Shown here one piece after another: positions 1-64,000 of a stretch of DNA of 64,000 nucleotides. Position 1 is the first letter of the stretch, and every line of letters begins with the position of its first letter. The notes beneath the pieces are model-generated. The model was not told the origin of the DNA. It made no database searches and saw only the letters and a list, made by a program, of their open reading frames with translations. Made by a program: the position numbers and the translations under genes. The stretch lies in the NCBI GenBank assembly GCA_030765065.1, contig CM060985.1, positions 1,612,001-1,676,000 on the forward strand. The letters are read 5' to 3'. The stretch is from Deroplatys truncata. Taxonomy: Eukaryota > Arthropoda > Insecta > Mantodea > Mantidae.

Positions 1-20
1 AAAGTGTAACATTTAAACTT

Positions 21-3000
21 ACGGTCATAAACATGTTCCTCCTCTTATAATGGGATTCTGTAAAGTGTAACATTCAAACTTATTGTCATGAAAATTTTCC
101 TCCTCTTATAATGGGATACTGTAGTGTAATATTTAAACTTGCTGTCATGAACATGTTCCTCCTCTTATAAAGGGATACTGTTAAGTGTAACATTTAAACT
201 TACTCTGATGAACATGTTCCTCCTTTTATAATGGGATACTGTAAAGTGTAATATATAAACTTGCTGTCATGATCATGTTCCTCCTCTTATACTGGGATAC
301 TGTAAAGTGTAATAATTAAACTTACTATCATGAACATGTTACTCTCCTTATAATGGGATACTGTAAAGTGTAATATTTAAACTTACTTTCATGAACATGT
401 TCCTCCTCTTATAATGGGATACTGTAAAGTGTAATATTTAAACTTACTGTCATGAACATGTTCCTCCTCTTAAAATGGGATACTGTTAAGTGTAACATTT
501 AAACTTACTGTCATGAGCATGTTTCTACTCTTATACTGGGTTACTGTTAAGTGTAAGATATAATCTTGCTGTCATAAACATGTTTCTACTCTTATACTAG
601 GGTACTGTTAAGTGTAACATATAATCTTGCTCCCATAAACATGTTCCTTCTCTTATACTGGGGTACTGTTAAGTGTAACATATAATCTTGCTGTCTTAAA
701 CAAGTTTCTGCTCTTATACTGGGGTACTGTTAAGTGTAACATATAATCTTGCTGTCATAAACATGTTTCTACTCTTATACTGGGGCATTGTTAAGTGTAA
801 CATATAATCTTGGTGTCATAAACATGTTCCTTCTCTTATACTGGGGTACTGTTAAGTGTAACATATAATCTTGGTGTCATAAACATGTTTCTACTCTTAT
901 ACTGGGGTACTGTTAAGTGTAACATATAATCTTGCTGTCATAAACATGTTTCTACTCTTATACTGGGGTACTGTTAAGTGTAACATATAATCTTGGTGTA
1001 TTAAACATGTTTCTACTCTTATACTGGGGTACTGTTAAGTGTAACATATAATCTTGCTGTCATAAACATGTCTCTACTCTTATACTGGGGTACTGTTAAG
1101 TGTAACATATAATCTTGGTGTCATAAAATTGTTCCTTCTCTTATACTGGGGTACTGTTAAGTGTAACATATAATCGTGCTGGCATAATCATGTTCCTTCT
1201 CTTATACTGGGGTACTGTTAACTCCAACATACAATCTTGCTGTCATAAACATGTTCCTTCTCTTATACTGGGGTACTGTTAAGTGTAACATATAATCTTG
1301 CTCTCATAAATATGTTCCTACTCTTATACTGGGGTTTTGTTAAGTGTAAGATATAATCTTGCTCTCATTAACATGCTTATACCCTTATACTGGGGTACTG
1401 TTAAGTTTAACATATAATCTTGCTGTCATAAACATGTTCCTCCTCTTTTACTGGGGTACTGTTATGTGTAACATATAATCTTGCTGTCATGAACATGTTC
1501 CTCCCCTTATATGGGATACTGTAGTGTAATATTTAAACTTGCTGTCATGAACTTGTTCCTCCTCTTATAATGGGATACAGTAGTGTAATATTTAAACTTG
1601 CTGTCATGAACATGTTCCTCCTCATATAATGGGATACAGTAGTATAATATTTAAACTTGCTGTCATGAACATGTTCCTTCTCTTATAATGAGATATGGTA
1701 AAGTTTAACATTTAAACTTACTGTCATTAACATTTTCCTCCTCTTATAATGGGATACTGTAGTGTAATATTTAAACTTGTTGTCAATAACATGTTCCTCC
1801 TCTTATAATGGTATACTGTAGTGTAATATTTAAACTTGTTGTCAATAACATGTTCCTCCCCTAATAATGGTATACTGTAGTGTAATATTTAAACTTGTTG
1901 TCAATAACATGTTCCTCCTCTTATAATGGTATACTGTAGCGTAATATTTAAACTTGCTGTCAATAACATGTTCTTCCTCTTATAATGGTATACTGTAGTG
2001 TAATATTTAAACTTGCTGTAATGAACATGTTCCTCCTCTTATAATGGGATACGGTAAAGTGTAACATTTAACCTTGCTGTCACTAACATGTTCCTCCTCT
2101 TTTAATGGTATACTGTAGTGTAATATTTAAACTTCCTGTAATGAACATGTTCCTCCTCTTATAATGGTATACTGTAGTGTAATATTTAAACTTGCTGTAA
2201 TGAACATGTTCCTCCTCTTATAATAGTACACTATAAGGTGTAATATTTAAACTTGCTGTCAGTAACATGCTGCTCCTCTTATACTGGGGTACTGTTAAGT
2301 GTAACATATAAGCTTGCTGTCATAGACATGTTCCTCCTCTTACAATGGTATACTGTAAGGTGTAACATTTAAACCCACTGTCGTGAACATGTTCCTCCTC
2401 TTATAATGGTATACTGTAAACTGTAACATTAAAACCTACTGTCATGAACATGTTCCTCTTATAATGGAATCCTGTATAGTGTAACATTTAAACCTACTGT
2501 CATAAACATGTTCCTCCTCTTATAATGGGATACTGTAAAGTTTAACATTTAACCTTGCTGAAATTAACATGTTCTTCCTCTTATAATGGGATACTGTAAA
2601 GTTTAACATTTAACCTTGCTGTCATTAACATGCTCTTCCTCTTATAATGGGATACTGTAAAATTTAACATTTAACCTTGCTGTCATAATCATGTTCCTCC
2701 TCTTATAATGGGATACTGTAAAGTTTAACATTTAACCTTGCTGTCATTAACATGTTCCTTCTCTTATAATGGGATACTGTAAAGTGTAACATTTAACCTT
2801 GCTGTCATAATCATGTTCCATCTCTTATAATGGGATACTGTAAAGTGTAACATTTAACCTTGCTGTCAAACATGTTCCTTCTCTTATAATGGGATACTGT
2901 AAAGTGTAACATTTAACCTTGCTGTCAAACATGTTCCTTCTCTTATAATGGGATACTGTAAAGTGTAACATTTAACCTTGCTGTCAAACATGTTCCTTCT

Positions 3001-6000
3001 CTTATAATGGGATACTGTAAAGTGTAACATTTAACCTTGCTGTCAAACATGTTCCTTCTCTTATAATGGGATACTGTAAAGTGTAACATTTAACCTTGCT
3101 GTCATAATCATGTTCTTCCTCTTATAATGGGATACTGTAAAGTGTAACATTTAACCTTGCTGTCATAATCATGTTCCTTCTCTTATAATGGGATACTGTA
3201 AAGTGTAACATTTAACCTTGCTGTCATAATCATGTTCCTTCTCTTATAATGGGATACTGTAAAGTGTAACATTTAACCTTGCTGTCATAATCATGTTCTT
3301 CCTCTTATAATGGGATACTGTAAAGTGTAACATTTAACCTTGCTGTCATAATCATGTTCCTTCCCTTATAATGGGCTACTGTAAAGTGTAACATTTAACC
3401 TTGCTGTCAAACATGTTCCTCCTCTTATAATGGGATACTGTAAAGTTTAACATTTAACCTTGCTGTCATTAACATGTTCTTCCTCTTATAATGGGATACT
3501 GTAAAGTGTAACATTTAACCTTGCTGTCATAAACATGTTCCTCCTCTTATAATGGGATACTGTAAAGTGTAACATTCAAACTTATTGTCATGAAAATTTT
3601 CCTCCACCTATAATGGGATACTGCAAAGTGTTACATTTAAACCTACTGTCATAAACATGTTCCGCCTCTTATAATGGGATACTGTAAAGTGTAACATTTA
3701 AACTTGCAGTCATAAACATGTTCCTCCTCTTATAATGGGATACTGTAAAGTATAACATTCAAACTTATTGTCATGAAAATTTTCCTCCTCTTATAATGGG
3801 ATACTGTAAAGTGTAACATTTAACCTTGCTGTCATAAACATGTTCCTTCTCTTATAATGGGATACTGTAAAGTGTAACCTATAACCTTGCTCTCATAAAC
3901 ATGTTCCTACTCTTATACTGGGGTTTTGTTAAGTGTAACATATAATCTTGCTCTCATAAACATGCTTCTAACCTTATACTGGGGTACTGTTAAGTGAAAC
4001 ATATAATCTTGCTGTCATTAACATATTCCTCCTCTTATACTGGGGTACTCTTAAGCGTAAACATATAATCTTGCTGTCAAAAACATGTTCCTCCTCTTTT
4101 ACTGGGGTACTGTTAAGTGTAACATATAATCTTGCTGCCATTATTATGTTCCTCCCCTTATATGGGATACTGTAAAGTGTAACATTTAAACTTAGTGTCA
4201 TGAACATGTGCCTCCTCTTACAATGGGATACAGTAGTGTAATATTTAAACTTGCTGTCATGAACTTGTTCCTCCCCTTATAATGGGATACAGTAGTGTAA
4301 TATTTAAACTTGCTGTCATGAACATGTTCCTCCTCTTATAATGGGATACGGTAAAGTGTAACATTTAAACTTACTGTCATTAACATGTTCCTCATCTTAT
4401 AATGGGATAATGTAATGTAATATTTAAACTCGTTGTCAATAACATGTTCCTCCTCTTATAATGGTATACTATAGTGTAATATTTAAACTTGCTATTAATA
4501 ATGTGTTCCTCGTCTTATAATGGGATACTGTAGTGTAATATTTAAACTTGTTGTCAATAACATGTTCCTCCTCTTATAATGGTATACTGTAGTGTAATAT
4601 TTTAACTTGTTGTCAATAACATGTTCCTCCTCTTATAATGGTATACTGTACTGGAATACTTAAACTTGCTGTCAATAACGTGTTCCTCCTCTTATAATGG
4701 TATACTGTAGTGTAATATTTAAACTTGCTGTAATGAACGTGTTCCTCCTTTTATAATGGGATACGGTAAAGTGTAACATTTAACCTTGCTGTCATTAACA
4801 TGTTCCTCCTCTTATAATGGTATACTGTAGTCTAATATTTAAACTTGTTGTCAATAACATGTTCCTCCTCTTATAATGGTATACTGTAGTGTAATATTTA
4901 AACTTGCCTTAATGAACATGTTCCTCCTTTTATAATGGGATACTGTAAAGTGTAACATTTAACCTTGCTGTCAGTAACATGTTCCTCCTCTTATAATGGT
5001 ATACTGTAGTGTAATATTTAAACTTGTTGTCAATAACATGTTCCTCCTCTTATAATGGTATACTGTAGTGTAATATTTAAACTTGTTGTCAATAACATGT
5101 TCCTCCTCTTATAATGGTATACTGTAGTGTAATATTTAAACTTGCTCTCAATAACATGTTCCTCCTCTTATAATGGTATACTGTAGTCTAATATTTTAAC
5201 TTGTCAATAACATGTTCCTTCTCTTATAATGGTATACTGTAGTGTAATATTTAAACTTGCTGTAATGAACATGTTCCTCCTCTTATAATGGGATACGGTA
5301 AAGTGTAACATTTAACATTGCTGTCATTAACATGTTCCTCCTCTTATAATGGTATACTGTAGTGTAATATTTAAATTTGCTGTAATGAACATGTTCATTC
5401 TCTTATAATGGGATACGGTAAAGTGTAACATTTAACCTTGCTGTCATTAACATGTTCCTCCTCTTACAATGGTATACTGTAAGGTGTAATACTTAAACTT
5501 GCTGCCATTAACATGTTCATCCTCTTATAATAGTATACTGTAAAGTGTAACATTTCTACCTACTGTCGTGAACATGTTCCTCCTCTTATAATGGTATACT
5601 GTAAGGTGTAATACTTAAACTTGCTGCCATTAACATGTTCGTCCTCTTATAATACTATACTGTAAAGTGTAACATTTTTACCTACTGTCGTGAACATGTT
5701 CCTCCTCTTATAATGGTATACTGTAAAGTGTAACATTTAAACCTACTGTCATAAACATGTTCCTCCTCTTATAATGGGATACTGTAAAGTTTAACATTTA
5801 ACCTTGCTGTCATAAACATGTTCCTCCTCTTATAATGGGATACTGTAAAGTTTAACATTTAACCTTGCTGTCATAAACATGTTCCTTCTCTTATAATGGG
5901 ATACTATAAAGTTTAACATTTAACCTTGCTGTCATAAACATGTTCCGCCTCTTATAATGGGATACTGTAAAGTGTAACATTTAAACTTGCAGTCATAAAC

Positions 6001-8636
6001 ATGTTCCTCCTCTTATAATGGGATACTGTAAAGTGTAACATTCAAACATATTGTCATGAAAATTTTCCTCCTCTTATAATGGGATACTGTAAATTGTAAC
6101 ATTTAACCTTGCTGTCATAAACATGTTCCTCCTCTTATATTGGGATACTGTAAAGTGTAACATTTAAACTTGCAGTCATAAAAATGTTCCTCCTCTTATA
6201 ATGGGATACTGTAAAGTGTAACATTCACACTTATTGTCATGAACACATTCCTCCTTTTATAATGGGATACTGTAAACTGTAATATTTAAACTTACTGTCA
6301 TGAACATGTTCCTCCTCTTATAATGGGATACTGTAAAGTGTAATATTTAAACTTACTGTCATGAACATGCTGCTCCTCTTATAATGGGATACTATCAGGT
6401 GTAACATTTAAATTTACTAGCATGAACATGTTTCTACTCTTATAGGGTACTGTTAAGTGTAACATATAATCTTGCTGTCATAAACATGTTTCTACGCTTA
6501 TACTGGGGCACTGTTTAGTGTAACATATAATCTTGCTGTCTTAAACATGTTTCTACTTTTATACTGGGGTACTGTTAAGTGCAACATATAATCTTGCTGT
6601 CATAAACATGTTTCTACTCTTATACTGCGGTACCGTTAAGTGTAACATATAATCTTGCTCTCATAAACATATTCCTACTCTTATACTGGGGTTTTGTTAA
6701 GTGTAACATATAATCTTGCTCTCATAAACATTCTTCTAACCTTATACTGGGGTACTGTTAAGTGTTACATATAATCTTGCTGTCATTAACATGTTCCTCC
6801 TCTTATACTGGGGTACTCTTAAGCGTAACATATAATCTTCCTGTCATGAGCATGTACCTCCTCTTATACTGGACTACTGTTACGTGTAACATATAATCTT
6901 GCTGTCATAAACATGTTCCTCCTCTTTTACTGGGGTACTGTTAAGTGTAACATATAATCTTGCTGCCATTATCATGTTCCTCCCCTTATATGGGATACTG
7001 TAAAGCGTAACATTTAAACTTAGTGTCATGAACATGTTCCTCCTCTTACAATGGGATACAGTAGTGTAATATTAAAACTTGCTGTCATGAAAATGTTCCT
7101 CCTCTTATAATGGGATACAGTAGTGTAATATTTAAACTTGCTGTCAAGAACTTGTTCCTCCTCTTATAATGGGATACAGTAGTGTATTTTTAAACTTGCT
7201 GTCATGAACATGTTCCTCCTCTTATAATGGGATACGGTAAAGTGTAACATTTAAACTTACTGTCATTAACATGCTCCTCATCTTATAATGGGATATTGCA
7301 ATGTAATATTTAAACTTGCTGTCATGAACTTGTTCCTCCTCTTATAATGGGATACAGTAGTGTAATATTTAAACTTGCTGTCATGAACATGTTCCTCCTC
7401 TTATAATGGGATACGGTAAAGTGTAACATTTAAATTTACTGTCATTAACATGCTCCACATCTTATAATGGGATATTGCAATGTAATATTTAAACTTGTTG
7501 TCAATAACATGTTCCTCGTCTTATAATGGTATACTGTAGTGTAATATTTAAACTTGCTGTCAATAACGTGTTCCTCCTCTTATAATGGGATACTGTAGTA
7601 TAATATTTAAATTTGTTGTCAATAACAATTTCCTCCTCTTATAATGGTATACTGTAGTGTAATATTTAAACTTGTTGTCAATAACATATTCCTCCTCTTA
7701 TAATGGTATACTGTAGTGTAATATTTAAACTTACTGTCAATAATGTGTTCCTCCTCTTATAATGGTATACTGTAGTGTAATATTTAAACTTGTTGTCAAT
7801 AACATGTTCCTCCTCTTATAATGGTATACTGTAGTGTAATATTTAAACTTGCTGTAATGAACATGTTCCTCTTTTTTATAATGGGATACTGTAAATTGTA
7901 ACATTTAACCTTGCTGTCAATAACATGTTCCTCCTCTTATAATGGTATACTGTAGTGTAATTTTTAAACTTCTTGTCATTAACATGTTCCTCCTCTTATA
8001 ATGGTATACTGTAGTGTAATATTTAAACTTGCTGTCAGTAACATGCTGCTACTCTTATACTGGGGTACTGTTAAGTGTAACATATAATCTTGCTGTCATA
8101 AACATGTTCCGCCTCTTTTACTGGGGTACTGTTAAGTGTAACATATAATCGTGCTGCCATTATCATGTTCCTCCCCTTATATGGGATACTGTAAAGTGTA
8201 AAATTTAAACTTAGTGTCATGAACATGTTCCACCTCTTATAATGGGATACAGTACTGTAATATTTAAACTTCTGTCATAAACATGTTCCTCCTCTTATAA
8301 TGAAATACTGCAAAGTGTAACATTTAAACCTACTGTCATAAACATCTTCCTCCTCTTATAATGGTATACTGTAAAGTGTAACATTTAAACCTACTGTCAT
8401 AAACATGTTCCTCCTCTTATAATGGGATACTGTAAAGTGTAACATTTAAACCTACTGTCATAAACATGTTCCTCCTCTTATAATGGTATACTGTAAAGTG
8501 TAACATTTAAACCTACTGTCATAAACATGTTCCTCCTCTTATAATGGTATAATGTAAAGTGTAACATTTAAACCTTCTGTCATTAACATGTTCCTCCTCT
8601 TATAATGGGATACTGTAAAGTGTAACATTTAAACTT
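21..8636. repeat. Higher-order repeat copy A (8,616 bp)
   Basis: The marker ACGGTCATAAACATG occurs at 21 and next at 8637, and a second marker (GGGTTACTGTTAAGTGTAAG) recurs at the same 8,616-bp spacing (541 and 9157 for its TTACTG). Between the markers the order of variant monomers is the same in copy A and copy B. It includes rare variants such as CATGAAAATTTTCC, GTGTATTAAACATG and CATGCTTATACCC. The copy holds roughly 140 monomers. It also contains internal, less similar sub-blocks, each marked by a CTCCCCTTATATGGG monomer near 1500, 4152, 6982 and 8172. Confidence 0.9.
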
Positions 8637-11600
8637 ACGGTCATAAACATGTTCCTCCTCTTATATGGGGATACGATAAAGTGTAACTTTTAAACTTATT
8701 GTCATGAAAATTTTCCTCCTCTTATAATGGGATACTGTAGTGTAATATTTAAACTTGCTGTCATGAACATGTTCCTCCTCTTATAAAGGGATACTGTTAA
8801 GTGTAACATTTAAACTTACTCTGATGAACATGTTCCTCCTTTTATAATGGGATACTGTAAAGTGTAATATATAAACTTGCTGTCATGAACATGTTCCTCC
8901 TCTTATACTGGGATACTGTAAAGTGTAATAATTAAACTTACTATCATGAACATGTTACTCTCCTTATAATGGGATACTGTAAAGTGTAATATTTAAACTT
9001 ACTTTCATGAACATGTTCCTCCTCTTATAATGGGATACTGTAAAGTGTAATATTTAAACTTACTGTCATGAACATGTCCCTCCTCTTAAAATGGGATACT
9101 GTTAAGTGTAACATTTAAACTTACTGTCATGAGCATGTTTCTACTCTTATACTGGGTTACTGTTAAGTGTAAGATATAATCTTGCTGTCATAAACATGTT
9201 TCTACTCTTATACTAGGGTACTGTTAAGTGTAACATATAATCTTGCTCCCATAAACATGTTCCTTCTCTTATACTGGGGTACTGTTAAGTGTAACATATA
9301 ATCTTGCTGTCTTAAACAAGTTTCTGCTCTTATACTGGGGTACTGTTAAGTGTAACATATAATCTTGATGTCATAAACATGTTTCTACTCTTATACTGGG
9401 GCATTGTTAAGTGTAACATATAATCTTGGTGTCATAAACATGTTGCTTCTCTTATACTGGGGTACTGTTAAGTGTAACATATAATCTTGGTGTCATAAAC
9501 ATGTTTCTACTCTTATACTGGGGTACTGTTAAGTGTAACATATAATCTTGCTGTCATAAACATGTTTCTACTCTTATACTGGGGTACTGTTAAGTGTAAC
9601 ATATAATCTTGGTGTATTAAACATGTTTCTACTCTTATACTGGGGTACTGTTAAGTGTAACATATAATCTTGCTGTCATAAACATGTCTCTACTCTTATA
9701 CTGGGGTACTGTTAAGTGTAACATATAATCTTGGTGTCATAAAATTGTTCCTTCTCTTATACTGGGGTACTGTTAAGTGTAACATATATTCGTGCTGTCA
9801 TAATCATGTTCCTTCTCTTATACTGGGGTACTGTTAAGTGTAACATACAATCTTGCTGTCATAAACATGTTCCTTCTCTTATACTGGGGTACTGTTAAGT
9901 GTAACATATAATCTTGCTCTCATAAATATGTTCCTACTCTTATACTGGGGTTTTGTTAAGTGTAAGATATAATCTTGCTCTCATTAACATTCTTATACCC
10001 TTATACTGGGGTACTGTTAAGTTTAACATATAATCTTGCTGTCATAAACATGTTCCTCCTCTTTTACTGGGGTACTGTTATGTGTAACATATAATCTTGC
10101 TGTCATGAACATGTTCCTCCCCTTATATGGGATACTGTAGTGTAATATTTAAACTTGCTGTCATGAACTTGTTCCTCCTCTTATAATGGGATACAGTAGT
10201 GTAATATTTAAACTTGCTGTCATGAACATGTTCCTCCTCATATAATGGGATACAGTAGTATAATATTTAAACTTGCTGTCATGAACATGTTCCTTCTCTT
10301 ATAATGAGATATGGTAAAGTTTAACATTTAAACTTACTGTCATTAACATTTTCCTCCTCTTATAATGGGATACTGTAGTGTAATATTTAAACTTGTTGTC
10401 AATAACATGTTCCTCCTCTTATAATGGTATACTGTAGTGTAATATTTAAACTTGCTGTCAATAACATGTTCTTCCTCTTATAATGGTATACTGTAGTGTA
10501 ATATTTAAACTTGCTGTAATGAACATGTTCCTCCTCTTATAATGGGATACGGTAAAGTGTAACATTTAACCTTGCTGTCACTAACATGTTCCTCCTCTTT
10601 TAATGGTATACTGTAGTGAAATATTTAAACTTGCTGTAATGAACATGTTCCTCCTCTTATAATGGTATACTGTAGTGTAATATTTAAACTTGCTGTAATG
10701 AACATGTTCCTCCTCTTATAATAGTACACTATAAGGTGTAATATTTAAACTTGCTGTCAGTAACATGCTGCTCCTCTTATACTGGGGTACTGTTAAGCGT
10801 AACATATAAGCTTGCTGTCATAGACATGTTCCTCCTCTTACAATGGTATACTGTAAGGTGTAACATTTAAACCTACTGTCGTGAACATGTTCCTCCTCTT
10901 ATAATGGTATACTGTAAACTGTAACATTAAAACCTACTGTCATGAACATGTTCCTCTTATAATGGAATCCTGTATAGTGTAACATTTAAACCTACTGTCA
11001 TAAACATGTTCCTCCTCTTATAATGGGATACTGTAAAGTTTAACATTTAACCTTGCTGAAATTAACATGTTCTTCCTCTTATAATGGGATACTGTAAAGT
11101 TTAACATTTAACCTTGCTGTCATTAACATGTTCTTCCTCTTATAATGGGATACTGTAAAATTTAACGTTTAACCTTGCTGTCATAATCATGTTCCTCCTC
11201 TTATAATGGGATACTGTAAAGTTTAACATTTAACCTTGCTGTCAGTAACATGTTCCTTCTCTTATAATGGGATACTGTAAAGTGTAACATTTAACCTTGC
11301 TGTCATAATCATGTTCCATCTCTTATAATGGGATACTGTAAAGTGTAACATTTAACCTTGCTGTCAAACATGTTCCTTCTCTTATAATGGGATACTGTAA
11401 AGTGTAACATTTAACCTTGCTGTCAAACATGTTCCTTCTCTTATAATGGGATACTGTAAAGTGTAACATTTAACCTTGCTGTCATAATCATGTTCCATCT
11501 CTTATAATGGGATACTGTAAAGTGTAACATTTAACCTTGCTGTCAAACATGTTCCTTCTCTTATAATGGGATACTGTAAAGTGTAACATTTAACCTTGCT

Positions 11601-14600
11601 GTCAAACATGTTCCTTCTCTTATAATGGGATACTGTAAAGTGTAACATTTAACCTTGCTGTCAAACATGTTCCTTCTCTTATAATGGGATACTGTAAAGT
11701 GTAACATTTAACCTTGCTGTCATAATCATGTTCTTCCTCTTATAATGGGATACTGTAAAGTGTAACATTTAACCTTGCTGTCATAATCATGTTCCTTCTC
11801 TTATAATGGGATACTGTAAAGTGTAACATTTAACCTTGCTGTCATAATCATGTTCCTTCTCTTATAATGGGATACTGTAAAGTGTAACATTTAACCTTGC
11901 TGTCATAATCATGTTCTTCCTCTTATAATGGGATACTGTAAAGTGTAACATTTAACCTTGCTGTCATAATCATGTTCTTCCTCTTATAATGGGATACTGT
12001 AAAGTGTAACATTTAACCTTGCTGTCAAACATGTTCCTTCTCTTATAATGGGATACTGTAAAGTGTAACATTTAACCTTGCTGTCATAATCATGTTCCTT
12101 CTCTTATAATGGGATACTGTAAAGTGTAACATTTAACCTTGCTGTCATAATCATGTTCTTCCTCTTATAATGGGATACTGTAAAGTGTAACATTTAACCT
12201 TGCTGTCATAATCATGTTCCTTCCCTTATAATGGGATACTGTAAAGTGTAACATTTAACCTTGCTGTCAAACATGTTCCTCCTCTTATAATGGGATACTG
12301 TAAAGTTTAACATTTAACCTTGCTGTCATTAACATGTTCTTCCTCTTATAATGGGATACTGTAAAGTGTAACATTTAACCTTGCTGTCATAAACATGTTC
12401 CTCCTCTTATAATGGGATACTGTAAAGTGTAACATTCAAACTTATTGTCATGAAAATTTTCCTCCACCTATAATGGGATACTGCAAAGTGTTACATTTAA
12501 ACCTACTGTCATAAACATGTTCCGCCTCTTATAATGGGATACTGTAAAGTGTAACATTTAAACTTGCAGTCATAAACATGTTCCTCCTCTTATAATGGGA
12601 TACTGTAAAGTGTAACATTCAAACTTATTGTCATGAAAATTTTCCTCGTCTTATAATGGGATACTGTAAAGTGTAACATTTAACCTTGCTGTCATAAACA
12701 TGTTCCTTCTCTTATAATGGGATACTGTAAAGTGTAACATATAACCTTGCTCTCATAAACATGTTCCTACTCTTATAATGGGATACTGTAAAGTGTAACA
12801 TTCAAACTTATTGTCATGAAAATTTTCCTCCTCTTATAATGGGATACTGTAAAGTGTAACATTTAACCTTGCTGTCATAAACATGTTCCTTCTCTTATAA
12901 TGGGATACTGTAAAGTGTAACATATAACCTTGCTCTCATAAACATGTTCCTACTCTTATACTGGGGCTTTGTTAAGTGTAACATATAATCTTGCTCTCAT
13001 AAACATGCTTCTAACCTTATACTGGGGTACTGTTAAGTGAAACATATAATCTTGCTGTCATTAACATGTTCCTCCTCTTATACTGGGGTACTCTTAAGCG
13101 TAACATATAATCTTGCTGTCAAAAACATGTTCCTCCTCTTTTACTGGGGTACTGTTAAGTGTAACATATAATCTTGCTGCCATTATTATGTTCCTCCCCT
13201 TATATGGGATACTGTAAAGTGTAACATTTAAACTTAGTGTCATGAACATGTTCCTCCTCTTACAATGGGATACAGTAGTGTAATATTTAAACTTGCTGTC
13301 ATGAACTTGTTCCTCCCCTTATAATGGGATACAGTAGTGTAATATTTAAACTTGCTGTCATGAACATGTTCCTCCTCTTATAATGGGATACGGTAAAGTG
13401 TAACATTTAAACTTACTGTCATTAACATGTTCCTCATCTTATAATGGGATAATGTAATGTAATATTTAAACTCGTTGTCAATAACATGTTCCTCCTCTTA
13501 TAATGGTATACTATAGTGTAATATTTAAACTTGCTATTAATAATGTGTTCCTCGTCTTATAATGGGATACTGTAGTGTAATATTTAAACTTGTTGTCAAT
13601 AACATGTTCCTCCTCTTATAATGGTATACTGTAGTGTAATATTTTAACTTGTTGTCAATAACATGTTCCTCCTCTTATAATGGTATACTGTACTGGAATA
13701 CTTAAACTTGCTGTCAATAACGTGTTCCTCCTCTTATAATGGTATACTGTAGTGTAATATTTAAACTTGCTGTAATGAACGTGTTCCTCCTTTTATAATG
13801 GGATACGGTAAAGTGTAACATTTAACCTTGCTGTCATAAACATGTTCCTCCTCTTATAATGGTATACTGTAGTCTAATATTTAAACTTGTTGTCAATAAC
13901 ATGTTCCTCCTCTTATAATGGTATACCGTAGTGTAATATTTAAACTTGCCTTAATGAACATGTTCCTCCTTTTATAATGGGATACTGTAAAGTGTAACAT
14001 TTGACCTTGTTGTCAGTAACATGTTCCTCCTCTTATAATGGTATACTGTAGTGTAATATTTAAACTTGTTGTCAATAACATGTTCCTCCTCTTATAATGG
14101 TATACTGTAGTGTAATATTTAAACTTGTTGTCAATAACATGTTCCTCCTCTTATAATGGTATACTGTAGTGTAATATTTAAACTTGCTCTCAATAACATG
14201 TTCCTCCTCTTATAATGGTATACTGTAGTCTAATATTTTAACTTGTCAATAACATGTTCCTCCTCTTATAATGGTATACTGTAGTGTAATATTTAAACTT
14301 GCTGTAATGAACATGTTCCTCCTCTTATAATGGGATACGGTAAAGTGTAACATTTAACATTGCTGTCATTAACATGTTCCTCCTCTTATAATGGTATACT
14401 GTAGTGTAATATTTAAATTTGCTGTAATGAACATGTTCCTTCTCTTATAATGGGATACGGTAAAGTGTAACATTTAACCTTGCTGTCATTAACATGTTCC
14501 TCCTCTTACAATGGTATACTGTAAGGTGTAATACTTAAACTTGCTGCCATTAACATGTTCATCCTCTTATAATAGTATACTGTAAAGTGTAACATTTCTA

Positions 14601-17600
14601 CCTACTGTCGTGAACATGTTCCTCCTCTTATAATGGTATACTGTAAGGTGTAATACTTAAACTTGCTGCCATTAACATGTTCGTCCTCTTATAATACTAT
14701 ACTGTAAAGTGTAACATTTTTACCTACTGTCGTGAACATGTTCCTCCTCTTATAATGGTATACTGTAAAGTGTAACATTTAAACCTACTGTCATAAACAT
14801 GTTCCTCCTCTTATAATGGGATACTGTAAAGTTTAACATTTAACCTTGCTGTCATTAACATGTTCTTCCTCTTATAATGGGATACTGTAAAGTTTAACAT
14901 TTCACCTTGCTGTCATTAACATGTTCCTCCTCTTATAATGGGATACTGTAAAGTGTAACATTTAACCTTGCTGTCATAAAAATGTTCCTCCTCTTACAAT
15001 GGGATACTGTAAAGTTTAACATTTAACCTTGCTGTCATAAACATGTTCCTCCTCTTATAATGGGATACTGTAAAGTTTAACATTTAACCTTGCTGTCATA
15101 AACATGTTCCATCTCTTATAATGGGATAATATAAAGTTTAACATTTAACCTTGCTGTCATAAACATGTTCCGCCTCTTATAATGGGATACTGTAAAGTGT
15201 AACATTTAAATTTGCAGTCATAAACATGTTCCTCCTCTTATAATGGGATACTGTAAAGTGTAACATTCAAACATATTGTCATGAAAATTTTCCTCCTCTT
15301 ATAATGGGATACTGTAAATTGTAACATTTAACCTTGCTGTCATAAACATGTTCCTCCTCTTATAATGGGATACTGTAAAGTGTAACATTTAAACTTGCAG
15401 TCATAAAAATGTTCCTCCTCTTATAATGGGATACTGTAAAGTGTAACATTCACACTTATTGTCATGAACACATTCCTCCTTTTATAATGGGATACTGTAA
15501 ACTGTAATATTTAAACTTACTGTCATGAACATGTTCCTCCTCTTATAATGGGATACTGTAAAGTGTAATATTTAAACTTACTGTCATGAACATGCTGCTC
15601 CTCTTATAATGGGATACTATCAGGTGTAACATTTAAATTTACTAGCATGAACATGTTTCTACTCTTATAGGGTACTGTTAAGTGTAACATATAATCTTGC
15701 TGTCATAAACATGTTTCTACGCTTATACTGGGGCACTGTTAAGTGTAACATATAATCTTGCTGTCTTAAACATGTTTCTACGTTTATACTGGGGTACTGT
15801 TAAGTGCAACATATAATCTTGCTGTCATAAACATGTTTCTACTCTTATACTGCGATACCGTTAAGTGTAACATATAATCTTGCTCTCATAAACATATTCC
15901 TACTCTTATACTGGGGTTTTGTTAAGTGTAACATATAATCTTGCTCTCATAAACAATCTTCTAACCTTATACTGGGGTACTGTTAAGTGTTACATATAAT
16001 CTTGCTGTCATTAACATGTTCCTCCTCTTATACTGGGGTACTCTTAAGCGTAACATATAATCTTCCTGTCATGAGCATGTACCTCCTCTTATACTGGACT
16101 ACTGTTACGTGTAACATATAATCTTGCTGTCATAAACATGTTCCTCCTCTTTTACTGGGGTACTGTTAAGTGTAACATATAATCTTGCTGCCATTATCAT
16201 GTTCCTCCCCTTATATGGGATACTGTAAAGCGTAACATTTAAACTTAGTGTCATGAACATGTTCCTCCTCTTACAATGGGATACAGTAGTGTAATATTAA
16301 AACTTGCTGTCATGAAAATGTTCCTCCTCTTATAATGGGATACAGTAGTGTAATATTTAAACTTGCTGTCATGAACTTGTTCCTCCTCTTATAATGGGAT
16401 ACAGTAGTGTATTTTTAAACTTGCTGTCATGAACATGTTCCTCCTCTTATAATGGGATACGGTAAAGTGTAACATTTAAACTTACTGTCATTAACATGCT
16501 CCTCATCTTATAATGGGATATTGCAATGTAATATTTAAACTTGCTGTCATGAACTTGTTCCTCCTCTTATAATGGGATACAGTAGTGTAATATTTAAACT
16601 TGCTGTCATGAACATGTTCCTCCTCTTATAATGGGATACGGTAAAATGTAACATTTAAACTTACTGTCATTAACATGCTCCACATCTTATAATGGGATAT
16701 TGCAATGTAATATTTAAACTTGTTGTCAATAACATGTTCCTCGTCTTATAATGGTATACTGTAGTGTAATATTTAAACTTGCTGTCAATAACGTGTTCCT
16801 CCTCTTATAATGGGATACTGTAGTATAATATTTAAACTTGTTGTCAATAACATGTTCCTCCTCTTATAATGGTATACTGTAGTGTAATATTTAAACTTGC
16901 TGTCAATAACGTGTTCCTCCTCTTATAATGGGATACTGTAGTATAATATTTAAACTTGTTGTCAATAACATGTTCCTCCTCTTATAATGGTATACTGTAG
17001 TGTAATATTTAACCTTGCTGTCAATAACATGTTCCTCCTCTTATAATGGTATACTGTAGTGTAATTTTTAAACTTCTTGTCATTAACATGTTCCTCCTCT
17101 TATAATGGTATACTGTAGTGTAATATTTAAACTTGCTGTCACTAACATGCTGCTACTCTTATACTGGGGTACTGTTAAGTGTAACATATAATCTTGCTGT
17201 CATAAACATGTTCCGCCTCTTTTACTGGGGTACTGTTAAGTGTAACATATAATCGTGCTGCCATTATCATGTTCCTCCCCTTATATGGGATACTGTAAAG
17301 TGTAAAATTTAAACTTAGTGTCATGAACATGTTCCACCTCTTATAATGGGATACAGTACTGTAATATTTAAACTTCTGTCATAAACATGTTCCTCCTCTT
17401 ATAATGAAATACTGCAAAGTGTAACATTTAAACCTACTGTCATAAACATCTTCCTCCTCTTATAATGGTATACTGTAAAGTGTAACATTTAAACCTACTG
17501 TCATAAACATGTTCCTCCTCTTATAATGGGATACTGTAAAGTGTAACATTTAAACCTACTGTCATAAACATGTTCCTCCTCTTATAATGGTATACTGTAA

Positions 17601-17740
17601 AGTGTAACATTTAAACCTACTGTCATAAACATGTTCCTCCTCTTATAATGGTATAATGTAAAGTGTAACATTTAAACCTTCTGTCATTAACATGTTCCTC
17701 CTCTTATAATGGGATACTGTAAAGTGTAACATTTAAACTT
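8637..17740. repeat. Higher-order repeat copy B (9,104 bp)
   Basis: This is the second copy of the long unit, aligned with copy A from the ACGGTCATAAAC marker at 8637 to the next marker at 17741. It is 488 bp longer than copy A, exactly eight 61-bp monomers. Much of the excess lies before the TAAGTGAAACATAT marker (3991 in A, 13034 in B; offset 9,043, or 427 bp = 7 x 61 more than the copy spacing). Part of it is a duplicated three-monomer block near 12690-12960. This is what unequal exchange between monomers would leave. Confidence 0.88.
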
Positions 17741-20700
17741 ACGGTCATAAACATGTTCCTCCTCTTATATGGGGATACGATAAAGTGTAACTTTTAAACT
17801 TATTGTCATGAAACTTTTCCTCCTCTTATAATGGGATACTGTAGTGCAATATTTAAACTTGCTGTCATGAACATGTTCCTCCTCTTATAAAGGGATACTG
17901 TTAAGTGTAACATTTAAACTTACTCTGATGAACATGTTCCTCCTTTTATAATGGGATACTGTAAAGTGTAATATATAAACTTGCTGTCATGAACATGTTC
18001 CTCCTCTTATACTGGGATACTGTAAAGTGTAATAATTAAACTTACTATCATGAACATGTTACTCTCCTTATAATGGGATACTGTAAAGTGTAATATTTAA
18101 ACTTACTTTCATGAACATGTTCCTCCTCTTATAATGGGATACTGTAAAGTGTAATATTTAAACTTACTGTCATGAACATGTTCCTCCTCTTAAAATGGGA
18201 TACTGTTAAGTGTAACATTTAAACTTACTGTCATGAGCATGTTTCTACTCTTATACTGGGTTACTGTTAAGTGTAAGATATAATCTTGCTGTCATAAACA
18301 TGTTTCTACTCTTATACTAGGGTACTGTTAAGTGTAACATATAATCTTGCTCCCATAAACATGTTCCTTCTCTTATACTGGGGTACTGTTAAGCGTAACA
18401 TATAATCTTGCTGTCTTAAACAAGTTTCTGCTCTTATACTGGGGTACTGTTAAGTGTAACATATAATCTTGCTGTCATAAACATGTTTCTACTGTTATAC
18501 TGGGGCATTGTTAAGTGTAACATATAATCTTGGTGTCATAAACATGTTCCTTCTCTTATACTGGGGTACTGTTAAGTGTAACATATAATCTTGGTGTCAT
18601 AAACATGTTTCTACTCTTATACTGGGGTACTGTTAAGTGTAACATATAATCTTGCTGTCATAAACATGTTTCTACTCTTATACTGGGGTACTGTTAAGTG
18701 TAAAATATAATCTTGGTGTATTAAACATGTTTCTACTCTTATACTGGGGTACTGTTAAGTGTAACATATAATCTTGCTGTCATAAACATGTCTCTACTCT
18801 TATACTGGGGTACTGTTAAGTGTAACATATAATCTTGGTGTCATAAAATTGTTCCTTCTCTTATACTGGGGTACTGTTAAGTGTAACATATAATCGTGCT
18901 GTCATAATCATGTTCCTTCTCTTATACTGCGGTACTGTTAAGTGTAACATACAATCTTGCTGTCATAAACATGTTCCTTCTCTTATACTGGGGTACTGTT
19001 AAGTGTAACATATAATCTTGCTCTCATAAATATGTTCCTACTCTTATACTGGGGTTTTGTTAAGTGTAAGATATAATCTTGCTCTCATTAACATGCTTAT
19101 ACCCTTATACTGGGGTACTGTTAAGTTTAACATATAATCTTGCTGTCATAAACATGTTCCTCCTCTTTTACTGGGGTACTGTTATGTGTAACATATAATC
19201 TTGCTGTCATGAACATGTTCCTCCCCTTATATGGGATACTGTAGTGTAATATTTAAACTTGCTGTCATGAACTTGTTCCTCCTCTTATAATGGGATACAG
19301 TAGTGTAATATTTAAACTTGCTGTCATGAACATGTATCTCCTCATATAATGGGATACAGTAGTATAATATTTAAACTTGCTGTCATGAACATGTTCCTTC
19401 TCTTATAATGAGATATGGTAAAGTTTAACATTTAAACTTACTGTCATTAACATTTTCCTCCTCTTATAATGGGATACTGTAGTGTAATATTTAAACTTGT
19501 TGTCAATAACATGTTCCTCCTCTTATAATGGTATACTGTAGTGTAATATTTAAACTTGTTGTCAATAACATGTTCCTCCCCTAATAATGGTATACTGTAG
19601 TGTAATATTTAAACTTGTTGTCAATAACATGTTCCTCCTCTTATAATGGTATACTGTAGTGTAATATTTAAACTTGCTGTCAATAACATGTTCTTCCTCT
19701 TATAATGGTATACTGTAGTGTAATATTTAAACTTGCTGTAATGAACATGTTCCTCCTCTTATAATGGGATACGGTAAAGTGTAACATTTAACCTTGCTGT
19801 CACTAACATGTTCCTCCTCTTTTAATGGTATACTGTAGTGTAATATTTAAACTTGCTGTAATGAACATGTTCCTCCTCTTATAATGGTATACTGTAGTGT
19901 AATATTTAAACTTGCTGTAATGAACATGTTCCTCCTCTTATAATAGTACACTATAAGGTGTAATATTTAAACTTGCTGTCAGTAACATGCTGCTCCTCTT
20001 ATACTGGGGTACTGTTAAGCGTAACATATAAGCTTGCTGTCATAGACATGTTCCTCCTCTTACAATGGTATACTGTAAGGTGTAACATTTAAACCTACTG
20101 TCGTGAACATGTTCCTCCTCTTATAATGGTATACTGTAAACTGTAACATTAAAACCTACTGTCATGAACATGTTCCTCTTATAATGGAATCCTGTATAGT
20201 GTAACATTTAAACCTACTGTCATAAACATGTTCCTCCTCTTATAATGGGATACTGTAAAGTTTAACATTTAACCTTGCTGAAATTAACATGTTCTTCCTC
20301 TTATAATGCGATACTGTAAAGTTTAACATTTAACCTTGCTGTCATTAACATGTTCTTCCTCTTATAATGGGATACTGTAAAATTTAACGTTTAACCTTGC
20401 TGTCATAATCATGTTCCTCCTCTTATAATGGGATACTGTAAAGTTTAACATTTAACCTTGCTGTCATTAACATGTTCCTTCTCTTATAATGGGATACTGT
20501 AAAGTGTAACATTTAACCTTGCTGTCATAATCATGTTCCATCTCTTATAATGGGATACTGTAAAGTGTAACATTTAACCTTGCTGTCAAACATGTTCCTT
20601 CTCTTATAATGGGATACTGTAAAGTGTAACATTTAACCTTGCTGTCAAACATGTTCCTTCTCTTATAATGGGATACTGTAAAGTGTAACATTTAACCTTG

Positions 20701-23700
20701 CTGTCATAATCATGTTCTTCCTCTTATAATGGGATACTGTAAAGTGTAACATTTAACCTTGCTGTCATAATCATGTTCCTTCTCTTATAATGGGATACTG
20801 TAAAGTGTAACATTTAACCTTGCTGTCATAATCATGTTCCTTCTCTTATAATGGGATACTGTAAAGTGTAACATTTAACCTTGCTGTCATAATCATGTTC
20901 TTCCTCTTATAATGGGATACTGTAAAGTGTAACATTTAACCTTGCTGTCATAATCATGTTCCTTCCCTTATAATGGGATACTGTAAAGTGTAACATTTAA
21001 CCTTGCTGTCAAACATGTTCCTCCTCTTATAATGGGATACTGTAAAGTTTAACATTTAACCTTGCTGTCATTAACATGTTCTTCCTCTTATAATGGGATA
21101 CTGTAAAGTGTAACATTTAACCTTGCTGTCATAAACATGTTCCTCCTCTTATAATGGGATACTGTAAAGTGTAACATTCAAACTTATTGTCATGAAAATT
21201 TTCCTCCACCTATAATGGGATACTGCAAAGTGTTACATTTAAACCTACTGTCATAAACATGTTCCGCCTCTTATAATGGGATACTGTAAAGTGTAACATT
21301 TAAACTTGCAGTCATAAACATGTTCCTCCTCTTATAATGGGATACTGTAAAGTGTAACATTCAAACTTATTGTCATGAAAATTTTCCTCCTCTTATAATG
21401 GGATACTGTAAAGTGTAACATTTAACCTTGCTGTCATAAACATGTTCCTTCTCTTATAATGGGATACTGTAAAGTGTAACATATAACCTTGCTCTCATAA
21501 ACATGTTCCTACTCTTATACTGGGGTTTTGTTAAGTGTAACATATAATCTTGCTCTCATAAACATGCTTCTAACCTTATACTGGGGTACTGTTAAGTGAA
21601 ACATATAATCTTGCTGTCATTAACATGTTCCTCCTCTTATACTGGGGTACTCTTAAGCGTAACATATAATCTTGCTGTCAAAAACATGTTCCTCCTCTTT
21701 TACTGGGGTACTGTTAAGTGTAACATATAATCTTGCTGCCATTATTATGTTCCTCCCCTTATATGGGATACTGTAAAGTGTAACATTTAAACTTAGTGTC
21801 ATGAACATGTTCCTCCTCTTACAATGGGATACAGTAGTGTAATATTTAAACTTGCTGTCATGAACTTGTTCCTCCCCTTATAATGGGATACAGTAGTGTA
21901 ATATTTAAACTTGCTGTCATGAACATGTTCCTCCTCTTATAATGGGATACGGTAAAGTGTAACATTTAAACTTACTGTCATTAACATGTTCCTCATCTTA
22001 TAATGGGATAATGTAATGTAATATTTAAACTCGTTGTCAATAACATGTTCCTCCTCTTATAATGGTATACTATAGTGTAATATTTAAACTTGCTATTAAT
22101 AATGTGTTCCTCGTCTTATAATGGGATACTGTAGTGTAATATTTAAACTTGTTGTCAATAACATGTTCCTCCTCTTATAATGGTATACTGTAGTGTAATA
22201 TTTTAACTTGTTGTCAATAACATGTTCCTCCTCTTTTAATGGTATACTGTACTGGAATACTTAAACTTGCTATCAATAACGTGTTCCTCCTCTTATAATG
22301 GTATACTGTAGTGTAATATTTAAACTTGCTGTAATGAACGTGTTCCTCCTTTTATAATGGGATACGGTAAAGTGTAACATTTAACCTTGCTGTCATTAAC
22401 ATGTTCCTCCTCTTATAATGGTATACTGTAGTCTAATATTTAAACTTGTTGTCAATAACATGTTCCTCCTCTTATAATGGTATACTGTAGTGTAATATTT
22501 AAACTTGCCTTAATGAACATGTTCCTCCTTTTATAATGGGATACTGTAAAGTGTAACATTTAACCTTGCTGTCAGTAACATGTTCCTCCTCTTATAATGG
22601 TATACTGTAGTGTAATATTTAAACTTGTTGTCAATAACATGTTCCTCCTCTTATAATGGTATACTGTAGTGTAATATTTAAACTTGCTGTCAGTAACATG
22701 CTGCTACTCTTATACTGGGGTACTGTTAAGTGTAACATATAAGCTTGCTGTCGTAAACATGTTCCTCCTCTTACAATGGTATACTGTAATGTGTAATATT
22801 TAAACTTGCTGCCATTAACATGAAGGTCCTCTTATAATGGTATACTGTAAAGTGTAACATTTAAACCTACTGTCGTGAACATGTTCCTCCTCTTATAATG
22901 GGATACTGCAAAGTGTAACATTTAAACTTGCATTCATAAACATGTTCCTCCTCGTATAATGGTATACTGTAAAGTGTAACATTTAAACCTACTGTCATAA
23001 ACATGTTCCTCCTTTTATAATGGGATACTGTAAAGTGTAACATTTAACCTTGCTGTCATTAACATGTTCTTCCTCTTATAATGGAATACTGTGAAGTGTA
23101 ACATTTAAACTTGCTGTCTTAAACATGTTCCATCTCATATAATGGGATACTGTAAAGTGTAGCTTTCAAACTTGCAGTCATCAACATGTTCCTCCTCTTA
23201 TAATGGGATACTGTAAAGTGTAACATTTAAACTTGCTGTCCTAAACATGTTCCTCCTCTTATAATGGCATACTAAATAGTGTAAAATCTAAACTTGCAGT
23301 CATAAACATGTTCCTCCTCTTATAATGGGATACTGCAAAGTGTAACATTTAAACCTACTGTCATAAACATGTTCCTCCTCTTATAATGGTATAATGTAAA
23401 GTGTAACATTTAAAACTACTGTCATAAACATGTTCCTCCTCTTATAATGGGATACTGTAAAGCATAACATTTAAACTTGCAGTCATAAACATGTTCCTCC
23501 TCTTATAATGGGGTTTTGTTAAGTGTAACATATAATCTTGCTGTCATTAACATGTTCCTGCTCTTATACTGGGGTACTCTTAAGCATAACATATAATCTT
23601 GCTGTCATGAACATGTACCTCCTTTTATAGTGCGGTACTGTTAAGTGTAACATATAATCTTGCTGTCATAAACATGTGCCTCCTCTTTTACTGGGGTACT

Positions 23701-26700
23701 GTTAAGTGTAACATATAATCTTGCTGTCATAAACATGTCTCTACTCTTATACTGGGGTACTGTTAAGTGTAACATATAATCTTGGTGTCATAAAATTGTT
23801 CCTTCTCTTATACTGGGGTACTGTTAAGTGTAACATATAATCGTGCTGTCATAATCATGTTCCTTCTCTTATACTGGGGTACTGTTAAGTGTAACATACA
23901 ATCTTGCTGTCATAAACATGTTCCTTCTCTTATACTGGGGTACTGTTAAGTGTAACATATAATCTTGCTCTCATAAATATGTTCCTACTCTTATAGTGGG
24001 GTTTTGTTAAGTGTAAGATATAATCTTGCTCTCATTAACATGCTTATACCCTTATACTGGGGTACTGTTAAGTTTAACATATAATCTTGCTGTCATAAAC
24101 ATGTTCCTCCTCTTTTACTGGGGTACTGTTATGTGTAACATATAATCTTGCTGTCATGAACATGTTCCTCCCCTTATATGGGATACTGTAGTGTAATATT
24201 TAAACTTGCTGTCATGAACTTGTTCCTCCTCTTATAATGGGATACAGTAGTGTAATATTTAAACTTGCTGTCATGAACATGTTCCTCCTCATATAATGGG
24301 ATACAGTAGTATAATATTTAAACTTGCTGTCATGAACATGTTCCTTCTCTTATAATGAGATATGGTAAAGTTTAACATTTAAACTTACTGTCATTAACAT
24401 TTTCCTCCTCTTATAATGGGATACTGTAGTGTAATATTTAAACTTGTTGTCAATAACATGTTCCTCCTCTTATAATGGTATACTGTAGTGTAATATTTAA
24501 ACTTGTTGTCAATAACATGTTCCTCCCCTAATAATGGTATACTGTAGTGTAATATTTAAACTTGTTGTCAATAACATGTTCCTCCTCTTATAATGGTATA
24601 CTGTAGTGTAATATTTAAACTTGCTGTCAATAACATGTTCTTCCTCTTATAATGGTATACTGTAGTGTAATATTTAAACTTGCTGTAATGAACATGTTCC
24701 TCCTCTTATAATGGGATACGGTAAAGTGTAACATTTAACCTTGCTGTCACTAACATGTTCCTCCTCTTTTAATGGTATACTGTAGTGTAATATTTAAACT
24801 TGCTGTAATGAACATGTTCCTCCTCTTATAATGGTATACTGTAGTGGAATATTTAAACTTGCTGTAATGAACATGTTCCTCCTCTTATAATAGTACACTA
24901 TAAGGTGTAATATTTAAACTTGCTGTCAGTAACATGCTGCTCCTCTTATACTGGGGTACTGTTAAGCGTAACATATAAGCTTGCTGTCATAGACATGTTC
25001 CTCCTCTTACAATGGTATACTGTAAGGTGTAACATTTAAACCTACTGTCGTGAACATGTTCCTCCTCTTATAATGGTATACTGTAAACTGTAACATTAAA
25101 ACCTACTGTCATGAACATGTTCCTCTTATAATGGAATCCTGTATAGTGTAACATTTAAACCTACTGTCATAAACATGTTCCTCCTCTTATAATGGGATAC
25201 TGTAAAGTTTAACATTTAACCTTGCTGAAATTAACATGTTCTTCCTCTTATAATGGGATACTGTAAAGTTTAACATTTAACCTTGCTGTCATTAACATGT
25301 TCTTCCTCTTATAATGGGATACTGTAAAATTTAACGTTTAACCTTGCTGTCATAATCATGTTCCTCCTCTTATAATGGGATACTGTAAAGTTTAACATTT
25401 AACCTTGCTGTCATTAACATGTTCCTTCTCTTATAATGGGATACTGTAAAGTGTAACATTTAACCTTGCTGTCATAATCATGTTCCATCTCTTATAATGG
25501 GATACTGTAAAGTGTAACATTTAACCTTGCTGTCAAACATGTTCCTTCTCTTATAATGGGATACTGTAAAGTGTAACATTTAACCTTGCTGTCAAACATG
25601 TTCCTTCTCTTATAATGGGATACTGTAAAGTGTAACATTTAACCTTGCTGTCATAATCATGTTCTTCCTCTTATAATGGGATACTGTAAAGTGTAACATT
25701 TAACCTTGCTGTCATAATCATGTTCCTTCTCTTATAATGGGATACTGTAAAGTGTAACATTTAACCTTGCTGTCATAATCATGTTCCTTCTCTTATAATG
25801 GGATACTGTAAAGTGTAACATTTAACCTTGCTGTCATAATCATGTTCTTCCTCTTATAATGGGATACTGTAAAGTGTAACATTTAACCTTGCTGTCATAA
25901 TCATGTTCCTTCCCTTATAATGGGATACTGTAAAGTGTAACATTTAACCTTGCTGTCAAACATGTTCCTCCTCTTATAATGGGATACTGTAAAGTTTAAC
26001 ATTTAACCTTGCTGTCATTAACATGTTCTTCCTCTTATAATGGGATACTGTAAAGTGTAACATTTAACCTTGCTGTCATAAACATGTTCCTCCTCTTATA
26101 ATGGGATACTGTAAAGTGTAACATTCAAACTTATTGTCATGAAAATTTTCCACCACCTATAATGGGATACTGCAAAGTGTTACATTTAAACCTACTGTCA
26201 TAAACATGTTCCGCCTCTTATAATGGGATACTGTAAAGTGTAACATTTAAACTTGCAGTCATAAACATGTTCCTCCTCTCATAATGGGATACTGTAAAGT
26301 GTAACATTCAAACTTATTGTCATGAAAATTTTCCTCCTCTTATAATGGGATACTGTAAAGTGTAACATTTAACCTTGCTGTCATAAACATGTTCCTTCTC
26401 TTATAATGGGATACTGTAAAGTGTAACATATAACCTTGCTCTCATAAACATGTTCCTACTCTTATACTGGGGTTTTGTTAAGTGTAACATATAATCTTGC
26501 TCTCATAAACATGCTTCTAACCTTATACTGGGGTACTGTTAAGTGAAACATATAATCTTGCTGTCATTAACATGTTCCTCCTCTTATACTGGGGTACTCT
26601 TAAGCGTAACATATAATCTTGCTGTCAAAAACATGTTCCTCCTCTTTTACTGGGGTACTGTTAAGTGTAACATATAATCTTGCTGCCATTATTATGTTCC

Positions 26701-28650
26701 TCCCCTTATATGGGATACTGTAAAGTGTAACATTTAAACTTAGTGTCATGAACATGTTCCTCCTCTTACAATGGGATACAGTAGTGTAATATTTAAACTT
26801 GCTGTCATGAACTTGTTCCTCCCCTTATAATGGGATACAGTAGTGTAATATTTAAACTTGCTGTCATGAACATGTTCCTCCTCTTATAATGGGATACGGT
26901 AAAGTGTAACATTTAAACTTACTGTCATTAACATGTTCCTCATCTTATAATGGGATAATGTAATGTAATATTTAAACTCGTTGTCAATAACATGTTCCTC
27001 CTCTTATAATGGTATACTATAGTGTAATATTTAAACTTGCTATTAATAATGTGTTCCTCGTCTTATAATGGGATACTGTAGTGTAATATTTAAACTTGTT
27101 GTCAATAACATGTTCCTCCTCTTATAATGGTATACTGTAGTGTAATATTTTAACTTGTTGTCAATAACATGTTCCTCCTCTTATAATGGTATACTATACT
27201 GGAATACTTAAACTTGCTGTCAATAACGTGTTCCTCCTCTTATAATGGTATACTGTAGTGTAATATTTAAACTTGCTGTAATGAACGTGTTCCTCCTTTT
27301 ATAATGGGATACGGTAAAGTGTAACATTTAACCTTGCTGTCATTAACATGTTCCTCCTCTTATAATGGTATACTGTAGTCTAATATTTAAACTTGTTGTC
27401 AATAACATGTTCCTCCTCTTATAATGGTATACTGTAGTGTAATATTTAAACTTGCCTTAATGAACATGTTCCTCCTTTTATAATGGGATACTGTAAAGTG
27501 TAACATTTAACCTTGCTGTCAGTAACATGTTCCTCCTCTTATAATGGTATACTGTAGTGTAATATTTAAACTTGTTGTCAATAACATGTTCCTCCTCTTA
27601 TAATGGTATACTGTAGTGTAATATTTAAACTTGCTGTCAGTAACATGCTGCTACTCTTATACTGGGGTACTGTTAAGTGTAACATATAAGCTTGCTGTCG
27701 TAAACATGTTCCTCCTCTTACAATGGTATACTGTAATGTGTAATATTTAAACTTGCTGCCATTAACATGAAGGTCCTCTTATAATGGTATACTGTAAAGT
27801 GTAACATTTAAACCTACTGTCGTGAACATGTTCCTCCTCGTATAATGGGATACTGCAAAGTGTAACATTTAAACTTGCATTCATAAACATGTTCCTCCTC
27901 GTATAATGGTATACTGTAAAGTGTAACATTTAAACCTACTGTCATAAACATGTTCCTCCTTTTATAATGGGATACTGTAAAGTGTAACATTTAACCTTGC
28001 TGTCATTAACATGTTCTTCCTCTTATAATGGAATACTGTGAAGTGTAACATTTAAACTTGCTGTCTTAAACATGTTCCATCTCATATAATGGGATACTGT
28101 AAAGTGTAACTTTCAAACTTGCAGTCAACATGTTCCTCCTCTTATAATGGGATACTGTAAAGTGTAACATTTAAACTTGCTGTCCTAAACATGTTCCTCC
28201 TCTTATAATGGCACACTAAAAAGTGTAAAATCTAAACTTGCAGTCATAAACATGTTCCTCCTCTTATAATGGGATACTGCAAAGTGTAACATTTAAACCT
28301 ACTGTCATAAACATGTTCCTCCTCTTATAACGGTATAATGTAAAGTGTAACATTTAAAACTACTGTCATAAACATGTTCCTCCTCTTATAATGGGATACT
28401 GTAAAGCATAACATTTAAACTTGCAGTCATAAACATGTTCCTCCTCTTATAATGGGGTTTTGTTAAGTGTAACATATAATCTTGCTGTCATTAACATGTT
28501 CCTGCTCTTATACTGGGGTACTCTTAAGCATAACATATAATCTTGCTGTCATGAACATGTACCTCCTTTTATAGTGCGGTACTGTTAAGTGTAACATATA
28601 ATCTTGCTGTCATAAACATGTTCCTCCTCGTTTACTGGGGTACTGTTAAG
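17741..28650. repeat. Rearranged higher-order copies with 4.95-kb tandem duplication
   Basis: The region starts like copies A and B (marker at 17741; TTACTGTTAAG marker at 18261) but leaves their order near 22690, where a roughly 1-kb block absent from A and B appears. It then restarts at 23692. Three markers show a second period: CATAAACATGTCTC at 18781 and 23728, and CAGTAACATGCTGCTACT at 22691 and 27638, all 4,947 bp apart. The roughly 18.74-23.69 kb segment is therefore duplicated in tandem as about 23.69-28.65 kb, with only small differences such as a 3-bp deletion in the second copy near 28124. Confidence 0.85.
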
Positions 28651-31600
28651 TATAACATATAATCTTGCTACCATTATCATGTTCCTCCCCTTATATAGGA
28701 TACTGTAAAGTGTAACATTTAAACTTAGTGTCATGAACATGTTCCTCTTATAATGGAATCCTGTAAAGTGTAACATTTCAACCTACTGTCATAAACATGT
28801 TCCTGCTCTTATAATGGTATACTGTGAAGTGTAACATTTAAACCTACTGTCGTGAACATTTTCCTCCTCTTATAATGGGATACTGCAAACTGTAACATTT
28901 AAACTTGCAATCATAAACATGTTCCTCCTCTTATAATGGTATATTGTAAAGTGTAACATTTAAACCTACTGTCATAAACATGTTCCTCCTCTTATAATGG
29001 GATACTGTAAAGTGTAACATTTAAACTTATTGTGATGAAAATTTTCGTGCTCTTATAATGGGATACTGTAGTGTAATATTTAAACTTGCTGTCATGAACA
29101 TGTTCCTCCTCTTATAAAGGGATACTGTTAAGTGTAACATTTAAACTTACTCTGATGAACATGTTCCTTCTCTTATACTGGGGTACTGTTATGTGTAACA
29201 TACAATCTTGCTGTCATAAACATGTTCCTTCTCTTATACTGGGGTAGTGTTAAGTGTAACATATAATCTTACTGTCATAAACAAGTTCCTTCTCTTATAC
29301 TGGGGTACTGTTAAGTGTAACATATAATCTTGCTGTCTTAAACATGTTTCTACTCTTATACTGGGGTACTGTTAAGTGTAACATATAATCTTGCTGTCAT
29401 AAACATGTTCCTACTCTTATACTGTGGTACTGTTAAGTGTAACATATAATCTTGCTGTCATAAACATGTTCCTCCTCTTATACTGGGGTACTGTTAAGCG
29501 TAACATATAATCATGCTGTCATGAACATGTTCCTCCTCTTATAAAGGGATACTGTTAAGTGTAACATTTAAACTTACTCTCATGAACATGTTCCTCGTCT
29601 TATAATGGGATACGTTAAAGTGTAATATTTAAACTTACTGTCAGGAACATGTTTCTACTCTTATACTAGGTACTGTTAAGTGTAACATATAATCTTCCTG
29701 TCATAAACATGTTTCTACTCTTATACTAGGGTACTGTTAAGTGTAACAGATAATCTTGCTCTCATAAACATGTTCCTCCTCTAGTACTGGGGTACTGTTA
29801 AGTGTAACATATAATCTTGCTGTCATAAACATGTTCCTACTCTTATGCTGGGGTACTGTTAAGTGTAACATATAATCTTGCTGTCATAAACATTTTCTAC
29901 TCTTATACTGGGGTACTGTTAAGTGAAAGATATAATCTTGCTCTCATAAACCTGTTCCTATTTTATACTGGGGTTTTGTTAAACGTAACATATAATCTTG
30001 CTGTCATAAACATGTTTCTACTCCTATACTGGGGTACTGTTAAGTGTTACATATAATCTTGCTCTCATAAACATGCTTCTACCCTTATACTGGTGTACTG
30101 CTAAGTTTAACATATAATCTTGCTGTCATAAACATGTTTCTACTCTTATACTGGGGTACTGTTAAGTTTAACATATAATCTTGCTCTCATAAACATGCTT
30201 CTACCCTTATACTGGGGTACTGTTAAGTGTAACATATAATCTTGCTGTCATAAACATGTTTCTACTCTTATACTGGGGTACTGTTAAGTGTAACATATAA
30301 TCTTGCTCTCATAAACATGTTCCTACTCTTTTACTGGGGTACTGTTAAGTGTAAGATATAATCTTGCTGCCATTATCATGTTCCTCCCCTTATATGGGAT
30401 ACTGTAAAGTGTAACATTTAAACTTAGTGTCATGAACATGTTCCTCCTCATATAATGGGATACAGTAGTATAATATTTAAACTTGCTGTCATGAACATGT
30501 TCCTCCTCTTATAATGGGATATGGTAAAATGTAACATTTAAACTTACTGTCATTAACATTTTCCTCCTCTTATAATGGGATACTGTAGTGTAATATTTAA
30601 ACTTCTAGTCAATAACATGTTCCTCCTCTTATAATGCTATACTGTAGTGTAATATTTAAACTTGTTGTCAATAACATGTTCCTCCTCTTATAATGGTATA
30701 CTGTAGTGTAATATTTAAACATGTTGTCAATAACATGTTCCTCCTCTTATAATGGTATACTGTAGTGTAATATTTAAACTTGCTCTCAATAACATGTTCC
30801 TCCTCTTATAATGGTATACTGTAGTCTAATATTTTAACTTGTTGTCAATAACATGTTCCTCCTCTTATAATGGTATACTGTAGTGTAATATTTAAACTTG
30901 CTGTAATGAACATGTTCCTCCTCTTATAATGGGATACGGTAAAGTGTAACATTTAACATTGCTGTCATTAACATGTTCCTCCTCTTATAATGGTATACTG
31001 TAGTGTAATATTTAAATTTGCTGTAATGAACATGTTCCTTCTCTTATAATGGGATACGGTAAAGTGTAACATTTAACCTTGCTGTCATTAACATGTTCCT
31101 CCTCTTACAATGGTATACTGTAAGGTGTAATACTTAAACTTGCTGCCATTAACATGTTCATCCTCTTATAATAGTATACTGTAAAGTGTAACATTTATGC
31201 CTACTGTCGTGAACATGTTCCTCCTCTTATAATGGTATACTGTAAGGTGTAATACTTAAACTTGCTGCCATTAACATGTTCGTCCTCTTATAATACTATA
31301 CTGTAAAGTGTAACATTTTTACCTACTGTCGTGAACATGTTCCTCCTCTTATAATGGTATACTGTAAAGTGTAACATTTAAACCTACTGTCATAAACATG
31401 TTCCTCCTCTTATAATGGGATACTGTAAAGTTTAACATTTAACCTTGGTGTCATTAACATGTTCTTCCTCTTATAATGGGATACTGTAAAGTTTAACATT
31501 TAACCTTGCTGTCATTAACATGTTCCTCCTCTTATAATGGGATACTGTAAAGTGTAACATTTAACCTTGCTGTCATAAAAATGTTCCTCCTCTTATAATG

Positions 31601-34600
31601 GGATACTGTAAAGTTTAACATTTAACCTTGCTGTCATAAACATGTTCCTCCTCTTATAATGGGATACTGTAAAGTTTAACATTTAACCTTGCTGTCATAA
31701 ACATGTTCCGCCTCATATAATGGAATACTGTAAAGTTTAACATTTAACCTTGCTGTAATAAACATGTTCCTCCTCTTATAATGGGATACTATAAAGTTTA
31801 ACATTTAACCTTGCTGTCATAAACATGTTCCGCCTCTTATAATGGGATACTGTAAAGTGTAACATTCAAACATATTGTCATGAAAATTTTCCTCCTCTTA
31901 TAATGGGATACTGTAAATTGTAACATTTAACCTTGCTGTCATAAACATGTTCCTCCTCTTATAATGGGATACTGTAAAGTGTAACATTTAAACTTGCAGT
32001 CATAAAAATGTTCCTCCTCTTATAATGGGATACTGTAAAGTGTAACATTCAAACTTATTGTCATGAACACATTCCTCCTTTTATAATGGGATACTGTAAA
32101 CTGTAATATTTAAACTTACTGTCATGAACATGTTCCTCCTCTTATAATGGGATACTGTAAAGTGTAATATTTAAACTTACTGTCATGAACATGCTCCTCC
32201 TCTTATAATGGGATACTATCAGGTGTAACATTTAAATTTACTAGCATGAACATGTTTCTACTCTTATAGGGTACTGTTAAGTGTAACATATAATCTTGCT
32301 GTCATAAACATGTTTCTACGCTTATACTGGGGCACTGTTAAGTGTAACATATAATCTTGCTGTCTTAAATATGTTTCTACTCTTATACTGGTGTAGTGTT
32401 AAGTGTAACATATAATCTTGCTGTCATAAACATGTTCCTACACTTATACTGGGGTACTGTTAAGTGTAACATATAATCTTGCTGTCATAAACATGTTTCT
32501 ACTTTTATACTGGGGTACTGTTAAGTGCAACATATAATCTTGCTGTCATAAACATGTTTCTACTCTTATATTGCGATACCGTTAAGTGTAACATATAATC
32601 TTGCTCTCATAAACATATTCCTACTCTTATACTGGGGTTTTGTTAAGTGTAACATATAATCTTGCTCTCATAAACATGCTTCTAACCTTATACTGGGGTA
32701 CTGTTAAGTGTTACATATAATCTTGCTGTCATTAACATGTTCCTCCTCTTATACTGGGGTACTCTTAAGCGTAACATATAATCTTGCTGTCATTAGCATG
32801 TACCTCCTCTTATACTGGACTACTGTTACGTGTAACATATAATCTTGCTGTCATAAACATGTTCCTCCTCTTTTACTGGGGTACTGTTAAGTGTAACATA
32901 TAATCTTGCTGCCATTATCATGTTCCTCCCCTTATATGGGATACTGTAAAGCGTAACATTTAAACTTAGTGTCATGAACATGTTCCTCCTCTTACAATGG
33001 GATACAGTAGTGTAATATTAAAACTTGCTGTCATGAACATGTTCCTCCTCTTATAATGGGATACAGTAGTGTAATATTTAAACTTGCTGTCATGAACTTG
33101 TTCCTCCTCTTATAATGGGATACAGTAGTGTAATATTTAAACTTGCTGTCATGAACATGTTCCTCCTCTTATAATGGGATACGGTAAAGTGTAACATTTA
33201 AACTTACTGTCATTAACATGCTCCTCATCTTATAATGGGATATTGCAATGTAATATTTAAACTTGTTGTCAATAACATGTTCCTCGTCTTATAATGGTAT
33301 ACTGTAGTGTAATATTTAAACTTGCTGTCATGAACATGTTCCTCCTCTTATAATGGGATACTGTAGTATAATATTTAAACTTGTTGTCAATAACATGTTC
33401 CTCCTCTTATAATGGTATACTGTAATGTAACATTTAAACTTACTGTCATTAACATGCTCCTCATCTTATAATGGGATATTGCAATGTAATATTTAAACTT
33501 GCTGTCATGAACTTGTTCTTCCTCTTATAATGGGATACAGTAGTGTAATATTTAAACTTGCTGTCATGAACATGTTCCTCCTCTTATAATGGGATACGGT
33601 AAAGTGTAACATTTAAACTTACTGTCATTAACATGTTCCTCATCTTATAATGGGATATTGCAATGTAATATTTAAACTTGTTGTCAATAACATGTTCCTC
33701 GTCTTATAATGGTATACTGTAGTGTAATATTTAAACTTGCTGTCAATAACGTGTTCCTCCTCTTATAATGGGATACTGTAGTATAATATTTAAACTTGTT
33801 GTCAATAACATGTTCCTCCTCTCATAATGGTATACTGTAGTGTAATATTTAAACTTGTTGTCAATAACATGTTCCTCCTCTTATAATGGTATACTGTAGT
33901 GTAATATTTAAACTTGCTGTCAATAACATGTTCCTCCTCTTATAATGGTATACTGTAGTGTAATATTTAAACTTGTTGTCAATAACATGTTCCTCCTCTT
34001 ATAATGGTATACTGTAGTGTAATATTTAAACTTGCTGTAATGAACATGTTCCTCTTTTTTATAATGGGATACTGTAAAGTGTAACATTTAACCTTGCTGT
34101 CAATAACATGTTCCTCCTCTTATAATGGTAAACTGTAGTGTAATTTTTAAACTTGTTGTCATTAACATGTTCCTCCTCTTATAATGGTATACTGTAGTGT
34201 AATATTTAAACTTGCTGTCAGTAACATGCTGCTACTCTTATACTGGGGTACTGTTAAGTGTAACATATAATCTTGCTGTCATAAATATGTTCTGCATCTT
34301 TTACTGGGGTACTGTTAAGTGTAACATATAATCGTGCTGCCATTATCATGTTCCTCCCCTTATATGGGATACTGTAAAGTGTAAAATTTAAACTTAGTGT
34401 CATGAACATGTTCCACCTCTTATAATGGGATACAGTAGTGTAATATTTAAACTTCTGTCATAAACATGTTTCTCCTCTTATAATGAAATACTGCAAAGTG
34501 TAACATTTAAACCTACTGTCATAAACATGTTCCTCCTCTTATAATGGTATACTGTAAAGTGTAACATTTAAACCTACTGTCATAAACATGTTCCTCCTCT

Positions 34601-34819
34601 TATAATGGGATACTGTAAAGTGTAACACTTAAACCTACTGTCATAAACATGTTCCTCCTCTTATAATGGTATACTGTAAAGTGTAACATTTAAACCTACT
34701 GTCATAAACATGTTCCTCCTCTTATAATGGTATAATGTAAAGTGTAACATTTAAACCTACTGTCATTAACATGTTCCTCCTCTTATAATGGGATACTGTA
34801 AAGTGTAACATTTAAACTT
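28651..34819. repeat. Junction block and partial higher-order copy E
   Basis: From about 28650 to 30800 the monomers form a mosaic. A short stretch (about 29030-29160) matches the beginning of a higher-order unit, and a long run of the GGGGTACTGTTAAG class follows (about 29160-30370). From about 30800 the order again follows the second half of copies A and B (compare GTAGTCTAATATTTTAAC near 30825 with the same variant near 5187 and 14227), up to the next marker at 34820. The first half of a standard copy is missing here. Confidence 0.75.
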
Positions 34820-37800
34820 ACGGTCATAAACATGTTCCTCCTCTTATATGGGGATACGATAAAGTGTAACTTTTAAACTTATTGTCATGAAAATTTTCCT
34901 GTTCTTATAATGAGATACTGTAGTGTAATATTTAAACTTGCTGTCATGAACATGTTCCTCCTCTTATAAAGGGATACTGTTAAGTGTAACATTTAAACTT
35001 ACTCTAATGAACATGTTCCTCCTTTTATAATGGGATACTGTAAAGTGTAATATATAAACTTGCTGTCATGAACATGTTCGTCCTCTTATACTGGGATACT
35101 GTAAAGTGTAATAATTAAACTTACTGTCATGAACATGTTACTCTCCTTATAATGGGATACTGTAAAGTGTAATATTTAAACTTACTTTAATGAACATGTT
35201 CCTCCTCTTATAATGGGATACTGTAAAGTGTAATATTTAAACTTACTGTCATGAACATGTTCCTCCTCTTAAAATGGGATACTGTTAAGTGTAACATTTA
35301 AACTTACTGTCATGAGCATGTTTCTACTCTTATACTGGGTTACTGTTAAGTGTAAGATATAATCTTGCTGTCATAAACATGTTTCTACTCTTATACTAGG
35401 GTACTGTTAAGTGTAACATATAATCTTGCTCTCATAAACATGTTCCTTCTCTTATACTGGGGTACTGTTAAGTGTAACATATAATCTTGCTGTCTTAAAC
35501 ATGTTTCTGCTCTTATACTGGGGTACTCTTAAGTGCAACATATAATCTTGCTGTCATAAACATGTTTCTACTCTTATACTGGGGCATTGTTAAGTGTAAC
35601 ATATAATCTTGGTGTCATAAACATGTTCCTTCTCTTATACTGGGGTACTGTTAAGTGTAACATATAATCTTGGTGTCATAAACATGTTTCTACTCTTATA
35701 CTGGGGTACTGTTAAGTGTAACATATAATCTTGCTGTCATAAACATGTTTCTACTCTTATACTGGGGTACTGTTAAGTGTAACATATAATCTTGGTGTCA
35801 TAAAATTGTTCCTTCTCTTATACTGGGGTACTGTTAAGTGTAACATACAATCTTGCTGTCATAAACATGTTCCTTCTCTTATACTGGGGTACTGTTAAGT
35901 GTAACATATAATCTTGCTGTCATAATCATGTTCCTTCTCTTATACTGGGGTACTGTTAAGTGTAACATACAATCTTGCTGTCATAAACATGTTCCTTCTC
36001 TTATACTGGGGTACTGTTAAGTGTAACATATAATCTTGCTCTCATAAATATGTTCCTACTCTTATACTGGGGTTTTGTTAAGTGTAAGATATAATCTTGC
36101 TCTCATAAACATGCTTATACCCTTATACTGGGGTACTGTTAAGTTTAACATATAATCTTGCTGTCATAAACATGTTCCTCCTCTTTTACTGGGGTACTGT
36201 TATGTGTAACATATAATCTTGCTGTCATGAACATGTTCCTCCCCTTATATGGGATACTGTAGTGTAATATTTAAACTTGCTGTCATGAACTTGTTCCTCC
36301 TCTTATAATGGGATACAGTAGTGTAATATTTAAACTTGCTGTCATGAACATGTTCCTCCTCACATAATGGGATACAGTAGTATAATATTTAAACTTGCTG
36401 TCATGAACATGTTCCTTCTCTTATAAAGAGATATGGTAAAGTTTAACATTTAAACTTACTGTCATTAACATTTTCCTCCTCTTATAATGGGATACTGTAG
36501 TGTAATATTTAAACTTGTTGTCAATAACATGTTCCTCCTCTTATAATGGTATACTGTAGTGTAATATTTAAACTTGTTGTCAATAACATGTTCCTCCTCT
36601 AATAATGGTATACTGTAGTGTAATATTTAAACTTGTTGTCAATAACATGTTCCTCCTCATATAATGGGATACAGTAGTATAATATTTAAACTTGCTGTCA
36701 TGAACATGTTCCTTCTCTTATAATGAGATATGGTAAAGTTTAACATTTAAACTTACTGTCATTAACATTTTCCTCCTCTTATAATGGGATACTGTAGTGT
36801 AATATTTAAACTTGTTGTCAATAACATGTTCCTCCTCTTATAATGGTATACTGTAGAGTAATATTTTAACTTGTTGTCAATAACATGTTCCTCCTCTTAT
36901 AATGGTATACTGTAGTGTAATATTTAAACTTACTGTAATGAACATGTTCCTCCTCTTATAATGGGATACGGTAAAGTGTAACATTTAACCTTGCTGTCAT
37001 TAACATGTTCCTCCTCTTTTAATGGTATACTGTAGTGTAATATTTAAACTTGCTGTAATGAACATGTTCCTCCTCTTATAATGGGATACGGTAAAGTGTA
37101 ACATTTAACATTGCTGTCATTAACATGTTCCTCCTCTTATAATGGTATACTGTAGTGTAATATTTAAACTTGGTGTAATGAACATGTTCCTCCTCTTATA
37201 ATAGTACACTATAAGGTGTAATATTTAAACTTGCTGTCAGTAACATGCTGCTCCTCTTATACTGGGGTACTGTTAAGTGTAACATATAAGCTTGCTGTCA
37301 TAGACATGTTCCTCCTCTTACAATGGTATACTGTAAGGTGTAATATTTAAACTTGCTGCTATTAACATGATCGTCCTCTTATAATGGTATACTGTAAAGT
37401 GTAACATTTAAACCTACTGTCGTGAGCATGTTCCTCCTCTTATAATGGTATACTGTAAACTGTAACATTAAAACCTAGTGTCATGAACATGTTCCTCTTA
37501 TAATGGAATCCTGTATAGTGTAACATTTAAACCTACTGTCATAAACATGTTCTTCCTCTTATAATGGGATACTGTAATGTTTAACATTTAACCTTGCTGT
37601 CATAATCATGTTCCTCCTCTTATAATGGGATACTGTAAAGTTTAACATTTAACCTTGCTGTCATAATCATGTTCCTTCTCTTATAATGGGATAGTGTAAA
37701 GTGTAACATTTAACCATGCTGTCATTAACATGTTCCTTCTCTTATAATGGGATACTGTAAAGTGTAACATTTAACCTTGCTGTCATAGTCATGTTCCTTC

Positions 37801-38040
37801 TCTTATAATGGGATACTGTAAAGTGTAACATTTAACCTTGCTGTCAAACATGTTCCTTCTCTTATAATGGGATACTGTAAAGTGTAACATTTAACCTTGC
37901 TGTCAAACATGTTCCTTCTCTTATAATGGGATACTGTAAAGTGTAACATTTAACCTTGCTGTCATAATCATGTTCCTTCTCTTATAATGGGATACTGTAA
38001 AGTGTAACATTTAACCTTGCTGTCATAATCATGTTCCTTC
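34820..38040. repeat. Partial higher-order repeat copy F
   Basis: The copy starts with the ACGGTCATAAAC marker at 34820, carries the TTACTGTTAAG marker at 35340 (the same 520-bp offset as in A, B and C), and follows the order of copy A for about 3.2 kb. It includes some local monomer duplications, for example the repeated CATGTTCCTCCTCATATAATG block near 36655. It stops within the run of CTGTCAAACATG and CATAATCATG monomers at about 38040. Confidence 0.8.
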
Positions 38041-39008
38041 TCTTATACTGGGGTACCGTTAAGCGTAACATATAATCATGCTGTCATGAACATGTTCCTC
38101 CTCTTATACTGGGGTACTGTTAAGTGTAACATATAATCTTGCTGTCATAAACATGTTCCTCCCCTTATACTGGGATACTGTTAAGTGTAACACATAATCT
38201 TGCTGTCATAAACATGTTCCTCCTCTTATACTGTTATACTGTTAAGTGTAACATATAATCTTGTTGTTATAAACATGTTCCTTCTCTTATACTGTCGTAC
38301 TGTTAAGTGTAACATATAATCTTGCTGTCATAAACATGTTCCTTCTCTTATACTGGGGTACTGTTAAGTGTAACATTTAAACTAACTGTCATAAACATGT
38401 TACTCCTCTTATACTGTCGTACTGTTAAGGTAACATATAATCTTACTGTCATAAACATGTTACTCCTCTTTTACTGGGGTACTGTTAAGTGTAACACATA
38501 ATCTTGCTGTCATAAACATGTTCCTCCTCTTATACTGTTATACTGTTAAGTGTAACATATAATCTTGTTGTTATAAACATGTTCCTTCTCTTATACTGTC
38601 GTACTGTTAAGTGTAACATATAATCTTGCTGTCATAAACATGTTCCTCCTCTTATACTGGGGTACTGTTAAGTGTAACATTTAAACTAACTGTCATAAAC
38701 ATGTTCCTCCTCTTATACTGGGGTACTGTTAAGTGTAACATTTAAACTAACTGTCATAAACATGTTACTCCTCTTATACTGTCGTACTGTTAAGGTAACA
38801 TATAATCTTACTGTCATAAACATGTTCCTCCTCTTTTACTGGGGTACTGTTAAGTGTAACATTTAAACTTGCTGACATGAACATGTTCCTCCTCTTATAC
38901 TGGGATACTGTTAAGTGTAACATATAATCTTGCTGTCATAAACATGTTGCTCCTCTTATACTGGGATACCGTTAAGTGTAACATATAATCTTGCTGTCAT
39001 AAACATGT
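38041..39008. repeat. Degenerate right edge of the 61-bp satellite
   Basis: The last kilobase has monomers not seen elsewhere, with CTGTTATACTG and CTGTCGTACTG variants, and follows a small period of its own. The TTGTTGTTATAAAC variant occurs at 38261 and 38565, 304 bp apart, or about five monomers. The array stops abruptly after CATAAACATGTAGTG at about 39008, and unrelated AT-rich sequence begins. Confidence 0.85.
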
Positions 39009-40020
39009 AGTGTAGTCAAGAGGTTGTTCTTCAACTGCATTTCAAATCTCAAAGTGTGCATGCTATGAGACAATACTAGTGATGATAATGTCGCCTAGCA
39101 ATGTACCTACAAAAGTGTGTTACATCTTACTGCCCTGCCCTGCCAACAACAATCACTATTGCCATTTTTTTTTAAATATACATGAAATATAACATAGGAC
39201 TCATATGTTTAGTAATTGTTATTAAATTACTAATAAAAAAAATTAAATAAAAATAAAATTTATTAAAAATAAATCATCACCCACCCCTCTGGGTGTTCTT
39301 CTTCACATCGTCCAGACATCTAAACCAGAGTTTAAACATCCGAGGAAAGGATTTAGTTATAGCTCATAGTCAATAGAGGTCACCCATAGCCAAACCTTGT
39401 GCTTATTTATAAAATTTATAATTAAAGGTGTATAAGTTCTGATGTAAGCACATTGTCAACTATGTGATTTGTTCAATTTTGGTGGTGATTTTAACTGCTC
39501 CTTTAAAAGATTTGGAATCCAATTTATAGGGATAATCGTGAATAATGTTTTTGTAACAAAGCACACATATCAGCTTTTTGCATTTTGAAGTGTTTGTTTT
39601 CAACTGAGTTTAAGGTATTTTTGATTCCTAGACTTTATTTGGAGAATGAACTGAATTCCTTCACCAAACCTCTTGCTACATATTCTGATTGATAAGTGTT
39701 GTCTTGTTTATGTAACAATACATTGTGCATAAGCTACGATTTTGATATTAAAAAACATTTAATTTCTTTAGAAGCTTTTTAATAGCGAAGACAAGGTTAA
39801 GTATTTGAGCAATAGAAACCAAATTTGGGACAGAGTTGCTTCACTTACTCTTCATGATGATTTGCGTTTATGGGCGTTCAACTGCTAGGTCATTAGCGCC
39901 CTTGTAAAACGGGTGATGGCAAAGGCCAGAGATAATAGCATGAATATTAAGATCATAGCACGTCATAAATACATAAAACTAAACTGAGAATGATGAAACA
40001 CCTGCTATTAAGATGATTAA
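39009..40020. other. AT-rich unassigned spacer
   Basis: No coding sequence or tandem repeat is recognisable. The DNA is very AT-rich, with an A/T-only stretch around 39225-39270. A short motif at about 39866-39902 (GGGCGTTCAACTGC and, 15 bp later, AGCGCCC) is flanked by a GGGCG/CGCCC inverted pair. It resembles conserved pieces of arthropod dispersed repeats that I recall only loosely, so I do not assign it to a family. Confidence 0.5.
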
Positions 40021-40249
40021 ATGCGCATCTGGAAACAAAATTTAAAATTGTATCAATCGCTTGCTTATCATCCAGTTGCAGAATGTCCCAAAGATGCGCT
40101 AGAGCTTTCACTTCCGTCATCAGCTGGTGTCTTTATTGTGGGGTATCTCCCTCTGTATGGACGTTCTATCGTTCTTAGCGTCTCATGCTATATTGGACAT
40201 GAAAGACTGCTCAGAGGCTATCACTGGCTTTACTCCCTTCTCAAGAATT

Positions 40250-41000
40250 TTTATATCCACCCACCTAGCATGGTACAACATTCTGGTCTCTGGTATAGTT
40301 CATAATCCAGTGTTTATGCTTGTGGATAAAAATCTTCTCCTATACAGCGACTTCTAGAGGATGGTTTATTTCTCTTAAAATTCAGAGTTTGTGTCTATTG
40401 CTTTCCCAACTGCTCATTCGTATTTTATGTTCTGGATATCTTCTTTGGTGCAAATGTTTATGTGGCACTTGTATTTTTTTTCAATGTATACCCTATTGTA
40501 TTCCTGTAAATCCCAGGTTTAGAAAATGTTGGTACCTGATCTCTGGAAAGTGCTCTCAAGATATTTTTCAAGTTGTATTTATTTTGAGGGGCTAGAATTC
40601 TGTTTTTGTTTTGAAAACACCTTTTGGAACCTGTTGTGTAGAAGTGGGTGGATTGTGAAGTTTTTAATTTTCTTCCTGTCTTCCAAGGGTGTTAGGGTAG
40701 TGGTATTGTCGATTACATTGTTTCTTCTGAATTGGTTTATCTATGATTTGTGTTGTTGAGTTAAATCCATTAACAAGTGCTATTTTGGCAATTTGCTGGT
40801 ATTCCTTGTTGTATTCTTCTTAGCTTAAAAGTTGAGTAACCTGTTGAAAATTGCATGGTGGTGTGACTTTGGGTTAAAACTACTGCAGTTTTCTGTATAT
40901 CCCCTCCATTCCTCATTATTTTAATATCCAGAAAAGGCAGATGTCCCTGTCTCTTCAGTGAAGTTGAAGACTTGATCTTGTAAGTTTAACAGTTTTAAAG
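40250..41000 (-). mobile_element. Penelope-like retroelement fragment, decayed (minus strand)
   Basis: Read on the minus strand, the fragment gives a broken protein with features of the C-terminal part of Penelope-like elements. These are a block starting QVFNFTEETGT near 40950-40985, SHHHAIFNRLLNF near 40825-40870, then GVFKTKTEF near 40610, and KPG/GIY-like residues near 40515. This order, reverse-transcriptase thumb followed by a GIY-YIG endonuclease linker, is typical of the family. Stops and frameshifts interrupt it throughout. The three small plus-strand ORFs over this interval are shadows. The assignment rests on motif order, not on an intact domain; another GIY-YIG-bearing element is possible. 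Confidence 0.55.
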
Positions 41001-41011
41001 CATCCTGTGTA

Positions 41012-41520
41012 AGTTTTTAGGCAACAATACCACTAGCCTAACACCCTTGAAAGACAGGAAGAAAATTAAAATATACAGGTTCCAAAAGGTCTTTTCAAAA
41101 GACAAGATAATTCTAGCCCTTCAAGAATAAGTACAACTTAAAAAACCTGTTGAGAGCACCTCCCAAAGATCAAGTACCAAACTTTCAAACCTGGGACTTA
41201 CAGGATTAACTGCCAGGAATACAATAGGTTTACATTGGGAAAACCAAGTGCAACATAAACATTCACACCACAGGAATAAAATATAAACAGACAAATCAGC
41301 GGGGAACCAACCACAAAATAGACACAAACTCTGAATTGTTAAAACAACTCACCATATAGGACAAGATTTTCATCCACTAGCCCAAACGCTGAGCTAGCTA
41401 GCCTGCCTGCAGACATCTGTACCAGATTCGTCTTGCCATCTATCCGAGACACCAGTCAACCTACAGTTGATGATGGAAGCTAAGGCTTCTGAAGCTAGTA
41501 ATATGCCACTTCTTTAAGAA
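41012..41520 (+). mobile_element. Inverted partial copy of the Penelope-like fragment (plus strand)
   Basis: The stretch 41012-41384 is the reverse complement, at moderate divergence, of about 40300-40712. GATTTTCATCCACTAG here matches CTTGTGGATAAAAATC at 40318 inverted, and the CTTCCTGTCTT, TTTTGGAACCTG and CAGAGTTTGTGTCTATT segments also match. Its plus-strand translation includes KPGTYRINCQEYNRF, close to the GIY-YIG endonuclease start (GIY, then a spaced C..C). Downstream, at about 41463-41500, is TTGATGATGGAAGC followed by GGCTTCTGAAGC, a short hairpin flanked by boxes like those of hammerhead motifs known from Penelope-like elements. The copy lacks about 25 bp present in its partner (near 40645). 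Confidence 0.55.
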
Positions 41521-41869
41521 ACTCATTGACTGAATTAATACAAGTACTTACAGCATTTTTAGAAATTTCAATATAGTCATTTCAAGCTAAATGTTGATTA
41601 ACATTATTTTCCATGATAACCAAAGTCTCCTTTGAGATAAACGACTGGTTTATCACATGACTGCAATCATAGTGCTTACTTTTCTTAGTGTCAACTGACT
41701 TAATTATATGCATGAATGTGTGAATAGCGACAAGCTGCTTGTTGTTCTGTAAACAAATACCTGGAAAGATTCAATTGCATTTTCTGTAAATTATCATCAA
41801 TAATAACAACTGACATAAGTGTGCACATACGACTCATTCACAGGTAATTACATTTAAAATTAACAACTG
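41521..41869. other. Unassigned spacer
   Basis: AT-rich sequence without a recognisable gene or repeat. Stops occur in all frames at short intervals. Confidence 0.4.
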
Positions 41870-41965
41870 ACACAATTCTTGTGTCAAACAAGGTTGGAAA
41901 AAATTCAATGTCATAGCTGGGATTTGAATGACAGATCTTCTGGTTTCCAGTTACCATGGCCAGCA
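41870..41965 (-). mobile_element. tRNA-like SINE fragment, copy 1
   Basis: On the minus strand this reads CTGGAAACCAGAAGATCTG, then TCATTCAAATCCCAGC and TATGACATTGAATT. The ATTCAAATCCC segment resembles an RNA polymerase III B box (GGTTCGANTCC). The same elements, in the same order, recur on the plus strand in the two neighbouring copies. A tRNA-derived SINE is the simplest reading; the 38041-42053 area contains no intact tRNA fold that I can draw. Confidence 0.45.
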
Positions 41966-42021
41966 CAACATTAAATCCTCCAAGCAACTTGAATTTTTCC
42001 TGGTAAAGCACAAACTCATTT

Positions 42022-42105
42022 TGTTGCAAGTAACTGGAAGATTCATGATTCAAATCCCTGCTAAGGCATTCATTTTTTAGTCTGATTCTACCTTTCTAAG
42101 CATGC
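42022..42105 (+). mobile_element. tRNA-like SINE fragment, copy 2
   Basis: It contains AACTGGAAGATTCATG, a B-box-like GATTCAAATCCCTGC, AAGGCATTCA and a TAGTCTGATTCTACCTTTC tail. The tail and the GGCATTCA block are shared with copy 3 about 170 bp downstream. Confidence 0.45.
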
Positions 42106-42189
42106 CCTACAAACTACCACTGACCTGCCTAATACTTGGTTAAACTATGAAGCCCGGAACTTACATCATTGTAAGTTGCCATCATCTCA

Positions 42190-42275
42190 TGTTATGTTGG
42201 TTAGAGCAACCGGAAGATCTGTGCTATGGCATTCAATATTTCAGTCTCATTCTACCTTTCCAACTGCAAAGATAG
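42190..42275 (+). mobile_element. tRNA-like SINE fragment, copy 3
   Basis: It begins with TTGGTTAGAGCAACCGG, which resembles an A-box region, then GAAGATCTG, TATGGCATTCA and CAGTCTCATTCTACCTTTC. The B-box segment present in copies 1 and 2 is deleted here. The small plus-strand ORF 42176-42415 across it has no recognisable protein and is ignored. Confidence 0.45.
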
Positions 42276-42699
42276 TTTTTCTGGATGGTTACACATCTAA
42301 AATATTTAAACTGAGGTGGGGAATCTTCCTATTTCATTGGATATTATCATTATTATTATTACTAATTGAGGGTGTGGTCTGTTCAGATTCAGAAATGTTC
42401 AGGTTATCCAAATAATGAAAAAAAAACATGTGTATGAATACAGCTACAGGTATATGGTAACATAGTGGCACACAATAGAACTACGGTGGATAGGAGTATT
42501 AAACCTCAAGTGGTGTTTCATAACTTCAAAAACAAACAGTAAGCACTTCAGTACACGTAGAGGTGACTTTATAATGCATCAGAATGCATATTTAATAAAT
42601 TCCTTGAAATTGAAATATTTTTGAACACTCACAATAACATTCAAGAGTAATTACTTATGTCCAGATGAGGCCATTTTTTCTAATTATGTTACTGCCGGG
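42276..42699. other. Unassigned spacer
   Basis: AT-rich sequence between the SINE fragments and the plus-strand LINE. It contains an ATTATCATTATTATTATT tract near 42345 and an A-rich tract near 42418. I see no gene. Confidence 0.4.
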
Positions 42700-44116
42700 A
42701 TAATTGTATAGACAGTAGGAGTTAAGAAGGGCATTCATTACAAGAGGTATGCGAAAACTGCAAATGTTAATGTTGAGAAAAAGTTTGAGCATACAGTGAT
42801 TTAAAAGTGTTTATAGTACATATATACCGTTCCCCAAATGCAAATTACTCTGTGTTTCTGGGAAAATTATAATCCGTGATTAAATCATTAAAAAGGCATA
42901 GGAAAAGTATCATAGTTGTTGGTGATGTTAATATAGACTTTCTTAAAGACTTCCCTTCTGTGCTAAAGCTAACAATTACTTGTTCATAATGCTACTAGAG
43001 TGTGAACTAGTTTCTCAAGCACATCAATTGATATTATGATTTTTGATAAATCATCTATCCAATGTTAAGACTCGCTTTTCAACACCATAATGCAATAGTT
43101 TTGACCCTACCTGACTTATTCAAGGGCAATAACAAGAACTTGCCCAACGTGATACATAAAAGATTTTTCACTAATGGAAATGTTATAGCATACTTTAATT
43201 CCCTTTTGGAAAAGGAAGATTAGGCAGATGTATATGCTGAACCAAATGTTGATCTTAAATCCTATAAATTGATAACTACATTTTCGCATCACTTTCCCCT
43301 ATAAATCAATACATCAATCTTGTATAAACAAGAGTAAAAATTGGATTATAACAGGAATTATACACTCTAGTAAACAGATGTGGCATTTTTTCAATTTAAG
43401 TAAAACTAATAAAACTGAGGAATTCGTAAAATATTTTAAAAGTTGCAAGCAAATTTATGCCAGGGTGAGGAAGCTACACACTGATGATCAGGCCTTCAAC
43501 TCTTCAAATAATGGAACATCATTAAGAATGAAGCTGCCAGACACACGTAATAATATAACATTGTGAGTAATACTTCAAAATTCTATTCATAATGCTAATG
43601 CATTTAATAATCACTTCAACAACGTTGCGGATAGAAAACTAAAACAAACTAATACTAATACTCCTACAAAACCTAAAATAATTAGAAATGATAAAAGCCT
43701 GTATCACATGAGGAAATAATGTGTACTACTACATCAGATCAGTCATACTGTGAATCCCTTTAAGGTATATAAAGCATCCAGAATTGTTCCCATATTTAAA
43801 AATGGTGACCACAGGATGCCAATATCCATAGTATTAGGATTTTCAAAAATATTGAAACTGTAATGTACAATCAAGTTGTATCTTTTCTAGAAAAATATGT
43901 GCTTGGTGATAAAAAAAAAAAAAGTATAGCTAATGCCCTTTAATCGTTCATAAAGCATACAATTGAAGGCATTGACCCAATAAGTTTACACCTGGTGAAT
44001 TTTTGGACCATCACAGTTTCCTATGGTACATGTGGTTTAAATCAAACCTAACCAACAGAAGAAACAAGTGGTTGGCATGTTAACTCCATCCACAGGGTTG
44101 AAATCTTTAGTCTACA

Positions 44117-44365
44117 TTGAGGATTTATATACTACATGCAGATGACACAAAACCTTTGCTGACTAGCTTAAGGGATTGTAATACAAATAAATCAGTTTTG
44201 TTCTCTCTCTGTGATCCAGTTGTCATCTATAATAAAAAAACAAATTCAGTATTCATCAGAAGCAAAATTTTTAGGGATAATATATCAATTGGAAGTCACA
44301 TATTCATAACATTACAACAACAAAGATTAATAAAACTTATTACATTATCAGTACAATTAAAATGA
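44117..44365 (+). pseudogene. LINE reverse-transcriptase fragment with the ADD box
   Basis: An open stretch of 82 codons begins in the middle of the RT domain and carries L-H-A-D-D-T at residues 6-11. The two aspartates of the catalytic box are kept, while the Y/F of the usual YADD is H. Downstream residues (FIRSKIF) resemble the region after motif C, but the frame is then lost. There is no ATG at the beginning and no reason to expect translation. Confidence 0.6.
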
Positions 44366-44547
44366 TTTATTTTGCATATGTTCAATCACTACTTGCGTAT
44401 GGCATAATTCTGTTGATGCACACACACTATTCATAACACAAAAGAAAATTATATGTAAAATGTTTCCTTTAAAGATGTCTGCTCACTGTAAAACTTACTT
44501 TAGACAAAATAACATACTTTACCCCATCTATATATACTAGAAAGTGC

Positions 44548-44739
44548 ATGTTTTATATTAATCTATTTTACTGTAATGATAAAATTCATAGCCACAGCGC
44601 CAGATTTAATAATAAAATTAATTTACATGTAGCTAGTACAACTGAAAAGATCACCTCTATATTGCACACTGGAATTCACATGTATAATTTGATAACCAAT
44701 AAAACAACTGACACACATGCAATTCGATTTAGGAATTAG
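44548..44739 (+). pseudogene. LINE ORF2 C-terminal fragment
   Basis: This open stretch matches the C-terminal tail that follows RT in CR1/Jockey-like proteins. A hydrophobic YINLFYCNDKI start is followed by HSHSARFNNKINLHV and ITSILHTGIHMYNLI. The minus-strand LINE of this window has the equivalent segment with similar spacing (IHSKQTRNG, then YNGIVLFNSLP). Confidence 0.5.
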
Positions 44740-44740
44740 G

Positions 44741-44764
44741 TTATCATCATCATCATCATTATTA
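44741..44764. repeat. (ATC)n / (ATT)n microsatellite
   Basis: About five ATC units followed by ATT lie directly after the plus-strand LINE remnant. Simple-repeat tails are usual for the 3' ends of several non-LTR clades, so this may mark the LINE terminus. Confidence 0.6.
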
Positions 44765-44949
44765 CAATGTATTCTTCTAACCTCTGGACATAGCCAACCA
44801 CATGCGATATTGGTGGTACATAGTTCAGTTGTTTTGCTATTGTTAACGGTTATTCTACTTAATTTATGCTTTTCGTTTATAAATTAAGTTAATACAGAAC
44901 AGGTGCTTGTTTGTGTTATACCATGCAGTACAATGTCAAGCACATAGTT

Positions 44950-45205
44950 CCTGTACATTAAAAGAAAAGCTGCAAGTGCTTATTGAGTAACCTGACAATG
45001 GGGAAAGTGCTACAAAATTGGCTATTGAATTTGGTGTTGGGAAAGCCACCATCAGTGAATGGAAAAAAAATCGGGGGAAAATTGAGAAATTCTGCAGCAC
45101 AACTAGTCAAATTGGAACAACGCCACAACTCCATCATGTCGTTGTTGGATAATAAAATTGACAAAGCGACTTTCTTGTGGTTTACTCAGGAAAGAATCCA
45201 ATTTT
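44950..45205 (+). mobile_element. Tigger/pogo transposase N-terminal fragment
   Basis: In one frame from 44955 the translation starts TLKEKLQVLIE, has a TAA stop at 44988, and continues GESATKLAIEFGVGKATISE and WKKNRGKIEKF. This is the psq/CENP-B-type helix-turn-helix found at the N terminus of Tigger, Jerky and CENP-B-like proteins. The next segment, LDKA-like IDKATFLWFTQER at about 45157-45195, is in another frame and matches the start of the second DNA-binding half (LxxWFxQxR). The catalytic part is absent. It is a decayed DNA-transposon fragment, opposite in strand to the Tigger DDE relic at 51.8-52.4 kb, so a separate insertion is likely. Confidence 0.7.
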
Positions 45206-45210
45206 TATGA

Positions 45211-45584
45211 GTTATTAATTTAGCACAAGGTAATAAATATTTTAAAATCTTTGATTATTTTCTAACAATGTCTCCATCTTGAAATCTGTTTACTTTCCTA
45301 AGTTATAAACAGTCTCCCTTCAAATAATTTTCAGTGTCTTAATATCTGTCTCAAAGTTAAGGAATATAGAATGAATAACATAACATAAGATCTCAATCTA
45401 TAGACCCTATAGTGAGCTAGACCAGCTTAAAGAAAGCTAGTCTACTCTAGGATGTAGATTACATTGTGTACTTGTATGTAAATAAATGTAGTTCTTATGT
45501 AGAGTACGTTAGAGCTAAAAAATTTGAAAACAATATTATTTATACTTGATGTATTTATAAAATTTGGTAACATTTCTTAGTCAG
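45211..45584 (-). other. Probable 3' untranslated part of the minus-strand LINE
   Basis: No ORF is present. The sequence lies downstream of the LINE stop codon and includes AATAAA-type words on both strands. A CTTATGTTATGTTATTC stretch on the minus strand near 45377-45394 could be a short repeat tail marking the LINE end. I see no poly(A). Confidence 0.35.
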
Positions 45585-46031
45585 TTATTTTTTTGAATGA
45601 AAAAAATCCTCCTCTGTATAGAAAGTGTGAGTGATGAGATATCTTTTTAATGCTAACTTGAATTTATTTTTATTAGTTTTCAGTTCCTTAATATATGATG
45701 GAAGTGAATTAAATAATACTATACCATTGTAGTAAGCCCCTTTTTGGAATACTTGTAGGTTATTGCTTGGCCTGCTTAAGTCCTGCCCATTTCTGGTTTG
45801 TTTGCTGTGTATATCTGAATTTTTTATGAACACTTCTGGGTGGTCAACCACGGTTAAAAGTACAGCTAAAATATACTCACAGGCTAATGGTAGAATTCCA
45901 AATGTTTTGAATAGTGGTTTACAATAAGTTGATTTCTTTACACCTGCCATTATTCTTATTACCTTTTTTTGTAAAAGAAATATTTTTTTTGCGTCTACTG
46001 AATTTCCCCAAAATGTTATTTCATAAGTCAT
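45585..46031 (-). pseudogene. LINE ORF2 C-terminal region
   Basis: 148 codons are open. The segment resembles the domain after RT in CR1/Jockey proteins: a WGNSVDAKKIFLLQKKVIR start (the WG....i...QKKaiR pattern), then CKPLFKTFGILPLACEYI, then a charged region with IHSKQTRNG, and YYNGIVLFNSLPSYIK near residues 105-120. It ends at a natural stop after a lysine-rich tail, probably the true C terminus of ORF2. The frame upstream (46032-46235) is broken. Confidence 0.7.
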
Positions 46032-46235
46032 AATTGAATGAAAATAAGCATAATATACTGTTTTAGGATGCTTTTATTTGTAAAATGAATTAATGATTAA
46101 TTGCAAAACATGCAGAGCTTAGTTTCGGTAGGATGTAGTCAATATGGTCTTTCCAATTCATATTATGATCTATAATAAGACCAAGAAATTTTATGCTACA
46201 AGTTTCAGTAATTTCATTGCCATCATACTTAATTC

Positions 46236-46487
46236 TTATGTCTGCAATACTTTTATTTTTGTGCAAAAATTGATATACTTAGTTTTTTCAAAGTTTATAT
46301 GAATTTTGTTACTATCGAACCATTTATTTAGCACACTGAAAATACCGTTGGATAACTCTGAGAGGCGACTGATGTTGTGTTTTTTAATTATAATACTTGT
46401 ATCTTCAGCAAAGAGAACTGGGTGAGCATGTTGATTTATTACTCTGGGGAGGTCGTTGACATATATTACAAACAATAATGGACCCAA
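46236..46487 (-). pseudogene. LINE reverse transcriptase, motif B-C part
   Basis: The fragment begins near GVPLGSILGPLLFVIYVNDL (motif B side; the first residues are upstream of the 46487 start) and reaches the catalytic box, which reads LFAEDTS at residues 25-31. The codon at 46404-46406 is GAA, so the first of the two catalytic aspartates (normally FADD/YADD) is glutamate. It is followed by NKWFDSNKIHINFEKTKYI, the usual palm-thumb transition. The change should cripple polymerisation even if frames were intact. Confidence 0.75.
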
Positions 46488-46571
46488 AATCGAACCTAGT
46501 GGAACACCATGGTTTATTTCTGACCATTTGGAATATATTTTGGAATTATTTGCCGTATTTATTATGACCTT

Positions 46572-47174
46572 TTAATGTCTGTCTGATAGGTAAGATGCGA
46601 TCCATAGATATGTTTTATTCTTAATGCCATAATATGATAATTTTGATAAGAGTATATTATGATTTACACAGTCAAATGCTTTTGATAGGTCACAGAATAT
46701 TCCTAGTGTATTACATTTATTATCAAGTGATTTCAAAATTTCATTTGTTAAGTTGAAAGTGGCATCATTGGTTGACATGTTTTTCCTAAATCCAAACTGC
46801 TGCTTTGCTAAAATATTATTTTTAATTAGGTGGTGACATATTCGTTTTAACATAAGTTTTTCAAATACTTTGGAGAAAGCAGTTAGTAATGATACTGGTC
46901 TATAGTTTGACAGTTGCGACTTGCCCTTTCTTGTATAGTGGTCAGGAAAAATTCCTGTTACAAAGGAGAACTTACATATATGACTTAAAGGTTTGCTAAT
47001 TTTATTGGCACATAGTTTTAATATCTTAGTAGTTATTTCGTCATAACCCGATGAATTCTTGCTTTTGTGGGATTTTATCGTTTTATTTACTTCTATCGTG
47101 CTCGTGGGTACTATTTCTGTACAAATAGGCTGTTCTAAGCTTGCTTTTTTCAAATATGAAATAGGGTCCTCCAC
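46572..47174 (-). pseudogene. LINE reverse transcriptase, fingers and motif A
   Basis: 200 codons are open. Recognisable motifs are SGYDEITTKILKL near residue 42, NYRPVSLLTAFSKVFEKLM near 88-106, QQFGFRKNMSTNDA near 124-137 and motif A, FCDLSKAFDCVNH, at about 160-172 with the catalytic aspartate at 162. Between GIFPDHY and KGKSQ the residues that normally separate these blocks (about eight to nine, including the P-x-x-K strand) are missing, so an internal deletion lies near 46920-46930. The frame is lost at 46572 before motif B. RT identity is certain; the clade (CR1/Jockey group) is inferred. Confidence 0.85.
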
Positions 47175-47607
47175 TTGTTGTTTGGACTGTAACAGTAAAT
47201 TTTCTGCTAACTGAACATAATACTCATTGAATAATGTTGCTATTTCTTGTGGTTCTTTTGTGGTGATATGATTTACTGTAATTTCTTTTATTTCATTTTT
47301 TGTGTGATGTTTACCAGTCTCTTTTTTTTATAATTTTCCATATTGTCTTAGGCTTGTTATTTGAGGACTCTTATCTGCTTTTCATAGCAGAGTTTTTTAG
47401 CTACATTTATAACCTTTTTTAAAATATTACAATATTTTTTATAGTGTTGTCTATGTTTCTCTCAGTTGCTTTCTCTAATAGCCAAGTAGAGTTCTCTTTT
47501 GTGTTTGCAGGATATCTTAATACCTTGTGTTAATAATTTTCTTTACATGAGATGGAAAACTTGAGTTATGAATCCTTATGAAAGTATTTAGAAAGGAGTT
47601 AAACTTG

Positions 47608-48173
47608 TCATTCATATTGTTCTTTTTGTATATTTCTTCCCAGGTTTGTTCTGAAAGCTGGTTTTATGTTCTCACTGTTAATGACTCGGTAGTTGGATAC
47701 ATGATTCGTTATTTTGGAATGGGGAATGTTATAATTGATTTTAAGCAATAGTCCATTAGTTAAGGGTTGGATTTCATGGTACTCATTTTTAGACATATCT
47801 ATGAAAGTATTATCAATAGCTGTTTTGGAATTTTTTTAATTCTAGTTGGAAGGTTGACTGTATGCATAAGGTTGTATGTTCTTACTAATGAACAAATTTG
47901 TTCCTTTTCATTGCTGTCTTTAATGAAGTCTATATTTAAGTCACCACAAAGTATAAATTCAATTTTAGGCTTGAATAGATATTTTACAGCAGCATCCAAA
48001 TTGTATATGAAGTTTTTAAAATTGGCAGCTGGGGTTCTGTATACTGTTAATATAATTAGTTCATTGTCTGGTACTTTTATATGAGCCGCGCAACACTCAA
48101 ATGTTTGTTCTATACAGTATTTATCCAGATCAATATTGCCAAACTGTATGTTTTTCTTAGCCAAGATACTCAC
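47608..48173 (-). pseudogene. LINE AP-type endonuclease, second half
   Basis: From 48173 down to 47799 the frame gives IILTVYRTPAANF (YRxP motif at residues 45-48) and CGDLNIDF at 76-83, the GDxN motif of EEP nucleases. At a T7 run on the plus strand (47831-47837) the frame shifts. In the other frame the sequence continues into an AIDNTFIDMSKNEYHEI segment and the 47796-47608 stretch, which holds the end of the endonuclease domain. A single slip in an A7 coding run accounts for the break. Confidence 0.75.
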
Positions 48174-48535
48174 ACCTCCTTTAGTTTTTTTCTACAGTAA
48201 TATGCTGCTCTGTTGTAGCCTTCCATTGAGATATGTAATATTTCCTGTTTGTCCATGTGATGTTCCGTTATGCATAAGATATCTGGGTTTTTAATTTCAT
48301 TTTTGAAACTAGTTAATAACTCAGAGATTTTATTTCTTAAACTTTGAATATTTTGATGAAATACTGTTAATGAGTAATGTCTTTTTGTTGATTGTGTGCA
48401 ATATTTCTCTGTTTCAACTACTTGTAATGTCCTTCCATATCTCTTATTTAGCCTAAAAAGGGGAGACTCTACTGTTAACAATTGCAGGAATATTACTGGT
48501 ATTGTCCATGGATGTACATGAAATGCTCTCAGCAA
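48170..48535 (-). pseudogene. LINE AP-type endonuclease, first half
   Basis: The fragment carries the N-terminal EEP nuclease motifs: VFHQNIQSLRNK at about residues 58-69 (the catalytic N in QNI) and CITEHHM near 88-94 (the metal-binding E). It ends CRKKLKEV-stop. Changing frame at the T7 run 48185-48191 would read on as KTKGGVSILAKKN, which is the expected continuation (a G-G-V-x-I strand) and is the start of the next open stretch. A slip in a homopolymer therefore splits one domain into two ORFs overlapping by 4 bp. Confidence 0.75.
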
Positions 48536-48540
48536 TGAGG

Positions 48541-49056
48541 TGCGTCAGCATATCCTTGCCATGAGCGCATAAATGCAATGCATGTGTAGTATAACCATTC
48601 CTCTCAATGGATGATATGTCTGTAATTCTAATGTGGCCTGTTCCCTCTCTACCAAGACACTGATCAAGTCCTCCCTCACCTTCTTATTAATCCAAGGCTT
48701 GTCATGCCTCCAGAAGAGATTCACAAAGCTCACATTTGTGTGGCATCAGCAATGTGGTTTATATCCATCTCAATTGAATAATTGAGATTCCTATCCAAAC
48801 TATTTCCAGGTCCCCCCATATGATCTTCTTTATTGAGATCCTTTGACATGTCTACAAGATTCCCCACCACATGGCTAAGACCAGCATTGGGATTGAAAAC
48901 ACTGCTAACAGTATATTTTTTACCCAATTTCGCCTGGAGTCTTTCTCTGATGCCCCTACTTCCTAAAACTAAAAGCCTACCTTTGGCATCAGAGGACCCT
49001 TTTCCTGGCTTGGGTTTGAGAACAGACCTTGTCCCTGGAAGTGACGTGGCAGGCAC
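48541..49056 (-). pseudogene. SGNH-esterase-like segment of the LINE
   Basis: Residues GRLLVLGSRGIRERLQAKL (about 26-44 of the 49056-48730 stretch) resemble the block-I strand of SGNH hydrolases, where G-D-S is normal. Here it reads L-G-S-R-G, so the block is damaged. FNPNAGLSHVV follows, matching the vxPGA pattern. A later frame (48733-48545) has NVSFVNLFWRHD-like residues, and yet another frame at 48599-48541 reads YTTHALHLCAHGKDML, close to the H-G-L-H-L-N..G-K block V with the catalytic His. Esterase-like segments are known in ORF1 of CR1-type LINEs. Here the domain is split over three frames. Confidence 0.6.
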
Positions 49057-49246
49057 TAGACCCTACCTCTGCCACCGCCAAAGCCGAAAATCTGTTTTTC
49101 AACTCCAACTCGGGAACTTTGTCGCAAGGACACCCAAAACTTCTACACCTACGTTTAGGATTGGTATACACATGAAATTGCGGTGATATAATTTTACTTT
49201 TACTATCCAATTTCAGGCTCTCAATTTCTAATCTTGCAAGCTCCAA
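48989..49246 (-). pseudogene. LINE ORF1-like N-terminal segment
   Basis: This open stretch begins ELARLEIESLKLDSKSKI, a leucine/charge pattern of a coiled coil. It is followed by a basic PKRRCRSFGCPC region and PELELKNRFSALA, which resembles the stretch before the SGNH segment in related LINE proteins. Upstream it is continuous in frame with the first unit of the 81-bp array (CELCRCKAVVLSQENTIL), so the Cys-rich head of ORF1 is the source of the array. It shifts frame before the SGNH part. The plus-strand ORF 48833-49186 is its shadow. Confidence 0.5.
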
Positions 49247-50622
49247 TTCCTTTAGAATGGTATTCTCCTGACTTAATACTACAGCCTTACATCTACAAAG
49301 TTCACACTTTCACTCGCACAGTCCCAATTCCTTTAGAATGGTATTCTCCTGACTTAATACTACAGCCTTACATCTACAAAGTTCACACTTTCACTCGCAC
49401 AGTCCCAATTCCTTTAGAATGGTATTCTCCTGATTTAATACTACAGCCTTACATCTACAAAGTTCACACTTTCACTCGCACAGTCCCAATTCCTTTAGAA
49501 TGGTATTCTCCTGACTTAATACTACAGCCTTACATCTACAAAGTTCACACTTTCACTCGCACAGTCCCAATTCCTTTAGAATGGTATTCTCCTGATTTAA
49601 TACTACAGCCTTACATCTACAAAGTTCACACTTTCACTCGCACAGTTCCAATTCCTTTAGAATGATATTCTCCTGACTTAATACTACAGCCTTACATCTA
49701 CAAAGTTCACACTTTCACTCGCACAGTCCCAATTCCTTTAGAATGGTATTCTCCTGATTTAATACTACAGCCTTACATCTACAAAGTTCACACTTTCACT
49801 CGCACAGTCCCAATTCCTTTAGAATGGTATTCTCCTGACTTAATACTACAGCCTTACATCTACAAAGTTCACACTTTCACTCGCACAGTCCCAATTCCTT
49901 TAGAATGGTATTCTCCTGACTTAATACTACAGTCTTACATCTACAAAGTTCACACTTTCACTCGCACAGTCCCAATTCCTTTAGAATGATATTCTCCTGA
50001 CTTAATACTACAGCCTTACATCTACAAAGTTCACACTTTCACTCGCACAGTTCCAATTCCTTTAGAATGGTATTCTCCTGACTTAATACTACAGCCTTAC
50101 ATCTACAAAGTTCACACTTTCACTCGCACAGTCCCAATTCCTTTAGAATGGTATTCTCCTGATTTAATACTACAGTCTTACATCTACAAAGTTCACACTT
50201 TCACTCGCACAGTTCCAATTCCTTTAGAATGATATTCTCCTGACTTAATACTACAGCCTTACATCTACAAAGTTCACACTTTCACTCGCACAGTCCCAAT
50301 TCCTTTAGAATGGTATTCTCCTGATTTAATACTACAGCCTTACATCTACAAAGTTCACACTTTCACTCGCACAGTCCCAATTCCTTTAGAATGGTATTCT
50401 CCTGACTTAATTCTACAGTCTTACATCTACAAAGTTCACACTTTCACTCGCACAGTCCCAATTCCTTTAGAATGATATTCTCCTGACTTAATACTACAGC
50501 CTTACATCTACAAAGTTCACACTTTCACTCGCACAGTTCCAATTCCTTTAGAATGGTATTCTCCTGACTTAATACTACAGCCTTACATCTACAAAGTTCA
50601 CACTTTCACTCGCACAGTCCCA
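49243..50622. repeat. 81-bp minisatellite, 17 units
   Basis: The word CCAATTCCTTTAGAATG starts at 49243, 49324 and 49405, and the series ends with CCAAT at 50620. The span from first to last is 1,377 bp, exactly 17 x 81, with no length change in any unit. Units differ only by a few substitutions (GACTTAATAC or GATTTAATAC, GCCTTAC or GTCTTAC, AATGG or AATGA). In the minus-strand frame of the LINE ORF1 each unit encodes KCELCRCKAVVLSQENTILK plus a few residues and one TGA stop. On the plus strand the first five units are open as a 27-residue repeat only because 81 is a multiple of three. Confidence 0.97.
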
Positions 50623-51240
50623 ATGAAACCACTGAACACAAAAAACACCTTGCTTCAAGATCCTACGGCACGATCCACACTTCCCCGCCAGATCACATGC
50701 TGTTTCACTCATAATCGCAGCACTTCTTAAACCACTAGCAACACAGCAAACACTTCACTTCTTAACTCACTAGTAATACGACAAACACTTACGTCACTTC
50801 TTAAACCACTAGTAATGCACCAAAACCATTATTTAACCTTTTATACCACTTGCAAAACACTAAATAATTTCCTATTTAAGTATAATCACAAGCAACTAAG
50901 TGTCTAAGTCAGAAAAACACAAGAATAGTTTATGTGAACACAAATAAATCAATTCAATATGGCAGACGTATCTAGCTGATATTAGCGTATGGTTTTAGTT
51001 GATCTTTACACTAAAATAAATAATACAAAAAATATACTTATAGTAAAGCAGATGCCCTATATACTCGACTTCACTCCCAAAAGCTTTAACTACTCGAGAG
51101 ATGAGAGTTTTTGGAAAATATAAGCAAAATACGGGAGCTCACAAATCTAGAGCCTACATTTAAAAGCCACCTAGCGGCAATTAACTTTAAAATTGAAGTT
51201 CCACATTACGACAGGTGGCTTCAAGTGACAATTTAGTTTA
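50623..51240. other. Probable LINE 5' leader with short repeats
   Basis: This lies upstream of the 81-bp array on the minus strand. It contains three imperfect units of 35-39 bp starting CACTTCTTAA at 50721, 50756 and 50795. An inverted pair, AAGCCACCT at 51164-51172 and AGGTGGCTT at 51213-51221, lies near the far end. No ORF is present. It may be the 5' untranslated/promoter region of the LINE, but no target duplication was found to fix the boundary. Confidence 0.4.
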
Positions 51241-51789
51241 TTTTGAGTTACCTCCCCACATAGTCTTTATGAAATTGTTTCACAATGATATAGAAGATTT
51301 TTATACTGAATTGTATTTAGAAACTTAATTTCATAAAATACCCATGATGCTCCTAATGAGTATAAAAATCGGTATTTTATTCCATTAACCTCATACCAAT
51401 AATCTTCCAAATTCTGTAATTATCGTTTAGTGGTGGAACAATTAACAAAATGGTTAAGTAATTTTACCTTCTTTTTTAATCTTGCAGTAGAACTGCGCTA
51501 ATCCATGATTAACAAAAAATAATAAAAAGCTTATTTGTAGTGTAAAGAAAGGATTTTATTATAGAACGACAAACTTGTTATTGAAACTACAGAATGAAAC
51601 ACTTACTGTACAATAATGTTTTGCTGAACTTTGCTTTGTGCCTGTACATATTTAGTACTTCACTAATAAACAACATTTTCACATTTACTTAGGTACTGTA
51701 CTGGTGACTATCACATGTTTATGAAACAGTCATTTTTCATTTAACTTGCAAAATTCGTAATAAGGAGAGAACATCACTTCATTTAGCGT
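51241..51789. other. Unassigned AT-rich spacer
   Basis: No ORF or repeat is recognised. The DNA is AT-rich throughout, with stops in all frames. Confidence 0.4.
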
Positions 51790-52375
51790 GACAGTGCATG
51801 CCGTTCTATGTAGCATAATGCCAATTCAAGTGCATCTGCAGCATCAGGAAGTCTCCTCCACTATCTCTGTCTTCATTGCGTTGATTCTGGACCATAGAGA
51901 CAATGTCTTAATGAGCACCCCAGGATTTCTTGAATAAGTTGAACGATATTATTTGATGCTGGAATGGTTGGGGTTTCTTCAACCACGAGACCTGGCCACA
52001 GTTTCTTCTACGATTTTTGTATTAACTGCCCCAAGCCTCAGCCAGTAGATGGTTATTTTTTTCAAGATGGAACAGACCTCTCCTTGAATTAGAAGCAACA
52101 CACCTTCATGGTCCATTGGTTACATTCTTTAATGTCTCCATTGACAAGCAAAAGTAAAGCTTGAGCTGTTGAATGTTTTAAGAAACCAGTCATCCAAGCA
52201 ACAGGAAGACAGCTCGTGGCTTGCTACACGTGTTGTTTATTCACTTTAAAACCTTTCTTTTGAAGCAAGACTTTTAGTAGGGAGTGCTTTGAAAATCATC
52301 AGCATTATAAACTAGCTCTGCAAACTCACTTAATGCTTCTGCAGTGGCTCATAATTTTTCTCCACTTAATCATTA
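51790..52375 (-). mobile_element. Tigger/pogo DDE transposase relic
   Basis: On the minus strand, in changing frames, the following blocks occur in the order of a DDE_1 (Tigger/Jerky) transposase: EALSEFAELVYNADD (52340-52295; the N-A-D-E box with its first catalytic Asp kept), FKALPTKSLASKERF, LPVAWMTGFLKH (matching L-P-V...A-W-M-T), ALLLLVNG (where L-L-L-D-N-A carries the second Asp, here Val), MDHEGVL near 52116-52096 (Q-P-M-D-x-G-V), LAEAWGS, KKLWPGLVVEE (W-x-K-L-w-P) and finally DAADALELALCYIER near 51850-51800. Deletions and at least four frame changes inactivate it. No terminal inverted repeats were found. Confidence 0.75.
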
Positions 52376-53259
52376 ATTGCTGTATCCCATGTCTATTTTT
52401 CCAACAGTCTAATTAACCATTGCTGGCAATAAATGTTGAATCACCATTTAAAAGTTTGTTCACTGGCAATGCCACTATTAAGAACGCATTTGCATATCTT
52501 TTATTTAATTTACAATTAATTCTTTCAATTTATGCATATAAAGTATTATTTATTTTTATTATCAGCAAAATTAAAACTTATAATTAATATGTTCAAATTA
52601 CATGGATCTTATTGATTCTGTTCATTGAATGCTTTAATGATGTATACATTTATTTAAACAATTTTTTTCAGAAAGATCCAGCCATGGAAATATTCCAATA
52701 TGTAAAGAGTAGTTTCATTGGTTAAAACCACATAACGAATAAGCCTATCAGTAGATATGGTGGGAAATGTTTGCAGGAAGTGCATACTTTGGTATTATTT
52801 ATTTATCACTCTGCATCTTGTATATTTTGTGTGGAAACCATCCACAAATTCAGAGCACTGCAGTGACCTCAACTGTCAGTTACTGCTGTAAAGACTAAAG
52901 TGAAACATTTGTGTTGTGTTCTTATTATTATTATTATTATTATTAGTCCACTGAAATGCTTACCAAAAAATGCATGCTTGAACAAAGAATTTTTATGTAT
53001 AATACATAAAAACAAAATCACTTACAGAATTTCAGGAGACATTTCCAAATAGAGATACTGGTCAATAAGTTTAGGACAACAGAAAAGAGGAAAATATTGG
53101 TGCAACATTTGAATGCTCTCCAAGACATCAATTGAAACTGCACAAAGTGACTATTGCTGATGAATTACAACCTCCTGACGACAACGAATGTCTCAGTACA
53201 GACCATTAGTATTATGTGCTGCTCCCTGAGAATTGAGATCTTATGTGTGTACTACATAC
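52376..53259. other. Spacer, possibly ABCA intron, with (TTA)n microsatellite
   Basis: Downstream of the ABCA exons on their strand. Apart from a TTATTATT run at about 52921-52946 I see no repeat. The next ABCA exon would have to start by completing a TGG codon, and no matching W-x-S-W-F-like exon was found here, so the following intron is longer than this interval or the gene is truncated. Confidence 0.4.
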
Positions 53260-53413
53260 CAGAATACTGAATCACGCAGACCCATGATCTTCATGCCTTC
53301 CTTTATCTTGCTCTCCTTCTCTCCAACTATCAGGATGAGTAGGTAAGTGATGAACTGTGAGAGAGCCATCACCAGGTACAAGGGAATCACCATGCGGAAC
53401 ATCAGCAACCAGA
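53260..53413 (-). CDS. ABCA-type ABC transporter, transmembrane exon (partial gene)
   Basis: This is a 154-bp exon. The acceptor is CTAACACTTGCAG ending at 53414 and the donor is GTATGT starting at 53259. Joined to the exon at 53498-53576, the split codon gives Ile and the frame continues WLLMFRMVIPLYLVMALSQF, then ITYLLILIVGEKESKIKEGM and KIMGLRDSVFW. The segment V-G-E-K-E-x-K-I-K-E-G-M-K-x-M-G-L is diagnostic of ABCA lipid-exporter-like transporters. It is the end of a transmembrane helix and the cytoplasmic loop of the first membrane domain. There are no stops and the splice sites are good, so the exon looks functional. The rest of the protein, including the ATP-binding domains, is not in the window in recognisable form. 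Confidence 0.88.
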
Positions 53414-53497
53414 CTGCAAGTGTTAGTACATAACAGTAATACATACTCATAACTTAACATTCATTCTATCTGTGTGTAATAGCAACTACCTACTTAC

Positions 53498-53576
53498 TTC
53501 CAGCAATGTATGCGCCTTTGGGGAAAAGCTCCAACATTATATGGGGCACTTCGATATCTTCTTGACCAGAGTCCAG
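53498..53576 (-). CDS. ABCA-type ABC transporter, preceding exon (partial gene)
   Basis: This 79-bp exon lies 84 bp upstream of the previous one on the minus strand. The acceptor is TGCATGTTACAG at 53577-53588 and the donor is GTAAGT at 53497. It encodes LDSGQEDIEVPHIMLELFPK and GAYIAG plus one base of the next codon. The F-P-x-x-x-Y-I pattern just before a transmembrane helix fits the end of the large extracellular loop of ABCA proteins. The phase matches the next exon exactly, which supports both calls. Earlier exons are not visible in the 10 kb upstream, which holds mobile and satellite DNA. Confidence 0.82.
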
Positions 53577-54991
53577 CTGTAACATGCAATTCACATCATT
53601 TACTTTTCTCTCTCTTTTAAGAAAAGGTTAGCATTGTGTCCCACCCATCATTTCAATACAAATATACATTATTTTTAGAAAAAGGTTCATGTATTTGTGT
53701 CTGATGTATTTTCTGTTAAGTCCTCTTCATTGTGAATGACTTTTGTATAACTGGTAAGCCATAAGACATACACAAAATCTTACTACACAAAAACTTTTCA
53801 TTTTGTGAAAGTACAGTTTATATCAAATAAAAGTTTTTGGCATTAACCATTCGAAAAATTTGTTATTGCTTTGAATTTTAAATAGCTATTAATACTTTTT
53901 TTCGAGCCATAAAATCAATCTGTGTGTGTGTGTGGGTGGGTGTGCGTGCGTGCGTGCGTGCGTGCGCATGTGCGCACGCGCGTGTGTGTCTCAAGCAAAG
54001 AGCACGGAATTTCAAAGCCTCACATAGTGACCTGCTTTTTAACATCTGACTCATTTTTAACCTAAGTATGCTCCTTACACTATAACAAATGTGTGAATGT
54101 GTAATGAAAAAGATTAGTAGACAGAAGCACTGTTTGTAGAAGAGTGAGCAGAGAAAGTCATGTGAATGCAATACTACATCAGATATTTCATGTATATTGT
54201 GATAAATGTTTTATTACACATTTCAATGTAACTATAAGGAGTAGTTGACTTAGCATTTCAAAAAAATCAATGAATCGAAAACTGAAACAAATGGCAATGA
54301 ATGTCTCAAAATTGCATACTTTAACAAGAGTACGTCTTTCAAGTTATCATAATAAATGTACATTTATGGCAGTGCTATTTTAATTCACATATAGTTACAG
54401 AGAACTAACAAATGGTAATGTGCGTCAGATACCGCAAGCCATTTTCTAAACATTTAACTATTGTTGTAGCCACAGTATAATGAAACCTCAAATGTTCATC
54501 ACAATGTTAACACAAATTAAATAGAAAAATGGGCTTTTGTAAGAACAGTTTGTAGAAGAGAGATAAAAAATAAACAAAAGTGGGTAGAAAAAGTCATGTG
54601 AGGAACGCATGAGATGTTTTATATGCTACTACTGTTTGTTTCATCATTCCTATCAAGCTAAATACGGTTTTAAACCATTGCTACAATCCTCTTATTTCAC
54701 CTGTGAAACTGGTAATACTAATTAACAGAAATTACATTACAGATTCATATCACATAATGTCTATACAATGGTTTACTTATCTGAAAAATATACTAGAGCA
54801 ATAACATTCCTTCATTTTCTCCACTCACAAAAATACTCTTTATTACATAGAAAACCAGACTGTTTATGGACCAATGAATTCACTGCACCATCTTCTCCCT
54901 TTTCCATGCACACTTAATTTTACCAGTGTGTTTATTGAGCAAGAAAACTAAAAACTAGTTAGCTTTCAGTTACCTTCTGTCACTACAGAAC
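53577..54991. other. Probable ABCA intron
   Basis: Upstream of the ABCA exon pair. Besides the GT/GC-rich alternating tract I see only AT-rich sequence without exons or repeats. The minus-strand ORF 54171-53878 runs through the GT tract (His/Thr/Ala repeats) and is not a gene. Confidence 0.5.
53920..53991. repeat. Alternating TG/CG microsatellite, Z-DNA-prone
   Basis: About 70 bp of almost strictly alternating purine and pyrimidine: (TG)n, then GGGTGGGTG, then a run of TGCG units, then GCGCACGCGCG and (TG)n. CG-rich alternating tracts of this kind are known to favour left-handed DNA. Confidence 0.85.
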
Positions 54992-54994
54992 TAA

Positions 54995-56817
54995 GGGTGG
55001 CGTGCACCAGCCTGGAGTAAGCTCTACTTTCGTAGTAAACTACTATTCAAGTCAACACTCGGCGACTTCCATGCAAGTCCATGCAAATACTTCCGAAGAA
55101 TTTTACTCCTTTCAGATACTCCCAGATTAAATTACCGTAGAAGTAAATGTCGGAGAGCACCATCGTGTAGTATGTTACTACGGAATTAAGTAGAGCACAA
55201 ATATAGGTTAGAATTTGCTCTTGCGACCTGGATGGAGTAACTAACCTGTCAATTGAACTAGAATACCGTATCGTATTTGGAGGAAGATATTTTTGACGCA
55301 TTCATGGATTATTTAGATAACATTGATGATCTCGACGGCAAAAAAAATAAAACAACGGAAAAGCGATAGTGCTATGCGAGAATCATATGATACTTATACA
55401 GAGAGAAAGTTCAATGAACATTTCGGTATTACGAAAGAATCTTATACACACCTTTGGAACCTGCTTGGAGAACATTTCAACAAAACTCAGACACAAATTC
55501 AGCTCTATAATCCAAATTGCAATTATTGTTATGCATCCTATAATTGTTTCGTACCGGAATATTTCAGAAGCTTGAGCCGGCATTACAATGAATTTAACGT
55601 AATGTGACAGTCTTACACTGTATCAAACGGAGATATTTAGAAATTGACTTAATGCGATGTAACTTAAAAGTTTGGCAATGTTAAACTTTTTCTTCCCATC
55701 AAGTTTGATTTCATATGGTAATTAGAACCAGTCGGTACTAGCTCGAAGTAATAAAAGAACTATGAATTAAGAGTCATTCCCATTACATTAAGTGCATGCC
55801 AATTATACCTTTAGTTTACCAGCATTTTCACGTCACGTTAAGTAAAGTTCATCGTAATCCCGATATTACAGGTTAAAATATAAATAAATGTTCACCACGC
55901 GTCTGCTGGCCGTGTATTTCACTGTGTTGTTAGAGCGCTTTTGAGGTTAAGAGCAAGGTACCTACACATATAAATATACACGAGTGTTAAGAAAATTAAA
56001 GGCAATACTTCTTCACTTTCACATATTTCCCACGCATTGTGTGTGGAATTGACTGCACGCATGTTACTATTTTGTACCCATCCGTGAATATGGTGAACTT
56101 TCCCGAAATCAGAATGGGTATTTCTCTATCAACACGCAAGTGATCTGCGATGCAAAATGAAGATTAGAAACATTGTTTCCTGAATTTTAAGCTGCTCTTC
56201 AGTATGTTTCCCATCGCTAGAATTATTAAACTCGTCCATCACCACTTTCCAGCATCTTTATAACACGTTTTGGCTTTTTTTAATTACTTGGGTCCTCATT
56301 GAAAACGTTAATAAAAGCAATTTCTCATGAATCGGGAACCTAAGCTTATATATATAACCCTAACCTAACCTCCCGTAAATCAGAAATGTAAAAAACTAAT
56401 AAACCTAAAATAAAAAGTAATTAAGAATGCACGTTACGAGTGTTGGCGGTATCTCACTGGCTTTGAAGACCAACGTAATGCAGGTTATAGCACGTTTTGT
56501 ACACTCATATTGTTTAAATGGATTTTCTTTATTTCTACCAACAAACATTTATCTCTTTTGCCGACGTTTCTCCCCTTTTCCTATCACACGTAACCTTATT
56601 CATGATTGCATTAAGTAAATTGCGCAAACAAAACAATACCTTCGAGAGTAATGAGCTCTTACTTCCATAGTCGTAACTAAAAGAGTAAATTGTAATTGAG
56701 CTCTCCAACGTTACTTTCGGGGTAAATAGCTCCCGTAGCAACCTACTTCCGTAGTGGGGACTTATTTAGTAAACGTTACTTCTGAAGCAATTTACTCAAA
56801 CATGGTGCACGCAAGCC
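54995..56817 (+). mobile_element. PIF/Harbinger transposon, 1,823 bp, decayed inside
   Basis: The ends are inverted repeats: GGGTGGCGTGCACCAGCCTG from 54995, and, read inward from 56817 on the minus strand, GGCTTGCGTGCACCATGTTT. Both continue to GAGTAA, giving 20 matches in 26. The element is flanked by TAA on both sides (54992-54994 and 56818-56820), the 3-bp target site expected for PIF/Harbinger. The interior carries the beginning of a HARBI1-like transposase (about 55304-55607), after which the catalytic part is not recognisable. At 1.8 kb it is shorter than typical autonomous copies. Motifs such as CTACGGAAGTA are repeated inside both ends. Confidence 0.85.
55304..55610 (+). pseudogene. 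HARBI1-like transposase N-terminal fragment
   Basis: An ATG at 55304 starts MDYLDNIDDLDGKK. After the A8 run at 55340-55347 the frame must shift to continue KQRKSDSAMRESYDTY, then ERKFNEHFGITKESYTHLWN (the F-R-x-S-x-x-x-F/Y-x-x-L start of PIF/Harbinger transposases). Later residues PEYFRSLSRHYNEF match the S-Y-R-S-L-S-x-x-F segment. A TGA at about 55605 ends it. The L-A-T-G segment in between and the DDE catalytic triad are lost. Translation of the intact frame is unlikely. Confidence 0.65.
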
Positions 56818-56820
56818 TAA

Positions 56821-57599
56821 ATGTGTTGTTTCCCAAGAAAGAGTTCATACAAACATTTCTATTAGTTCGCAAAGCACTTTAACAGTCATGCTAAAAGAAA
56901 AGAAGCATAAACAAACTGACGCTTTATAATTAGTATGCCCAATGCAAACAAAATACTTACAGTATTAAAGCACTTTTACATGGATGTTATAGCTATATAA
57001 CATGAAACTAATGACATCAAAGATTTGAAATAGTAAATCATGAATAAGGTGCTATATAACAGCACCACCTGTAAATGTTTGTGTCCGAAGAGTGTCACCT
57101 CCTCTACCACAACATAAGTGTTTGTTAACATCATCAGAGTTGCCAGTCTATTCCACTGATGTCTCGGAAGCAGTATCTCTGTAAACTCGTATCTGTGCCA
57201 CTTCTGCAGCTGTAACCATGTCACTGCACCCTTCATAAGCTGCTTCAATTGAAGAAGATATGGTGATGTGAGAAGCCTCACGTATGTGTGTCACTTTAAA
57301 GTTGTAGTTAGCCCCATGTTTTGGCGTCACTTTGAAGAAGGTTATGTTCTTCAAACTTATGAAGATGATGAAGTTTGAGTTTTAATTTAAACTGCTCACG
57401 TAATGGAGATATACTTTGAAGTTGGTAGATGCTTGGGATGCCAAACTTTGAAGTAGTAGAGATGATGCTTGTATTATGTAATGTTACGCAATGTTACACA
57501 ATATTGCGCAATGTAAGTTTTACATAGAAACTTGAAGAATTTTATTTAATTTGCTGCTTTGTGCATAGGTTTCAATTAATTAAGCTTATGTAATATTAT
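56821..57599. other. Unassigned stretch with a C/EBP-like palindrome and short repeats
   Basis: Two overlapping minus-strand ORFs occur (57354-57148, starting MKNITFFKVTPKHGANYNF; and 57281-56976). Neither matches a family I recognise, and there is no splice or initiation support. The word CTTTGAAG recurs near 57330, 57413 and 57451, and TTCAAACTT / AAGTTTGA form an inverted pair near 57350-57380. ATTGCGCAAT at 57503-57512 lies in a run of near-10-bp repeats (ATGTTACGCA, ATGTTACACA, ATATTGCGCA). Confidence 0.4.
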
Positions 57600-58171
57600 T
57601 TAAATCTTCCTCGGCTACTTCAGTCGAACTATAGAGACATAAGGTCTGTTCAGGTCGTGGTATGACAAAAAATTAAAGACGTCACAGAATTACTTTTAAA
57701 TTTCACTTCTTTTTATTTATTTACACTTGCACATATATAAAACACTGCACTTTATAAAGGAAAACTGTGGGAAACTTTACACATTCTTAATGTATTTACT
57801 ATAAAATCTTGCTCGTGACTTTTCCATCTGCACGCTATCACATCATGTCCGCAACTGACTGATTCCAACGGTAAAAACCCTAAAGCTTCAGTATTGCCAG
57901 TCTCTTATTGGCTAAATCTAGTCCAATAGAATTTAAGCATTCAAACTAAAACTTTTCTTTACTGTTGATTGGCTAATTCAAAACTGTAAGCGAAACTACG
58001 TCATTACCGATCTTTTCATAACCAGTACTTTTCAAAGTTTGAGACACATTATTGTCACAAAAATTACATTATTAGCTCATTGTTAACAACCTAAAACATA
58101 TTATTCTCACAGTTTTTGTACTATTACATAACATTAATAAATACGTTTACAATAAGAATAAGTATCTGCAA
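57600..58171. other. Unassigned, LTR- or promoter-like stretch
   Basis: No ORF is present. The sequence has ATTGGCTAA words at about 57907 and 57967 and a CCAATAG word near 57923 (CCAAT-box-like on either strand), a CACATATATAAAAC word near 57730 and AATAAA-type words on the minus strand. Such a mix occurs in LTRs, and a minus-strand retropepsin ORF lies 0.6 kb upstream on that strand. I found no TG...CA ends or second copy, so the idea stays open. Confidence 0.25.
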
Positions 58172-58406
58172 TGAATTTATTTAAAGGTGAGTCGGAATTG
58201 TTACACTAACATCACTTAAGTTTACTCACTTAACATGTTTCGGGAAACCGTTGTTCCCATCCTCAGAAGGTTAACTCGACTCAACCTTCGAGTTGAGGTC
58301 GAGTTAACCTTCTGAGGATGGGAACAACGGTTTCCCGAAACATGTTAAGTGAGTAAACTTAAGTGATGTTAGTGTAACAATTCTGACTCACCTTTAAATA
58401 AATTCA
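58172..58406. repeat. Near-perfect 109-bp-arm palindrome
   Basis: The left arm 58172-58280 and right arm 58298-58406 are reverse complements with one difference seen by eye (GTCGGAAT on the left; the complement on the right would give GTCAGAAT). The 17-bp spacer is TCAACCTTCGAGTTGAG and is itself partly self-complementary. Each arm contains CTGAGGATGGG, a small stem, and CCCGAAACATGTT, resembling the conserved 3'-terminal hairpin region of Penelope-like elements. An inverted duplication of a retroelement end, or a foldback element, are the two readings. Confidence 0.95.
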
Positions 58407-58609
58407 ATACACATCACTGTTTCTAGCTTCTTTTCATTACAATATCAACGTTATCTGCAATGACTTTACATACAATATAAATAATAATTATATACATATT
58501 GTTTTCAAGGTGGGCTGTAATTGAATTTAGTTATAATAAAAATAAAAATAAATTTATTCAGGCATTAAAATACTGCCTCAAATTGCCCCCTTTTAGAAAT
58601 ATTTAAAAT
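58407..58609. other. AT-rich spacer
   Basis: Short AT-rich stretch between the palindrome and the end of the retropepsin ORF, with a run of AATAAAAATAAA words. No feature is recognised. Confidence 0.4.
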
Positions 58610-59113
58610 TTACTCTTTTTTTTTGTTCTTTTCAATTTTCAAATATTTTCTAAGTCTCCTGAAAGAAAGAAACATAACTTCATCTTTAATAAATGGCACA
58701 TATATCTTCTTTTCTTCTTCATTTAATATAAGTCTGTCCATTTTAAAATCAACTATTGCAGAGAATTCTATTAAAACATCACACCCAATTATAACTCTGC
58801 GTATCAAGTTTGGAACAATTAAAAACATAGCCTCCAATGTACTATCTGCTATCTGTACAGGTATCAATGCTAGTGATTTGATGGTTTGTGTTATTGTACC
58901 TATAGCTACCCTACATATTAAGTTGCTGATTGGTGTAATCATGAGTTGTATTCCTTCATTTAGAAATTGTTCAAAAAATTTCTTCGAGCAGATAGAGCTT
59001 GATGATCCTGAATCTACTGCAACATTTACTTCCTTTCCTGCTATTATAGTTTGTATGTACGGTGAATCATATTTGTTTTCACAATTCCCTGTGTTTGTAC
59101 TTAAACGATAATC
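58610..59113 (-). pseudogene. Retropepsin (aspartic protease) of an LTR retrotransposon, probably Gypsy-like
   Basis: About 167 codons are open on the minus strand from a TGA just above 59113 to the stop at 58610; the first ATG is at 58942, well inside the domain. Near the start is PYIQTIIAGKEVNVAVDSGS, with the catalytic D-S-G (Asp codon at 59012-59014). In the second half IIGCDVLIEFSAIVDF matches the I-x-G-x-D-x-L...A-x-I-D-F strand typical of Gypsy-type proteases. No reverse transcriptase, integrase or gag was found nearby. The open frame without stops contrasts with the decayed LINEs. A truncated element is most likely; a retained host gene is a weaker possibility. Confidence 0.7.
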
Positions 59114-59556
59114 TCACACACACAAGGTAGGCCATGCATTGTGTTAATGTGATGTAATCGCTGAATTTTCCTGATTTAGCTTCGCTTCTATACAACAATT
59201 ACGCCTTCTTGCAACACAAGAACAGTTATACGTGATTTTAGAAGAACAGCTGTGTTGATTACGCAACTTTTGAAGACAGCGCCCGGGCCACAGGCGACTC
59301 GCTCTGCTGAAGTTGCTCTGAATTCGAGGTTATGTCTCAGGTAAATACAATGTTTTCTAACTCACTACTGTTAACCCATCTCAAAGTTATTCTGCAATAG
59401 CACAGAGCGGACCCACTAAGGAACAAGCACATGACAGTATATCCATCAAAGAATATATTTTTGCTACAGGTAAACTCACTGACCCAACAAACATCCACAC
59501 GCATATCTAACAATAGAATATGCATGTTCTTAGCAAGCAAAAAGATAGCTCAGGAG
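59114..59556. other. Unassigned, less AT-rich stretch before the 103-bp array
   Basis: It contains a GC-rich segment around 59278-59310 (GCGCCCGGGCC) that stands out from its surroundings. Small ORFs on both strands (59337-59540 minus, 59431-59646 plus) resemble no protein I know; the plus one runs into the first satellite unit. Confidence 0.4.
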
Positions 59557-62500
59557 CTTAGTACTAGCCACCCTGAGATAGCAATCAATAACGTGATGCT
59601 GGAGCTAAGACCACTGATAACAGGAGAGTCATATTATCTAACGTAATACTTCACCTTTGCTTAGTACTAGCCACCCTGAGATAGCAATCAATAACGTGAT
59701 GCTGGAGCTTAGACCACTGATAACAAGAGAGTCATATTATCTAACGTAATACTTCACCTTTGCTTAGTACTAGCCACTCTGAGATAGCAATCAATAACGT
59801 GATGCTGGAGCTTAGACCACTGATAACAAGAGAGTCATATTATCTAACGTAATACTTCACCTTTGCTTAGTACTAGCCACTCTGAGATAGCAATCAATAA
59901 CGTGATGCTGGAGCTTAGACCACTGATAACAGGAGTGTCATATTATCTAACGTAATACTTCACCTTTGCTTAGTACTAGCCACTCTGAGATAGCAATCAA
60001 TAAAGTGATGCTGGAGCTTAGACCACTGATAACAGGAGAGTCATATTATCTAACGTAATACTTCACCTTTGCTTAGTACTAGCCACCCTCAGATAGCAAT
60101 CAATAACGTGATGCTGGAGCTTAGACCACTGATAACAGGAGTGTCATATTATCTAACGTAATACTTCACCTTTGCTTAGTACTAGCCACCCTGAGATAGC
60201 AATCAATAACGTGATGCTGGAGCTTAGACCACTGATAACAGGAGAGTCATATTATCTAACGTAATACTCCACCTTTGCTTAGTACTAACCACTCTGAGAT
60301 AGCAATCAATAACGTGATGCTGGAAACCTAGACCACTGATAACAGGAGAGTCATATTATTTAACGTAATACTTCACCTTTGCTTACTACTAGGCACCCTG
60401 AGATAGCAATCAATAACGTGATGCTGGAGCCTAGACCACTGATAACAAGAGAGTCATATTATTTAACGTAATACTTCACCTTTGCTTAGTACTAGCCACC
60501 CTGAGATAGCAATCAATAACGTGATGCTGGAGCTTAGACCACTGATAACAGGAGAGTCATATTATCTAACGTAATACTTCACCTTTGCTTACTACTAGGC
60601 ACCCTGAGATAGCAATCAATAACGTGATGCTGGAGCCTAGACCACTGATAACAAGAGAGTCATATTATCTAACGTAATACTTCACCTTTGCTTAGTACTA
60701 GCCACCCTGAGATAGCAATCAATAACGTGATGCTGGAGCCTAGACCACTGATAACAAGAGAGTCATATTATCTAACGTAATACTTCACCTTTGCTTACTA
60801 CTAGGCACCCTGAGATAGCAATCAATAACGTGATGCTGGAGCTTAGACCACTGATAACAGGAGAGTCATATTATTTAACGTAATACTTCACCTTTGCTTA
60901 CTACTAGGCACCCTGAGATAGCAATCAATAACGTGATGCTGGAGCCTAGACCACTGATAACAAGAGAGTCATATTATTTAACGTAATACTTCACCTTTGC
61001 TTACTACTAGGCACCCTGAGATAGCAATCAATAACGTGATGCTGGAGCTTAGACCACTGATAACAGGAGAGTCATATTATCTAACGTAATACTCCACCTT
61101 TGCTTAGTACCAGCCACCCTCAGATAGCAATCAATAACGTGATGCTGGAGCTTAGACCACTGATAACAAGACAGTCATATTATTTAACGTAATACTTCAC
61201 CTTTGCTTAGTACTAGCCACCTTCAGGTAGCAATCAATAACGTGATGCTGGAGCTTAGACCACTGATAACAGGAGTGTCATATTATCTAACGTAATACTT
61301 CACCTTTGCTTAGTACTAGCCACCCTGAGATAGCAATCAATAACGTGATGCTGGAGCTTAGACCACTGATAACAGGAGAGTCATATTATCTAACGTAATA
61401 CTTCACCTTTGCTTAGTACTAGCCACCTTCAGGTAGCAATCAATAACGTGATGCTGGAGCTTAGACCACTGATAACAGGAGAGTCATATTATTTAACGTA
61501 ATACTTCACCTTTGCTTAGTACTAGCCACCCTCAGATAGCAATCAATAACGTGATGCTGGAGCTTAGACCACTGATAACAAGAGAGTCATATTATTTAAC
61601 GTAATACTTCACCTTTGCTTAGTACTAGCCACCCTCAGATAGCAATCAATAACGTGATGCTGGAGCTTAGACCACTGATAACAAGAGAGTCATATTATTT
61701 AACGTAATACTTCACCTTTGCTTAGTACTAGCCACCCTGAGATAGCAATCAATAACGTGATGCTGGAGCTTAGACCACTGATAACAAGAGAGTCATATTA
61801 TTTAACGTAATACTTCACCTTTGCTTAGTACTAGCCACCCTGAGATAGCAATCAATAACGTGATGCTGGAGCTTAGACCACTGATAACAAGAGAGTCATA
61901 TTATCTAACGTAATACTTCACCTTTGCTTAGTACTAGCCACCCTGAGATAGCAATCAATAACGTGATGCTGGAGCTTAGACCACTGATAACAAGAGAGTC
62001 ATATTATCTAACGTAATACTTCACCTTTGCTTAGTACTAGCCACCCTGAGATAGCAATCAATAACGTGATGCTGGAGCTTAGACCACTGATAACAGGAGA
62101 GTCATATTATCTAACGTAATACTTCACCTTTGCTTAGTACTAGCCACCCTGAGATAGCAATCAATAACGTGATGCTGGAGCTTAGACCACTGATAACAAG
62201 AGAGTCATATTATTTAACGTAATACTTCACCTTTGCTTAGTACTAGCCACTCTGAGATAGCAATCAATAAAGTGATGCTGGAGCTTAGACCACTGATAAC
62301 AGGAGAGTCATATGATCTAACGTAATACTTCACCTTTGCTTAGTACTAGCCACCCTCAGATAGCAATCAATAACGTGATGCTGGAGCTTAGACCACTGAT
62401 AACAGGAGAGTCATATTATCTAACGTAATACTTCACCTTTGCTTAGTATTAGCCACCTTCAGATAGCAATCAATAACGTGATGCTGGAGCTTAGACCACT

Positions 62501-64000
62501 GATAACAGGAGAGTCATATTATCTAACGTAATACTTCACCTTTGCTTAGTACTAGCCACCCTCAGATAGCAATCAATAACGTGATGCTGGAGCCTAGACC
62601 ACTGATAACAAGAGAGTCATATTATCTAACGTAATACTTCACCTTTGCTTAGTACTAGCCACCCTGAGATAGCAATCAATAACGTGATGCTGGAGCTTAG
62701 ACCACTGATAACAGGAGAGTCATATTATCTAACGTAATACTTCACCTTTGCTTAGTACTAACCACTCTGAGATAGCAATCAATAACGTGATGCTGGAAAC
62801 CTAGACCACTGATAACAGGAGAGTCATATTATTTAACGTAATACTTCACCTTTGCTTACTACTAGGCACCCTGAGATAGCAATCAATAACGTGATGCTGG
62901 AGCCTAGACCACTGATAACAAGAGAGTCATATTATTTAACGTAATACTTCACCTTTGCTTAGTACTAGCCACCCTCAGATAGCAATCAATAACGTGATGC
63001 TGGAGCTTAGACCACTGATAACAGGAGAGTCATATTATTTAACGTAATACTTCACCTTTGCTTAGTACTAGCCACCCTGAGATAGCAATCAATAACGTGA
63101 TGCTGGAGCCTAGACCACTGATAACAAGAGAGTCATATTATTTAACGTAATACTTCACCTTTGCTTAGTACTAGCCACTCTGAGATAGCAATCAATAACG
63201 TGATGCTGGAGCTTAGACCACTGATAACAAGAGAGTCATATTATCTAACGTAATACTTCACCTTTGCTTAGTACTAGCCACTCTGAGATAGCAATCAATA
63301 ACGTGATGCTGGAGCTTAGACCACTGATAACAAGAGAGTCATATTATCTAACGTAATACTTCACCTTTGCTTAGTACTAGCCACTCTGAGATAGCAATCA
63401 ATAACGTGATGCTGGAGCTTAGACCACTGATAACAAGAGAGTCATATTATCTAACGTAATACTTCACCTTTGCTTAGTACTAGCCACCCTGAGATAGCAA
63501 TCAATAACGTGATGCTGGAGCTTAGACCACTGATAACAAGAGAGTCATATTATTTAACGTAATACTTCACCTTTGCTTAGTACTAGCCACCCTGAGATAG
63601 CAATCAATAACGTGATGCTGGAGCCTAGACCACTGATAACAAGAGAGTCATATTATTTAACGTAATACTTCACCTTTGCTTAGTACTAGCCACTCTGAGA
63701 TAGCAATCAATAACGTGATGCTGGAGCTTAGACCACAGATAACAGGAGAGTCATATTATTTAACGTAATACTTCACCTTTGCTTAGTACTAGCCACCCTG
63801 AGATAGCAATCAATAACGTGATGCTGGAGCTAAGACCACTGATAACAGGAGTGTCATATTATCTAACGTAATACTTCACCTTTGCTTAGTACTAGCCACC
63901 CTCAGATAGCAATCAATAACGTGATGCTGGAGCCTAGACCACTGATAACAAGAGAGTCATATTATTTAACGTAATACTTCACCTTTGCTTAGTACTAGCC
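59557..64000. repeat. 103-bp satellite, about 43 units, open to the right
   Basis: The word CTAGCC recurs at 59564, 59667, 59770 and 59873 (103-bp spacing) and last at 63995, a distance of 43 x 103 + 2. The two extra bases are explained by two units of 104 bp carrying TGGAAACCTAG instead of TGGAGCTTAG (60321 and 62794). Units fall into subtypes by CCACCCTGAG, CCACTCTGAG, CCACCCTCAG and GGCACCCTGAG and by TTATCTAACG or TTATTTAACG. The unit is unrelated to the 61-bp satellite and is not a multiple of three, so it is non-coding. Confidence 0.98.

Follow-up and report, generated by a model that had tools for sequence, protein, structure and literature searches.

Among large human tandem arrays surveyed in 2008, the 61-bp repeat array at Xp22.33 (18 kb) shows a complex pattern of irregular higher-order repeats, 1.6 and 2.5 kb long, kilobase units are seen in HsatII (~5.8 kb) and in the GAATG arrays (3.36 kb and 3.6 kb), and some of the large-unit arrays lie within introns (PMC2588610). 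A unit of 52 alpha-satellite monomers is reported from human chromosome 21 (PMC12385485), which at 171 bp per monomer amounts to ~8.9 kb. The Drosophila Y genes kl-3 and kl-5 have gigantic introns filled with satellite DNA (PMC6508621), and intron gigantism is suspected in the large genomes of grasshoppers (PMC7754599). These statements, and the comparisons made with them here, draw on the accessible parts of the sources cited.

The locus analyzed here is an array of 59- to 61-bp monomers. It is like the Xp22.33 array in its irregular kilobase higher-order structure, but it measures 95 kb, has blocks of 3 to 9 kb, and belongs to another organism; the two monomers were likened by length alone, and their equal length is taken as coincidence. 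The unit length in base pairs is similar to that of the alpha-satellite 52-mer, and in both cases monomers that are ~18% apart form nearly identical copies. However, alpha satellite is centromeric and has 171-bp monomers in a fixed unit, whereas the present units are irregular and intronic. As in kl-3 and kl-5, a long satellite array occupies an intron of a protein-coding gene, here a predicted one. In contrast, the Drosophila introns, which are Y-linked, hold short simple repeats over megabases and their transcription has been shown, while the present array consists of 95 kb of 59- to 61-bp monomers with a block structure. Both traits, an irregular higher-order structure at the kilobase scale and an intron filled with satellite, have been described before, and it is the setting here that is uncommon; no description of this array or of a similar 61-bp intronic satellite, in insects or otherwise, was found in the accessible parts of the open-licence literature. 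The locus matters because a gap-free stretch here records how a satellite grew step by step, in its phase-preserving joints, nested blocks of differing likeness, a copied transposable element that serves as a marker, and decayed edges. With the array placed between predicted exons, what such growth costs in transcription and splicing could be measured outside the Drosophila Y. The locus also cautions against assuming that a satellite met in a raw window is centromeric.

Monomers and block structure of the 61-bp array

The window, as we call the whole 64,000-nucleotide stretch analyzed, corresponds to C11:1612001-1676000, C11 being a 200-Mb contig in an assembly of 4.29 Gb and 818 contigs; positions without this prefix are window positions. 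TRF reported 1..39008 (+ strand) as a single array with a consensus of 61 bp, 646.6 copies, and 88% matches. This is the right-hand 39.0 kb of an array that extends over C11:1555612-1651008 (95,397 bp), so the window covers just 39 kb of it. The array sequence is gap-free, with no N in the 286 kb fetched around it. Wrap-around alignment divided 1-39008 into 647 monomers, of which 305 are distinct; 425 have a length of 61 nt and 160 a length of 59 nt. Monomers are 82.9% identical between random pairs and 88.2% between neighbors. The entire array comprises 1,568 monomers, and in it 59-nt monomers (834) outnumber 61-nt monomers (598). Nearly all (1,563/1,568) are 56 to 62 nt long, indicating that the joints between blocks keep the monomer phase. 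For 74.8% of all monomers in the entire array, an identical monomer is found more than 20 monomers away. No sharp conserved box was found in the monomer (means of 0.81 to 0.94 per ten columns, 594 distinct monomers), and a coding repeat was ruled out because 61 nt is not a multiple of 3.

In a search of the whole genome with a consensus trimer, there were 255 matches, and all 150 of the matches listed fall in this array. The search skips common words and is not exhaustive: the listing covered 150 matches and not the other 105, and 0 of the 150 lie in C11:1610000-1649700, through which the array certainly extends; for a 600-base query, its own place was likewise absent from the matches listed. 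The 61-bp satellite is perhaps confined to this locus. A DNA transposon of 1,712 bp, which has inverted ends and is flanked by TA on either side, is inserted within one 61-bp monomer (C11:1605644-1607355), and pieces of it resemble, by eye, an HTH of the pogo type and a PHD finger. In 93.7 kb of the array (C11:1555620-1651008), AATAAA occurs 0 times on the gene-sense strand and 4 times on the opposite strand. This strand bias is a hint only, as the monomers are not independent and the independent ones are too few.

An earlier note on this DNA had described rare monomer variants recurring in the same order at 8,616 and 9,104 bp, with markers at 21, 8637, 17741, and 34820, and had read from them a higher-order unit of some 140 to 150 monomers. 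These marker positions proved exact, as the 25-mer that begins at 21 is unique to those four sites within 1-39008; from 30 bases upward the copy at 21 departs from the other three. Both off-diagonals were also recovered, the one at 8,616 bp starting ~300 bp left of the window. Unit pairs are 97 to 99% identical, but the strongest off-diagonal in the window lies at 4,947 bp, a spacing that the note does not mention, and the last two markers are 17,079 bp apart. Ranked by the recurrence of exact 100-mers, the commonest offset is 4,947 bp, followed by 17,720, 9,104, 9,042, 22,667, and 8,616 bp. A stable unit of 140 to 150 monomers did not hold up, as the successive intervals of 8,616, 9,104, and 17,079 bp amount to 143, 151, and 283 monomers, with unit starts at monomers 0, 143, 294, and 577 of the window.

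The four unit copies are all on the + strand. U1 (1..8616; 143 monomers) and U2 (8617..17720; 151 monomers) are 98.1% identical over 8,487 aligned bases, the larger gaps between them (59 to 183 nt) being approximately whole monomers. U3 (17721..34799) reaches 283 monomers through an internal duplication and ~2.6 kb lacking a close copy (~28128-30700), whose chunks have best matches of just ~91 to 96%. The duplication is a tandem one at 4,947 bp, in which 18535..23180 and 23482..28127 (both +) match over 4,646 bp at 99.16% without a gap. The partial copy U4 (34800..39008) is 97.1% identical to U1 over its first 3 kb (1-2986 versus 34800-37964), after which best matches fall to ~89 to 93% towards the array edge. 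U1 is also 99.3% identical to the first part of U3 (1-5099 versus 17721-22700) and 98.5% identical to its last part (5201-8616 versus 30842-34799). In these pairwise unit alignments, gaps of more than 3 bases measure 59 to 236 nt, again about whole multiples of the monomer. Ungapped segments gave 99.1% for 1-2986 versus 17721-20706, 99.1% for 7897-10545 versus 17001-19649, and 98.7% for 1-1929 versus 8617-10545.

When four copies were aligned together, identities were 99.4% for U1-U3a, 98.3% for U3a-U3b, 96.8% for U1-U2, and 95.5% for U2-U3b. The lower values come partly from diverged patches, and U2 has extra monomers that are absent from the other copies. As U1 is nearer to U3 than to the adjacent U2, a simple ladder of neighbor-to-neighbor duplications does not fit. 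Gapped self-BLAST was uninformative for block structure, as the 61-bp register swamps the signal. Collinear runs of monomers (≤2 differences) were compared with shuffled orders: in the window the longest run was 57 monomers at lags of at least 20 monomers and 35 at lags of 138 to 156 monomers (8.5 to 9.3 kb), whereas no run exceeded 4 when all monomers were shuffled (200 times) or 7 when they were shuffled inside blocks of ten (also 200 times). For the entire array, the longest run was 133 monomers, whereas 30 shuffled orders reached 6 and 30 orders shuffled within blocks reached 12.

The left half of the array has block periods of its own, at 5,071, 3,182, 6,189, and 6,776 bp, and many of its ten-monomer chunks are identical. 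Blocks spaced at 5,071 bp are 99.75% alike in ~2.6 copies. A single regular unit of 8.6 to 9.1 kb for the whole array was therefore rejected, this spacing being limited to the right part while other periods occur elsewhere. The array is a patchwork of kilobase tandem block duplications and has no single regular higher-order repeat. As in a higher-order repeat, copies are much more alike (97 to 99%) than the monomers within a unit (83%); a fixed number and order of monomers, regular through the array, was not found, and several nested or overlapping block periods, as in irregular VNTR or satellite arrays, were. The view that whole blocks were amplified recently is well supported, given 97 to 99% identity between unit copies and 83% between random monomers. 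The accompanying claim that the unit is far longer than most described stands by monomer number but not clearly by base pairs, considering the 52-monomer alpha-satellite unit (~8.9 kb) and HsatII (~5.8 kb). If rates were equal, the differences of 1 to 3% suggest that the blocks of the right half are older than the 5,071-bp blocks.

We additionally examined the entire array in bins of 60 monomers, counting in each bin the monomers that differ at one site at most from a copy located over 20 monomers away. These made up 47 to 52% at the left edge and 12% at the right end, and 93 to 100% in most other bins. The fewer such copies at the array edges agree with the prediction of unequal exchange. Lower values were also obtained at the border between the array halves (52 to 57%, ~1602-1610 kb), in one interior bin (62%, from 1639674, i.e., window ~28.1-30.7 kb), and in two bins near the right end (87 and 75%).

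Predicted host intron and neighboring satellites

The 61-bp array appears to lie inside an intron of a predicted ABCA-type (lipid-transporter-like) gene on the - strand. Two predicted exons of this transporter gene, A1 (53498..53576) and A2 (53260..53413; acceptor TTGCAG, donor GTATGT), are separated by an 84-bp intron, and a third, exon B (C11:1554573-1554759), is located between the 60-bp array and the 61-bp array. The A2-B intron (C11:1554760-1665259) has 110,500 bp and is mostly 61-bp array; its remainder to the right of the array (39009..53259) contains an 81-bp array as well as a non-LTR retroelement with RVT_1. A1, A2, and B form one open frame of 140 codons with no stop or frameshift and with six canonical AG/GT splice ends. 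Their joint peptide matches the ABCA7, ABCA1, ABCA3, and ABCA4 chains (best E value, 2.2e-13) in an alignment that crosses both exon joints, and A2 plus B match PF12698 (E value, 1.7e-16). The satellite is thus placed between exons of one gene, A2 and B being in frame and continuously aligned with ABCA proteins across 110,500 bp. We infer that this gene may be expressed, in which case the array would be transcribed with it and then removed by splicing.

A probable further exon, C (C11:1415916-1416066), has good splice sites and a weak ABCA4 match (E value, 0.022, with a query running three residues past the donor) and no Pfam match. An exon of ~75 residues expected between B, which ends at ABCA4 residue 758, and C, which starts from 834, was not found in the part of this interval that was read by eye. 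The A2-B intron (110,500 bp) falls short of a megabase, as does the distance of 138,506 bp between B and the probable exon C. If exon C is right, two more arrays are also intronic: a 60-bp array (C11:1490160-1554388) to the left of the 61-bp array, with blocks at 12,687, 13,888, 11,843, and 12,266 bp that are up to 99.8% alike, and, to the left of that, a 72-bp array (C11:1425177-1489608) with blocks at 17,814, 10,775, and 28,589 bp. Both of these ~64-kb satellites show block duplication like that of the 61-bp array. An 85-bp array follows further left, and 81-, 103-, and 76-bp arrays lie on the right; array spans fill ~247 of the 286 kb fetched, ~17 kb of those spans being inserted elements. 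It is conceivable, if rather improbable, that a single ABCA-type gene carries satellites of 64 to 95 kb in one intron after another, all of them enlarged through one kind of kilobase block duplication, and that its fast-changing intron length could set the time or level of transcription.

The clearest evidence for the copying of blocks as blocks is an element of 5.25 kb in the 72-bp array. It is present in three copies (C11:1440840-1446095, 1451615-1456869, and 1469429-1474671) that sit at the array's own offsets, and it has reverse-transcriptase-like frames and was named non-LTR-like by eye. Compared together with part of their satellite flanks, the copies differ at 5 of 5,800, 30 of 5,800, and 27 of 5,801 sites (99.5 to 99.9% alike), and three element copies with near-identical satellite flanks indicate a single insertion that was copied together with the surrounding satellite. 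A clear relationship was seen between the 60- and 72-bp monomers, whose alignment scored 49 versus a maximum of 31 in 300 shuffles. The 72-bp monomer looks like the 60-bp monomer plus 12 bp, and the two arrays adjoin. A common origin of the seven satellites was rejected, as only this pair is clearly related among 21 pairs; the 61- versus 81-bp (P ~0.02) and 81- versus 103-bp (P ~0.04) comparisons, being among the same 21 pairs, were not counted as evidence. Coding repeats in the 72-bp array were considered as well, since long open stretches occur in several frames and on both strands (the longest of 1,289 amino acids), and were discounted because a stop-poor 72-nt unit yields such frames by itself.

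Proposed growth of the array and rival explanations

We consider it likely that an intronic satellite of 59- to 61-bp monomers grew to 95.4 kb by repeated tandem block duplication, most simply by unequal homologous exchange. Blocks of ~3 to 9 kb would have been duplicated in tandem again and again and joined in monomer phase, through unequal homologous exchange between sister chromatids or homologues or through break-induced replication that re-entered out of register. Point changes, and single monomers gained or lost afterwards, would have brought the copies to ~1 to 3% apart and more in patches. The 8.6- to 9.1-kb spacing would then be the trace of one block lineage in the right half, with other blocks in the left half. 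Phase-keeping joints, gaps of about whole monomers, the tandem direct order, the decayed edges, and the copied element all fit unequal homologous exchange. Unequal exchange and break-induced replication are both named for satellites in the accessible part of a review (PMC8122249). The recombination route is one that we infer from the sequence pattern, and these data do not separate unequal exchange, break-induced replication, and gene conversion. A point against the proposed scheme is that the interior stretch at ~28.1 to 30.7 kb also has no close copies.

Some of the blocks are very alike, with 99.75% at the 5,071-bp spacing and 99.91% between copies of the 5.25-kb element, as might be seen if two haplotypes or mis-joined reads had been placed end to end in the assembly. 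However, unit copies in the window are ~1 to 3% apart and differ by whole monomers, and intervals of 143, 151, and 283 monomers are not easily explained by a false join of haplotypes. With no N in the 286 kb and a like pattern in three different arrays, an assembly artefact is very unlikely. A canonical centromere-type higher-order repeat, in which a fixed unit of 140 to 150 monomers is homogenized as a unit as in alpha satellite, would account for four unit starts and for units 97 to 99% alike pairwise that are built of ~83%-alike monomers. It would not account for the varying unit length or for the different periods found elsewhere in the array. The array is, moreover, located between exons ~1.6 Mb along a 200-Mb contig, and no second site appeared among the 150 matches listed of 255, in a search that is visibly incomplete. 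We regard this explanation as highly improbable.

A different doubt concerns the gene rather than the array. The exons may be what is left of a dead ABCA copy located in heterochromatin rich in satellites, in which case the array would not be part of a working gene; array spans taking up ~247 of 286 kb and the exon not found between B and C would agree with this. Against such decay, the three exons have kept 140 codons free of stops and frameshifts, six canonical splice ends, and an alignment running through both joints, making a dead copy unlikely. Growth by block duplication within an intron of a predicted gene is the reading that we prefer.

Sequence to the right of the array

The retroelement in the right part of the intron has open frames at 45585-48544 on the - strand, with RVT_1 in one frame, and the 81-bp array (49243-50624; 17 copies, 97%) is beside it. 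No match to Rfam was obtained in 38900-64000, and the tRNA scan gave none. A subtelomeric position was rejected, as tandem TTAGG is absent from the first 6 kb of C11 and the window is 1.6 Mb in. Beyond the exons, a near-perfect inverted repeat at 58164-58414 has 117-nt arms that are 97% complementary with a spacing of 17 nt. A frame of the retroviral aspartyl protease type follows at 58610-59113 on the - strand, with RVP and RVP_2 at or just above the cutoffs. The 103-bp array starts at 59556 and runs through the window end at 64000 to C11:1681708 (10.2 kb, 96%), and beyond it the 76-bp array extends from C11:1686488 to at least C11:1689999.
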